A stretch of 64,000 bases of DNA from Limnomonas spitsbergensis (Eukaryota > Chlorophyta > Chlorophyceae > Chlamydomonadales). Positions 1-64,000 of this stretch are shown piece after piece. The stretch lies in contig JAYJMM010000019.1 of the NCBI GenBank assembly GCA_037349105.1, forward strand, positions 124,001 to 188,000. The letters are read 5' to 3'. A program made the position numbers and the translations under genes. The notes under the pieces were generated by a model that saw nothing but the letters and a program-made list of their open reading frames with translations, was not told the DNA's origin and searched no databases. Numbering within the stretch: the stretch's first letter is position 1; each line of letters begins with the position of its first letter.

Positions 1-376
1 TAGGCGCACCCTGCAGAACCCTCAGTTTTTTCCCAATCTCCGATGCGTGCCTCTGGGCTGCTCGAATGACAGTCTTCTTCCCCACTGGCCTGGTGACCCA
101 GCCTAATGTCCCAAGCTCATGTGCAACTGTTTTTGCACCACCATGATGGTTGCTCAGCAGCAGGTCATAGGCCCGGGACTCCGCCTCTGGGCTGAGGATC
201 CTCTTCTTGCCGGACTTTGGCGCGACGTGGACAGCTCCGGAATCTTTATATCGCTGCACCCAGTGCTCCACAACCCTGTCGGAAAGCCCAAGCTGCCTAG
301 CTGTCGTGGAGATGTCGTGGTTCTCATTCCACCTCGTTACGATAGCCCAACGGAGTTCTTCAGAGGTGAGCCCCAT
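1..376 (-). pseudogene. Tc1/mariner-like transposase, N-terminal half (array unit cut by window edge)
   Basis: This is the N-terminal helix-turn-helix half of the same transposase as in the following units, starting at ATG 374-376 (MGLTSEELRW). The C-terminal catalytic half lies beyond the left edge of the window. The paired-like DNA-binding region reads through 'ISTTARQLGLSDRVVEHW'. It belongs to the dead tandem family described for 1717-2830. Confidence 0.85.
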
Positions 377-1668
377 GGGAGCAAATGAGGCCCTAAAATG
401 CAATGATTTTAGGGATGCCAATTTTGTGCTCTTGAGTAGCCAGGTCTTATTTCGCTTTGCGTGGGTGTTGCATTTCCCTAGGGCATGCCCACCATGTGTG
501 TGCATGGTCCGGGTCCCACTGTTGATATTTACGACCTGCGAGCTTTTTTTCCGGGTACAGGGCGGGTCAGATGTATCGACACGTTTTAGGGGTACTGAGG
601 TTTGACCTGCCGTCCCAACCTGGTTCACACTAGCAGTACCAACTGCAATTTGAAGTAATCTCTCTATGAACTGCCTCGATCGACCTGGTGTGTTGCTACA
701 TCGTCAAGTGCTGTAATCAGCTTGCCATACACGGTTTATTGAGGTCTGTTGGGGTATCATTTGAATCCGAATGGCAGTTGGATGCCAAAAACTGCCCCGT
801 TGGGTACCAAACTTGCGGCGGCTGAGCCTGAAAAGTGGCCAAAACCCGGTTAAGGTAGATCCTTAAGTGGGTGTAGGTGGGCCATAGAAGGAGGCATTGC
901 CACCTTCCCTGTGTCATTTGGCCAATCCAACATGCAGATATGGCCTTCCATGTGGCCCACATCAGGGCTGTCTTTGATGGATTGGAATTCACTCCATACA
1001 TGTCTGATTGCTACGATGTCTGGTGATTCAGAGAGCCTGAGAGTAGCTCATTAAGACTGCCCGCCCAATTTTTGCACCATTCCCTACTCCAGAGGCTGCA
1101 AATTTGGGGCAAAGGTGGCTTGTCGGGAAGCCATGCCCCTTGCCCCATGCAGCCCCTCAGCCATGCAAGCTCCCATATCACTGCCACAGAGTTCCAGAAT
1201 GCCTTAAGTCAGGTATCCACTCTTTATTCACACATCTTGACTTTCATGTCATTTATTCCAGGCTCACCTTCTTATCTGAGCTGAGCCAGCCAGATCTGCC
1301 GAGGACTGGTTTTGCGAGAGGATCGAAAACAACAGCACTGGTGGTTTCAGAGTCACAACCCTAGGCTTTACAGCAGGTAATATTTCAGCTATCATGGAGT
1401 CCAGCACTGCAATATAACATCCTCAAAAATTAGAGGCAGGCCCCTCAGCATGGCCAAGTTATCTCAAAACATAAATTTATTGGAGTTGGTGATTCTGTCA
1501 AGTGGACTCCTTAAGCCCATTGTGTTTGCGTTTGATTATCTCAAGGGACAGTTGGTGCCTACCAGTATTAGTGCACTGCTAGCAATCAGGTTAGAGCACA
1601 GTCAATGTGTAACTGATATCAAGTCATGACCTAACCTCCTTGCACTGCTGGGCCTGTCCACGTTTTTA

Positions 1669-3032
1669 CGATACATATGACCCGCCCTGTGATGTAGCGG
1701 CGGTTGGCAAGAATTTTCAATATTTTGTCTTGTTGCCCTTCTTGCGCATGCATGCAACGATCCTTTTGGGCATGCTGCCCACCAGCTTAGAAAAGTACTC
1801 ATTGGGTATTGCTGCTACCTCCTTGATTAGGGATACCTTAACCTCCTGGAGAATTCTGCAGCCCTTAGCGTCCATCTTGGCCTGCATATATCCCCAAAAG
1901 TTCTCGATCGGACTCAAGTCCGGGCTGTTGGGAGGCCACTTCTGGAGGAGGCCCACGCTGCTGCCACGCTGGGAGTTCCACCTCTTCACCACAGGTATGG
2001 CTGCTTTGTGAGTAGGGTCGTTGTCCTGCTGAAGGTACCATGTAGCAATGTCGTGTTGGGTGAAGAGGCGCTGTCCCTCATGCATGAATGTCGCCTTCAC
2101 GACCTCCTCATACTCCTCTGTGGTGATATTCCTGGCCACCTGGCCCCTCTTGTTCTTGAAGGTGGTCTTCTGGCTGCTGGTGCCTGCCACAAAGTGAAGC
2201 TTGCTGATTCCCCACTTGCAGATGCCCGCATACACGTTGAGGACCAGGGGGTGATTTGGAGAGGCTGCCTCACGCACCGCTCTCTCACCCTCACCCTCCA
2301 CGCCCCAGGACACAGGCTTCACCTTCACCCCTGGGTAGGTAAATGGAAACTTCTTCCAGTCGGTGAAGAGGACGTGGCTCCAGTCCCTTCCCTTGCTGGC
2401 TTTGCAGAAGTCCAGCCGCTTCTACAGGTCGAGTTGACCCCGAAAGCTGCTTCCTAGGCGCACCCTGCAGAACCCTCAGTTTTTTCCCAATCTCCGATGC
2501 GTGCCTCTGGGCTGCTCGAATGACAGTCTTCTTCCCCACTGGCCTGGTGACCCAGCCTAATGTCCCAAGCTCATGTGCAACTGTTTTTGCACCACCATGA
2601 TGGTTGCTCAGCAGCAGGTCAGCGGCCCGGGACTCCGCCTCTGGGCTGAGGATCCTCTTCTTGCCGGACTTTGGCGCGACGTGGACAGCTCCGGAATCTT
2701 TATATCGCTGCACCCAGTGCTCCACAACCCTGTCGGACAGTCCAAGCTGCCTAGCTGTCGTGGAGATGTCGTGGTTCTCATTCCACCTCGTTACGATAGC
2801 CCAACGGAGTTCTTCAGAGGTGAGCCCCATGGGAGCAAATGAGGCCCTAAAATGCAATGATTTTAGGGATGCCAATTTTGTGCTCTTGAGTAGCCAGGTC
2901 TTATTTCGCTTTGCGTGGGTGTTGCATTTCCCTAGGGCATGCCCACCATGTGTGTGCATGGTCCGGGTCCCACTGTTGATATTTACGACCTGCTAGCTTT
3001 TTTTCCGGGTACAGGGCGGGTCAGATGTATCG
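1669..3032 (-). mobile_element. Representative Tc1/mariner-like transposon copy with inner terminal inverted repeats
   Basis: The segment 1669-1689 (CGATACATATGACCCGCCCT and one more base) is repeated in inverted orientation at 3012-3032 with one mismatch. Outside it, weaker inverted similarity continues (GACCTAACCTC near 1628 versus GTCAAACCTC on the opposite strand near 3055), so the true termini may lie 30-60 bp further out. The pair brackets the whole transposase reading region and is present at the matching place in every unit of the array. I could not fix the exact ends or a TA target duplication by eye. Confidence 0.7.
1717..2830 (-). pseudogene. Tc1/mariner (IS630-type) DDE transposase, frameshifted, array unit 1
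   Basis: From ATG 2828-2830 the N-terminal half reads MGLTSEELRW, a helix-turn-helix ('ISTTARQLGLSDRVVEHW') and a basic second DNA-binding segment. Near 2418-2426 one extra base shifts the frame, and the catalytic frame carries a TAG (2422-2424) just upstream of 'KRLDFCKASKGRDW'. The catalytic half then shows the first Asp in 'LFTDWKKF', the second in 'LQQDNDPTH' and the Glu in 'SPDLSPIENFWG', and ends in the Tc1-typical 'GNKTKY' at a TGA. I count 39 residues between the second Asp and the Glu. The protein would be about 370 aa, normal for Tc1/mariner. The shift occurs in every unit, so the copy was dead before it was amplified. An intron removing the shift cannot be ruled out but no good splice sites are seen. 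Confidence 0.9.
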
Positions 3033-4170
3033 ACACGTTTTAGGGGTCCTGAGGTTTGACCTGCCGTCCCAACCTGGTTCACACTAGCAGTACCAACTGC
3101 AATTTGTAGTAATCTCTATATGAACTGCCTCGATCGACCTGGTGTGTTGCTACATCGTCAAGTGATGTAATCAGCTTGCCATACACGGTTTATTGAGGTC
3201 TGTTGGGGTATCATTTGAATCCGAATGGCAGTTGGATGCCAAAAACTGCCCCGTTTGGTACCAAACTTGCGGCGGCTGAGCCTGAAAAGTGGCCAACACC
3301 CGGTTAAGGTAGATCCTTAAGTGGGTGTAGGTGGGCCATAGAAGGAGGCATTGCCACCTTCCCTGTGTCATTTGGCCAATCCAACATGCAGATATGGCCT
3401 TCCATGTGGCCCACATCAGGGCTGTCTTTGATGGATTGGAATTCACTCCATACATGTCTGATTGCTACGATGTCTGGTGATTCAGAGAGCCTGAGAGTAG
3501 CTCATTAAGACTGCCCACCCAATTGCTGCACCATTCCCTACTCCAGAGGCTGCAAATTTGGGGCAAAGGTGGCTTGTCGGGAAGCCATGCCCCTTGCCCC
3601 ATGCAGCCCCTCAGCCATGCAAGCTCCCATATCACTGCCACAGAGTTCCAGAATGCCTTAAGTCAGGTATCCACTCTTTATTCACACATCTTGACTTTCA
3701 TGTCATTTATTCCAGGCTCACCTTCTTATCTGAGCTGAGCCAGCCAGATCTGCCGAGGACTGGTTTTGCGAGAGGATCGAAAATAACAGCACTGGTGGTT
3801 TCAGAGCCACAACCCTAGGCTTTACAGCAGGTAATACTTCAGCTATCATGGAGTCCAGCACTGCAATATAACATCCTCAAAAATTAGAGGCAGGCCCCTC
3901 AGCATGGCCAAGTTATCTCAAAACATAAATTTATTGGAGTTGGTGATTCTGTCAAGTGGACTCCTTAAGCCCATTGTGTTTGCGTTTGATTATCTCAAGG
4001 GACAGTTGGTGCCTACCAGTATTAGTGCATTGCTAGCAATCAGGTTAGAGCACAGTCAATGTGTAAGTGATATCGAGTCATGACCTAACCTCCTTGCACT
4101 GCTGGGCCTGTCCACGTTTTTACGATACATATGACCCGCCCTGTGATGTAGCGGCGGTTGGCAAGAATTT

Positions 4171-5284
4171 TCAATATTTTGTCTTGTTGCCCTTCTTGCG
4201 CATGCATGCAACGATCCTTTTGGGCATGCTGCCCACCAGCTTAGAAAAGTACTCATTGGGTATTGCTGCTACCTCCTTGATTAGGGATACCTTAACCTCC
4301 TGGAGAATTCTGCAGCCCTTAGCGTCCATCTTGGCCTGCATATATCCCCAAAAGTTCTCGATCGGACTCAAGTCCGGGCTGTTGGGAGGCCACTTCTGGA
4401 GGAGGCCCACGCTGCTGCCACGCTGGGAGTTCCACCTCTTCACCACAGGTATGGCTGCTTTGTGAGTAGGGTCGTTGTCTTGCTGAAGGTACCATGTAGC
4501 AATGTCGTGTTGGGTGAAGAGGCGCTGTCCCTCATGCATGAATGTCGCCTTCACGACCTCCTCATACTCCTCTGTGGTGATATTCCTGGCCACCTGGCCC
4601 CTCTTGTTCTTGAAGGTGGTCTTCTGGCTGCTGGTGCCTGCCACAAAGTGAAGCTTGCTGATTCCCCACTTGCAGATGCCCGCATACACGTTGAGGACCA
4701 GGGGGTGATTTGGAGAGGCTGCCTCACGCACCGCTCTCTCACCCTCACCCTCCACGCCCCAGGACACAGGCTGCACCTTCACCCCTGGGTAGGTAAATGG
4801 AAACTTCTTCCAGTCGGTGAAGAGGACGTGGCTCCAGTCCCTTCCCTTGCTGGCTTTGCAGAAGTCCAGCCGCTTCTACAGGTCGAGTTGACCCCGAAAG
4901 CTGCTTCCTAGGCGCACCCTGCATAACCCTCAATTTTTTCCCAATCTCCGATGCGTGCCTCTGGGCTGCTCGAATGACAGTCTTCTTCCCCACTGGCATG
5001 GTGACCAAGCCTAATGTCCCAAGCTCATGTGCAACTGTTTTTGCACCACCATGATGGTTGCTCAGCAGCAGGTCAGCGGCCCGGGACTCCGCCTCTGGGC
5101 TGAGGATCCTCTTCTTGCCGGACTTTGGCGCGACGTGGACAGCTCCGGAATCTTTATATCGTTGCACCCAGTGCTCCACAACCCTGTCGGACAGTCCAAG
5201 CTGCCTGGCTGTCGTGGAGATGTCGTGGTTCTCATTCCACCTCGTTACGATAGCCCAACGGAGTTCTTCAGAGGTGAGCCCCAT
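4171..5284 (-). pseudogene. Tc1/mariner-like transposase, frameshifted, array unit 2
   Basis: Same structure as unit 1, with the same frameshift and TAG, the catalytic Glu retained ('SPIENFWG') and the Tc1-like C-terminus intact (ends 'NKTKY'). It differs from unit 1 mainly by scattered substitutions, for example 'VTMPVGKKT' instead of 'VTRPVGKKT' in the N-terminal half. Together with unit 1 it keeps the run of three G's in 'ccttttggg' (about 4220), which later units have lost. Confidence 0.88.
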
Positions 5285-6616
5285 GGGAGCAAATGAGGCC
5301 CTAAAATGCAATGATTTTAGGGATGCCAATTTTGTGCTCTTGAGTAGCCAGGTCTTATTTCGCTTTGCGTGGGTGTTGCATTTCCCTAGGGCATGCCCAC
5401 CATGTGTGTGCATGGTCCGGGTCCCACTGTTGATATTTATGACCTGCGAGCTTTTTTTCCGGGTACAGGGCGGGTCAGATGTATCGACACGTTTTAGGGG
5501 TACTGAGGTTTGACCTGCCGTCCCAACCTGGTTCACACTAGCAGTACCAACTGCAATTTGAAGTAATCTCTATATGAACTGCCTCGATCGACCTGGTGTG
5601 TTGCTACATCGTCAAGTGCTGTAATCAGCTTGCCATACACGGTTGATTGAGGTCTGTTGGGGTATCATTTGAATCCGAATGGCAGTTGGATGCCAAAAAC
5701 TGCCCCGTTGGGTACCAAACTTGCGGCGGCTGAGCCTGAAAAGTGGCCAAAACCCGGTTAAGGTAGATCCTTAAGTGGGTGTAGGTGGGCCATAGAAGCC
5801 ACCTTCCCTGTGTCATTTGGCCAATCCAACATGCAGATATGGCCTTCCATGTGGCCCACATCAGGGCTGTCTTTGATGGATTGGAATTCACTCCATACAT
5901 GTCTGATTGCTACGATGTCTGGTGATTCAGAGAGCCTGAGAGTAGCTCATTAAGACTGCCCACCCAATTTTTGCACCATTCCCTACTCCAAAGGCTGCAA
6001 ATTTGGGGCAAAGGTGGCTTGTCGGGAAGCCATGCCCCTTGCCCCATGCAGCCCCTCAGCCATGCAAGCTCCCATATCACTGCCACAGAGTTCCAGAATG
6101 CCTTAAGTCAGGTATCCACTATTTATTCACACATCTTGATTTTCATGTCATTTATACCAGGCTCACCTTCTTATCTGAGCTGAGCCAGCCAGATCTGCCG
6201 AGGACTGGTTTTGCGAGAGGATGGAAAACAACAACACTGGTGGTTACAGAGCCACAGCCCTAGGCTTTACAGCAGGTAATACTTCAGGTATCATGGAGTC
6301 CAGCACTGCAATATAACATCCTCAAAAAATTAGAGGCAGGCCCCTCAGCATGGCCAAGTTATCTCAAAACATAAATTTATTGGAGTTGGTGATTCTGTCA
6401 AGTGGACTCCTTAAGCCCATTGTGTTTGCGTTTGATTATCTCAAGGGACAGTTGGTGCCTACCAGTATTAGTGCATTGCTAGCAATCAGGTTAGAGCACA
6501 GTCAATGTGTAAGTGATATCAAGTCATGACCTAACCTCCTTGCACTGCTGGGCCTGTCCACGTTTTTACGATACATATGACCCGCCCTGTGATGTAGCGG
6601 CGGTTGGCAAGAATTT

Positions 6617-7729
6617 TCAATATTTTGTCTTGTTGCCCTTCTTACGCATGCATGCAACGATCCTTTTGGCATGCTGCCCACCAGCTTAGAAAAGTACTCA
6701 TTGGGTACTGCTGCTACCTCCTTGATTAGGGATACCTTAACCTCCTGGAGAGTTATGCAGCCCTTAGCGTCCATCTTGGCCTGCATATATCCCCAAAAGT
6801 TATCGATCGGACTCAAGTCCGGGCTGTTGGGAGGCCACTTCTGGAGGAGGCCCACGCTGCTGCCACGCTGGGAGTTCCACCTCTTCACCACAGGTATGGC
6901 TGCTTTGTGAGTAGGGTCGTTGTCATGCTGAAGGTACCATGTAGCAATGTCGTGATGGGTGAAGAGGCGCTGTCCCTCATGCATGAATGTCGCCTTCACG
7001 ACCTCCTCATACTCCTCTGTGGTGATATTCCTGGCCACCTGGCCCCTCTTGTTCTTGAAGGTGGTCTTCTGGCTGCTGGTGCCTGCCACAAAGTGAAGCT
7101 TGCTGATTCCCCACTTGCAGATGCCCGCATACACGTTGAGGACCAGGGGGTGATTTGGAGAGGCTGCCTCACGCACCGCTCTCTCACCCTCACCCTCCAC
7201 GCCCCAGGACACAGGCTGCACCTTCACCCCTGGGTAGGTAAATGGAAACTTCTTCCAGTCGGTGAAGAGGACGTGGCTCCAGTCCCTTCCCTTGCTGGCT
7301 TTGCAGAAGTCCAGCCGCTTCTACAGGTCGAGTTGACCCCGAAAGCTGCTTCCTAGGCGCACCCTGCAGAACCCTCAATTTTTCCCCAATCTCCGATGCG
7401 TGCCTCTGGGCTGCTCGAATGACAGTCTTCTTCCCCACTGGCATGGTGACCAAGCCTAATGTCCCAAGCTCATGTGCAACTGTTTTTGCACCACCATGAT
7501 GGTTGCTCAGCAGCATGTCAGCGGCCCGGGACTCCGCCTCTGGGCTGAGGATCCTCTTCTTGCCGGACTTTGGCGCGACGTGGACAGCTCCGGAATCTTT
7601 ATATCGTTGCACCCAGTGCTCCACAACCCTGTCGGACAGTCCAAGCTGCCTGGCTGTCGTGGAGATGTCGTGGTTCTCATTCCACCTCGTTACGATAGCC
7701 CAACGGAGTTCTTCAGAGGTGAGCCCCAT
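6617..7729 (-). pseudogene. Tc1/mariner-like transposase, doubly frameshifted, array unit 3
   Basis: Shares the central frameshift of all units. It also has a one-base deletion (ccttttggc, about 6663), so the C-terminus reads 'MPKGSLHACVRR...' and runs on out of frame to 6502. The catalytic Glu is Asp here ('SPIDNFWG'), and the glutamine before the second Asp is His ('LQHDNDPTH'). It belongs to the 2445-bp subgroup with a 9-bp deletion in the spacer. Confidence 0.88.
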
Positions 7730-9061
7730 GGGAGCAAATGAGGCCCTAAAATGCAATGATTTTAGGGATGCCAATTTTGTGCTCTTGAGTAGCCAGGTCT
7801 TATTTCGCTTTGCGTGGGTGTTGCATTTCCCTAGGGCATGCCCACCATGTGTGTGCATGGTCCGGGTCCCACTGTTGATATTTATGACCTGCGAGCTTTT
7901 TTTCCGGGTACAGGGCGGGTCAGATGTATCGACACGTTTTAGGGGTACTGAGGTTTGACCTGCCGTCCCAACCTGGTTCACACTAGCAGTACCAACTGCA
8001 ATTTGAAGTAATCTCTATATGAACTGCCTCGATCGACCTGGTGTGTTGCTACATCGTCAAGTGCTGTAATCAGCTTGCCATACACGGTTTATTGAGGTCT
8101 GTTGGGGTATCATTTGAATCCGAATGGCAGTTGGATGCCAAAAACTGCCCCGTTGGGTACCAAACTTGCGGCGGCTGAGCCTGAAAAGTGGCCAAAACCC
8201 GGTTAAGGTAGATCCTTAAGTGGGTGTAGGTGGGCCATAGAAGCCACCTTCCCTGTGTCATTTGGCCAATCCAACATGCAGATATGGCCTTCCATGTGGC
8301 CCACATCAGGGCTGTCTTTGATGGATTGGAATTCACTCCATACATGTCTGATTGCTACGATGTCTGGTGATTCAGAGAGCCTGAGAGTAGCTCATTAAGA
8401 CTGCCCACCCAATTTTTGCACCATTCCCTACTCCAAAGGCTGCAAATTTGGGGCAAAGGTGGCTTGTCGGGAAGCCATGCCCCTTGCCCCATGCAGCCCC
8501 TCAGCCATGCAAGCTCCCATATCACTGCCACAGAGTTCCAGAATGCCTTAAGTCAGGTATCCACTCTTTATTCACACATCTTGATTTTCATGTCATTTAT
8601 ACCAGGCTCACCTTCTTATCTGAGCTGAGCCAGCCAGATCTGCCGAGGACTGGTTTTGCGAGAGGATGGAAAACAACAACACTGGTGGTTACAGAGCCAC
8701 AGCCCTAGGCTTTACAGCAGGTAATACTTCAGCTATCATGGAGTCCAGCACTGCAATATAACATCCTCAAAAAATTAGAGGCAGGCCCCTCAGCATGGCC
8801 AAGTTATCTCAAAACATAAATTTATTGGAGTTGGTGATTCTGTCAAGTGGACTCCTTAAGCCCATTGTGTTTGCGTTTGATTATCTCAAGGGACAGTTGG
8901 TGCCTACCAGTATTAGTGCATTGCTAGCAATCAGGTTAGAGCACAGTCAATGTGTAAGTGATATCAAGTCATGACCTAACCTCCTTGCACTGCTGGGCCT
9001 GTCCACGTTTTTACGATACATATGACCCGCCCTGTGATGTAGCGGCGGTTGGCAAGAATTT

Positions 9062-10174
9062 TCAATATTTTGTCTTGTTGCCCTTCTTACGCATGCATGC
9101 AACGATCCTTTTGGCATGCTGCCCACCAGCTTAGAAAAGTACTCATTGGGTACTGCTGCTACCTCCTTGATTAGGGATACCTTAACCTCCTGGAGAGTTA
9201 TGCAGCCCTTAGCGTCCATCTTGGCCTGCATATATCCCCAAAAGTTATCGATCGGACTCAAGTCCGGGCTGTTGGGAGGCCACTTCTGGAGGAGGCCCAC
9301 GCTGCTGCCACGCTGGGAGTTCCACCTCTTCACCACAGGTATGACTGCTTTGTGAGTAGGGTCGTTGTCCTGCTGAAGGTACCATGTAGCAATGTCGTGA
9401 TGGGTGAAGAGGCGCTGTCCCTCATGCATGAATGTCGCCTTCACGACCTCCTCATACTCCTCTGTGGTGATATTCCTGGCCACCTGGCCCCTCTTGTTCT
9501 TGAAGGTGGTCTTCTGGCTGCTGGTGCCTGCCACAAAGTGAAGCTTGCTGATTCCCCACTTGCAGATGCCCGCATACACGTTGAGGACCAGGGGGTGATT
9601 TGGAGAGGCTGCCTCACGCACCGCTCTCTCACCCTCACCCTCCACGCCCCGGGACACAGGCTGCACCTTCACCCCTGGGTAGGTAAATGGAAACTTCTTC
9701 CAGTCGGTGAAGAGGACGTGGCTCCAGTCCCTTCCCTTGCTGGCTTTGCAGAAGTCCAGCCGCTTCTACAGGTCGAGTTGACCCCGAAAGCTGCTTCCTA
9801 GGCGCACCCTGCAGAACCCTCAATTTTTCCCCAATCTCCGATGCGTGCCTCTGGGCTGCTCGAATGACAGTCTTCTTCCCCACTGGCATGGTGACCAAGC
9901 CTAATGTCCCAAGCTCATGTGCAACTGTTTTTGCACCACCATGATGGTTGCTCAGCAGCAGGTCATAGGCCCGGGACTCCGCCTCTGGGCTGAGGATCCT
10001 CTTCTTGCCGGACTTTGGCACGACGTGGACAGCTCCGGAATCTTTATATCGCTGCACCCAGTGCTCCACAACCCTGTCGGACAGTCCAAGCTGCCTAGCT
10101 GTCGTGGAGATGTCGTAGTTCTCATTCCACCTCGTTACGATAGCCCAACGGAGTTCTTCAGAGGTGAGCCCCAT
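9062..10174 (-). pseudogene. Tc1/mariner-like transposase, doubly frameshifted, array unit 4
   Basis: Carries the same central frameshift, the same C-terminal one-base deletion and the same Glu-to-Asp change ('SPIDNFWG') as unit 3. Private changes include 'HKAVIPVV' and 'VSRGVEGEGE'. The out-of-frame C-terminal extension runs to 8947. Near identity to units 3 and 5 points to recent duplication among neighbours. Confidence 0.88.
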
Positions 10175-11505
10175 GGGAGCAAATGAGGCCCTGAAATGCA
10201 ATAAGTTTAGGGATGCCAATTTTGTGCTCTTGAGTAGCCAGGTCTTATTTCGCTTTGCGTGGGTGTTGTACTTCCCTAGGGCATGCCCACCATGTGTGTG
10301 CATGATCCGGGTCCCACTGATGATGTTCAAGACCTGCGAGCCTTTCTTCCGGGTACAGGGCGGGTCAGATGTATCGACACGTTTTAGGGGTACTGAGGTT
10401 TGACCTGCCGTCCCAACCTGGTTCACACTAGCAGTACCAACTGCAATTTGAAGTAATCTCTCTAGGAACTGCCTCGATCGACCTGGTGTGTCGCTACATC
10501 GTCAAGTGATGTAATCAGCTTGTCATACACGGTTGATTGAGGTCTGTTGGGGTATCATGGAATCCGAATGGCACTTGGATGCCAAAAACTGCCCCGTTGG
10601 GTACCAAACTTGCGGCGGCTGAGCCTGAAAAGTGGCCAAAACCCGGTTAAGGTAGATCCTTAAGTGGGTGTAGGTGGGCCATAGAAGCCACCTTCCCTGT
10701 GTCATTTGGCCAATCCAACATGCAGATATGGCCTTCCATGTGGCCCACATCAGGGCTGTCTTTGATGGATTGGAATTCACTCCATACATGTCTGATTGCT
10801 ACGATGTCTGGTGATTCAGAGAGCCTGAGAGTAGCTCATTAAGACTGCCCACCCAATTTTTGCACCATTCCCTACTCCAAAGGCTGCAAATTTGGGGCAA
10901 AGGTGGCTTGTCGGGAAGCCATGCCCCTTGCCCCATGCAGCCCCTCAGCCATGCAAGCTCCCATATCACTGCCACAGAGTTCCAGAATGCCTTAAGTCAG
11001 GTATCCACTCTTTATTCACACATCTTGATTTTCATGTCATTTATACCAGGCTCACCTTCTTATCTGAGCTGAGCCAGCCAGATCTGCCGAGGACTGGTTT
11101 TGCGAGAGGATGGAAAACAACAACACTGGTGGTTACAGAGCCACAGCCCTAGGCTTTACAGCAGGTAATACTTCAGCTATCATGGAGTCCAGCACTGCAA
11201 TATAACATCCTCAAAAAATTAGAGGCAGGCCCCTCAGCATGGCCAAGTTATCTCAAAACATAAATTTATTGGAGTTGGTGATTCTGTCAAGTGGACTCCT
11301 TAAGCCCATTGTGTTTGCGTTTGATTATCTCAAGGGACAGTTGGTGCCTACCAGTATTAGTGCATTGCTAGCAATCAGGTTAGAGCACAGTCAATGTGTA
11401 AGTGATATCAAGTCATGACCTAACCTCCTTGCACTGCTGGGCCTGTCCACGTTTTTACGATACATATGACCCGCCCTGTGATGTAGCGGCGGTTGGCAAG
11501 AATTT

Positions 11506-12618
11506 TCAATATTTTGTCTTGTTGCCCTTCTTACGCATGCATGCAACGATCCTTTTGGCATGCTGCCCACCAGCTTAGAAAAGTACTCATTGGGTACTGC
11601 TGCTACCTCCTTGATTAGGGATACCTTAACCTCCTGGAGAGTTATGCAGCCCTTAGCGTCCATCTTGGCCTGCATATATCCCCAAAAGTTATCGATCGGA
11701 CTCAAGTCCGGGCTGTTGGGAGGCCACTTCTGGAGGAGGCCCACGCTGCTGCCACGCTGGGAGTTCCACCTCTTCACCACAGGTATGGCTGCTTTGTGAG
11801 TAGGGTCGTTGTCCTGCTGAAGGTACCATGTAGCAATGTCGTGATGGGTGAAGAGGCGCTGTCCCTCATGCATGAATGTCGCCTTCACGACCTCCTCATA
11901 CTCCTCTGTGGTGATATTCCTGGCCACCTGGCCCCTCTTGTTCTTGAAGGTGGTCTTCTGGCTGCTGGTGCCTGCCACAAAGTGAAGCTTGCTGATTCCC
12001 CACTTGCAGATGCCCGCATACACGTTGAGGACCAGGGGGTGATTTGGAGAGGCTGCCTCACGCACCGCTCTCTCACCCTCACCCTCCACGCCCCAGGACA
12101 CAGGCTGCACCTTCACCCCTGGGTAGGTAAATGGAAACTTCTTCCAGTCGGTGAAGAGGACGTGGCTCCAGTCCCTTCCCTTGCTGGCTTTGCAGAAGTC
12201 CAGCCGCTTCTACAGGTCGAGTTGACCCCGAAAGCTGCTTCCTAGGCGCACCCTGCAGAACCCTCAATTTTTCCCCAATCTCCGATGCGTGCCTCTGGGC
12301 TGCTCGAATGACAGTCTTCTTCCCCACTGGCATGGTGACCAAGCCTAATGTCCCAAGCTCATGTGCAACTGTTTTTGCACCACCATGATGGTTGCTCAGC
12401 AGCAGGTCATAGGCCCGGGACTCCGCCTCTGGGCTGAGGATCCTCTTCTTGCCGGACTTTGGCACGACGTGGACAGCTCCGGAATCTTTATATCGCTGCA
12501 CCCAGTGCTCCACAACCCTGTCGGACAGTCCAAGCTGCCTAGCTGTCGTGGAGATGTCGTAGTTCTCATTCCACCTCGTTACGATAGCCCAACGGAGTTC
12601 TTCAGAGGTGAGCCCCAT
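11506..12618 (-). pseudogene. Tc1/mariner-like transposase, doubly frameshifted, array unit 5
   Basis: Same two frameshifts as units 3 and 4, again with 'SPIDNFWG'. Its N-terminal side ('NENYDISTT', 'SRAYDLLL') resembles units 4 and 6, so the boundary between subgroups falls inside units rather than at unit edges. This mosaic is expected from unequal crossover or gene conversion. The shifted C-terminus runs to 11391. Confidence 0.88.
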
Positions 12619-13952
12619 GGGAGCAAATGAGGCCCTGAAATGCAATAAGTTTAGGGATGCCAATTTTGTGCTCTCGAGTAGCCAGGTCTTATTTCGCTTT
12701 GCGTGGGTGTTGTACTTCCCTAGGGCATGCCCACCATGTGTGTGCATGATCCGGGTCCCACTGATGATGTTCAAGACCTGCGAGCCTTTCTTCCGGGTAC
12801 AGGGCGGGTCAGATGTATTGACACGTTTTAGGGGTCCTGAGGTTTGACCCGCCGTCCCAACCTGGTTCACACTAGCAGTACCAACTGCAATTTGAAGTAA
12901 TCTCTCTAGGAACTGCCTCGATCGACCTGGTGTGTCGCTACATCGTCAAGTGATGTAATCAGCTTGTCATACACGGTTGATTGAGGTCTGTTGGGGTATC
13001 ATGGAATCCGAATGGCACTTGGATGCCAAAAACTGCCCCGTTGGGTACCAAACTTGTGGCGGCTGAGCCTGAAACGTGGCCAAAACCCGGCTAAGGTAGA
13101 AGTGGGTGTAGGTGGGGCATAGACGGAGGCATTGCCACCTTCCTTGGGTCATTTGGCCAATCCAACAAGCAGATATGGCCTTCCATGTGGCCCACATCAG
13201 GGCTGTCTTTGATGGATTGGAATTCTCTCTATACATGTCTGATTGCTATGATGTCTGGTGATTCAGAGAGCCTGAGAGTAGCTCATTAAGACTGCCCCAC
13301 CCAATTTTTGCACCATTCCCCACTCCAGTGGCTGCAAATTTGGGGCAAAGGTGGCTTGTCAGGAAGCCATGCCCCTTGCCCCATGCAGCCCCTCAGCCAT
13401 GCAAGCTCCCATATCACTGCCACTGAGTTCCAGAATGCCTTAAGTCAGGTATCCACACTTTATTCACACACCTTGATTTTCATGTCCTTTATTCCAGGCC
13501 CCCCTTCTTATCTGAGCTGAGCCAGCCAGATCTGCCGAGGACTGGTTTTGCGAGAGGATGGAGAAAACAGCAATGGTGGTTTCAGAGCCACAACCCTAGG
13601 CTTTACATCAGGTAATACTTCAGCTATCATGGAGTCCAGCACTGCAATATAACATCCTCAAAAAATTAGAGGCATGCCCCTCAGCATGGCCAAGTTATCT
13701 CAAAACATAAATTTATTGGAGTTGGTGATTCTGTCAAGTGGACTCCTTAAGCCCATTGTGTTTGCGTTTGATTATCTCAAGGGACAGTTGGTGCCTACCA
13801 GTATTAGTGCACTGCTAGCAATCAGGTTAGAGCACAGTCAATGTGTAACTGATATCAAGTCATGACCTAACCTCCTTGCACTGCTGGGCCTGTCCACGTT
13901 TTTACGATACATATGACCCGCCATGTAATGTAGCGGCGGGTGGCAAGAATTT

Positions 13953-15065
13953 TCAATATTTTGTCGTGTTGCCCTTCTTGCGCATGCATGCAACGATCCT
14001 TTTGGCATGCTGCCCACCAGATTAGAGAAGTACTCCTTGGGTACTGCTGCTACCTCCTTGATTAGGGATACCTTAACCTCCTGGAGAGTTCTGCAGCCCT
14101 TAGCGTCCATCTTGGCCTGCATATATCCCCAAAAGTTCTCGATCGGACTCAAGTCCGGGCTGTTGGGAGGCCACTTCTGGAGGAGGCCCACGCTGCTGCC
14201 ACGCTGGGAGTTCCACCTCTTCACCACAGGTATGGCTGCTTTGTGAGTAGGGTCGTTGTCCTGCTGAAGGTACCATGTAGCAATGTCGTGATGGGTGAAG
14301 AGGCGCTGTCCCTCATGCATGAATGTCGCCTTCACGACCTCCTCATACTCCTCTGTGGTGATATTCCTGGCCACCTGGCCCCTCTTGTTCTTGAAGGTGG
14401 TCTTCTGGCTGCTGGTGCCTGCCACAAAGTGAAGCTTGCTGATTCCCCACTTGCAGATGCCCGCATACACGTTGAGGACCAGGGGGTGATTTGGAGAGGC
14501 TGCCTCACGCACCGCTCTCTCACCCTCACCCTCCACGCCCCAGGACACAGGCTGCACCTTCACCCCTGGGTAGGTAAATGGAAACTTCTTCCAGTCGGTG
14601 AAGAGGACGTGGCTCCAGTCCCTTCCCTTGCTGGCTTTGCAGAAGTCCAGCCGCTTCTACATGTCGAGTTGACCCCGAAAGCTGTTTCCTAGGCGCACCC
14701 TGCAGAACCCTCAATTTTTCCCCAATCTCCGATGCGTGCCTCTGGGCTGCTCGAATGACAGTCTTCTTCCCCACTGGCATGGTGACCAAGCCTAATGTCC
14801 CAAGCTCATGTGCAACTGTTTTTGCACCACCATGATGGTTGCTCAGCAGCAGGTCATATGCCCGGGACTCCGCCTCTGGGCTGAGGATCCTCTTCTTGCC
14901 GGATTTTGGCGCGACGTGGACAGCTCCGGAATCTTTATATCGCTGCACCCAGTGCTCCACAACCCTGTCGGACAGTCCAAGCTGCCTAGCTGTCGTGGAG
15001 ATGTCGTAGTTCTCATTCCACCTCGTTACGATAGCCCAACGGAGTTTTTCAGAGGTGAGCCCCAT
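13953..15065 (-). pseudogene. Tc1/mariner-like transposase, doubly frameshifted, array unit 6
   Basis: Keeps the catalytic Glu ('SPIENFWG') but carries the C-terminal one-base deletion and the central frameshift. Private substitutions include 'SEKLRWAIV' near the N-terminus and 'STRHVEAAG' near the central shift. The shifted C-terminus runs to 13838. The spacer lacks the 9-bp deletion of units 3-5. Confidence 0.88.
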
Positions 15066-16405
15066 GGGAGCAAATGAGGCCCTGAAATGCAATGATTTTA
15101 GGGATGCCAATTTTGTGCTCTCGAGTAGCCAGGTCTTATTTCGCTTTGCGTGGGTGTTGTACTTCCCTAGGGCATGCCCACCATGTGTGTGCATGATCCG
15201 GGTCCCACTGATGATGTTCAAGACCTGCGAGCTTTTCTTCCGGGTACAGGGCGGGTCAGATGTATTGACACGTTTTAGGGGTCCTGAGGTTTGACCCGCC
15301 GTCCCAACCTGGTTCACACTAGCAGTACCAACTGCAATTTGAAGTAATCTCTCTAGGAACTGCCTCGATCGACCTGGTGTGTCGCTACATCGTCAAGTGA
15401 TGTAATCAGCTTGTCATACACGGTTGATTGAGGTCTGTTGGGGTATCATGGAATCCGAATGGCACTTGGATGCCAAAAACTGCCCCGTTGGGTACCAAAC
15501 TTGTGGCGGCTGAGCCTGAAAAGTGGCCAAAACCCGGTTAGGGTAGATCCTTAAGTGGGTGTAGGTGGGCCATAGAAGGAGGCATTGCCACCTTCCCTGT
15601 GTCATTTGGCCAATCCAACAAGCAGATAAGGCCTTCCATGTGGCCCACATCAGGGCTGTCTTTGATGGATTGGAATTTACTCCATACCTGTCTGATTGCT
15701 ATGATGTCTGGTGATTCAGAGAGCCTGAGAGTAGCTCATTAAGACTGCCCCACCCAAGTTTTGCACCATTCCCCACTCCAGTGGCTGCAAATTTGGGGCA
15801 AAGGTGGCTTGTCAGGAAGCCATGCCCCTTGCCCCATGCAGCCCCTCAGCCATGCAAGCTCCCATATCACTGCCACTGAGTTCCAGAATGCCTTAAGTCA
15901 GGTATCCACACTTTATTCACACACCTTGATTTTCATGTCCTTTATTCCAGGCCCCCCTTCTTATCTGAGCTGAGCCAGCCAGATCTGCCGAGGACTGGTT
16001 TTGCGAGAGGATGGAGAAAACATCACTGGTGGTTTCAGAGCCACAACCCTAGGCTTTACATCAGGTAATACTTCAGCTATCATGGAGTCCAGCACTGCAA
16101 TATAACATCCTCAAAAAATTAGAGGCAGGCCCCTCAGCATGGCCAAGTTATCTCAAAACATAAATTTATTGGAGTTGGTGATTCTGTCAAGTGGACTCCT
16201 TAAGCCCATTGTGTTTGCGTTTGATTATCTCAAGGGACAGTTGGTGCCTACCAGTATTAGTGCACTGCTAGCAATCAGGTTAGAGCACAGTCAATGTGTA
16301 ACTGATATCAAGTCATGACCTAACCTCCTTGCACTGCTGGGCCTGTCCACGTTTTTACGATACATATGACCCGCCATGTAATGTAGCGGCGGGTGGCAAG
16401 AATTT

Positions 16406-17518
16406 TCAATATTTTGTCTTGTTGCCCTTCTTGCGCATGCATGCAACGATCCTTTTGGCATGCTGCCCACCAGCTTAGAGAAGTACTCCTTGGGTACTGC
16501 TGCTACCTCCTTGATTAGGGATACCTTAACCTCCTGGAGAGTTCTGCAGCCCTTAGCGTCCATCTTGGCCTGCATATATCCCCAAAAGTTCTCGATCGGA
16601 CTCAAGTCCGGGCTGTTGGGAGGCCACTTCTGGAGGAGGCCCACGCTGCTGCCACGCTGGGAGTTCCACCTCTTCACCACAGGTATGGCTGCTTTGTGAG
16701 TAGGGTCGTTGTCCTGCTGAAGGTACCATGTAGCAATGTCGTGCTGGGTGAAGATGCGCTGTCCCTCATGCATGATTGTCGCCTTCACGACCTCCTCATA
16801 CTCCTTTGTGGTGATATTCCTGGCCACCTGGCCCCTCTTGTTCTTGAAGGTGGTCTTCTGGCTGCTGGTGCCTGCCACAAAGTGAAGCTTGCTGATTCCC
16901 CACTTGCAGATGCCCGCATACACGTTGAGGACCAGGGGGTGATTTGGAGAGGCTGCCTCACGCACCGCTCTCTCACCCTCACCCTCCACGCCCCAGGACA
17001 CAGGCTGCACCTTCACCCCTGGGTAGGTAAATGGAAACTTCTTCCAGTCGGTGAAGAGGACGTGGCTCCAGTCCCTTCCCTTGCTGGCTTTGCAGAAGTC
17101 CAGCCGCTTCTACAGGTCGAGTTGACCCCGAAAGCTGCTTCCTAGGCGCACCCTGCAGAACCCTCAATTTTTTCCCAATCTCCGATGCGTGCCTCTGGGC
17201 TGCTCGAATGACAGTCTTCTTCCCCACTGGCCTGGTGACCAAGCCTAATGTCCCAAGCTCATGTGCAACTGTTTTTGCAACACCATGATGGTTGCTCAGC
17301 AGCAGGTCATAGGCCCGGGACTCCGCCTTTGGGCTGAGGATCCTCTTCTTGCCGGACTTTGGCGCGACGTGGACAGCTCCGGAATCTTTATATCGCTGCA
17401 CCCAGTGCTCCACAACCCTGTCGGACAGTCCTAGCTGCCTAGCTGTCGTGGAGATGTCGTGGTTCTCATTCCACCTCGTTATGATAGCCCAACGGAGTTC
17501 TTCAGAGGTGAGCCCCAT
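16406..17518 (-). pseudogene. Tc1/mariner-like transposase, doubly frameshifted, array unit 7
   Basis: Last complete transposase locus of the array. It has the central frameshift, the C-terminal one-base deletion and the catalytic Glu ('SPIENFWG'), with private changes such as 'ITTKEYEEVVKATIMHEG'. Beyond it (17519-18823) only spacer and the inner part of the next inverted repeat remain before the array ends. Confidence 0.88.
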
Positions 17519-18824
17519 GGGAGCAAATGAGGCCCTAAAATGCAATAATTTTAGGGATGCCAATTTTGTGCTCTTGAGTAGCCAAGTCTTATTTCGCTTT
17601 GCGGGGGTGTTGCATTTCCCTAGGGCATGCCAACATGTGTGTGCATGGTCCGGGTCCCACTGTTGATGTTTAAGACCTGCGAGCTTTTTTCCGGGTACAG
17701 GGCGGGTCAGATGTATCGACACGTTTTAGGGTTACTGAGGTTTGACCTGCCGTCCCAACCTGGTTCACACTAGCAGTACCAACAGCAATTTGAAGTAATC
17801 TCTATATGAACTGCCTCGATCGACCTGGTGTGTTGCTACATCGTCAAGTGCTGTAATCAGCTTGCCATACACGGTTTATTGAGGTCTGTTGGGGTATCAT
17901 TAGAATCCGAATGGCAGTTGGATGCCAAAAACTGCCCCGTTGGGTACCAAACTTGCGGCGGCTGAGCCTGAAAAGTGGCCAAAACCCGGTTAAGGTAGAT
18001 CCTTAAGTGGGTGTAGGTGGGCCATAGAAGGAGGCATTGCCACCTTCCCTGTGTCATTTGGCCAATCCAACATGCAGATATGGCCTTCCATGTGGCCCAC
18101 ATCAGGGCTGTCTTTGATGGATTGGAATTCACTCCATACATGTCTGATTGCTATGATGTCTGGTGATTCAGAGAGCCTGAGAGTAGCTCATTAAGACTGC
18201 CCCACCCAATTTTTGCACTATTCCCCACTCCAGAGGCTGCAAATTTGGGGCTAAGGTGGCTTGTCAGGAAGCCATGCCCCTTGCCCCATGCAGCCCCTCA
18301 GCCATGCAAGCTCCCATATCACTGCCACAGAGTTCCAGAATGCCTTAAGTCAGGTATCCACTCTTTATTCACACACCTTGATTTTCATGTCATTTATTCC
18401 AGGCTCACCTTCTTATCTGAGCTGAGCCAGCCAGATCTGCCGAGGACTCGTTTTGCGAGAGGATGGAAAACAACAGCACTGGTGGTTTCAGAGCCACAAC
18501 CCTAGGCTTTACAGCAGGTAATACTTCAGCTATCATGGAGTCCAGCACTGCAATATAACATCCTCAAAAAATTAGAGGCAGGCCCCTCAGCATGGCCAAG
18601 TTAAACATAAATTTATTGGAGTTGGTGATTCTGTCAAGTGAACTCCTTAAGCCCGTTGTGTTTGCGTTTGATTATCTCAAGGGACAGTTGGTGCCTGCCA
18701 GTATTAGTGCACTGCTAGCAATCAGGTTAGAGCACAGTTAATGTGTAACTGATATCAAGTCATGACCTAACCTCCTTGCACTGCTGGACCTGTCCACGTT
18801 TTTACGATACATATGACCCGCCCA

Positions 18825-19463
18825 TTACGTGTATTGATCAAATTCAAGAACAATCTGCCTAAGACACAACTGCCATTGGCGCAACACCCCTTGCAGCTCC
18901 CTTGACACTTCATCAATGTCCTTCTGGGCCAGCCCCTGAAGGGGCTGGATCTCGTCATAGCCCAAGGTGACCAAGTTGCTCCAAGTTTTGGGGGTGCACC
19001 ACGCCTGCGATTGGGAAATTAACACTTGATTTAAAGCATGGCTGCCGAGCAATGCATGGAATACGGGCTCATGAAATACGGGCAGGCGGGAAGGGCACCC
19101 AGAAACCATCTTCAAGGGATCTTCAGGATGGCAGTTCATGGGCAGGGCAGGATGGCAGTTCATGGGTAGGGGTCAGCAAGGCAGTGCATGTCATGAGGAA
19201 AACTTACCACAACTGTTGCAACCTGGCCGATGCCAATGAACACTAGCTGTCCCGGCAGGTCGTATCTCTCTTCCACCGGGAAAACAACCACTCCAGGTTG
19301 AAGCAGTCCCTTGACACATGATGCTTGCCACAGCCAGCCAGCTGGAGCTGCGGGCAGGCCAGGGGGGGTCACCGAGGGGAGCACCGGTGAGGAAAGACAT
19401 GCTTTTAGGCGGGCCCTTGTTGAGGCGGCCGTTGTTAGCAATGAGGTCTTCAACCGTAAGCAT
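18825..19463 (-). CDS. Predicted three-exon gene for a ~136-aa protein, function unknown
   Basis: Three exons join with matching phases: 19463-19373 (from ATG, 30 codons plus one base; donor G|GTGACC), 19347-19208 (acceptor CCCGCAG; donor GTTGTG|GTAAGT) and 19004-18825 (acceptor AATCGCAG; ends in TAA). The product would begin MLTVEDLIANNG, contain 'VEERYDLPGQLVFIGIGQVA' and end in a helical 'RQIVLEFDQYT'. I recognise no family, catalytic motif, signal peptide or membrane span. Three joins that stay open and end cleanly argue for a real gene or a recent remnant; the true start could lie further upstream. The satellite array ends two bases from the stop codon, so the original 3' UTR has been replaced by array sequence. 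Confidence 0.5.
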
Positions 19464-20744
19464 AAAATGTCGGCCCGTTGGTATAACAGGCAGGCAAGTT
19501 GAAGGGCATGTACATTTAAACAGGCACCCTACATGGTAGACAAGCACGCCACATGACACGTTCGTGCGTTGTCATGGCGTGCTTGCCTCATGGTTGGCGT
19601 AACATGGCAGTTAGTCAGGTACGCTTACGCTTGTGGCCACCATGTTGCATGGTTAACAGGCACAAACCCATGGCAAGCATACTTCATAGCATGTACGCTT
19701 CATGCACGATACGATAGGCATGCTTCATATTACGATTTTTAGGGCATGCATGCTCCATGGCAGGCATGCTCCATGGTTTTCTCGTTCTCAAGCAGATCAC
19801 TATTCATGATTCATCATATTGTCAAGTAATCCACTTACCAAGTTGTAAGGGATACATGCTAAAAGGCAGTCGGATTGGATCGCTGGATCGAAGGCAGACA
19901 AGATACCAGTAGCGGGAAACGGCAGCAAAGAAGGAAGCATAGTGTTAGCGTCAGCGAATGGGATCTACAATCGCATGATGCAGTAAAAGCGCAATTCGGG
20001 GGCAACTGGGTATAGGCTTTTCGCGTTCATGGCAAGTCAAAGATGCTGGCAATAACCGACCAGCGCTCGTCAAACTTCATGAAAGACGAAGTGTGCGTAT
20101 GCGTATAAAACGAATGCTTTCATTGCAAGCGCCCAAGCTGTCCATTCATGACGAACCACTACGCGTTTGCCCATGCCGGTGATAACATGTACGGCATAAG
20201 GGCATGCCGAACTGGTTTTCACAAAGTCGAAAAGATTTGACCTTTCGTCACCCCTGATCGTCACCATGCCGCTCTAATTCCAAGCTATGTTTGAACCTTT
20301 TGTGTGGTGCCTATCCCACATTTTTCATTATTGATAAAACCCCTGATAGAACGCAGGCATTCCGCTGGATGGTGGACATACTCAGAAGCTAAGTGTTGGA
20401 ATGTATTGAGGCGGTCACGAACGGTGCCTTGTCATATGTGCATCACAACGCATGCCGACCGCCAATAATCTGGGCTAATGTTTTGATTATTAGAGGTGGA
20501 CCTCTTCTCTTCAACGACCAAGCTACCGTATGTTCACGATCTGCATATGCCTCACTGGCAGGCACATGACATATGCATTTGTCAATATTGTACGGGCCGT
20601 TCCCAACACATTTATTTCTCATGAGAGTCATGACATGATGAGTGATGACTTGATGATCTTGAATGAAAACTTCTGTCTTCTTCCCTCAAGCTCCGACAAC
20701 CTTCTACCTCATGTAGTTATTTGATGCACATCAGCCTCCTCAGT
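19464..20744. other. Intergenic stretch without recognisable gene
   Basis: No splice-consistent coding sequence was found here. The stretch has many short direct repeats around 'GGCATGCTTCATGGCA' (19560-19780) and is otherwise unremarkable. It may contain the promoter of the gene ending at 18825, but no clear element is visible. Confidence 0.5.
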
Positions 20745-21012
20745 ATGGTGACATACATACCTTACCATGACATGCCACGCATTTGAGGGTGTGCACTGTG
20801 CTTGCATGTAACCTTGCTTGTTCCCTTCATGCATGCAGTCCATGCATGTTTGTACCCTTGCATGCATCCCTTTTCTGCTACCCCTTACATGCAACCCATG
20901 CATGCATGTTTCCTTGCATGCATGCATGCACCATGTCTGCATGTAGCCCTTACGTGCACCTCTTACATGCACCCATGCATGCGACCCATTCATGCATGCA
21001 TGTGACCTTGCA
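20745..21012. repeat. ATGCATGC-rich simple/cryptic repeat
   Basis: Dense interspersed 'TGCATGCATG' and 'CATGCAACCCATGCATGC' motifs make this stretch self-complementary at short range. Open frames on both strands are by-products of the repeat. Confidence 0.8.
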
Positions 21013-21167
21013 TGTATTCATGCGAATCAGGTTTCCCCGACAAACCCTTGCCCTCTGACGAACCCTTATCCTCCCAATTTCTAGGAGAGTTTGACGCAAG
21101 CACAGACATGAGAGCTCGGATAATGAAGATGACGCGTGAACGAACAAGCGATAGATGGCGCAAGGAG

Positions 21168-21482
21168 ACCCATGGTTCGTACCCATGGTTCAGACCCTTG
21201 GTTTGTACCCTTGGTTCAGACCCTTGGTTCAGACCCTTGGTTCAGACCCTTGGTTAAGACCCTTGGTTCAGACCCATGGTTCAGACCCTTGGTTCAGACT
21301 CTTGGTTCAGACCCTTGGTTCAGACCCATGGTTCAGACCCATGGTTCAGACCCTTGGTTCAGACCCTTGGTTCAGACCCTTGGTTCAGACCCATGGTTCA
21401 GACCCTTGGTTCAGACCCTTGGTTCAGACCCATGGTTCAGACCCTTGGTTCAGACCCTTGGTTCAGACCCATGGTTCAGACC
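21168..21482. repeat. 13-bp minisatellite (CCCTTGGTTCAGA), about 24 copies
   Basis: Near-perfect tandem copies of CCCTTGGTTCAGA alternate irregularly with the variant CCCATGGTTCAGA, which creates CCATGG sites. Because 13 is not a multiple of three and the unit has no stop codon, all three plus-strand frames stay open; no protein is implied. Confidence 0.95.
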
Positions 21483-24178
21483 CTCCTACCCCTGATGTTC
21501 CACCACTCATGCTCTGACTGCACCTGCCTCTGCTGCTCCTACTCTTACCGCGTACGTTCATACCGCTCATGCTCTTGCTCCTACCACTCATGCATATACC
21601 ACTCCTGCTCCTACCACTCCTTCTCCCGCTCATGCTCCTCCTACTACCGCTCCAACTTACACCGAAACTACTCCTACTGCTCCTCCCTCTCATGCTCTTA
21701 CCGCTGATGCTCCTGCCGCTCCAACTCCTACCGCTCAGTCTACTTCCGTTCATGCTTCTCCCGCTCTCGCTCTTACCGTTCCTGCTCCTACCACTTCTGC
21801 TCTTCCCGCTCTTACTCCTACCGATCCTGCTCTTTCCGATCTTTGCTCCTCCCTCCCATGCTCATACCGCTCATGCTCATACCGTTCCTGCTCATACCGT
21901 TCCTGCTCCTCCCGCTCTTGCTTTTACCGCTCTTGCTCTTACCGTTCCTACTCCTACCGTTCCTTCTCATACCGCTCCCGTCCCTACAACTCCTGGTACT
22001 CACGCTCATACCGCTCATACTTCTACCGCTCATGCTCCTACCACGTATGCTCATGCCGCTCATGCTTCTGCCTCTACCACTCATGCTCATGTCGTTCTAG
22101 CTCATGCCGCTCCTACTCCTCCAACCCTTGCTCTAACCGCTCATGCACCTACCGCTCCTGCTCCTACCGTTCCCGCTCCTCCCGCACCTGCTTTTACCGC
22201 TCTTGCTTTTACCATTCCTGTTCCTACCGTTCCTGCTCAAACTGCTCATGCTCCTACCACATACTCATGTTCCTGCCCCTCCAACCCTTTCTCTTACCGC
22301 TCATGCTCCTACCGCTCCTGCTCCTACCGCTCCACCTCATAGGGCTCATGCTAGTATTGCCCATGCTCATGCTCCTACCGCTTCTACTCCTACTGCTCCT
22401 ACCGCTCATGACGTTCATGCGCCTACCCCTGATGTCTTGCCACTCATGCTCCTATCGCTCATGCTCCTACCGCACCTGCACTAACCGCTAATGCTCTTAC
22501 CGCTAATGCTCCTCAGACTGCTCTTGATCCTACCGCTCATGCATATGCCACTCATGCTCCTACCACTCCTTCTCCTCCCGCTCCTCCTCTTGCCACTACC
22601 GCTCCTGCTTAAACCGCTCCTACTCCTACTGCTCCTCCCTCTCTTGCTCATACCGCTGATGCTCTTGCCGCTCCTGCTCCTCCGCTCTTGCTCCTCCAGC
22701 CCTTGCGCTAACTGGTCAGGCTCCTACCGCTCATGCTCCTACCGCTCCACCTCATACGGCTCATGCTCCTACTGCCCATGCTCCTGCTCCTACCGCTTCT
22801 ACTCCTACAGCTCCTAACGCTCATGACGCTCATACTCGTACCCCCGATGTCTTGCCACTCATGCTCTTACCGCTCATGCTCCTACCGCACCTGCCCGAAC
22901 CGCTAATGCTCTTACCGCTTTTGCTCCTACCGCTCAGACTGCTCTTGCTCCTACCGCTCATGCATATGCCACACATGCTCCTAGCACTCCTTCTCCTCCC
23001 GCTCCTGCTCTTGCCACTACCGCTCCTACTTAAACCGCTCCTACTCATACTGCTCCTCCCACTCCTACTCATACCGCTCATGCTCCTCAGCTCCTGCTCC
23101 TCCAGCCCTTGCTCTTACCGCTCATGCTCTTACCGCTCATGCTCCTACCGCTCCACCTCATACCGCTCATGCTCCTACTGCCCCTGCTCATGCTCCTACC
23201 GCTTCTACTCCTACTGCTCTTACCGCTCATGACCCTCATGCTCCTACCCCTGATGTCTTGCCACTCATGCTCCTACCGCTCATGCTCCTATCGCACCTGC
23301 CCCAACCGCTAATGCTCTTACCGCTAATGCTCCTACCACTCAGACTGCTCTTGCTCCTACCGCTCATGCATATGCAACTCATGCTCCTAGCACTCCTTCT
23401 CCTCCCGCTCCTGCTCTTGCCACTACCGCTCCTACTTAAACCGCTCCTACTCCTACTGCTCCTCCCTCTCCTACTCATACCGTTGATGTTTATCAAACCC
23501 TTGCTCTTGCTGGTCAAGCTCATACCGCTCATGCTCCTACCGCTCCACCTCATACGGCTCATGCTCCTACTGCCCATGCTTCAGCTCCTACCGCTTCTAC
23601 TCCTAATGCTCCTACCGCTCATGACGCTCTTGCTCCTACCCCTGATGTCTTGCCACTCATGCTCTTACCGCTCATGCTCCTACCGCTCCACCTCATACCG
23701 CTGATGCTCTTGCCGCTCTTGCTCCTCCAGCCCTTGCTCTTACCGCTCATGCTCCTACCGCTCCACCTCATACCGCTCATGCTCCTACTGCCCCGCTCAT
23801 GCTCCTACCGCTTCTACTCCTACTGCTCCTACCGCTCATGACGCTTATGCTCCTACCCCTGATATCTTGCCACTCATGCTCTTACCGCTCATGCTCCTAC
23901 CGCGCATGCCCCAACCGCTAATGCTCTTACCGCTTCTGTTCCTACCGCTCAGACTGCTCTTGCTCCTACCGCTCATGCATATGCCACTCATGCTCCTAGC
24001 ACTCCTTCTCCTCCCGCTCCTCCTCTTGCCACTACCGCTCCTGCTTAAACTGCTCTTACTCCTACTGATCCTCCCTCTCATGCTCATACCGCTGATGCTC
24101 ATGCCGCTCCTGCTCCTCCGCTCCTGCTCCTCAGCCCTTGATCTTACCGCTCATGCGCCTACCGCTCCACCTCATACC
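21483..24178. repeat. 9/18-bp minisatellite (GCTCCTACC / GCTCATGCT) with higher-order repeats
   Basis: The whole stretch is a degenerate run of CTCMTRCTCCTACC-type units. A marker phrase, 'CCTACCCCTGATGTCTTGCC', recurs near 22422, 22838, 23242, 23637 and 23851, showing a higher-order unit of roughly 390-420 bp with one shorter copy of about 220 bp. Long Leu/Pro-rich or Ser/Arg-rich open frames on either strand are products of the 9-bp periodicity. Confidence 0.93.
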
Positions 24179-25100
24179 GCAGTCCCATGTATGTGCACTA
24201 GCGGCCCCATTGTTTGCATGTCCATGTATGTGCCCTAACGGCCCCACTGTGCGCATTCCCATGTATGTGCGCTAGCGGCCCCCCTGTTTGCAGTCCCATG
24301 TATGTGTGCTAGCGGCCCCGCTGTTTGCATTCCCATGTATGTGTGCTAACGGCCCCGTTGTTGGCAGTCCCATGTATGTGCACTAGCGGCCCTGCTGTTT
24401 GCAGTTCCATGTATGTGTGCTAGCGGCCCCGCTGTTTGCAGTCCCATGTATGTGTGGTGGCTGCCCCGTTATTTGCAGTCCCATGTATGTGTTCTAGCGG
24501 CCCCGCTGTTTGCAGTTCCATGTATGTGCGCTAGTGGCCCCGCCGTTTGTAGTTCCATGTATGTGCGCTAGCGGCCCCGCTGTTTGCAGTCCCATGTATG
24601 TGTACTAGCGGCCCCGTTGTTTGCAGTTCCATGTATGTGCGCAAGCGGCCCCGCTGATTGCAGTCCCATGTATGTGCGCTAGCGGCCCCGCTGTTTGCAG
24701 TTATATGTATGTGCGCTAGCGGCCCCGCTGTTTGCAGTTCCATGTATGTGTGGTGGCTGCCCCGCTGTTTGCAGTCCCATGTATATGCGCTAGCGGCCCC
24801 GCTGTTTGCAGTCCCATGTATGTGCGCTAGCGGCCCCGCTGTTTGCAGTTCCATGTATGTGTGGTGGCTGCCCCGCTGTTTGCAGTCCCATGTATGTGTG
24901 CTAGCGGCCCCGCTGTTTGCAGTCCCATGTATGTGTGCTAGCGGCCCCGCTGTTTGCATTCCCATGTATGTGCGCTAGCGGCCCCGCTGTTTGCAGTCCC
25001 ATGTATGTGCGCTAGCGGCCCCGCTGTTTGCAGTCCCATGTATGTGCGCTAGCGACCCCGCTGTTTGCAGTCCCATTTATGTGCGCTAATGGCCCCGTGA
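24179..25100. repeat. 37-bp minisatellite, about 24 copies
   Basis: The unit begins CAGTCCCATGTATGTGCGCT and continues AGCGGCCCCGCTGTTTG. Copies vary at a few positions and a minority of units carry 'GTGGTGGCTGCC' instead. Units are directly abutting, with no unique spacers. Confidence 0.95.
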
Positions 25101-25107
25101 CTAGTGC

Positions 25108-26225
25108 CTTTGACCTCCTCCACCACCAGCCGCCCCTCCTCCAGCGCACTCTGACCTCGTCCACCACCTGTCTCCGCTCCCCCCAACGCACTCTGACCTC
25201 CTCCGCCACCAAGCCCCCCTCCCCCCAGCGCACCCGGACCTCCTCCGCCACTTGTCTTCCCTCCCCACTACGCACTCTGAAATCCTCCGCCAGCAGTCCC
25301 CCCTCCCCCAAGTGCACTCTGACCTCCTTCGCCACCAAGCCCCCTTACCCCCAACGCACTCTGACCTCCTTCGCCACCAAGCCCCCTTCCCCCCAACGCA
25401 CTCTGACCTCCTCGGCCACCAAGCCCCCCTCCCCCCCAGTGCACCCTGACTTCCTCCGCCACTTGTCCCTCCTCCCCCCAGCGCACTCTTGACCTCCTCC
25501 GCCACCAGTCCCCCCTCCCCCCATGCACTCCGACCTCCTCCGCCACCAGCCCCCTCCCCCATCGCACTCCTGTCTCCTCAACAACCCCCCCTCCCCCCAA
25601 CGCACTCCGACTTCCTCCGCCACCAGCCCCCCCTCCCCCCGTGCACTCCAACCTCCCCCGCCACCAGCCCCCCCTCCCCTCAGCGCACTCCAACCTCCTC
25701 CGCCACTAGTCCCCCTCCCCCCAACACACACTGACCTCCTCTGCCTCCAGTCCCCCCGCCCCCCAACGCACTCTGACCTCCTCCGCCACCAAGCTCCCCT
25801 CTCCCCAGCGCACTCTGACCTCCTCCGCCACCAGCCCCCCCTCCCCCAACGCACTCAAACCTCTTCCGCCACCAGCACCCTCCCCCCAACGCACTCCGAC
25901 CTCCTCTGCCACCAGCCCCCCTCCCCCCAACACACTCTGACCTCCTCCACCACCAGTCCCCCTCCCCCCAACACACTCTAACCTCCTCTGCCTCTTGTCC
26001 CCCCTCCCCCTAGCGCACTCTGACCTCCTCCGCTACTAAGCCCCCCCTCTACCCAGTGCACTCATGTCTCCTCCGCCACCAAGTCCTCCTCTCCTCATCG
26101 CACTCCGACCTCCTCTGTCACCAAGCCCCCCTCTCCCCATCGCACTCTGACCTCCTCCACCACCAAGCCCCCCTCTCACCAACGCACTCTGACCTCCTCC
26201 ACCAGCAGTCTCTCCTCCCCCCAAA
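25108..26225. repeat. ~38-bp pyrimidine-rich minisatellite, about 28 copies
   Basis: The unit resembles GACCTCCTCCGCCACCAAGC followed by CCCCCTCCCCCCAACGCACTCT. Almost all purines are on the minus strand, which carries repeated runs of five to seven G's. Gly/Arg/Trp-rich open frames on the minus strand are by-products. Confidence 0.95.
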
Positions 26226-26739
26226 TGCAATAGATGGGCCCTAGTGGCCCACTTGCTCTATAGATTTTGGTTTAACTCTGTAATTCCCCTTCTATAGCCC
26301 CCACTCCCCATTTCCTGATTTTCATCATTCCCCCCATCCCCTAAAACACCATCTCCATGTCATCTGTCCAATGAACCTCCACCCTACGAGTGTGGCTTTG
26401 CCTGCCCTTATAAAACAAGGATTGCTAAAAAGTTAAATGAGGGACATCATGTCGATTGACTGGATTGTTTGCTAATTGTTTGCCCCATTTGTAGCAACTT
26501 GGCTCACTTGGCATTTTTGTAGGGGCTGGACAATAAATGGCAGGTTTTGAGATCTTTGGTAGGGGACTAGGCAAGAAATGGTAGGTTCAAGCCAATTCTG
26601 GTAGGTCGGGGAATCATAGCCCTAATTTTTTGGTAAGTTGGCTGAAATCGGTAGGAAAACCTACCAGTTTTGACACCACCTACCTACCAAAACAGGGGGG
26701 TTGAGTAGTAGTGTATCCCCGACGCATTGTCCGACTTGA
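26226..26739. other. AT-richer spacer after the minisatellite block
   Basis: No coding signal. Several 'GGTAGG' repeats occur at 26560-26680. The last part may be the 5' flank of the predicted gene starting at 26740. Confidence 0.5.
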
Positions 26740-27594
26740 TGGCGGTGAGTTCCAGTTGTTGTGACTTGTTTGATTGAAATGAGTTTCTACAAAGGTGCAT
26801 CATGTATATTATCTGCTTTAATAGTTACACAACAAATAAACCATGTCGGCCTAAACTAGCATTTGTATGCTTACAGAGAGCAAAATCGAAGAGGACACTT
26901 ACGTATCCAGAAGCAACACCGCCCACTGCCACGACAACAACTGCCCAGATGATTCAGCAAGCTCAGCCAACAGCCCATGCAGCCGTCGCACCACATCAGC
27001 CACCCCTGGCAGTTCTGGCAGCCGTTGCACCTAAACAAGACATGGGACCTTTGGCAGTTCCAGAACCAGCCCAGGCAGATCGGGCAAGCAAAAAGGCGAA
27101 GAAAGGCAGGAAGGGGGAGAATCGCGTGATGCCAAAGATGCCAAGCGTTGCCGATGCTGCTGCAACTGAGGTGGGAAAGAGGAGACAAGCCAACCTCGCA
27201 GCGAAGCGCCTTGGTCTTGGCCCGGGCGGCCCCGTGGCGGCGAAGTGACACAAGATGGTCAGCCTCAAGTCCCTCAACACAGCGGACATGGCCGAGCATG
27301 TGGAACAGGTAAATGTTTTTCCCTTGCTTATCCTTGCAATATTTGTGTCTCTGATATTACTAGTTGTGATTGGTATGTCCTTGCTACTTGTTATAATTTC
27401 ATCGCATATCTTGAAAAATGCATTTGCTGCCGCTTTGCTGCCCTCAGGATGACGACTCTTCTGGTGATGGGGCTAGGCGAAGCCTGCGTCCCCTTCGGAG
27501 ACAGCAATATGCTCTGATAAATGCAGGATTAGCTGCTGCTGCTGAGGAGAATCGGTTTGCTGACTTGGAGGATGAAGTGTCAGATAGTGAATAG
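26740..27594 (+). pseudogene. Predicted three-exon gene of unknown function, interrupted by an in-frame TGA
   Basis: A possible start is ATG GCG at 26740-26745 followed by donor GTGAGT. Exon 2 begins at 26877 (acceptor GCTTACAG) and reads 'RAKSKRTLTYPEATPP' and an Ala/Pro/Gln-rich stretch, then a basic cluster ('KKAKKGRKG') and 'KRRQANLAAKRLGLGPGG'. A TGA at 27246-27248 interrupts this frame. The same frame then continues to 27308 (donor CAG|GTAAAT) and into exon 3 (27448-27594, acceptor CCCTCAG), which ends 'FADLEDEVSDSE' before TAG. Without the TGA the protein would be about 194 aa, with basic nuclear-type clusters and an acidic tail. No family is recognised. Alternatives are two separate short genes or a stop codon removed by splicing I cannot see. 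Confidence 0.4.
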
Positions 27595-27705
27595 TGGATC
27601 TTTTGCAAGAGGACAATTGGATATGATGTATTGAAATGAGTGTTGGCATGCAGCTTTAAGCCGTGCATTAAGGCAGTCTTAAAGACACCTTGAAGCGGAT
27701 ACATA

Positions 27706-27960
27706 TTTGCTTTTCGTTTATAATGGTTATAAGGGGTTTGTGACCACCTTATTCTGACTCTATGGATAAGCGTGTGTTAAGGATACAGAGTTTAAGGGCA
27801 TTTTAAGCCAGAGTTTAAGGGCAATTTAAGCCTGAGTTTTAGGGTATTTTAAGCTTGAGTTTAAGGGTATTTTAATTGCGCCTACCAGTGGTTATAAGGA
27901 GCTTAAACCTCCTTAAAGACATATAAAGGTTTGCTTTTCGTTTATAATGGTTATAGGGAG
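27706..27960. repeat. Short tandem repeat of GAGTTTAAGGGCATTTTAAGC plus a flanking direct repeat
   Basis: Four imperfect ~22-bp copies (GAGTTTAAGGGYAWTTTAAG) lie between 27783 and 27882. They are flanked by two copies of 'TTGCTTTTCGTTTATAATGG' near 27708 and 27929. The stretch follows the stop of the preceding predicted gene and shows no coding signal. Confidence 0.75.
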
Positions 27961-28197
27961 CTATAAGGACTCCTTAAACAGCCCTTATCCTTAAGTGATG
28001 TAATCCCCATGATTTGAAGTATTCTTATCCTCGGCTTATCCCATATAATACAAGTCTTATCAATCCTTATTCTTGCCTTATTGTGGCCTTATTGTCGATT
28101 ATAAGGATGGATAAGGCCTGGATATTATTCAGAGTGGTGCCTATGGGTCGACAAAGGCGACTCGACTTGATTTTGATATGTGTGCTTCTATCCGCAG

Positions 28198-29006
28198 GCC
28201 GACAAAGATCCAGCGATTCCTGATCACAACGAATTCTCTGCTATTGAAGGACACATGAAGGGAAATCTGCATGGAAGTAGATCTTACCGAGATATTACCA
28301 AGATCGGCAGTGCTCAACCCACCCGGTGGCTCGGTAAGTGATTATCATATACCGGCTATTGAGGAATGGAAGTGAGGCCATGCTTGGCGGGTGGGACTAT
28401 GTTGCCTGCATCGTGAAGGATAATGCTTTCTCAAGTAAATAGCGTTCCGATGATGCCCAAGTGTCACCGTGCCATGCGGCCGCACGGCCCATCACATGCA
28501 TGGAGTCCCATGACCAGCCAACTTCATCTAGCAGTAATTAATGGTAGCCTCATTCTTTCAAGCAAGATTATATGATATTCAATAACTTGCGGTGTATTTT
28601 TGTACCGCAGAGAGAACCCCGAGGATAAAGCACCAAATAGGCATATATTAAAAGGCACCCGCCGTCGACTAGCGCCGATGACTAGTCAGGTCTTCTCCCA
28701 CTTCTCTCACTCTGAAGGTAGGTTGGAAGTGAAGTTATATTGCACTGGCTAAGTTTTTGTATTCCAATTAATTTGCTGTCATATATGACGTCTCCGGTAT
28801 CATGTTCTCTGATTTCATCCTCCTAACGATTACCCCCCTATTTAATTTCCTGATTTGCCATGCGCCTAACGCACTATCCCTATGTTCTTTGCCCATATCA
28901 AGAATTGCCTGATCCGATGGTTATGGCTGATGACACGAATGTGCGTCCTTTTAGAGCGAATCACATTAACATGTGTGGGAGGGTCACGGAGGCGACCGAG
29001 GCGTAG
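28198..29006 (+). CDS. Candidate exons of an unrecognised gene
   Basis: Three segments look like exons: 28198-28333 (acceptor TATCCGCAG, donor CTCG|GTAAGTG; contains 'ADKDPAIPDHNEFSAIEG'), 28612-28717 (acceptor GTACCGCAG, donor GAAG|GTAGGT) and 28903-29006 (acceptor ATATCAAG; contains 'LPDPMVMADDTNVRPFRANH'; ends TAG). The second and third join in phase and stay open. The first to second join gives an early stop in the only open frame of the first exon, so an exon is missing, a frameshift has occurred, or the first exon belongs elsewhere. No family is recognised. Confidence 0.3.
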
Positions 29007-29199
29007 GGCTTGCTTGGGTGTTGGTGGGACATTTACACAATGCATTTTTCTATAAATCTTCAACATTAAGTACACTATGGGTGTGTCTATTTATCATTGC
29101 AATGAATGTTTGATGCCACCGGTACTTGTTTCAGACCAAAGCTGTATTCAGGTCAACTATGTGTCACGCTAGGATTGATTAATAAGGTGTGTGAAGTGT

Positions 29200-29620
29200 C
29201 ATTTGATTTATTGTTTCAAACATTAACTTGGTTCAACCGATACAATGCTTGCTGTTAGGGCTGATCCAATTGCGTTGTAACATGACTTGATTTCACTGAC
29301 ATTGATGCTCCTTGTTTCAAACGATATCTTGATTCAATCGAAACCATGATGGACGCTAGGGTTGATTTAAACGCGGTACATAACCACTTGATTCAATTGA
29401 GATTGACCCCTACTTGTTTCAACCATGGTTGATTCAATCGAAACCCTACTTGATGCTAGGATTGATTCAAACGCGTCGACATCTCGCTTGATTCAAACGC
29501 ATCGACAGCTCGCTTGATTCAAAGCTGTCAACATATCGCTTGATTTAAGCATGATTGATTGCCACTTGAAACCCGTTTGAAGCTAGGGTTGAATCAAGCG
29601 ACGATTTCACTCACGTTTTC
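29200..29620. repeat. Degenerate repeats around CTTGATTCAA
   Basis: The motif (C)TTGATTCAAnCG recurs about a dozen times at irregular 30-60 bp spacing, sometimes with 'GAAACC' or 'GCGTCGACA'. It looks like an old, decayed satellite. No gene is seen from 29007 to 30033. Confidence 0.6.
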
Positions 29621-30033
29621 GTTTTTTCAAGCGGCTTTCAAACGCACGAATCTTACCGACGTGCTTGAGCACTTATCCGCGCACGTAACGCTCGCTCAAT
29701 TAAGGATTGCCTTTCCTGGGGCCCGTGGCATTAACTTTTTGGATAGGATTCCGAAGCTCCTGCGAATGTCAATCGATGCATACGGCAGCACCCCGCCTAG
29801 CAACAAGCTCTCTGGGATCAATGCCCACACCATACGGTCCATTCACTAAAAGGAAATCCTATATTGATTTTGCAGAACATGTTGTGCATCGTGAACGCCC
29901 TGTATCCGGTGCCGGGCTAACTGACTAAGGACCCATCCGCTTGTTTTGGGGGGCCACAGAGACTGGCCCTCAGGCGGAGGGAGCGGCTCCTCCTCTCTTC
30001 AACTCCCTCATACCTGCTTGACGGTCACCCGCC

Positions 30034-30519
30034 TCACCACCAGGATAAGGACGACCGCAACATATTGGAGGCCTTCCTAGTGATGAGGGCGCGGGACGCC
30101 TTTCAGCAAGACGCCCTAGACGCGCGCCTACAGCCGGCGGCCTCCACCTCTGACCAGCCCACCCTCGGCACCGTCCGAGGACGTCGACCCCCACACCTAG
30201 CAACCACACCCAGTCAGCGAGCAACTCAAGCGGGACGTGGCAGCAGCTGCTGCAGGCCCTCCTGTCCCGTGAGCGCCCCCATCCACTACGCAGCCCTCCA
30301 ACGCGTAGCCGGCCACGTCCCGCTTGAGTTGCTCGCTGACTTGGCGTGGCTGCTGGGTGTGGGGGTCGACATCCTCGGACGGCGCCGAGGGTGGGCTGGT
30401 CAGAGGTGGAGGCCGCCGGCTGCAGGCGCACGTCTAGGGCGTCGCGCTGAAAGGCGTCCCGCGCCCTCATCACTGGGAAGGCCTCCAATATGTTGCGGTC
30501 GTCCTTATCCTGGTGGTGA
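30034..30519. repeat. Large inverted repeat, ~208-bp arms with ~70-bp loop
   Basis: The left arm 30034-30241 (begins TCACCACCAGGATAAGGACG) is the near-perfect reverse complement of the right arm 30312-30519, with scattered mismatches. Both arms hold the same reading frame ('EAFxVMRARDAFQxDALD'), so a short piece of possible coding sequence has been duplicated in inverted orientation. Transcription in either direction would give a long hairpin RNA. No transposase or flanking target duplication was identified. Confidence 0.85.
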
Positions 30520-30827
30520 TGGCAGTTGGGCGTGTTTAGGCAAAGCATATGTGGGTTTTTTAAGGGCAGATTTGAGATGCGCTAGTGTGACGCAAGTGTG
30601 CAGCGGTTGGCACCCGGCCATGGCAGGTGCGGTGGGTCAGGGGATGATGTACGAAAGGATGAGGACTGCCGGGGGGGGGGCTGCAGGTACGCAAGGGCGC
30701 CCCTACAGAGCGGCTGAGGCCTAGGCCGGCTCACGCGTGGACAGACGCACGAATGAGGGCGCCGTGAGGTGCGCCGCTCATGCGGCCACGCGCCGCACAC
30801 GCATCATGCGTGCGTGTGCTCTCTCAC

Positions 30828-30989
30828 CTGCACTGACACAGCGATGCTGGTCACGGGCGCGTGGCGCTTCTCAGAGCTGCCACCACAACTGCCTTTCCGG
30901 ATCACCGTTGCCTTCCACTTGCTGTCAACACGCCAGCCCAGGGAGCAGACATGCGCCTTGATCTGGCTAATGGCCGCCTCGCCCAGCTC
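30828..30989 (-). CDS. Candidate internal exon of an unrecognised gene (54 codons)
   Basis: On the minus strand, acceptor CACCTCGCAG precedes GAG CTG GGC GAG, and the frame stays open for exactly 54 codons to donor CAG|GTGAGAG. The encoded segment contains 'ISQIKAHVCSLGWRVDSKWK', has balanced amino-acid composition and is in phase 0 at both ends. No neighbouring exons could be joined with confidence, and I do not recognise the protein. Confidence 0.35.
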
Positions 30990-32257
30990 CTGCGAGGTGC
31001 ACGAGAGTCACATCAGTCCGAACGAGTGCATTTCCGACGTGCAGCACGTGTGAGAACACCGCAGCATTTGAAGAAGGTGCTAGCACATTGGATGTCGGGA
31101 CACTGGCTAGTGGTACCCCCCTTGCATGCCCAAGACCAGCGACTCAAGTTGCCTTGCCCACCATGCCCTAGCTTGTTCCAACTTGGTTGTGTGTTGTTGG
31201 GCAGCGCAGGGTCACAGCTCTTTTGTCTCATCCAGGTGCCATTGTTGCGACCAGACAGCCCCTATGACCAACCTTGTCCGGCAGATTGCTGTCAGTCTTC
31301 ACAGCATGCAGACTGATCTTGAGCGCAATGAAGTCGATGGGGACCACCGCAGTTGCTGCCATGGTTCAGCTACGGTCAGCGGCTGCATAGGAGGATATGC
31401 AGGGACAGTGTGAGAAGAGCAGTAGGAGATGTAGCATGCCGCATGACACAGTAACCATGCACAACAAAAGAGCCAGCAGACACACAGCCCAACACGTCTG
31501 ACCAAGTTGATTGGCCACGACCCATGCAACCCTCGCATGAGTGGTGGCAGTGTCATACCCCTGCAGTAAGAAGACATGCCTATGCTATGCATACCTTCGC
31601 TGTGTTCGAGATCGAAAGGTGCTCGTAGTGAAGACTAGGCGGAGAGGCGGAGAGGCGAATCTGTAAGCAGCAGTGAACGAACGAATCGAATGATTCGGAG
31701 TGAGAGCGTCACGAGGGTCAGCAGCAATACAAGAAAGGCGGAAGAAGAGCAGAGCAGGGCCGCGAGCACGCCACAGTACAATAGAGGGATACTAGAAATT
31801 AGAAGAATACCATAAGAGTTATAGCTTGCAAATGCAAATGCATCCGACGTGGGCAGGGATGATTTGCACAGGGTGGATTTATTGGCAAATAGAATTGGGC
31901 TATTTGAGATACGATACAATTGCGAATGTTAATGCTCACCAAGATCTTCAGAACCTTCCTCAATGCGTGTTGACCAGCGCAGATGTAATAGGCGATAATC
32001 TTTACGAATATGTAGCCTAAGCTATGCGATAACCTTCACGAATTAACGAGAAAGAATGTCCGGAGTTGGAATGTATGGAGTGGAATGTACAGCGTGGTTA
32101 TTGGTTTAAGTCATGAACAGGGTTTTCCACCATCTATATCGGATTCCGGAAAAGAGGTCGCTCCAAAGAGAGGACCCAGCAGCGCAACGCAACATCATCC
32201 AACGCTACACAACGCAACAACGCATGCAGCCGTCCATCGTCAGCCCCCATCAAAGGA
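30990..32257. other. Non-coding or unresolved stretch
   Basis: Only short open frames without convincing splice structure are present. This may be intron or intergenic DNA around the candidate exon at 30828-30989. Confidence 0.4.
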
Positions 32258-32355
32258 TTGCTCCATAATCTCTTCCACCGCCCCACTCCACAAACTCTTC
32301 CATCGCCCCGCTCCACAAACTCTTCCACCACCCACTCCACAAACTCTTCCACCAC
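32258..32355. repeat. Short tandem repeat of CTCCACAAACTCTTCCAYC
   Basis: Four to five copies of a ~19-25 bp unit (CGCCCCACTCCACAAACTCT) lie next to the possible coding stretch at 32370-32586. Confidence 0.7.
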
Positions 32356-32369
32356 CAAAACTTTCAGAC

Positions 32370-32586
32370 AGTGTTTGCGTTTAGGGCGCAAAGTTTGCTC
32401 AAAGCCAAGGAGGTCCTCCTCGGTCGTGAACGGAACATCTGTACTCACCCCGCTAGTAGCACGCTTTGCGGCGGGGTTCCTCCGCTCCTTTCTAACGGGG
32501 GTCTTAGGCCAATCCAACAAATAATGCACCCCTTCACATAACCACTGCGCTACTTCCCGCTCTAGCTCCACTACACTGATCAGCAC
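32370..32586 (-). CDS. Possible coding segment, unknown
   Basis: A minus-strand frame reads 'VVELEREVAQWLCEGVHYLL' followed by a basic stretch and 'FTTEEDLLGFEQTL', a composition that looks more protein-like than its surroundings. Downstream the frame runs into the short tandem repeat at 32258-32355 and becomes low complexity. No splice partners or family were identified, so this may be a remnant. Confidence 0.2.
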
Positions 32587-33114
32587 ATCAGGACCTCCGT
32601 TCAGCCCTGGTCCGGCACTCTGTCAACAACCAGGTTTTTTCCACATCCCCGCGCTGGGCATCTGCACATACCCGATTTTCCATCTTAATTTGTCGCATTA
32701 GATACCTCTCTCAGACACCAGCACGCCCCCATGTGTCTTGCCTTCCTCCCTGTACCACCCTCGCTCTAACACACTCATGCCCGCCCTTCATCAGCTTGCC
32801 TCCCCTTTTCCCTGTCTTCCATCATACACCCTCCCACCCTCTATTCTCCACCCCCCTCTTCTTTCCTCCTTGCCATTCCATTCCAGCGACATGCGCATGC
32901 CCTCAAAACTACCCTGCCATGCGGCCATGACAAACCCCATGCACCACGTTTCCATGCCCAGCCTTCCCATGCCCGCCCTCCTGCCTTCCCCCTCCTTCCG
33001 GTCCCTCCTTCCTTTCCTCGTTGTTCTATTCTTCTCCCACAACACTTTACTGTCTCCTTCCTCCTCTACTTTCCCACCGGCATCCGGTGAAACAAAGACG
33101 GCGGCGGGGGTGGC
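32587..33114. other. Pyrimidine-rich spacer
   Basis: The plus strand is dominated by C and T with short 'CTTCCCATGCCC' phrases. No supported gene. Confidence 0.5.
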
Positions 33115-33660
33115 AGAGCCAGGTATCCCCTTGCTGTGCTCAACAAAATATTGGGAGAGGCTTCCAACGAAACATTGGCGGCAGCGGCGGTGGCCCCCAC
33201 AGGGGCCTTTCTTCGTAGCGCTAAAGAAGCCGACGGGAGCGGCGTCAGGCGCAACAGTAGCGGGGCGGAGGCAGCGGTGGCAGCAGCAGGGCCCCCCCTT
33301 GCTGCACTTAACAAGGCATTGGGAGCGGTATCCGGCAAAACAGTGGCGGCGGCGGCGGTGGCAGCAGTAGGGCCCCCCCTCGTTCCGCTCGACATACCGT
33401 TGTGAGCGGCACCCAACGCAACAATGGCGGCGGCGGCGGTGGCAACAGCATGACCCCCCTTCGATGCGCTCAGCAGGCGGATGGGAGCGGCGTCCAGCAT
33501 TAAGGTGGCGGCGGCGTTAGCAGCAGCAGGGCCCTCCCCTTTATTGCGCCCAACAAGCCGTTGGGAGCAACGTCCAGTACAACAGTGGCGGCGGTGGGGG
33601 CAGTAATCGACATGCCGCAAGGAGTGGCATCCAGGACAACAGGGGCAGCGACTGCCCCTT
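33115..33660. repeat. ~82-bp minisatellite, 6-7 copies, GGC-trinucleotide core
   Basis: Each unit contains a GTGGCGGCGGCGGCGGTGGC-type core, a 'GCAGCAGGGCCCCCCCTTGC' phrase and a variable 'GCGCTCAACAAGGCGTTGGG' phrase. Units are 80-87 bp. Open frames exist on both strands (a repeated ~27-aa Ala/Gly-rich motif); this could be part of a repetitive protein but nothing shows transcription or direction. Confidence 0.8.
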
Positions 33661-34479
33661 CCTTCGGCTGTCTTAGTTTCATGTTTAGGTCGTTTGCTTG
33701 TAGTAGCTAGCTATGGGCACTGGGCAACCGTTGGTCTGGGTTGGAGCTGTTCGTGGCAGGGTAGCTTGACGAGGCGTCTATATACAGAATGCCAAGAAGT
33801 ACCACCGGTACTAGACGAGGAAGACTTCTTGTACGCGCATCCGACGCTGGCCCAGCTAAAATGCCACTAGATGTTGTCATTTTATCGTACCATAAGCTGC
33901 CAGTGACGAAGCTGTCAAAGACCTAAGCCACAACGTCATTGCCATATTGCTCGCCATGAAATGTGTTACGTAAGTCGGCAGACTGTGTTCTCTGCTTAGG
34001 TTCCTTGTCTACTGCATATGCATGCTAATTTGCATGGAAGGCATAATGCAAAGATACGAGTGTTGCGGTAGCTACCAGACGGTACATCATGGTGTAGGAC
34101 CTAGCCCTCTACCATGTCCAGGCTGCTACAAGTAGCAAGCATACTGTATCATGCAACGTCCTGGATGGGCATGTAGCTAAGAGATATCCGGGACATTTCA
34201 CCTACTCCAATTGGGGACAAACCATGACCAGCCAGCGGCCAGCGGCTCAATTAGCATGGCTTCCTGCATCAGGCCACCCTTGTTGTGGGCTTCAGTGTAG
34301 CTGAAATGTAGCTGATGCGCTAGAGAAACGCTGCAACCCACTGATTCATTCTGCGGGAATCCACACCAGGTCACCACACTGAGAACAAATCTGTTCCCGT
34401 GCTCAGGAATGTTGTGGGATGGGCGTAAAAATGAAGCAAGCACACGTGTGTGTGAACATGGGCAGCAGCGGTTGGCACT
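33661..34479. other. Non-coding stretch
   Basis: No gene, RNA or repeat that I can support. Moderately AT-rich with short 'GCATG' motifs. Confidence 0.5.
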
Positions 34480-34757
34480 TGTTCCACTACCGGTACTTCA
34501 GGCTGTGCAAATACAGTCACTAGCAGTGCAGTTGCCGGTACCGATACTTCAGACGGTGGGCAGTCATTGTCACTAGCGGTGCAGCTGCCAGTACCGCTAC
34601 TTCAGGTTGTGTGCAATCATTGTCACAAGCAGCGCAGCTGCTTGTACCGCCACTCTAGGCTGTGTGCAATCACTGTCCCTGGCGGTGTAGTAACTGTCGG
34701 TACCGCTACTTCAGGCTGCGTTCAGTCACTGTCACTAGCTGTGTAGCTGCCGGTACC
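34480..34757. repeat. ~59-bp minisatellite (GGTACCGCTACTTCAGGCTG), 4-5 copies
   Basis: Copies of GGTACCGCTACTTCAGGCTG plus 'TGTGCAATCACTGTCACTAG' and 'CGGTGCAGCTGCC' repeat at about 59 bp. The array ends where the truncated retroelement begins. Confidence 0.85.
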
Positions 34758-35077
34758 GCTTGACTGTTTGACGGACTGGGTACTGGCTTAATGCTCCTCA
34801 CAGGGTATATCTCGGGATAATAGCCGGTGTTGTTTACAATTAGAGGCCTGTCCACTTGAAAGGGACGAAGTAAGTGTCAAGCGTGCAAGCCGGTATTCAA
34901 AGGTCCCGGCAAGCCCCTAACTATTGAGTACGAGAAATACAACCTCAGGCCATCCCGAAAGTGGGATGTTGGGCTCCAGACCTAGATTTGGGTGATCCGC
35001 AGGGAAGCTGCGGAGTCACCGTGGCCGTAATCTGCGGCCATACGGTTCTGTCACGTGTACTGCAATATATCGTGACA
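34758..35077 (-). repeat. Partial LTR (B-type repeat) of the decayed element
   Basis: Similar to the part of the B repeats of the young element nearest the TGTCAC end. The conserved 'TTGAAAGGGACGAAGTA' lies near 34858 and the terminal 'CGTGACA' at 35071-35077. The other end is truncated or diverged at about 34758. Confidence 0.8.
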
Positions 35078-35079
35078 GC

Positions 35080-35338
35080 TGTCGCACCATAAAGCATTAA
35101 CCGTGATATAATGGTAAAGGCAAGTCAGAGCGCCTTAGAGAGGCGCCCTCTACTCACAACTACGGCACATCACCGTACACAAAAGCTCCTTGTACTACAC
35201 TGCTGAGATACAAGGGCTTTAAAGAGGGTTAAGTGCACAGAGTACTGGTATCAGGACATCCCTAGTGGAAGGTCCTCACTGGTTAGGCCTGCCTGGGCGC
35301 CCCTGACTCGTGGGTACCGCCCATACTACTTAACTCGC
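35080..35338 (-). repeat. A-type repeat of the decayed element
   Basis: Starts GTCGCACCATAAAGC after the junction 'GACAGCTGTC' and ends 'CTTAACTCGC' directly before a C-tract. This is the same order (B, A, C-tract, internal) as at 40797-41657, so the A segment is a fixed part of the 3' end of this element family. Confidence 0.8.
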
Positions 35339-35964
35339 CCCCCCGCTCCCAACGTTAAGCCCCTTAGGCATGCGTGGGGAGCCGGACTAGGGGTGGTACT
35401 TGAGAAGAAACATTGTTTAAGATATATACACACAGAAACTCGAAGTTCCCTAACATCTGCATGCAAGTCAGACAATCTTAAAAGAAATCCACCTGCTTCC
35501 GTGGCTAACCCTAGGTCTAGCCGATGTTCAGCGAACACCCTGAAAGGCCCCTGGGCTACTCCAGATCACTCCCTGGCCTGATCAGGGCACAATGAACCAT
35601 TCCGCCGACAGAGTCATACCTGGGAAATTCACTAAGTCATTCAAATCCAATCATGGCATGCGTCTATTTTCAAAGAAATCAGGACAGAAAGAGAAAGGAA
35701 CCTCCCGCTGCTCTCGCCCCACTGCGCCGTTGACACCTGGCCCCTAAGCCACAGGAAATGCGTGCAACACCAGCGGTGTCCTATCCTAACCTAGCTCTTC
35801 CGGTTGGCTCTGCGGACATCTCGACTCATGAGTGAAAAAACGCGCACGTTTACTATAAATTCAGCGCCATTGCCGTCATCACTATGTACTCCATTGGCTC
35901 GTTGCTCCTGTTGCTACGGTTAGTTGGTGAAAAATGTATTTGCTCTCTACTCAGGATACCGTTC

Positions 35965-37341
35965 TCAGGCTTTCCTATCCCCCTCGCCCTTTCTGGCTGT
36001 CTGCCTCTCTGGGTCTGGCTCATCTTCCTCTCGCGCTGCTTCCTTGGCCACCTTAGCCCTTCGCTGGACTGCCCTCGGGGTGATGATGGCCTCTTCCTTG
36101 CCCGTGGTGTACGAGATGTCATACAGCCCGTTCGCCATGGGCCTGGCTATGCCCCGCTCCATCTGCCTTGTTGCGGGGTCGGTGGCCATGACCTCCACCT
36201 CTGGCTTGTCCATTGCCTCGGCCTCCAGTGCTGCCCTGGCTGCTGCCCTGGCTGCCCTAGTTGCCGCCCCGCCTTGGGCCGCTAGGCTTGTCCCCTCCGT
36301 TGTAGATGGCCCTGCCTCCTGACCGGCTGCCTCGCCCCTGGCGGTGTGTCCAGGCTTGCATCTTGGGCACATCCATTCCCCCTCCGGTACAGACAGCAGC
36401 GCTGGTGTCAGGTAGTCCATGTGCCAGCTGGTGTTGCACGCGTCACACAGAAGCATGACCTCCCCTCGGTCGGGTAGGCGGCAGACTTCACACGATAGGC
36501 TGATGTTTGGCATGGTGGCACCGAAGTCCACCTTTCCTTTAAGGTTGGGCAGGTGGCATGGGGAGCAGTTGACTGCATTATACGTCACTGTCAGGCCGTC
36601 TGCTCCCTCAAGCACCAGGGCTCCCGTCTCCCCCAGCCGCAGCACCCGCAGGATCTCTGGCCTGGCCTTGGGGTCGAGGCTGCGGCGCTCTGACGCATAT
36701 TTGACGTACACGTAGTCCCCCAGTGCATACCGCCTGACCTGGGGGACGTACCCCCCTCTCCGGATCCTGGCGTAGCGCAGCTTGACCCGATGTTGCGCAA
36801 TTTTGAGGTGTTCACCCGGGATTGGGAGCGCCCCCTTGATCCTAGCCACCCTGGCCAGGAGGAGGTCCGCTGCTTCCTCCACCGTAGCCACCCGCGCCGT
36901 GCTCCACAGATCTGCCCCCACCTTGGGGGGGAACACCGGCTTCTGTCCGTACATCACCTCATACGGCGCCATGCGCGTGGCCTGCTGCGGCGAGCACCTG
37001 AAGCCTAGGGCCACCCATGAGACCATCCTGCCCCATGAGTCGTCGTTGCTCCCTTCCTCGCAGCATTTGCGCAAACCGGTCTTGAGGGTTTGGACTGCCC
37101 TCTCGGACAGCCCGTCAGCCTGAGGGTGGTTGGCGGTGGTGGTGCGGTGGCCAATGAAGCAATCAAGTAACATGTCATGGAACTCCCCTTGGAACTCCGT
37201 TCCCTGGTCCGTGACCACCTCTGCGCACCCCCCAAACCGTGCGACCACTTTTTGGAAGAACGCCAAGGCCGTCACACCAGACGCCTTGCTAGGGATGGGG
37301 ATCAACTCAACCCACTTGGAGTAGTGCTCTACGCACACCAT
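35965..37341 (-). pseudogene. Integrase core, linker and complete PHD finger of the decayed element
   Basis: A 458-codon open stretch begins after an in-frame TAA just upstream. It contains the Ty3-type integrase core with 'VTDQGTEFQGEF' (second Asp) and 'NHPQADGLSERAVQTLK' (Glu); the first Asp lies upstream in decayed sequence. A basic linker follows ('YALGDYVYVKYASERR'), then a PHD finger with C4-H-C3 spacing ('CEVC', 'CDAC', 'WHMDYL', 'CPRC'), and a tail ('ARPMANGLYDISYTTG') shared with the young copy. PHD fingers commonly read histone H3 tails, so this one may have directed integration or chromatin binding. About 130 residues (linker plus first half of the PHD finger) are missing from the young copy. 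Confidence 0.85.
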
Positions 37342-37652
37342 GACTTACCGGTTGCCCCTAGGCGTGGTTGTGAATGGCCCACACAGGTCCACTCCCCATC
37401 GAAAAAACAAACCCTCAATGGGGAGGGGGTGCATGTCAGGTTGCGTATGATTGAATATGGATGCCCCTTGCTCTATTGCACACCCCACACTCCTGGACGA
37501 CCTTCTTAATCGCCGCCACTAATACTGCATGACCATGAAGGCCGTGCGGTGGCTGCCGAAATGGCATGTGCTAGCATGTGCCCCCTGGATCACTGCCAAC
37601 CTGTCCTCGGGCCTGGGTACAACGCAGCGTCTGCCATCAGGCATGAGCCTCA

Positions 37653-39002
37653 TCAACACTCCACCTCTCTCTGGCTCCCATAGGAAAGCGCGGCCCTACG
37701 CTGCACCCTGTTCTGCTCCCCTGGTTCCATCCCCGGAGCGTGCACGTTCTGTCGAAGTAATTGCAATACCGGCGCATCCAGCCACACATCCACTTGGGCC
37801 ATTGGTCCCGCAACGCACCCGGGGGGGTCCGCTACTTCTCCTGTGTCGCTGTCCCCATCACTCCCGGGTTCGGCCCCTGCCCCTGGCAGCTTCCCACCTG
37901 GTTCATTCATGTGCGGCATCAGCCCAGTCGGCCGCTGCGGACTCCCCCAAGCACTGTCGGTATGACGCTGCCACTTCCCCGCTGCTTGAGCACGCGTCGC
38001 ATGCGGTAGCGAGGGCATAGTGGGTGGACTTCAGGGTCAATCCTAGTGCGGGGTCACGTTCCGGGCCCCGTAAGCGAGCCTTGCGAGTCATCTCCCATGA
38101 TATAATCTTGGCCACTTCCAGTGCCACGCTGAGCCAGGCTTCTAGGGCCCAGGAATCCATGCATCTGCCCAGGGCTGCCCTCCCACCCTCCTCAGGAAAA
38201 TCTGGGCGGGGCAGCGTGGACCCTACGGCATACCCCATAGCCCTCTCCTTGTCATTGGCGTTTGGCTCATGCAGATCCCCCATGGGCATGTACACTAGCC
38301 CGATCTGCCCGTTCCGAAAGGCGTATGATGCAGGTGTGGCCATCAGGCACGGCAACGCCCGCTTGGGTTGTCCCGACACGTTGATGCGGTACCCGCCATT
38401 GTCTGGGCAAGCTACTACTTGGGCCCTGCTCCCCTCGTCCATGATGTCATCCCATCGTGCGGCCTCTGGGACTTTTGAATAACATATTCAATGTCTGCTT
38501 CCGGGGCCACATTTCCCCAATAGTTTTGCGTGCGGTGGGCATAGGAGCCCACCTGTGCCGCATCGAACAGTGCCGGCCTGCCCAGGATTCTGCACACTTC
38601 ATTGAAAATGTCTACACTGGCCTTCTCACTCCTCTGGTTCAACTGCATGGCTACGTTTTCGATCAGATATGCAGGCGGCCTGGCCTTCTGCAGTATTTGC
38701 AATGTGCCTAGGAACCTGACCAGCGGGAAGAAGGACTTGCTCCTCTCCCCCGCAAGCCCCTTACCTTTGCCTGCAGCCGAGAGGTCGTGGCACTCCGTCT
38801 CATCCTGCTACCACAGGCGCCCCTCCTGGGCCCCTGCCTCTATGAAGTGCGGGGTAGTGATGGCGTACACATCCTGGGGCAGTGTCCTGAATGCGCCCTC
38901 AAAAGCCGATGCGGGGAGCAACATGGGGTACTGCCCTTGCAGCTGCAACAACCTTCCCCCAGCAATCTCCCGCATTGCCGCACTGGTGTTACATTTCAAC
39001 AC
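37653..39002 (-). pseudogene. Cytosine methyltransferase region and integrase zinc-region remnants of the decayed element
   Basis: Broken frames at 38808-39002, 38415-38702, 37903-38442 and 37653-38018 align in order with the methyltransferase and following spacer of the young element. Recognisable pieces are 'ECHDLSAAGKGKGL' (motif IV region), 'AYLIENVAMQLNQRS' (motif VI), 'AQVGSYAHRTQNYWGN' (motif VIII region) and 'NDKERAMGYAVGSTLPRPDF'. At least two frameshifts and a TAG (near 38815) make it non-functional. The Glu-Cys pair in motif IV is shared with the young copy. Confidence 0.85.
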
Positions 39003-40566
39003 AATTGTATGTCATTGGCAGCAGCAGCTGCTCTGAGCAGCCTGGAGCGTATCAAGCTTATTGCAGGGTTTTTCAGGAGGGGAACGGAAGTTGAGGGCCT
39101 TTACCGAGACGTTCTTTTCCTTCGCATGAGGCAATTTATTTGATCTTTGGACCGCATGGTAAAACACCAGTTGTTAATAAGCCGCAAGGGGCATCAATTG
39201 CTTTATGCTAATCCGCGAAGCCGCTTTAATATAAAGTTGGCGGTCCGTTAGAGAAAAGAGGCGAAGCAACTGCAGGGGTAGGTGGACACTGACACAGAGC
39301 ATGACATAAGAATGATGGCATCGTTGTGGGAAAGTAGTGTGGGAAATTGGTATGGCTCACAAGCGAAAATTCTGGGATTTCTGTATTTAGCTGCGCGACA
39401 ATTTGCGAAACCCTTACATGATTAATTAATGCCGATAGACCGCATGTTATTCCGCGCGGGCCAATTGAAACTAAACGGTGCGAAGGCAAATGCCATCTAC
39501 GGTATTCCTGGTACAAAATCAAGAAACGAATCAGGTGACTGAGCTGAATATCGGACTATTGAGGGGGGAAAACCTCAGTTTGACAAGTAATCAGAGGTGC
39601 TGCTGCGCAGCACAAAAAACGGCAGTGCAGTCGGGTATGTGACTTTTCAGAGGGCAGGCGCAGCCAGGTGCGGACGGGGTCACCTGGACCCCATGCAAAC
39701 CCCCTCGCCATACATGTTGCAGGATTTCAAAATATTTGTCACAACTCTATCGCAGGCTAAGTGCGCGTTTTTAATGATGCGTATCGAATTGCGCATAGAG
39801 AAGCGAAGACACAGCTGTCGGCCTGTCGCGTGACACCAGGGGACTGTGTGACGACACCTTACGCGGTTACGCCATCCGCTGTGAGATCCAGCCCTGGTAG
39901 CTGAGTTTCTCATTTCTGCACCTCGGCCTTTGAGGTCTGACAGGAATAACCTTTATAAATACAGCCGGTTGATTTGCGCTGTAGCGCATAAAGTTTCCGG
40001 GACGTTCCAGAAACATCGGGCGGACTGACTGACTGACTGGCGGATACGGGGTGACTCTGGTGGCTTCGCCCCCGCGACCTTCGGCCGCCCGGGGGGGCTC
40101 TGCCGAAAAACGGAAATGGACTGAAACTACGAGTAGTCGCGTCGGAGATGCACATGTACCGTTGTGTCAACTGCAGGTACATCCAGATGACACTTCATAC
40201 TTTCCTTATTCCCAGCTTTTTGCCCGTATCTCATTTATAATTCCCTCCGGCGTTTTCCCCATTTCATCTCCCTGGACCCTTCCCCCCCCCCCCCTCCCAA
40301 CTGAACAGTTAGGCACCCCTGCCGACCAGCCTTTTTGAATTAATCCCTTACATGTGACTTACCATGCGCAAAAGATGTGACTATGGCTTTGAGTGGCTAG
40401 CAATGTTGACTTAATAACAACAACAACAATGGCACGTTCCATGACACAGTGGAGAAGGAAATAATGAGGCAAGCATCGGCCGTTTCAATGCCAGCAAAAT
40501 GTGCTTAACAAAACCAGGACATCACACTTAAAAAACGTAATGTGTAACAGCCATAAGTCATGACAC
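39003..40566. other. Non-coding stretch between two retroelements
   Basis: No gene recognised. It includes a CTGA tetranucleotide run (about 40024-40038), a C-tract (about 40281-40293) and AT-richer DNA. Short open frames have no splice support. Confidence 0.5.
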
Positions 40567-40570
40567 TATG
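40567..40570. other. Candidate target-site duplication (left copy, tatg)
   Basis: The four bases directly left of the element are repeated at 60454-60457 directly right of it. Four bases can match by chance, so the support is moderate. Confidence 0.55.
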
Positions 40571-40794
40571 TGTCGCACCATAAAGCAGTAAACGCGCCAA
40601 TATGGTAAACTCCGTAATCTCCGGTAAAGGCGCCTTAGAGAGGTGTCCTTCTACTCACAAACAGGCTCCTTGTACTTCAGACAAGAGCTGTTAACTGGCT
40701 ACTGTAAGGTTCAGCCCTAGCAGGAAGTCTCTCTGCCTAGGGGTAAGTCTGGGTGTCCCTGTCTCGTGGGTACCGCCCCTACTACTTCACTCGC
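40571..40794 (-). repeat. Outer A repeat (B2 position of a split direct repeat)
   Basis: 224 bp, identical to 41421-41644 except for C/T near 40655/41505. It lies outside the 3' B repeat and forms the 3' terminus of the element (minus strand ...GGTGCGACA). An ordinary LTR element would have host DNA here. Confidence 0.9.
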
Positions 40795-40796
40795 GT

Positions 40797-41418
40797 TGTG
40801 CGCTTCAGGTCCGTGGCGGACTTCTCCCTCACGACAGTGATGGGCGCCTACGGGCAGACTTCGTGACTACTCACTGGCTGCGGGTGCTCAACGAGTTAAG
40901 CCGCTAGATTTGTATTTGGATGTCAGGCAATAGCAAGGGTTGGCGCAGGCCTTCAGGCTGTCTGGTCGCGAACCAGCTGGGCAATCAGGTGCACTTACCG
41001 CGTCGCACGCGGTGAGGGTACGGGACCGTAGACTGCGAACTGCTTGTTCGGCAGGGATCTCGTTCCTCAACTGAGGTCTTGTTCTCTTGCTATCTCAGCG
41101 GAAGCTGAGGTAGTCTTGACTTGTTGTAGGTACTGACTTAAGGTACAACTCGGGTCTCACGCACTGGGTGACGGCCGGAGCTTGTTACAGTAGAGGTCTG
41201 TCCTTTTGAAAGGGACGAAGTAACTAGTTTAGACAATCGCCTGGATACAGGGACCCGGCAGGCCCAATTCAAAGTACGGGACAGCTAAACCCCTGGCGTA
41301 AGCGGGTTTCTAGGTTCCTATTCAAATAAGGAGGATCCGCAGGGAAGCTGCGAAGCCTCCGAGGTCGCAAACTGCGGCCTAAACGGTTTTGGCACGTATA
41401 CCGTAATATACCGTGACA
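40797..41418 (-). repeat. 3' B repeat (LTR-like, A2 position)
   Basis: 622 bp, minus strand TGTCACGG...GCGCACA, with TG...CA ends. It is the same as 59832-60453 apart from one base (A/G near 41232/60267). Minus-strand TGTAA at 41185-41189 is a likely poly(A) signal. Confidence 0.93.
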
Positions 41419-41420
41419 GC

Positions 41421-41644
41421 TGTCGCACCATAAAGCAGTAAACGCGCCAATATGGTAAACTCCGTAATCTCCGGTAAAGGCGCCTTAGAGAGGTGTCCTT
41501 CTACTTACAAACAGGCTCCTTGTACTTCAGACAAGAGCTGTTAACTGGCTACTGTAAGGTTCAGCCCTAGCAGGAAGTCTCTCTGCCTAGGGGTAAGTCT
41601 GGGTGTCCCTGTCTCGTGGGTACCGCCCCTACTACTTCACTCGC
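41421..41644 (-). repeat. Inner A' repeat (B1 position)
   Basis: 224 bp. On the minus strand it starts TGAAGTAGTAGGGG directly after the purine tract and abuts the 3' B repeat through a 2-bp GC spacer. The palindrome GACAGCTGTC spans the A'-B junction (41415-41424). Confidence 0.9.
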
Positions 41645-41657
41645 CCCCCCGCTCCTC
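41644..41657 (-). promoter_or_regulatory. Candidate polypurine tract
   Basis: The minus strand reads GAGGAGCGGGGGGGCGAG just before TGAAGTAG of A'. A purine tract here is where plus-strand synthesis starts in LTR elements, which implies that the replicative LTR begins with A'. A matching C-tract is present at the same place in the decayed copy (about 35339-35346). Confidence 0.65.
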
Positions 41658-41769
41658 AGCGTTAAGCCTATCGGGCATGCGCTAGGAGCCGGAAAAAGGG
41701 GTCGGTACTGTTAGGGAGAAATTTCTGGCAATATGTACACCTCAGAAGATCAAAGTATCAAAGCAAATC

Positions 41770-41935
41770 TGCCTGGTTCAGGCCTGCTACATGCATCTGC
41801 CTGGTTCAGGCTATATACATAAATCTGCCTGGTTCAGGCCGTCTACACGCGTCTGCCTGGTTCAGGCTGCACACACAAATCTGCCTGGTTCAGGCCGTCC
41901 AAACGCATCTGCCTGGTTCAGGCTTTCTTCAAAGC
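41770..41935. repeat. 28-bp tandem repeat (TCTGCCTGGTTCAGGC) in the 3' non-coding region
   Basis: Six copies of TCTGCCTGGTTCAGGCYG plus a variable ~10-bp tail. It lies in the element's 3' non-coding region (41658-42455), which otherwise holds no gene. Similarity to the decayed copy resumes at about 42060 ('CTCGCCCCACTGCGCC'). Confidence 0.85.
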
Positions 41936-42455
41936 AAAATTCACATAATCTCTGCAAGCAATGCGCACATACTGCGCGTCATTCTAAGCATCTCAGTTGC
42001 TCATCACTAAACTTGGCTGTTAATCAGAATCATCAGACCAGGCTAAGTATATCCGCTGCTCTCGCCCCACTGCGCCCTAGACGCCTGGTCTTTTAAGGCC
42101 ACAGGAAATGTGCGCCGCAGCAGCGGCTTCTGCCCCCTTGGTTACTATAACTACTCCACAAAATCAAGTCTTGTTGTCCATGCTCCCGCATATGTACCAC
42201 CGCAGCCTCACTGCTGCGGCTCTGGAGAAACAAATTTTCATAACCCGTTGCTGCTCTAGGTCTTGTCGCCACCTAGCATAAACAGCCATTGACTCGCTGG
42301 CTTCCGGACCAGCATCTGCCGCGCACTAGGACCAGGTGCGCTGTGCCTGAAAGCGTCTTCTGCTGCACCGCCTCTGCCCTTTCCTGTCGGTTGCGGTGTG
42401 AGTACCGTCACATGCTCAGCAGCCTTGCCGCTCTGGGCTCGGCCTTCTATGAGGT

Positions 42456-45400
42456 TCAGGTATCGGTGCACCCTTCAAGTGCCGATTCCTCCTCCTCCTT
42501 CGCTGCTTCTTTGGCCACCTTGGCCCGTCTGGCAACTGCCCTCGGGGTGACATTGGCCTCTCCCCGGCCAGTGGTGTACGAGATGTCGTACAACCCGTTC
42601 GCCATTGGCCTTGCGATGCCCCGCTCCATTTGCCGCGTAGCTGGGTTGGTGGCCATAACCTCCACCTCAGGCCTATCCATGATGTCGGCATCCGGGGCCG
42701 CCCTGGCTGCTGCCCTGGCAGCTGGGCTTGGCCGCCCATGGACGGCTGTGCTGCGCTCTGGCTCTGCAGCGGGCCCTGCTATCTCAGCTGGCCCAGCGAC
42801 CTTGTCGCCCGGCTGGCACCGTGGGCACAACCAATCGCCCTCAGGCACCTCATCAAGAGCTGGTACCAAGCAATCCATGTGCCAACCCGCAACTGGCAGC
42901 GCCTCTTTGATCCTAGCCACTCTGGCCAGGAGTAGGTCCGCTGCCTCCTCTGCTGTTGCCACCTTGGCGGTGCTCCATAGGTCCGCCCCCACTCTGGAGG
43001 GGAACGTGGGTCGTTGCCCAAACAGGACCTCGTATGGCGCCATGCGCGTGGCCTGCTGCGGCGAGCAGCGGAAGCCCAGCGCCACCCATGGTACCATCTT
43101 GTCCCAGGACTCGTCGCTGCTGCCCTCCTGGCAGCACTTGCGCAGTCCTGTCTTGAGAGTCTGGACTGCCCTCTCTGACAGCCCGTCTGCCTGGGGATGA
43201 TTGGCAGAAGTGGTGCGGTGATCAATAAAGCAATCCAGTAACATGTCCTGGAATTCTCCCTGGAACTCTGTTCCCTGGTCAGTCACCACCTCTGCGCAGC
43301 CCCCGAAACGTGCTACCACATTCTGGAAAAAAGCCAAGGCCGTCACATCCGACGCCTTGCTTGGAATGGGGATTAACTCCACCCATTTGGAGTAATGCTC
43401 CACACACACCATCACAAATCGATTGCCCCTGGGCGTGGTGGTGAATGGTCCACACAGGTCCACTCCCCACCGGAAAAATAACCCCTCGATGGGCAGCGGA
43501 TGCAGGTCGGGCTGTATGTGATTGAATGTGGACGCCCTGGCCCGGTCACACACACCACACTCCTGCACCACCTTCCTGACTGCTGCCCTGAGCCCCCTCC
43601 ACCAGTGCTGCTGCATGACCATGAAAGCTGTGCGGTGGCTGCCAAAATGGCCCGTACCGGCATGGGCCTCCTGAATCACTGCCAGCCTGTCCTCTGGCCT
43701 GGGTACTACACATCGTCTTCCGTCAGGCATAAGCCGTATCAACACTCCACCCCTCTCTGATTCCCACAGGAAGGGAGCGGCTCTGCGCTGTACCCTTGCG
43801 TGCTCTCCTAGCTCCGTTCCTGGAGCGTGTATTTTCTCACGTAGGAATCTCAACACTGGCGCATCTGACCACACGTCCACCTTGGCTGGGGTCCCTGCCC
43901 CGAACCCAGGTGGATCACATTCTCCCCCACCGTCAGGGCTCTCAACACTGCCAGCATCTGCTTTGGCCACAGGTGTATTCCCACCTGGTTCCTGCGCTGC
44001 ATCTGCCCAATCTGCCGCAGCTGATTCTCCCAGGCACTGCCTGTACGTCGCTGCCACCTCCCCACTGCCAGAGCACGCGTTCCCTGCGGTAGCAAGGGCG
44101 TAGTGGCTGGACATTAAAGTGGCACCCAGCGCAGGATCCCTGTCCTGGCCTGGCAACCTTGCTCTGCGCACCAGTTCACCCGGTAATATTTTGGCACATT
44201 CAAGTGCCACATTGAACCATGCACTCAGTGCCCACGAATCCAAGCATCTGCCCAAGGCTGCCCTCCTGGCAGCCTCTGGGAAGTCTGGTCGCGGCAACGT
44301 GGAACCTACAGCATACCCCATAGCCCGTTCACGTTCATTGGCATTGGGCTCCTGCAGGTCCCCCATGGGCCTGTACACCATCCCATTCTGCCCATTCCTG
44401 AAAGAATATGACGCGGGAGTCGCCATCAAGCAGGGCAGCACCCTTCTGGGCTGTCCTGTCACATTGATGCGATACCCTCCATTGTCTGGACAGGCGACCA
44501 CCTGGGCCCTGCTGCCCTTGTCCAGAATATCATCCACGACCCCCTCATGGGGCCTGGCCGAAGCGCAAATCACAAACTCGATATCCTCAGACGGGGCTAT
44601 GTTCCCCCAGTAGTTGCGGGTACGGTGGGCGTAAGACCCCACCTGTGCCGCATCAAACAGTGCAGGCGTCCCCAGGACCCTACACACTTCATTGAACCCG
44701 TCTACACTGGCCTTGGTGCTCCTCTGATTCAGCTGCATCGCAACATTCTCAATCAGGTATGCGGGCGGTCTGGACAATTGCAGGACCTGCAAAGTGCCCA
44801 ACAACTTGAACAGCGGGAAGAAGGACTTGCTTCGTTCCCCCGCCAGCCCGCGCCCCTTGCCTGCCGAAGAGAGGTCCTGACACTCCCATCCAGCCACCAT
44901 AAACCACTGGCGCCCATCCTGGGCGCCTGCTCCCCGGAGGTGCTCTGCCGTAATGGCGTACACATCCTGGGGTAGCGCTCTGAACACATCCTCAAACGCT
45001 TTCACCGGAAGCAGCTGGGGAAATCGCTTGTGCAACTGCACCAAACGTCCTCCAGCAATCTCCCTCACTTCTTCGCTGATATCCGCATACAAATACCGAA
45101 CTACTGGAATTCCTGCTTTGAGCACCATTTCCAGCCCAGAGCACATACCTCCAAAGGGCTCAAAGAGGACCACCCCTTCCTTCTCCATGGTCCTCACAGC
45201 CTGTACCGGCAGGCACGCTGTGTCCACCCCTGCGTGTGCGTGAGGCGGTACAACCCGGGGCAGGTCAGACAGTACATCGCTGATCATTGTCCTGGCTCTG
45301 TCTCGGCCACTGAACGCCTGCTCTGCCGTACTGACAGGCTGAGCCTGCTCATCATCCTCAGTGGCGGCAGAGGATATCTCCTGCCCAACCACGCTTGTCG

Positions 45401-48400
45401 CACAAGCTGCCTCTGCAGCCCGCAACAGTTTCACTCCCCTTCGTCCTTCCTGTGCCATACGGACCAACTGGTCGGCATGCCACTGGTTCACCCTGTTCAT
45501 CCCTGTGAGCATGGCTACCTGCCTCCCACTCTCCTCCCCCCTGACCGCCGGCTCTGATGCAACCGCATCAAGCCTAGCTCCTGTGCGGTCAGCGGAGGAC
45601 GGGAGAGGCGACCTGGACGGAATGTCCGCATTCTGGTGGCATGCTCCAGAGCGGTGGACAATGGTAATGTCCAGCTCCTGGAGCATGAGTGCCCACCTAG
45701 CGTGCTGGCCCACTAGCGTCTGGTTGTCCATGAGGTAGGTCAGTGGCTCATGGTCAGTGATGAGGTGCACCTTGCACCCGAACAGCATGTGACGGTACGT
45801 GCGCGCGGCATACACTGCAGCCAGCATCTCCCCCTGAAATGAGGAGTAGTTCTTCTCACTCTTGTTCAGGGATCTGGACGTGCATGCAACCATATATTCA
45901 CGACCACTGTCATCGCACTGCCCTAGGACTGCTCCAATACCCTGCTTAGAGAAGTCAGTGTACAGCAAGAAGGGCCTTGGCGGTCCTTTGCCATCGGGCC
46001 CTGTTCCACTGTAATCCGGTCTGCGTAGGACCCTACCGCCCTCGCACATCTCCGTTTTGATCAGCTGGAACGCCTGCGACTGTTCTGGCCCCCACACAAA
46101 CGGGACCCCCTTGACCAGCAATGCATTGATGCATGCTGCCTTCTTGGAGAAATCCGGAATGTAGCAGCGGTAGAAGTTCAGGAAGCCCATGACTTCCTGA
46201 ATGTTCTTCACCGTTGCGGGCTCAGGCAGCGCCATAACCGCTGCAATCTTAGCAGCATGCGGCGTGAGACCCCGGGCCGACACGTTGTGACCCAGGTATT
46301 CCACCGTTGCACATCCAAACAACGACTTGTCGGGGTGTGCCCTTAACCCGACATTGTGGAGCATGTCCAGCATGAGTTCCACATGCTTGATGTGCTCTGC
46401 TGGTGTATCACTGTACACCAGCAGATCATCAATGAAAGCCACACAAAAGGAACTCAGGCCCGCTCTGGCGATCTCCTCTTCCATCATTCTCTGGAAGAAA
46501 GGAGGCCCATTGCGCAGCCCAAAATTGAGCTTGGTGTACATCCACAGCTCAGGTCCCATCCAGAATGCCGTCTTAGGCTGGTCCTCAGCTTTGATCGGTA
46601 TCTGCATGAACCCCGACCTGAGGTCCACCTTACTGAATATCTTGGCCGTACCCAGGTTCTGAAAAATTGTTTCCATCCTGGGGATGGCAAACTCCTGCTT
46701 AGCCGTACGCAGGTTCAACCTGCGCATATCGTGTGCTATGCGGTGATCAGTCCACTCGCCAGTCTCAGCGCTCTTCTTGGCCGCAACCACAGAGTTGGCT
46801 GCAAACTTGATGGGGCCCCCTTGGGGCACCTTCACAATGATACCTGCCTGTATCATCGGCTGGCACTTTTCTTTAAAGATGGCAGCCTTTGGAGGTGGCA
46901 TGTCCCGCGACTTCTGAAAGCACGAGCTGACCTCGTCTTCCAAAGCCAATGTAAACTCACCCTGCGTGCCGCAGTAGCCCGGCAGGTCTTCCATGGAGTA
47001 AGCGAATGCTCCCTGGCGGTCCCTGAGGCTCTGCTCGAGGGACGCCTGCTGCTCCTCCGTGAAGTCAGGGTGCTTGCCCAGCGGCCATCCTTCTTCAGTC
47101 TTGACATATTCCGAAGGTGGTTCAACCACACCTCCTGGCTGGAACATGTCGATCATCTCTGCCGCCTGCGGGTCGTCCACCGCTGCTGGTGCTTCTCCCT
47201 CGGTGCTGCTGTTGCGCTGCCAATCCTCCTGCTGGCTGTAGGCGCCCCCTGCCCCGCTGGCATCCCCCAAAGAGATGACAGCCGGCGGGCGCAGCCAGCC
47301 TGACGTAAGCTTTGCTGCCGCCTCCTGGCTGGACACAAAAGCACCCTGGCTGGCTGTAAATCCCCCTCCACGGACGCCCTGCTCAGTGGCCCTTGCACCC
47401 GGGATGCACGCTGACAGCAGTAGCCACACCAGCAACAGCTGGAATGCACCCGTAAGCATTCCCTTGAAAGCTGTACAGGTCAAGAGTCCCCTGCATGCTG
47501 GCGGCTGCCGCCCAGCAGGCGGCTGTTGCCCTGCTGGCTGCGCCAATAACGGTTCAGCATGTGGCCCTGGCCTCAACTGCTCTGTGGCCCATGTGATCTC
47601 CAGCTCCACCCGGCTGATCCTGCCTGGCTGGCAAGGGCAATCCCTGCCCGGCCTGCTGCCGCGATCCCTGTCTGCAGCCTTCCCCTGCGCCTTCCTTGCG
47701 CGGCGCATAGCCTTTTTTGACTTCTTCCCCTGAAGCTCGGCTGTTTCCGTCCAGGCTGCGTCGGCCCCTACTGGCCGCGCCTCTGACTGAAATCCCCTGT
47801 AGCGCTTGGCCTGCTGCCCCTGTTCGATTCTGTCTGCCCTGTCTGCTGGCAACTGCCGCCTTCTGATGGCTTCCAAGGGCGCGTCCCCGTATGGGCAGTC
47901 CTTGGTCTGGTGGCCAATCTGGGCGCAGATGAGGCACATGCCTGCCCTCTCCCCTGGGTCTGGGCAGGCGTGATAGTCGTGCCCATGCCTGCTGCTTCGC
48001 AGGCCTGGCTCCCCGGTAGCTGACCCACGGCCCCCGGCTGGATGCGCCAAGTCACTGCATTTATGGCATGCCCACACTCCTCTGCGGGTGCCGCCAATGC
48101 TCCTAGTGCCGGCACACGCCCCGCAGGCTGTACCGCCACACTTGCAGCACTTCCTGCCGGTCCCTTCCTCTAAGCTGACCATGCAGCCTAGGCACCGCTG
48201 GGGCATGTCTGCGACAATTCTGCCCGGTAGCTCCCTGCTGACTGTTATGCCGCTGGTTAGGCTGCAAGCTCCACGGGCTGCGCCTCTGCCCCGGATCTCT
48301 GGCCTGGGTGGGTGCCGCACTGGTGTCTGGCTGCTGGCGGGTCCTACCCGGCCCATGCCGCCTGCTGCTGCCTGTGCATCCCTGTCGCCCTGCTCATCGC

Positions 48401-51400
48401 CTGAGCTAGCGCTGTCTGTTTCTGCACCCTGTATGCACATAAGCCCGGGGGTATTGCTTGGTCGCCACAACACCCCCTGCCCTTCTCGGGTGCTAACCCA
48501 TTCTGCAAGCTGGCACCTCACTACCCTCAGGTTGAGGTAAATGTCATCGGCGTACACCAGAGCCGCCTGCTCTGGTCCCCTGCCGCTGGCCCATTTGGCC
48601 GCGCCTCTCAGTTGGCGCAATCTGCGAGCCAACCCAGTTTGCAGCTGTCTGATGGCTGCCTGAAGCCCCACTTCTAGCAAACCTGCTCCCTCCAGGAGCC
48701 CAGTCATCATGCTCAAGTGTATTGCTATGGTTCCGGTATCGTCCTCTTCAGGCTCTACCGCTGTCCCTTCAGCTTTCCTCAGCTGGTATTGCAGGATATG
48801 CCTGGCAATCCGCAGTCCCTCAAGCTGGCTGTCCGACTGCGCTCTGGCATCGTCCAAGCCTTCCCCTGCTGAAGAGTCTCCGTCACTCCGCTCCTCAAGG
48901 CAAGTCTGCCAATGAGCGGTGACTGCCGGTGAAACCTCGTCTATGAGTGCAATCATACTGACGCCCAGTTCCCTCTCCAGGTCTTCCAACGCCTGGTTGT
49001 ACTGCCACATCCTGGGATCTGGACTCTGTCCTGGCAACGCTCTGATTTTGAACCACATGCTGGACCAGGCCACGGCTGCGCTGCTGTTGACCAGCTCCTG
49101 GCCCGTCTCATACAGGCCCATCTCTTCCCTCCTCTGCTGATCAAGCCGCTCTAGACAATTCCCCAAGGCAGACTTCCAGCGCTGAGTGCTGTACGAGGCG
49201 GGGTCCCCCCAAGGGTCCCTTGCCACTGGCTGCACCGGCTCATTCATTTGTCTGTCCCTTGACCTGTTGCTGTCGGGCCTGGCCTCCGCTGTTACCAAGG
49301 AAGCCGCCATGGGCAGGACCGCAGCATGCCGCCGGTTCTTCCTCAATGCCGGCAGGTGCTCCCCTAGCTCAACCTCCCACTCGCGGTTGCGCCTTGTTTC
49401 CTCAATGGCGGCTCTCTCCCAACTTCCATTGCTCATCCACCGTTGCTGCAGCTGCTCCATTGACTCTTCGAAGCTCTGCTCTGGACACTCTGGTCCTGGG
49501 TATGCTGAGGCTGACTCCCCCGGCATGTCTGCACTCCTGGCCACTGGCCAGCCGATGCTGATCACGCCCACAGGCAGCTGGGGGCTGCTTGCCCCATACT
49601 CCTCATCTGACTCTGAGTCAGCCACCAGCGGTGGCAACCCCTCCAAGGGGTCTTCTTTCTCCCCACCTGGTAGGCTCGTGCCCCACTGGCCTGGATCCTC
49701 TCCCTTGCTGAACCCCTGGTTCCTGGTGGCAGGGTGTCCTGCTATCAATCTGCGTTCGCTGTTGTCCTTCGGAACACTGGTTCCGCCGCAGCTACCCGAG
49801 GGCGTCCGGGACTCTGCCCGGTCCCTGGTTTCCGCTGACGGTGCTGCCAGTTCCTGGTCAATTGCTAGCCACACCCACTCTGATGCTGTTGCACCTAGTG
49901 TAGTGACGAAAGCTGCCTGAAACGGCACACACGGCCCTGGCTGCTCTGAAGACTCTTGGGACCCCTCACTACTGTCAGGGTTGGGGTCCCATCTGCGGGC
50001 ACCCCACCTGCCGATCCTCCACTGACCCAGCGCTGGCTGGTCCCTCAGCTCCATCAGCTCTTCCTCATAGGTTCCTGATCCCACTCCCCTGAACAAAGGG
50101 TGCAGCGTGCGCACCCCTGCTGGGTGCGCCTGCTTCCACAACTGCACCGTCACGGCGTTAGCCTGCCAGTGAGGCGTCACGCTGCTGGCCCTGTCCTCCT
50201 GCCAGGCCTTCCTCTCCTTGCGTACCCACTGCTGCACGCAGTCCTCCAACCGTTCTAGCGCGAACGGCGAGCGCGCCAGCTCAAACTCCCCCTCCCACAT
50301 GGATCCGCTGTCGGACGCTGGTCTCGCCCCGTATGGCCATGTGGGGCATTCAAACTCCGCAGGCGCCCACTGCGCTCCCACGCTCCATACCTCCTGCATG
50401 GCTGCTGACATTTGTCCAGGCAGCATGGTCCTTTGCAGCACCATCATCATGATGGCCCACACTGCTGGATCTTTGCCCCTGGCGTACTCGTGCGCGTGGA
50501 ACTCTGCCTCCTCTACATTGGCACATCTGACAATGGCCACGTTCCCCTCGCTCCTTGCGAAGAAGAACACCGGCATGTCGTTCCTGGAGGCGTGCATGTG
50601 GATCCACGCCTCTGATACCGGGATCTCTTCCTCCTGCACCTCCTCATAGTAGTATGACACGGTCCGCTGCACTGGGATGGCTGCCCTGGCGTCCCCCGGC
50701 GCCAATCCCCATGGCACAGCCTGGCCTGCTACCACCCTGGGTATGAGGATGGCTGCCTCGATGATGTCCTCAATCCTCCTGGGCTTGCCCCCATGGCAGA
50801 GCCCCGCGTCGTCGTAGGTTCCCTCGGCCGCCTCACTGCTCCTTCCATACGTCCCTGCAGCCACTGCCTGCACGGGTACGTAGAAGGCGCACTCCCTCAG
50901 GCTGGGGTGTCCCAGCAAGCTGTGGGCACAATGCTGCGCCCAAGGCGCGCTCATGAATCCCAGCTGCGCCCCTTGCCAAACGCCATCGGTGCGCACGCTG
51001 TCGGGCACCTCCCATCGCGCCATGTCCGCAGCGCTCACCGCTGTTGTTCCCTCCTGGCACACCAGGCGCACGGCTCTGTCTACGCATTGTAACCAGACGG
51101 GATGCCGCCACTCTCGCTGCATCAACTCAGCCATCACTGTGCTGGGCTTGATGTACCCCTTGAGAGCTACGATCAGCAGTACTGCCGTAACCGCATCCCA
51201 TGGGAACACCAGCCTGGCAACTGCCTGCATGGCTGCCTGCCGATTGACGCACACTACCTCACGGCTAGGCAGCAGCCTGTGGTTTTGGATCCTGCAGATC
51301 CCATCCTGGGCATCCTCTGGTACTGTGAGCATCGCTTCAGTAGCCGCTGACCCCGGCAGCTCGTCTCCCAAGCGATACCACTGCACGAAGCTCCTGCCCT

Positions 51401-54400
51401 CTGGCTGGCCCGGCGGCAGAGGCCTGGGCTGGACATGCTCCCTGTCGCTGGTTTGGTTGCGGTGGTCCTCACCGTCCTGGTCATAAGCTGTATCCTCGTC
51501 CCTTCCGGCGGACCGCCTGTCGCTAACACCCCTGCTGGGCGGGTTACTGGCCGCCTCCCCCCATCCTCCGGGGTTGTACCTGGAGGTGGTGCAGCAGTGG
51601 TTTCTAACGGGTTCCGCGCCACCCGAGCTCCTCGCTGCGGCTTCCTGCGCCTCTTGGTGGCGACCAGTCCTGCTGACTGACCCCTGAGCCCTGGCGGCTG
51701 CCTCGTTTGCCGCGCTTCCGATATGCAGCGGTACCTCAGGGGTGCCTGGGCATGGTAACACAGACCCTTGGTCAGGCATGGGAGTGTCCACTCGTGAATC
51801 TGACCCCCTATCGGAGCTGGCGGAGCCATCCTCACTGGGACTGGCCTCCCCCTCCTCATCATTGTACTGGTGCATTTCAGCCTGTGCTCCCCTGTTGGCT
51901 GCATTCATAGCATAGTGATCTGACTGCTCCTTGATCAGAAATCTCTGCAACATGTTGGGCCAATCCTCACAAGGGGCCGGGCACCCCCTGCTCTGGAGGT
52001 CCCTCAGGACCCACCCTGCATGATGGATGGACCTGGCTGATCCTGCGGGCATAGTGCCGTAATGGTTCATAGCCAACGACTCTATCACCACCTTCCAGTG
52101 GTGCTTCTGAAGGGGCACCTGCCCTTCTAGCATCCACTGGGTATCCCCCGGTACCTCTGCCACCTGGTTGCTCTGAACCTGGGCAGTGCCGGCGGTCTGA
52201 ACAACCCCCCCATGGATCGATACCAAACACGTGTGCCTTGCGGGGCCCTCCCACCTGGGTGCCTCTTGCATCACTGCGCCCTGTCGGCCCGGTGGCCCCG
52301 GCAGCCTGCTCTGGCTCGCAGCAGCCTTCTGCGCCTTCCACTCCTCGAAGGAGGTACGCTGCTCGGCCTCGTAGGCCCTCCTTAACCTGTCCTCTGGACC
52401 CTCCAGGCTGTGGCCTGGTCCATCAGCCCTCACACCCCTCTCTGGGCCGGCTGGGACCCTAGGCTTGTCCAAGCGGCCGCTGCTGCCCGCCATCACCGAC
52501 CTCCAGTCTGGGCATGCGCTGGCGAAGTGCCCTGGCTGATGGCACTTGAAACACACTCCTCCATCTCGGGGTCCCAGGTGGGCTGGCTTGGCTATCCGTC
52601 CCTGTCCAACCGTGGCCCTGCCCGGCGGACTTTGGTCAGCTGCCCTCCTCCTGTCTTGTTCTTGGTCGCCCTTTTTGAACGATCTGGCCAGGCTCCCTGA
52701 GCCTCGCTCTAGGGAACGGCCTCGGGGCATGCTGCCCCTCTGCTCTGGTCCTGGGCTCTCCTTCCTTGCATGGATACGCCTGTCGCTGTCCCCCTCACTC
52801 GGGGACTTGCGCCACCTGCCCTTGGCCTGTACATCGGCCGGGCTGCTATCTCCTGTGTTGTGCTCCGTCAGCTGGCTCTTGACCCCTGGCGTGGGAGCCA
52901 CCGCCTGGTGCTCCCTTACTTGCCCTCTTTGGGCGCTCCTGCTGCGCTCCCTGGGAGCCTTGTCCTCGGCCTCAGCTGCTGCCTCTGTCCCCCTCCGCTC
53001 CCTGCGGGCATCGGGACTAGCCATCTGAGCTCTGTTGGCGCCCCCTGAGTTGTTAAGCCCAGGGTTCCTCTGTTGTGCTTCCGCTGGTGCCGCCGTGCTG
53101 GGGGGCTCGACTTCCCCCTCCAGGTCGCTATCCCACGGGGATGCGGGCACAAACGCCTCCTGGATGCTGGCTGCCAGCTCCGGGTCCACTTGCACCCGGT
53201 TTTGCGGCCTTCCCGCCTGCAGGTCCCCAATGGCCTGATACAGGCCTGGCAGTTGGCCTGCCCGCAGAACATACTCCTTCTGTACTTCTGTCATGACGCT
53301 GTCCACTGACTTGATGTCATCCCACCTTGCCATCTGCAAGCGTAGGTACTGCACAAAAGCCGCGCTCTGTTGGTACAGCTGTACCTCCATGTCTTTCAAC
53401 GCCTTCTGCGCGAGCCGCTGCTGGGCGCGCAGCCTATCCAACTCTTTGGATGCCCTGCTGCGCAGCGCCCCCTGGGGTTCCGCCTCCCTTTCGCTGTCTT
53501 CCTCCTCCTCCTCATCCTGACTGCCGGACTGGCCCTGGCTGGGATCTGCTTTGTCACCCTGGGCTGCTGCGCCCTGCTCTGCAACTTCCACCTCCGGGGC
53601 GACAACCTTGTCAGCCTTCCGGGTACCTGGAGCTGGCCTGCCCCTGCAGACCTCTTGCTGCATGGATTTTGGCGCCTCTGCCCGCAGCCCTGACTTGCTG
53701 AGGTCCAGAACCCTGTTGTCACAGCATTCCGCTGTGTGCCACCCCTTTGCCCCGCACAAGGTGCACGGGTTCTCCTCGCTGGGTGGGTTGTTCCTCCTCA
53801 GGAACTCCTTCCTGACTACCGGCATGGTCGCTGCCGCGTGTGCTCTGCGGATGTTCTCCGCCATCTCTGCCGCGGCCTCCGCCTGCAGCTCTGCACGGCT
53901 TTGAGGTTCCTCCGCCTGTCTGCGCTCACGCCTTTCCTGAGGCGGCGCTGTTGCGGGTCCGCTCGGCACCTCCCTGTGCAGCCTCTGGGCGCCTCGCGCT
54001 TGCTGCGGCTTGCTGTTTTGCAGGGACGCCTCGTGAGGCTCTTCATAGTTTGCTGAAGCCTTCATGGCTGCACCTGCACGGTGGGCCATGGCATGTTGTA
54101 AGAGGGGCTCATGCTCGTCCTCGATACTGGCCTCAGGCCATCCTCCCCTTTCGGCGAATCCGCACTGGATCCCTGCCCACGCCACGGCTGCTGCCTGGTA
54201 TCCCCCCACTGGGGATGCCAGCTCCAGCGGCAGCGTAAGGTCCCTGGACCCGCGCGCCCCCTGGGCACCCTCTCTGGGGCGTAAGGTCAGCCTTCCTGCT
54301 GCCTCGAGGACTCCATCATATTTGAGAAACTCAGGGTTCCCCACCAGATGTTCATATGCGTCAGGCGGCGTTTTCACCACACGGACCACTGTGGGCTCCA

Positions 54401-56780
54401 TGATGGCGTTAGGCCCACCGTAACCATACACCACATAAATAAACAGGATACCATACAGGTCTGCCCCTGCATTGTCCGTGGTACGGATCTTCTCATCCGT
54501 ACGCACCAGCTCAGCGCCCATGGCCACTAGCTGTTCAGCAATGTTCACTGTGATAACATGGCAGGAGCAAGCAGAGTCCATCAGTGCTTTCTGAGCCACT
54601 AGGACCTTGCCCTTCACCATGAGACCCACACACTGCTCCAGGTTGCTCCTGTCGTTTCGGAAGTACTGCAGTTTTGGCGCTGCTGGCACCACCCTGTTCT
54701 CTTGCTTGCCCCTACTGGCCTCACCACGCTGGTCGGTTCCCATGGGTAAGGTAGCGCAAGAGAGTGACGACAACCTCTCGTTCAGCTTGAACACCTGCAG
54801 GCGGATATCAATCATATCGTCAGCCAATCTGCTCAACACCAGCCTCTTTTCTCCCTTCCTGGAGGCAGGTTCCCTGAGGCTCTGCTCAGGTTCCTCCTCC
54901 CTGAAAGGTTCTGGCAAGAATGACTTAGGGCGGGCATTGTGGACTGCCTGTTTAAATTCCACAGGCTTGGGCATCAGCCCAACCTGCGTCATTAGAGCCA
55001 CCGACTCGCTGAGCATCTCAGCCATCGTCTGGTGCCATCCCTCAGGCTCAGCCTGCCCTGTTGGGCTGGTCAGGTGCGACACATGTGCCGCCTGTTGCGC
55101 CTGACCACCCTGGCCTGGCCCTGGCCTTGGATACGGCCTGTTGCCCTGGTTCCGATCATACGGCCTGCCAGCCGCCTGTCCTTGCGGCGGCCTGGGCGGT
55201 AGAGGGTACTCCTGCGGCGGCGGTCTGGCCTGCCCAGTTGTTATGTCTGTAGCTAGCGGCGCTGGCCTGCGTTCATCCCTGCGCTCATCTCTGCGTTCAT
55301 CCCTGGCCCTGGGTACTCTGCAGTCCCTGGCCAGGTGCGCTGTGCTACCACACTGGTAACACGCCTTGGGTACCCCCATAGCGCTCCCTGCGCTGTTGTT
55401 CTGCGCTGCGGGTTGGTCTGCCCAGGAAACTCCTCTGGGTTTACCCTCACTCCGCTGTGGCTGTGCTGCAACTGGGCCTGCGGGGATTACTGCCCCGTCT
55501 AGGCGAGCCCGCATCTCCCACTGTCCAGTCCGCTCTCTCCTTCCTTTGTTGTACTGCGCCTCGCCCTGGCCAAGTCCACTGCTGGCCACCTGCCTCAGGC
55601 TTGCTCCTCCTAGGTCCCCCATTTCTAGGGCGAACTTCTCCCACAGCACCACCTGCTGAGTCAGCACTGTGATCTGGTCTTCATCCGTCATACTCAGGTA
55701 CCCTGGCACTGTGACGACGAACTCGCTGAGCTTTGCTTTTGTAGCTGCTGGCAGCCCGTCATGAAACATGTGCGAGACTGAGTGTCGCCTGCCAAAGTGG
55801 TCCACTGCATCCCTCGAGATCTGCAGCAACTGCGCTGTTGACAGTACTCTGTGAGCAAACGCCTCCACAGTCTCCTCTGACTTAACTTCCGGATCAAGAG
55901 TGGTCTTCACTCCCAACCTGAGGTTGGAGATAGCTGTCCTCTCCTCTGAGGTTGGCTTCCCCACCTCCGCCTGCACCACCCTGATCCACAGGGTGAGCAG
56001 CGACGTCTCTTGGCACTGCTCCTTCACTGGGGCAGTCCACAGATCCCTGATCTTGTCCACCTCTCTGGCAGCCCTTTCTCCTGCGTGGGGCGCTGCCCTG
56101 ATGGCCAACATCAGCGGCCCTACACACGCAGGCTTGCTGTCCCACAGCTTGACCAGTGACTTCACCAGCATAGCCATAGCTGATGGCGATTGGCACGATC
56201 CTGTAATCTCCCCTGCTACCACCGCCAGTGCTGGCGGTTCATCTGACAGTGCCAGTCTGTTGTGTGAACCCCAGTAGCCACAAGCTTGGCAATACGTCCT
56301 GGCTGCAACCGCGCCCGGGTGCGACATGTCCAGCACCGGCACATTGCCTTGGATAGTGGGAATCTTGGCAAATTTGGCGACGCCTACCAACTGCGAGATC
56401 ATCTGCTGCTGCAGCTGCAGGTTGTTCCTTGCCTGCTCCCACTCGAGCCTTCTCATTTCCTGGTCACCTAACTCCCGCCTGGCCCCTGGCCCGCGCCTGT
56501 CTGCTCTAGCTGACCCTGAATCCTCTGATCCAGAGTGTGATCCAGATCCATCTCCGCCGCCCCCTGATGGGTTGCGATCCTGCTGGTATCCACTGTGTCT
56601 GATATCTGGCTCCTCCTGAGCATGGTTCTCTCCAGACGGTCGTCTGCCTGCCCTGCCTGCTGAGTCTCTGCTTCCTGCAGGTGGCGGCCACCCCGCCTCA
56701 CTTCTACTATGCTGCTCCACAGGTCTGGATCTCCAGGGCTGCGCTCCTTTGTCCGATTCTGCCTGCCCCCTGGGCGGTCC
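42456..56780 (-). CDS. Giant polyprotein: Gag, zinc knuckles, protease, RT-RNase H, cytosine methyltransferase, integrase, half PHD
   Basis: This frame is open from the TAG at 56781-56783 to TGA at 42456. It continues the frame of 56784-59123, so a separate start is not needed (the codon at 56720 is GTG, not ATG). Approximate positions counted from 56720: Gag capsid-like 100-400; CCHC knuckle 'CYQCGSTAHLARDC' 454; protease-like 'ALMDSACSCHVI' 712; further knuckles near 990 ('CTLCGAKGWHTAEC'), 1390 ('CFKCHQPGHFASAC') and 2930 ('CLICAQIGHQTKDC'); a Cys-rich zinc module 2842-2890; an unknown folded-looking region 1750-2150; a hydrophobic segment 'FQLLLVWLLLSACIPGA' near 3100; RT 3200-3500; RNase H 3580-3690; methyltransferase 3850-4170; integrase 4350-4610; half PHD finger and basic tail to 4754. 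At 4,754 codons it is several times a normal Ty3 polyprotein. Confidence 0.93.
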   Translation of the reverse strand, partial: GPPRGQAESDKGAQPWRSRPVEQHSRSEAGWPPPAGSRDSAGRAGRRPSGENHAQEEPDIRHSGYQQDRNPSGGGGDGSGSHSGSEDSGSARADRRGPGARRELGDQEMRRLEWEQARNNLQLQQQMISQLVGVAKFAKIPTIQGNVPVLDMSHPGAVAARTYCQACGYWGSHNRLALSDEPPALAVVAGEITGSCQSPSAMAMLVKSLVKLWDSKPACVGPLMLAIRAAPHAGERAAREVDKIRDLWTAPVKEQCQETSLLTLWIRVVQAEVGKPTSEERTAISNLRLGVKTTLDPEVKSEETVEAFAHRVLSTAQLLQISRDAVDHFGRRHSVSHMFHDGLPAATKAKLSEFVVTVPGYLSMTDEDQITVLTQQVVLWEKFALEMGDLGGASLRQVASSGLGQGEAQYNKGRRERTGQWEMRARLDGAVIPAGPVAAQPQRSEGKPRGVSWADQPAAQNNSAGSAMGVPKACYQCGSTAHLARDCRVPRARDERRDERRDERRPAPLATDITTGQARPPPQEYPLPPRPPQGQAAGRPYDRNQGNRPYPRPGPGQGGQAQQAAHVSHLTSPTGQAEPEGWHQTMAEMLSESVALMTQVGLMPKPVEFKQAVHNARPKSFLPEPFREEEPEQSLREPASRKGEKRLVLSRLADDMIDIRLQVFKLNERLSSLSCATLPMGTDQRGEASRGKQENRVVPAAPKLQYFRNDRSNLEQCVGLMVKGKVLVAQKALMDSACSCHVITVNIAEQLVAMGAELVRTDEKIRTTDNAGADLYGILFIYVVYGYGGPNAIMEPTVVRVVKTPPDAYEHLVGNPEFLKYDGVLEAAGRLTLRPREGAQGARGSRDLTLPLELASPVGGYQAAAVAWAGIQCGFAERGGWPEASIEDEHEPLLQHAMAHRAGAAMKASANYEEPHEASLQNSKPQQARGAQRLHREVPSGPATAPPQERRERRQAEEPQSRAELQAEAAAEMAENIRRAHAAATMPVVRKEFLRRNNPPSEENPCTLCGAKGWHTAECCDNRVLDLSKSGLRAEAPKSMQQEVCRGRPAPGTRKADKVVAPEVEVAEQGAAAQGDKADPSQGQSGSQDEEEEEDSEREAEPQGALRSRASKELDRLRAQQRLAQKALKDMEVQLYQQSAAFVQYLRLQMARWDDIKSVDSVMTEVQKEYVLRAGQLPGLYQAIGDLQAGRPQNRVQVDPELAASIQEAFVPASPWDSDLEGEVEPPSTAAPAEAQQRNPGLNNSGGANRAQMASPDARRERRGTEAAAEAEDKAPRERSRSAQRGQVREHQAVAPTPGVKSQLTEHNTGDSSPADVQAKGRWRKSPSEGDSDRRIHARKESPGPEQRGSMPRGRSLERGSGSLARSFKKGDQEQDRRRAADQSPPGRATVGQGRIAKPAHLGPRDGGVCFKCHQPGHFASACPDWRSVMAGSSGRLDKPRVPAGPERGVRADGPGHSLEGPEDRLRRAYEAEQRTSFEEWKAQKAAASQSRLPGPPGRQGAVMQEAPRWEGPARHTCLVSIHGGVVQTAGTAQVQSNQVAEVPGDTQWMLEGQVPLQKHHWKVVIESLAMNHYGTMPAGSARSIHHAGWVLRDLQSRGCPAPCEDWPNMLQRFLIKEQSDHYAMNAANRGAQAEMHQYNDEEGEASPSEDGSASSDRGSDSRVDTPMPDQGSVLPCPGTPEVPLHIGSAANEAAARAQGSVSRTGRHQEAQEAAARSSGGAEPVRNHCCTTSRYNPGGWGEAASNPPSRGVSDRRSAGRDEDTAYDQDGEDHRNQTSDREHVQPRPLPPGQPEGRSFVQWYRLGDELPGSAATEAMLTVPEDAQDGICRIQNHRLLPSREVVCVNRQAAMQAVARLVFPWDAVTAVLLIVALKGYIKPSTVMAELMQREWRHPVWLQCVDRAVRLVCQEGTTAVSAADMARWEVPDSVRTDGVWQGAQLGFMSAPWAQHCAHSLLGHPSLRECAFYVPVQAVAAGTYGRSSEAAEGTYDDAGLCHGGKPRRIEDIIEAAILIPRVVAGQAVPWGLAPGDARAAIPVQRTVSYYYEEVQEEEIPVSEAWIHMHASRNDMPVFFFARSEGNVAIVRCANVEEAEFHAHEYARGKDPAVWAIMMMVLQRTMLPGQMSAAMQEVWSVGAQWAPAEFECPTWPYGARPASDSGSMWEGEFELARSPFALERLEDCVQQWVRKERKAWQEDRASSVTPHWQANAVTVQLWKQAHPAGVRTLHPLFRGVGSGTYEEELMELRDQPALGQWRIGRWGARRWDPNPDSSEGSQESSEQPGPCVPFQAAFVTTLGATASEWVWLAIDQELAAPSAETRDRAESRTPSGSCGGTSVPKDNSERRLIAGHPATRNQGFSKGEDPGQWGTSLPGGEKEDPLEGLPPLVADSESDEEYGASSPQLPVGVISIGWPVARSADMPGESASAYPGPECPEQSFEESMEQLQQRWMSNGSWERAAIEETRRNREWEVELGEHLPALRKNRRHAAVLPMAASLVTAEARPDSNRSRDRQMNEPVQPVARDPWGDPASYSTQRWKSALGNCLERLDQQRREEMGLYETGQELVNSSAAVAWSSMWFKIRALPGQSPDPRMWQYNQALEDLERELGVSMIALIDEVSPAVTAHWQTCLEERSDGDSSAGEGLDDARAQSDSQLEGLRIARHILQYQLRKAEGTAVEPEEDDTGTIAIHLSMMTGLLEGAGLLEVGLQAAIRQLQTGLARRLRQLRGAAKWASGRGPEQAALVYADDIYLNLRVVRCQLAEWVSTREGQGVLWRPSNTPGLMCIQGAETDSASSGDEQGDRDAQAAAGGMGRVGPASSQTPVRHPPRPEIRGRGAARGACSLTSGITVSRELPGRIVADMPQRCLGCMVSLEEGTGRKCCKCGGTACGACAGTRSIGGTRRGVWACHKCSDLAHPAGGRGSATGEPGLRSSRHGHDYHACPDPGERAGMCLICAQIGHQTKDCPYGDAPLEAIRRRQLPADRADRIEQGQQAKRYRGFQSEARPVGADAAWTETAELQGKKSKKAMRRARKAQGKAADRDRGSRPGRDCPCQPGRISRVELEITWATEQLRPGPHAEPLLAQPAGQQPPAGRQPPACRGLLTCTAFKGMLTGAFQLLLVWLLLSACIPGARATEQGVRGGGFTASQGAFVSSQEAAAKLTSGWLRPPAVISLGDASGAGGAYSQQEDWQRNSSTEGEAPAAVDDPQAAEMIDMFQPGGVVEPPSEYVKTEEGWPLGKHPDFTEEQQASLEQSLRDRQGAFAYSMEDLPGYCGTQGEFTLALEDEVSSCFQKSRDMPPPKAAIFKEKCQPMIQAGIIVKVPQGGPIKFAANSVVAAKKSAETGEWTDHRIAHDMRRLNLRTAKQEFAIPRMETIFQNLGTAKIFSKVDLRSGFMQIPIKAEDQPKTAFWMGPELWMYTKLNFGLRNGPPFFQRMMEEEIARAGLSSFCVAFIDDLLVYSDTPAEHIKHVELMLDMLHNVGLRAHPDKSLFGCATVEYLGHNVSARGLTPHAAKIAAVMALPEPATVKNIQEVMGFLNFYRCYIPDFSKKAACINALLVKGVPFVWGPEQSQAFQLIKTEMCEGGRVLRRPDYSGTGPDGKGPPRPFLLYTDFSKQGIGAVLGQCDDSGREYMVACTSRSLNKSEKNYSSFQGEMLAAVYAARTYRHMLFGCKVHLITDHEPLTYLMDNQTLVGQHARWALMLQELDITIVHRSGACHQNADIPSRSPLPSSADRTGARLDAVASEPAVRGEESGRQVAMLTGMNRVNQWHADQLVRMAQEGRRGVKLLRAAEAACATSVVGQEISSAATEDDEQAQPVSTAEQAFSGRDRARTMISDVLSDLPRVVPPHAHAGVDTACLPVQAVRTMEKEGVVLFEPFGGMCSGLEMVLKAGIPVVRYLYADISEEVREIAGGRLVQLHKRFPQLLPVKAFEDVFRALPQDVYAITAEHLRGAGAQDGRQWFMVAGWECQDLSSAGKGRGLAGERSKSFFPLFKLLGTLQVLQLSRPPAYLIENVAMQLNQRSTKASVDGFNEVCRVLGTPALFDAAQVGSYAHRTRNYWGNIAPSEDIEFVICASARPHEGVVDDILDKGSRAQVVACPDNGGYRINVTGQPRRVLPCLMATPASYSFRNGQNGMVYRPMGDLQEPNANERERAMGYAVGSTLPRPDFPEAARRAALGRCLDSWALSAWFNVALECAKILPGELVRRARLPGQDRDPALGATLMSSHYALATAGNACSGSGEVAATYRQCLGESAAADWADAAQEPGGNTPVAKADAGSVESPDGGGECDPPGFGAGTPAKVDVWSDAPVLRFLREKIHAPGTELGEHARVQRRAAPFLWESERGGVLIRLMPDGRRCVVPRPEDRLAVIQEAHAGTGHFGSHRTAFMVMQQHWWRGLRAAVRKVVQECGVCDRARASTFNHIQPDLHPLPIEGLFFRWGVDLCGPFTTTPRGNRFVMVCVEHYSKWVELIPIPSKASDVTALAFFQNVVARFGGCAEVVTDQGTEFQGEFQDMLLDCFIDHRTTSANHPQADGLSERAVQTLKTGLRKCCQEGSSDESWDKMVPWVALGFRCSPQQATRMAPYEVLFGQRPTFPSRVGADLWSTAKVATAEEAADLLLARVARIKEALPVAGWHMDCLVPALDEVPEGDWLCPRCQPGDKVAGPAEIAGPAAEPERSTAVHGRPSPAARAAARAAPDADIMDRPEVEVMATNPATRQMERGIARPMANGLYDISYTTGRGEANVTPRAVARRAKVAKEAAKEEEESALEGCTDT
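42885..43690 (-). other. Ty3-type DDE integrase domain
   Basis: The zinc region HHCC is 'HAGTGHFGSH' to 'ECGVC'. The core has 'WGVDLCGPFTTTPRGNRF' (Asp), 'VTDQGTEFQGEF' (Asp) and 'NHPQADGLSERAVQTLK' (Glu), all intact. The normal basic linker is missing: the frame jumps from 'RIKEALPVAG' to 'WHMDCLVPALDEVPEGDW', the second half of a PHD finger. Confidence 0.95.
44180..45173 (-). other. C5-cytosine DNA methyltransferase domain inside the polyprotein
   Basis: Motifs in order: I 'VVLFEPFGGMCSGLEMVL' (S-adenosylmethionine binding), IV 'GWECQDLSSAGKGRGL' (catalytic Cys, with Glu in place of the usual Pro), VI 'AYLIENVAMQL' (ENV), VIII 'AQVGSYAHRTRNYWGN' and a C-terminal 'ERERAMGYAVGSTLP' to 'ALGRCLDSWALSAWF' resembling motifs IX-X. 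The domain spans about 320 residues and sits between RNase H and integrase in an unbroken frame. It would transfer methyl groups to cytosine in DNA, possibly to the element's own cDNA or to its target. The Pro-to-Glu change beside the catalytic Cys also occurs in the decayed copy, so it is a lineage trait. Confidence 0.85.
45620..47120 (-). other. Ty3-type reverse transcriptase and RNase H domains
   Basis: The RT shows 'FSKVDLRSGFMQIP' (first catalytic Asp), 'FGLRNGPPFFQRMM' and 'FCVAFIDDLLVYSD' (catalytic Asp pair in FIDD), followed by 'LGHNVSARGLTPHAAKI' and 'VMGFLNFYRCYIPDFS'. RNase H follows with 'FLLYTDFSKQGIGAVLG' (Asp), 'GEMLAAVYAARTYRHML' (Glu) and 'HLITDHEPLTYL' (Asp). All catalytic acidic residues are present, so both enzymes look functional. 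Strength and order of motifs assign the element to Ty3/gypsy rather than DIRS or Copia. Confidence 0.95.
54540..54600 (-). other. Aspartic-protease-like active site in the polyprotein
   Basis: The segment 'ALMDSACSCHVITVNIAEQL' has the position and surroundings of a retropepsin active site (D-S/T-G-A/C), but the glycine is Ala. It lies after the Gag zinc knuckle, as expected. Activity is uncertain. Confidence 0.55.
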
Positions 56781-57060
56781 CTAGTTTTGCCAACTTTGCT
56801 GCGCTGATCCGTTGTTTCCAGCCTGCCCCCTGGGCGGCTCCTGGCCCTGCCAGTTTTGCTGCGCTGATTCACTGTTTCCAGCCTGCCCCCTGGGCAGCTC
56901 CTGGCCCTGCCAGTTTTGCTGCGCTGATTCGCTGTTCCCAGCCTGCCCCCTGGGCGGCTCCTGGCCCTGCCAGTTTTGCTGCGCTGATTCGCTGTTTCCA
57001 GCCTGCCCCTTGGGCGGCTCCTGGCCCTGCCAGTTTCGCTGATCCGTGCCGTCTGCCTGC
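56757..57060 (-). repeat. 60-bp coding tandem repeat in the polyprotein (20-aa units)
   Basis: Five to six units encode SAQQNWQGQEPPRGQAGNSE with small changes. The last unit carries the in-frame TAG. Weaker related units extend to about 57200. Confidence 0.9.
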
Positions 57061-59123
57061 CCCCTGGGCGGCCCTCGGTTCTGCCGGTCATGTTGCTCTC
57101 TGCTGCCTGCCTGCTCCCTGGGCAGCTCCTGGCTGTATCCACCTGGCTGTTCTGTACTGCCTGCCTGCCCCCTGGGCGGCGCCTGGTACTGCCTGCCTGG
57201 CTGTGTTCCACCAGTATAGTCTCTGGCGTAGGAGTCTGAACGCGTCTCCTCCCTGGCCTCCTGCCTTCTGGGTCCGCTGCTCCTGGTGCTGCCTGCAGGT
57301 TCAACTTCCTGCAGGGTCCTCCTTGCTGGTCCCACTTGTCTGTTCCTCAAGAACTCCTCGATGTGGTCCACTTGCACCTCTTGGCAAATATTCTCCTTGC
57401 CCTCCACTATGCGCAACAGCGCATATGACTCCTGTCTGCTGGCTCTGCGCGTGTCTACGCCTTGCTCTGCCATCCTGGCGAGCGATCGGCTAGTCAGCTC
57501 TGCCCTTTCACTGGCAGCTGGGCTGCTGGCCCTGGGTGCTTCCCCGCCTCTCGGCCGCCCCCTGAGGCTCGGCTCACTGCTGATCTCAAAAACTTCTGAT
57601 CTGGGTATCGGCGTTGGCGCGGCCCTTGCCTGCTGCTGCCACCTTTGGACCTCTCTGAGTTCCTCAGGCCGCTGCGCCACTGTTTCAAATCCTTCCCAAT
57701 CTTGATTCTCCTCGTCCTCAGGCTCAGATCCAGGTTCCTCCTGATCTCCTGTCACGCCGTTACACCATTCGTCTGCGAAGGTCTTAACAGCCAGGGCCGC
57801 TTCGTGCTCCGCCCCTCCCTTGGACACCTGTCCAAGGGCGGCTAACAACGTCGCCCTGTCCTGGCCTGTATGGGGGATACCCATCATGGCCTTTGTCGCC
57901 CACTCCCTCAGGTGATGGGCCTTGAACTCCTCAATTGCTGTGACCTGGTCACTGAAATGAGCAAACGTCCTGGAGCAAATCTGCTTCCACAGGTGCGTTG
58001 CCCACAGCAAGATTCTTGCCCAGCCAAACGGCTGCGGCTGTTCCTCTATTGCCTCTTCCACCTTCACCACAGTCCTGGCTCTGGATCTCTCTGGATCTCC
58101 TGAGCTTTCCTCCTGTGCCCAAGCTGGGTTGTGGAAGAATCCATACAGGCTGTCCTTCTTGCTGGTGCCTGTCCGGAACCTGCTGTCCGCTTCTGCCTTG
58201 GATCGCTGCGCCGGTTTACCCACACTGGGTGGAAACCTGGACAGTGGTGTCCCGTAGGCCGTGGAACCTGCTCCTCTTCTAAACAGCATTCTGCGCTGTC
58301 GCAGCTGCTGCACAGGCCTCATCCCTGCCTTGGATCGCTGCACCCTTTCCTCCTGGGCTGGATCTGACATCTCCTCCTCGGATATCAAGTCAGCCCAAGG
58401 CTTTCCCACCGGCACCGCTGAATTTTTAAATGCTGCCAGCGGCTCTGCATTGTCCTGCCAAGCCTGCCTGGCCACCGCTGGCTGGGCACCTGCCCCCTCG
58501 CGCTTGACCACTGCAGGCACTTGCCTGCTTCCCATGTCCTTTCCACCTGGCTGTAATTTGTCATGGCCTGCTAGCCCCTCTGGGTTTGCAGCGCTCTCTG
58601 AACTGTGTTCTGGCTGGCAGGGTTCTACCAATACTCGCTGCGCAACCCTCGCCCCCTTGGACGGAATCCGTTGCGGCGCGGCATCTGGTTCGCTGGTTCG
58701 CTGGTTCGCTGGTTCGCTGTCACGTCGTATGCTGCTGCTCTGGGACACCTCAGCCACCTGATCCAAGATCAGATCCGGGGTTCCCGCCTGCGTCGGACCC
58801 TGCTCAAATTCCAGGCTGCTCCTGGAATCCGCAGGCAGTGGGCCTCCTCGCCCAATGCCTGTCCTTATTACACACACAGCGCCACCGTCCAGCATTCCTG
58901 CCGCTCCGGGCAGGAAGTGGTCAGGTCCTGTCACCTTGCAGGCCCGTGCGGCCGGATCCACTGGCCTTGCCAGTTTCTCCGCCATCCGCAGGGCTTCCTC
59001 TGCAATCAGCGAATCAGCCACCTCTATCGAGTCTGCACCTGGCTCCAGCCCCCGTACTCGCCCGCTGCGGCGCTGGACGTCGGGGTGCTGGTGCCTATCA
59101 GGATGCAGGTTTATCTCTGCCAT
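56781..59123 (-). CDS. N-terminal part of the retroelement polyprotein (~780 aa), ending at an in-frame TAG
   Basis: The first ATG is 59121-59123 (MAEINLHPDRHQ). The product is charged and rich in Gln, Arg and Glu. It has a possible helical region 'FGWARILLWATHLWKQ' to 'KTFADEWCNGV' (residues about 345-460), then a Gln/Gly/Pro-rich low-complexity tail ending in 20-residue repeats. The TAG at 56781-56783 falls inside the last repeat, where other copies have CAG-containing sequence (Q-G-Q-E), and the same frame continues for 4,765 more sense codons. The stop may be a mutation of this copy or a programmed readthrough site (context TAG-G). No known domain is recognised; it precedes the Gag capsid-like region. 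Confidence 0.8.
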   Translation of the reverse strand: MAEINLHPDRHQHPDVQRRSGRVRGLEPGADSIEVADSLIAEEALRMAEKLARPVDPAARACKVTGPDHFLPGAAGMLDGGAVCVIRTGIGRGGPLPADSRSSLEFEQGPTQAGTPDLILDQVAEVSQSSSIRRDSEPANQRTSEPDAAPQRIPSKGARVAQRVLVEPCQPEHSSESAANPEGLAGHDKLQPGGKDMGSRQVPAVVKREGAGAQPAVARQAWQDNAEPLAAFKNSAVPVGKPWADLISEEEMSDPAQEERVQRSKAGMRPVQQLRQRRMLFRRGAGSTAYGTPLSRFPPSVGKPAQRSKAEADSRFRTGTSKKDSLYGFFHNPAWAQEESSGDPERSRARTVVKVEEAIEEQPQPFGWARILLWATHLWKQICSRTFAHFSDQVTAIEEFKAHHLREWATKAMMGIPHTGQDRATLLAALGQVSKGGAEHEAALAVKTFADEWCNGVTGDQEEPGSEPEDEENQDWEGFETVAQRPEELREVQRWQQQARAAPTPIPRSEVFEISSEPSLRGRPRGGEAPRASSPAASERAELTSRSLARMAEQGVDTRRASRQESYALLRIVEGKENICQEVQVDHIEEFLRNRQVGPARRTLQEVEPAGSTRSSGPRRQEAREETRSDSYARDYTGGTQPGRQYQAPPRGQAGSTEQPGGYSQELPREQAGSREQHDRQNRGPPRGQADGTDQRNWQGQEPPKGQAGNSESAQQNWQGQEPPRGQAGNSESAQQNWQGQELPRGQAGNSESAQQNWQGQEPPRGQAGNNGSAQQSWQN

Positions 59124-59802
59124 TCCTACAGGCAATTTATACGATCCACACGATCCTGCAATGTGCTGGCAACACCAAAACAGGATCTGCTAACGCTCAG
59201 GCTTCTGCCTCTTGCACCTACTGCAGCCTGGTGAGGACTTGCCAGTCAGGTCAAGTTGACAGGTACAGCAAAAAACAGGACAGGTCTCTCCCTTCCTGCT
59301 TTTTCTTGCTAATAATCAGAATCTGGCGGGATCCTCCGTCGCCTTCAGCACTTCCCACCTCTTTCTGGCTGGGTGGCTTCTAGAAGTCGCACGCCCTGCG
59401 TGGATGGGGCTTCTTGCTTGGTACCCGCTCTGCTCTGCGGTCCTGCGGGGATGCTTTGGCCCACCAAGAAAATTTTAACCTTGGATCTTCTATCCACAAG
59501 TTAACTTCTGTCAATGATGACAGATTGGATCCACCTGATCACAATCTTCAATCACACAGGTAAAATTGCTGGGTGTATAAATCCACAGCCAATTCTTCAA
59601 GCCTCTCCTGGACCCAGCACTGTGTTGCCACACACAGTGATTCACAGGGCTTAACTTGGCAATCTCGCTCTGGAGATTACCTCAGCCAAATTGCAGTTCA
59701 AGCGCCAAATTCCAGGCTGTTTGCTGACAAGCAAAATTCAAATTTTTCGCAGCACAAATACCTTCTGCAGGAACTGGCAAATCAGGCTGATCAGGCTCAA
59801 TC
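59124..59802 (-). other. Untranslated leader of the retroelement
   Basis: About 680 nt between the candidate primer site and the first ATG. No conserved domain or long frame; it presumably holds packaging and translation signals, none of which I can identify. Confidence 0.6.
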
Positions 59803-59826
59803 TACTTCGTCCCTTTCAAAAGGACA
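59803..59826 (-). promoter_or_regulatory. Candidate self-priming primer-binding site
   Basis: These 24 bases, five bases inside the end of the 5' B' repeat, are the exact reverse complement of 60234-60257 within the same repeat (and of 41199-41222). Retroelement primer sites lie in this position. No match to a tRNA 3' end (usual TGG start) is seen. Complementarity to the repeat suggests that the transcript's own 5' region folds back as primer, as in self-priming Tf1/sushi elements. Confidence 0.6.
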
Positions 59827-59831
59827 CGCGT

Positions 59832-60453
59832 TGTGCGCTTCAGGTCCGTGGCGGACTTCTCCCTCACGACAGTGATGGGCGCCTACGGGCAGACTTCGTG
59901 ACTACTCACTGGCTGCGGGTGCTCAACGAGTTAAGCCGCTAGATTTGTATTTGGATGTCAGGCAATAGCAAGGGTTGGCGCAGGCCTTCAGGCTGTCTGG
60001 TCGCGAACCAGCTGGGCAATCAGGTGCACTTACCGCGTCGCACGCGGTGAGGGTACGGGACCGTAGACTGCGAACTGCTTGTTCGGCAGGGATCTCGTTC
60101 CTCAACTGAGGTCTTGTTCTCTTGCTATCTCAGCGGAAGCTGAGGTAGTCTTGACTTGTTGTAGGTACTGACTTAAGGTACAACTCGGGTCTCACGCACT
60201 GGGTGACGGCCGGAGCTTGTTACAGTAGAGGTCTGTCCTTTTGAAAGGGACGAAGTAACTAGTTTAGGCAATCGCCTGGATACAGGGACCCGGCAGGCCC
60301 AATTCAAAGTACGGGACAGCTAAACCCCTGGCGTAAGCGGGTTTCTAGGTTCCTATTCAAATAAGGAGGATCCGCAGGGAAGCTGCGAAGCCTCCGAGGT
60401 CGCAAACTGCGGCCTAAACGGTTTTGGCACGTATACCGTAATATACCGTGACA
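59832..60453 (-). repeat. 5' B' repeat (LTR-like, A1 position)
   Basis: 622 bp, minus strand TGTCACGG...GCGCACA, matching 40797-41418 with one difference. Under the self-priming model the transcript would start near 60257. Minus-strand TGTAA at 60220-60224 lies about 33 nt downstream of that point, giving a short R region. There is no A repeat on its outer side. Confidence 0.93.
60220..60224 (-). terminator. TGTAA poly(A) signal in the 5' repeat
   Basis: TGTAA is the common poly(A) signal of chlorophycean algae. Because the CAF-1 gene reads in the same direction and its stop is at 60517, this signal, about 293 nt downstream, could end CAF-1 transcripts. No TGTAA is present between the stop codon and the element. 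Confidence 0.4.
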
Positions 60454-60457
60454 TATG
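60454..60457. other. Candidate target-site duplication (right copy, tatg)
   Basis: Pairs with 40567-40570. It lies 60 bp from the stop codon of the CAF-1 gene. Confidence 0.55.
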
Positions 60458-60516
60458 GTACATAATTGACGTTGCAACAACAGCGCACGCCTTGCCAGGT
60501 CAGTCTGTTTTCCAGG

Positions 60517-63313
60517 TCAGTCTGAGGTCAAATCAATGGAGGGTCTTGGCCGCTTCGAGGCGGCTGCATCGCACGGCTCTTGCGGCATCTGCCCCTTTGA
60601 TGAGGGCCCACTATTCCCTGCATCGGCTGCCCGCTTCCCGTCATGTGTCAGCACTTGCCCACTGCCGGCAGCTGAACCATGCCGTGCCGCCGCCGCTGCT
60701 GCTGCGGCTGTGATCCCTGCCCTTGCTGCCATCATCGCAAAGGAGAGTCCCTTAGCCTTGGGTTTCTCCGCGTGTGCCTCATCAGCGGCGGTCGAAGGTG
60801 CAGCCATCCCCGACCCTCCCATCGGAACTCCCTGGGCAACCGAGAGGATTGTTGCTGGATTACCAGCCGTGATGGCCGCAGCTGCAGGTGGATCCACCAT
60901 ACAACGTTGCACCGTCGTCGCCTTCGGCTCCGCCACCACTGCAGTTGGCTGGAGACGGCGAGGAGCTGCTTGAACCACCATGTGGCGCGGCAGCGGCGGG
61001 CATAACGACAAGTCAATGCAGTTTGGCGCCCCAGCCGCCCCAGAAGGGACGCTGCCCTGGCCAGCCGCTGCAGACGGGGCGCTGCGTAGGCCAGACGCTG
61101 CAGACGGGACGCTGCCTGGCCCAGCCGCCGCACAAGGGACGCTGCCTACTTCAGCGGGGACGTTGGTCTGAGGTGAGCAAATTACCGCAGAATGAACTGG
61201 CGTCGGGGAGATCCGTCGATGTGCAACACTAGGGGATGCGGCGGTGGCGGTTGGCAGACCAGGACTAGGCCCCACAAGCTGCGGAGAGATCCGCCGGGGT
61301 GGTGCGGCAGTGGTGGGCTGTTGTCCACTGGTGGGCTGCAATCCAATGGATGGCAGAGCAGCTGTCTCCTTGGGATCAGCTCCAGCATCCAGACACACAG
61401 CCTGTGGCTGGATACGCCTCGGGGCCGTTGCTTTCGGCGCAGTGGCGACGCCCGATGCCGTAGGCGGGGCAGCGGGTCCAACATCGGCAACAGTTACGGT
61501 CGTTACTACTACCGGTGCCTGCGAAGCTCGGGCCGGACTGGGAGAAGGTTCCACAGTCGCCGTCAAGGCAGGCCCGGCTGCGGCGGCCGCGGCCATTGCG
61601 ATCCGCTCGACTCGGCGCCTCTCTGCTGCGGCGAAACCAGCCACGGCCGTTGTCAGCTCAGGCAGCCGGGGCAAGTGAGAAGCTGCAGGCTTATCATCAG
61701 CAGCTTCCTCTGCCGCCCGCTGCTGCTTCTGCTGCTCCGTAACCGTGGTTGCAGGGTCCTGCCCAGAGGTCACTGGCCCCATGGCCCGCTCCACATCCAC
61801 TCCAGCCCCTACGTCCATCCCCGCAGCTTGTTCAGGTTTCGCGGGGAATGGCGTGCCGAGCTCGCCGGGGAGGAAGGCTGCGAGCGTGCAGAACCCGTCG
61901 CGAGAGGAGGCCGCCAGCGTGGAGGCGTCTGGGGACCACGCGAGGTCTGTGATGGCGGCGAGGTGCAGCCCGCCAAGCACGCAGAGGAGGGAGAAGGACT
62001 GGGCCTGCGGGGGCACGAATAAAAACCAACTGTCAAGCGGGATTCGAACGTGTCTAGGGTGATGGTTATTTTTCTCGCCACTTCAATTCCAAAATTCAAA
62101 TTGAGGAGCAGGAAATGTGAACAAGGAGGACCGTATCGGTGTCTTGATAAATGCGAAGCACATCCCGTGCATCAGATTCATCTCAGATTGAAGCATGACG
62201 TTGTTCATAGTGGCCACAGAAATCAGATTGGCATGCCCTAAATGACACCTACTGCTCATTTCAGACGCCAAGGTGCTGAGGCCCATCCCTTGCAACAAGT
62301 TCTGCCATAGCACCTTGTTTATAGTGGCCACGGTCGTCACAATGCCATGCCCTAAATGACGCCGTACCGCTCAGTTCAGCCGCCAAGGCCCCCTCATTAG
62401 CAACTGCATGTCCATCCCCAGCCTCACATCGATTGCATAAAGCATGACGCTGTCCATCGTGGCCACGGCCATCACCATACGATAGGGCAGGTCAGGTAGA
62501 CCCGTGGCAGCACCTGCTGCGGGCTTGCTGGATGGAGCAGCCTGTGCGCCAGGCGCGGGCTTGCTGGCTGCAGGCGTGGGAGAGTCTGTGGAGATGGGGG
62601 CGTCTGCGGCCTGCCTGGGCTGAAAGAGGACTGGGCAGAACCGCACGGCGACCACTGGCTTGAGGCCCGCGGGGAGGACCAGGAGCGGCGAGGTCCTGCC
62701 GGCAAGGGGGGGACTTCTTTTTAAGGATGCGTTTACCAGGGGATTTAAATGGGGGAGATTTGTGAAGGGGGAGGCAGTTTGTGTTTGTGTGTTGAGGGAA
62801 TAGTTCACCAGTCCTCCCGGCTGTTAAAGGCTGTGTGTGAGTGTGAGTGTTTGCTTGTGCAGGAGAGGAAAGGTCCACAGTGCATGTTTAAATGTTCACC
62901 CATTTTCTCTGTGATTGTCCTGCTTTCTTTGGTTTTTGCCCCTGTGTTGCGTGTTTTAATTACTGTGACTTGTTTCCCCCCGGTTTGCACCCACTGGCCC
63001 TTTCGAAAAAGGCTGTGGGTGGCTCGGTGGGTGGTTGCATTAACTTTGCAACAACAACAGTTCACCAGCCCCCCTGCCTGTTAAAGGCTGTGTGTGTGTA
63101 AGAGTGTTAAGTTGTGCTGGAGAGGGAGGGTCCACTGTTCATCAGTCCCCCCTGCCTGTTGAAGGCTGTTTGTGTGTGTGAGAGTGTTAAGTTGTGCTGG
63201 AGAGGGAGGGTCCACAGCTCACCAGTCACCCCGGGTAAACACGTAGGTTGCGTTGAGAGTGGGACCGCTGGCATCCGCCTTGAAGGTGCCGGCTGGAATC
63301 GCCAGGTAGGTGC
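60517..63313 (-). CDS. FAS2: Chromatin assembly factor 1 p60/FAS2-type WD40 subunit (3' exons)
   Basis: Three exons join in phase: 63313-63223 (acceptor ACCGCAG; donor GACTG|GTGAGC), 62695-62428 (acceptor GCCGGCAG; donor GAT|GTGAGG) and 62004-60517 (acceptor CCCCGCAG; ends TGA). They encode '[16 protein letters not shown]' and '[11 protein letters not shown]', then '[13 protein letters not shown]', '[17 protein letters not shown]' and '[20 protein letters not shown]', which match the last WD40 repeats of CAF-1 p60 (CHAF1B, FAS2 in plants), a replication-coupled H3-H4 chaperone. After 'GELGTPF' comes an unusually long, disordered Ala/Pro-rich tail of about 430 residues ending '[12 protein letters not shown]', including four 11-residue repeats. 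Earlier exons lie beyond the window. A Pro/Ala-rich insert of about 45 residues splits the WD repeat in the middle exon. Confidence 0.88.
62150..62490. repeat. Tandem duplicates of an exon-intron junction in the CAF-1 gene
   Basis: Three imperfect units of about 114 bp (marker CATGCCCTAAATGAC at 62232 and 62346). The right unit contains the end of the real exon ('[11 protein letters not shown]' and its donor); the other two are degenerate copies lying in the intron. Confidence 0.75.
62800..63230. repeat. ~77-bp repeats in the CAF-1 intron carrying donor-like sequences
   Basis: Units with TCACCAGYCCYCCYGSCTGT, GT-rich runs and 'TGCTGGAGAGGGAGGGTCCA' occur at about 62808-62880, 63060-63135 and 63136-63215. 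On the minus strand each has a GRCTGRTGAAC-like copy of the true donor at 63223/63222. Confidence 0.7.
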
Positions 63314-64000
63314 CTGCGGTAAAGGGTGCAGGGTTGTGGGTAGGGGACAAAAAAGTTTCACAGGGATAGGGTTCAGGGTCTGTTGGGAGGGCCTGATAAG
63401 TACCTAGGATAGAAGCAGCAGTAAAGCGTCCAATCTGATTTTTTTGCTCAACCCTTGGTCGAGGCCTTGGGGTTTACCCATCCGCCCAATCAGTGAATCA
63501 CTGTCCCGAGTCACACCCTAATGTATAAGGGATAATATGTCAAGGGTATGTGTTTGATGGTTACAAGTTTGTTACAATAAGGTGCCTTCGGTTAGGGTGT
63601 AGAGTTCAGGGAAGGTGTGTGCACTACAGACTTGGGCATCATGGAGAAATGTGTATACTGCTATGGTTTAGTTTGGGGGGTTTGGGGTAAGTGACACCTA
63701 GATGCATGCGGGTAAGGGTTTCGGCTCCAGGGCCAGGAAGGTGTATGCTTCAAGGTTCTAGGGTTAACAGTAGAGGGTGTTCAGAATAAGGCCTCATGTT
63801 TGAAGATGGAGGGTTTGAACCGGTCCTTGTCCGAGGTTAGAGCTAGGGTGTGTGATAGGAAGGTTAATGTGTTTGAAATTGGGCACAAAACAAACAAGCA
63901 AAAAATATGTGAACAAAGGTTGCTAATGCTCATCGGTAGGATGTAAAATAAATGGAGCAAACAGTTGGCTAGCTTTAGACATGCAGAAAATGGAGCTTCA
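63314..64000. other. Presumed intron of the CAF-1 gene
   Basis: No exon matching earlier CAF-1 WD40 repeats was found. The sequence has G/T-rich short repeats (GGGTTAG-like, 'GGTTTGGGG') and no open frame of note. Confidence 0.5.

Follow-up and report, generated by a model that had tools for sequence, protein, structure and literature searches.

A giant Ty3/Gypsy-type retrotransposon of a green alga with split direct repeats and its probable integration from a two-LTR circle

Direct repeats split in the order A1-ORF-B1-A2-B2 are described for the tyrosine-recombinase elements PAT, Ngaro and Viper (PMC4157794). A stretch of 64,000 nucleotides from the green alga Limnomonas spitsbergensis (contig JAYJMM010000019.1, positions 124,001 to 188,000; hereafter the window) bears an element with the same plan, and the question arises how such repeats came about in an element whose reverse transcriptase, RNase H and DDE integrase are of the Ty3 type. 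We consider it very likely that this giant Ty3/Gypsy-type green-algal retrotransposon is inserted from a two-LTR circle, which would be formed by joining the ends of the reverse transcript and then be cut inside one LTR by the DDE integrase. The basis is the integrated copies, from which we infer the circle, the RNA and the integrase activity.

Repeat plan and coding frames of the window element

In the plus orientation the element reads A-B-GC-A'-internal-B' (40571-60453; 19.9 kb), which is the same as the minus-strand order B'-ORFs-A'-B-A given in a preliminary description of this DNA. As stated there, A and A' as well as B and B' differ at one base each (1 mismatch in 221 and in 627 positions, respectively), and a TATG repeat is present at both flanks. 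The segments lie where they had been placed, but with the borders used here A measures 221 bp rather than 224 and B 627 bp rather than 622. The termini are TGT...ACA, with the 4-bp target duplication TATG outside both. A GC dinucleotide, which the preliminary description does not mention, stands between B and A' and is missing at the outer ends of the element. The 221 bp of A end in ...CACT, and the CGC after it is common to both join partners. The features of the element are, by position in the window:

40567..40570, no strand: target-site duplication, left copy TATG (flank comparison)
40571..40791, minus strand: outer A (start of U3 by the polypurine-tract-defined LTR) with outer terminus TGT/ACA; the repeat match extends to 40794 via the shared CGC
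40791..40794, no strand: variable A/B join, U5 end to U3 start, read as the circle junction
40792..41418, minus strand: B segment beside the join
41415..41424, no strand: 10-bp perfect palindrome GACAGCTGTC with the GC spacer at 41419-41420; proposed integrase cleavage site ACA^GC^TGT
41421..41641, minus strand: internal A' segment
41642..41657, minus strand: polypurine tract, GAGGAGCGGGGGGGCG on the minus strand, immediately before A'
42456..56720, minus strand: 4754-aa open frame, gag-pol type (domains searched in pieces)
42816..42884, minus strand: PHD finger, second half (weak Pfam match)
43194..43694, minus strand: integrase, with H2C2 zinc finger and DDE core (rve); alignable with those of Ty3 and PFV
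44595..44969, minus strand: C5-cytosine methyltransferase-like domain (its sequence matches among solved structures are to DNMT3 proteins, best E 1e-6)
45675..45980, minus strand: RNase H domain (PF17917, E 3.3e-30)
46281..46745, minus strand: reverse transcriptase domain (PF00078, E 3.7e-23)
55317..55364, minus strand: CCHC zinc knuckle, weak, below the curated cutoff; a second weak one at 52509-52556
56781..59135, minus strand: 784-aa upstream open frame (no Pfam match)
59803..59826, minus strand: 24-nt primer-binding site and candidate for self-priming, perfectly inverse-complementary to 60234-60257 in B'
59827..60453, minus strand: B' segment with the other terminus TGT/ACA
60234..60257, minus strand: B' segment complementary to the primer-binding site, putative RNA 5' end, followed by TGTAA on the coding strand
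60454..60457, no strand: target-site duplication, right copy TATG

The polypurine tract and the primer-binding site, which enclose an interior of about 18 kb, set an LTR that reads a-GC-b on the coding strand, where a starts with AGTGAAG... and b ends with ...CACAACGCG in the window copy; within the inserted element the start of a is joined to the end of b. These borders confirm the earlier view that the tract and the primer site define an LTR of A' plus B while the termini define the ends as B'...A. The TG...CA termini and a short target duplication are Ty3/Gypsy traits, the range of duplications in that group being 4-6 bp (PMC12440569); complete identical LTRs at both ends, with the tract and the primer site just inside them, are a further trait of that group but are not seen among the copies and the first 100 listed B starts inspected below.

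In the 4754-aa minus-strand frame, weak CCHC knuckles are followed by reverse transcriptase and RNase H, then by the methyltransferase-like domain, and finally by the integrase with its H2C2 finger and DDE core and by the second half of a PHD finger. The enzyme order is RT-RH-IN with the methyltransferase-like domain between RNase H and integrase, and the Ty3-type enzymes claimed for the element are found in a single frame. When the integrase is aligned with those of Ty3 and PFV, D, D and E are kept at aligned places, and we take these to be the catalytic residues. In agreement with the claimed absence of a tyrosine recombinase, profile searches gave no match to a tyrosine-recombinase family in the 4754-aa frame, the 784-aa frame or the eight other frames of at least 200 aa in the element. 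A total of 434 related proteins was found, and the named ones among the 120 listed are from green algae (Haematococcus lacustris, Monoraphidium neglectum, Pleodorina starrii and Chlamydomonas reinhardtii). Nine related proteins that were aligned show the same domain order, the methyltransferase being degenerate in some. A stretch of about 130 aa between the integrase core and the PHD finger, present in the relative P0001, is missing from the window copy, a gap in the integrase C-terminal/PHD region on which the preliminary description is silent, and the DNA of the window copy diverges from two near-identical copies at about 42887; because of the missing residues and this divergence, the window copy itself is probably impaired. 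A search of a viral contig collection with P0001 gave no match.

Copies, target duplications and unfilled sites in the genome

We searched the 260-Mb genome (124 contigs), of which the window is a part. The B-GC-A' junction has 1019 matches at no more than 2 mismatches, compared with 0 for a reversed control pattern, and among the matches listed the spacer is, by eye, GC in all but one. The paired copies, with both ends present, number 38: E1-E36, which except for E1 were picked by nearby left and right ends in the match lists before their flanks were known, and one each on contigs C120 and C76, added once the pattern was already known. An exact 4-bp duplication lies directly outside the TGT...ACA ends in 37 of the 38, the exception being E18. 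The full A-B-GC-A'...B' plan is present in 27 of the 38 paired copies, 26 of which have matching target duplications. Longer A-B arrays stand at the start of two (E12 and E23), a single A-internal-B unit makes up five (E11, E14, E17, E28 and E33, with B' of E28 recognisable only in its last part), A is joined to truncated or foreign material in three (E10, E26 and E31), and one is incomplete (E30).

Shorter forms were also found. Four of six solo-like A-B copies have a 4-bp duplication; S1-S4 were picked as near pairs of outer ends, and a check over all the loci retrieved added L102 and L108, both without a duplication (the B end of L108 is a weak match), plus one false match inside E6. Two A-B units on contig C84 (L077) were left outside this classification. 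Both short truncated copies (C29short and C41short) bear the 4-bp duplication. The five single-unit copies among the 38 and the solos could also be produced by recombination after insertion.

The sequence before B was inspected for the first 100 entries in a list of 680 exact B starts; it is the primer-binding site in 53, A in 47 and host DNA in none, in a list that follows contig order rather than a random one, includes segmental duplicates (e.g., on C24) and covers those subfamilies that have this exact B start, as the list of A ends used below (first 100 of 276) is limited likewise. Conventional LTR insertions were looked for among these 100 B starts, and none was seen. The preliminary description had asked whether other copies have complete A+B LTRs on both sides, and whether empty sites already hold A. 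The first is answered by the 27 split copies among 38. As for the second, two full-plan copies (E21 and E9) and the solo S4 interrupt sequence akin to the interior of the element itself, and for all three the interior of the window element represents the unfilled site: it is uninterrupted, has the target bases once and lacks A, with one base of the target differing from the copy in E21 and in E9. A fourth match, between E6 and the window interior, is weak, too diverged and at most suggestive, and the empty site of the window insertion itself was not found. The target duplications and the unfilled sites agree with the earlier claim that the outer A is no old neighbour. The split-repeat plan is the rule for this retrotransposon family, and the window element is typical of it.

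The variable A/B join and a circular precursor

The primer site was surveyed in 35 of 36 copies, E28 having no primer site at its right end. Over 22 nt, the primer site and its complement, which begins 407 bases into B', match perfectly in 27 of the 35 copies and with one mismatch in the other 8, and the same change is present in both partners in E12 and in E18, E29 and E30, so that the pairing co-varies. TGTAA, the usual poly(A) signal of these algae, follows the complementary segment within 40 nt on the coding strand in all 35. These features would place the RNA inside b'...b, in which case the RNA would lack the outer a, which would have to be formed anew in each cycle. Conventional LTRs are borne by Tf1, a self-primed Ty3-type element. 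The first 11 bases of Tf1 RNA pair with its primer site (PMC7175516), and the B' segment that may form the RNA 5' end of the present element resembles that of Tf1/sushi elements in its complementarity to the primer-binding site, over 22-24 nt rather than 11.

A' and B' have nearly invariant inner borders, but the outer join varies by 0-3 nt and once by 9. Joins between A and B have 272 genome matches at no more than 2 mismatches of one form alone. The list of A ends was inspected for its first 100 of 276 entries. The polypurine tract is the neighbour of 56 of them (in regular form in 53), and 36 are A-B joins, of which 16 lack an insert, 11 carry A, 3 carry T, 2 carry CA, and one each carries ACA, TT, G and TGAAGGACA. 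Read outward from B, the inserts A, CA and ACA agree with the primer-site sequence (...GGACA before B), and the 9-nt insert ends in AAGGACA. The A, CA and ACA inserts are as expected from an incompletely removed primer, a lone A being weak evidence, and T, TT and G look untemplated. Leftovers of a primer copy together with untemplated bases are the trace that end joining of reverse transcripts should leave.

The eight remaining A ends of the 100 belong to E26, E31, C29short and C41short (4), L090, C40 (2) and C22. In E10, E31, C29short and C41short, A stops no more than 3 nt from the U3 start and runs into internal sequence in the same orientation; B' and the 4-bp duplication are intact, and an internal stretch is missing. 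Linear cDNA without its 3' part, once circularised and opened at the single a^GC^b site, would give exactly these truncated joins. E26 has about 340 bp not alignable to B of the window, with a GTGACAGCTGTCGCAC motif of its own, and in L090 the distance between A and a diverged B exceeds that in its relatives by about 120 bp. The C40 rows represent a duplicated site with two inverted oddities, and the A end at C22:438289 fits no explanation that we found.

The identity of A and B was compared in 26 of the 27 copies with at least two LTR units (E2 was left out). A copy's own B' is the nearest relative of its B, or tied for it, in 25 of the 26; for A the own A' is nearest or tied in just 18, because A is almost invariant between copies. 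The type of join is the same as in the nearest relative in 16 of the 26. The join without insert is the commonest, so chance agreement is likely, and this number may leave room for some inheritance of joins. E23 and E25 have 5 differences in B' plus A', yet the join is CA in E23 and without insert in E25. Within A-B arrays, one join is common to all units (two units seen in each of E12 and E23, six in C94).

The variable join, the primer-site bases and the joining of A to truncated cDNA are explained by a two-LTR circle opened inside one LTR, as the preliminary description had supposed; the split copies and the empty sites give it further support. The cycle would run as follows. Transcription would start in B' and end in B just past the TGTAA signal, and the 5' end of the RNA, whose complementarity is seen in the copies, would fold onto the primer-binding site by B' and prime reverse transcription. 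To judge from the borders, ordinary reverse transcription would yield linear DNA that begins at the polypurine tract, stops at the primer site and has an a-GC-b LTR at both ends. The two ends would be joined with small errors, leaving the join that is seen in the insertions, and a two-LTR circle would result. Ignoring linear ends, the DDE integrase would cut ACA^GC^TGT within one LTR on both strands; cuts after ACA in the ACAGCTGT site would leave 3' CA ends and 2-nt 5' GC overhangs, which is the geometry of normal 3' processing. Insertion of the cut ends with the observed 4-bp duplication would give b'-internal-a'-GC-b/a, that is, the split direct repeat. As this cutting predicts, the integrated ends are without GC, and the internal site, which stays uncut, retains it. 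Among the facts that do not favour the mechanism are E18 and the two solo-like copies L102 and L108, which have no target duplication, as well as the 18 of 26 copies in which the own A' is nearest or tied and the 16 of 26 that have the join type of their nearest relative. It is fairly likely, on our reading of these copies, that a closed two-LTR circle with its attachment site inside the LTR is the normal, possibly obligate, integration precursor of this DDE-integrase family.

A repeat plan identical to that of PAT elements (PMC4157794), which have relatives in chlorophytes (PMC3266345), could suggest integration of the circle in the manner of PAT and Ngaro, by a tyrosine recombinase from another locus. 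Integration of DIRS1-like elements is described as duplication-free (PMC3266345), however, and an exact 4-bp duplication is present in 37 of 38 paired copies; the element moreover has a DDE integrase of its own and no tyrosine-recombinase match within it, and we regard this explanation, largely refuted by the duplications, as exceedingly improbable. Scarcely any credence is left for a misassembly or for a conventional element that happens to lie next to an old A fragment. Nothing but the usual caution about repeats in assemblies speaks for it, and it is refuted by 1019 B-GC-A' junctions, 27 full-plan copies (26 with target duplications) and empty sites without A; the target duplications and the empty sites lead us to reject an old neighbouring A segment.

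The split repeat might also be inherited and regenerated by template switching, as proposed for DIRS and PAT, with the differences between joins being ordinary mutations. The join shared with the nearest relative in 16 of 26 copies and the one join per array in E12, E23 and C94 would fit, but close relatives differ in their join (E23 and E25), the bases of several inserts are those of the primer site, A is in places joined to truncated internal DNA, and in all 35 copies surveyed the coding strand has TGTAA in B ahead of A, where the RNA would stop before the outer A. Regeneration of this kind is in our view quite improbable. Nor is a circle strictly needed for the final sequence and the variable join, which would be identical if linear cDNA formed concatemers, or if the 5' LTR were cut and the released a ligated to the other end; the A-internal-B copies (5 of 38) could then be linear DNA cut at both internal sites. 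Such routes require an extra ligation of the released end piece or intermolecular joining, however, and A joined to truncated internal DNA in the same orientation, in E10, E31, C29short and C41short, is explained most simply by intramolecular closure. We consider them unlikely, and favour the end-joined circle.

Known systems compared

Two-LTR circles of retroviruses were long regarded as dead ends. A circle pathway similar to that proposed here was reportedly put forward for retroviruses by Panganiban and Temin in 1984 and later set aside for them, and the present family looks like a natural case of it, with the attachment site moved inside the LTR. For Mo-MLV, linear DNA was shown in 1987 to be active for integration (PMC11054761), and later work on HIV brought circles back into view as a reserve supply (PMC4372172). 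The PFV integrase cuts the palindrome of two-LTR DNA on both strands with 2-nt 5' overhangs, and its products are, according to the authors, 'indistinguishable' from those of 3' processing (PMC1180852); the two-LTR circles of HIV offer a parallel to this case (PMC4372172). The cut proposed here would likewise open both strands of a palindrome beside CA and leave 2-nt 5' overhangs. The palindrome of PFV is the LTR-LTR join (PMC1180852), however; that of the present element is internal to the LTR, and its LTR-LTR join would be a by-product left in the insertion.

The combination of Ty3 enzymes with split repeats, whose uniqueness the preliminary description had implied, has a precedent. KnitGypsy-Dnmt3 of Klebsormidium nitens has Gypsy domains, a Dnmt3-type methyltransferase inside Pol and repeats whose structure its authors equate with that of a DIRS retrotransposon (PMC5890265). 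The window element resembles it, by description, in a Gypsy Pol with an inserted Dnmt3-type domain and a DIRS-like repeat order, so the combination of Gypsy, Dnmt3 and DIRS-type repeats is not new (PMC5890265); on the structure and topology of the element, the preliminary description is right. Neither circular forms nor palindromes nor target site duplications came up in a word search of that source's main text, where the one mention of a TSD refers to another element (PMC5890265). DIRS elements have a Dam-like methyltransferase (PMC5890265), whereas that of the window element is C5-cytosine methyltransferase-like. The A1-ORF-B1-A2-B2 plan is shared with PAT-like, Toc3, Kangaroo and Ngaro elements, which have green-algal members (PMC4157794), but these use a tyrosine recombinase, in contrast to the DDE integrase, 4-bp target duplication and TG...CA ends found here. 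Among the traits of PAT, DIRS and Ngaro, the split repeats are found in the window element, an own tyrosine recombinase is not, and the DIRS1-like absence of target duplications is not either.

No description of circle integration in a Gypsy element was found in the literature searched, mostly at the level of titles and the starts of abstracts. What appears to be new is the evidence that the split plan results from an end-joined circle opened by a DDE integrase. The 272 A|B joins look like preserved circle junctions, through which the use of circles can be studied in an ordinary alga, and their variation would provide a natural record of how the ends of retroelement cDNA form and join. These results also suggest that split direct repeats do not by themselves identify tyrosine-recombinase elements. 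If the mechanism holds, the opening of a circle, whatever the enzyme, would leave the split direct repeat as its trace, and those tyrosine-recombinase elements that share this repeat plan may owe their circle step to Gypsy-type ancestors. TOC1 of Chlamydomonas reinhardtii bears oddly arranged repeats of roughly 220 and 600 bp, sizes close to those of A and B in the window element, and to our knowledge has no pol genes. Elements classed by their repeats alone, such as TOC1, may belong elsewhere.

A possible element duplication and arrays of A-B units

Three starts of the element, spaced 17.1 kb apart, are located at about 605000-641000 on one contig of the same genome (G000:C112), and all three share an identical upstream base, which suggests that a whole element has been duplicated in tandem. 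At locus L091 (G000:C40:18200-20600), 17 bp from the end of A lie in an inverted context between B and the internal sequence; a similar site is found at C40:176215, the locus being duplicated, and the inverted A-end piece at both sites is perhaps due to self-integration.

Units composed of the split direct repeat segments A and B also form arrays, with six units at L075 (contig C94) and five in the element copy E23 (contig C116). The A|B join is identical among the six units seen at L075 and in the two units seen in E23. These arrays perhaps arose by unequal exchange after insertion. A pair of A-B units with a spacing of about 3.5 kb is present at L077 (G000:C84:144000-150500).

Features of the two large frames

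The usual form of the methyltransferase motif is PCQ. The window element (44595-44969, minus strand) and six of the nine aligned relatives carry ECQ at this motif, and one of the nine carries PCQ; the ENV motif is retained in the window element. Short tandem repeats with a period of about 54-60 bp lie at the boundary between these two frames (56761-57193).

Other repeats in the window

Self-comparison of the window revealed the remnant of a related element at 36034-38971, in which 36814-38971 matches 42885-45064 of the element at 76%, and 36034-36252 matches 42501-42719 at 83%. The same comparison identified a tandem array at 1-18822, made up of about 7.7 copies of a 2.45-kb unit that match one another at 96.7-98.3%, and beside it several short-period, satellite-like arrays at 21166-26229.
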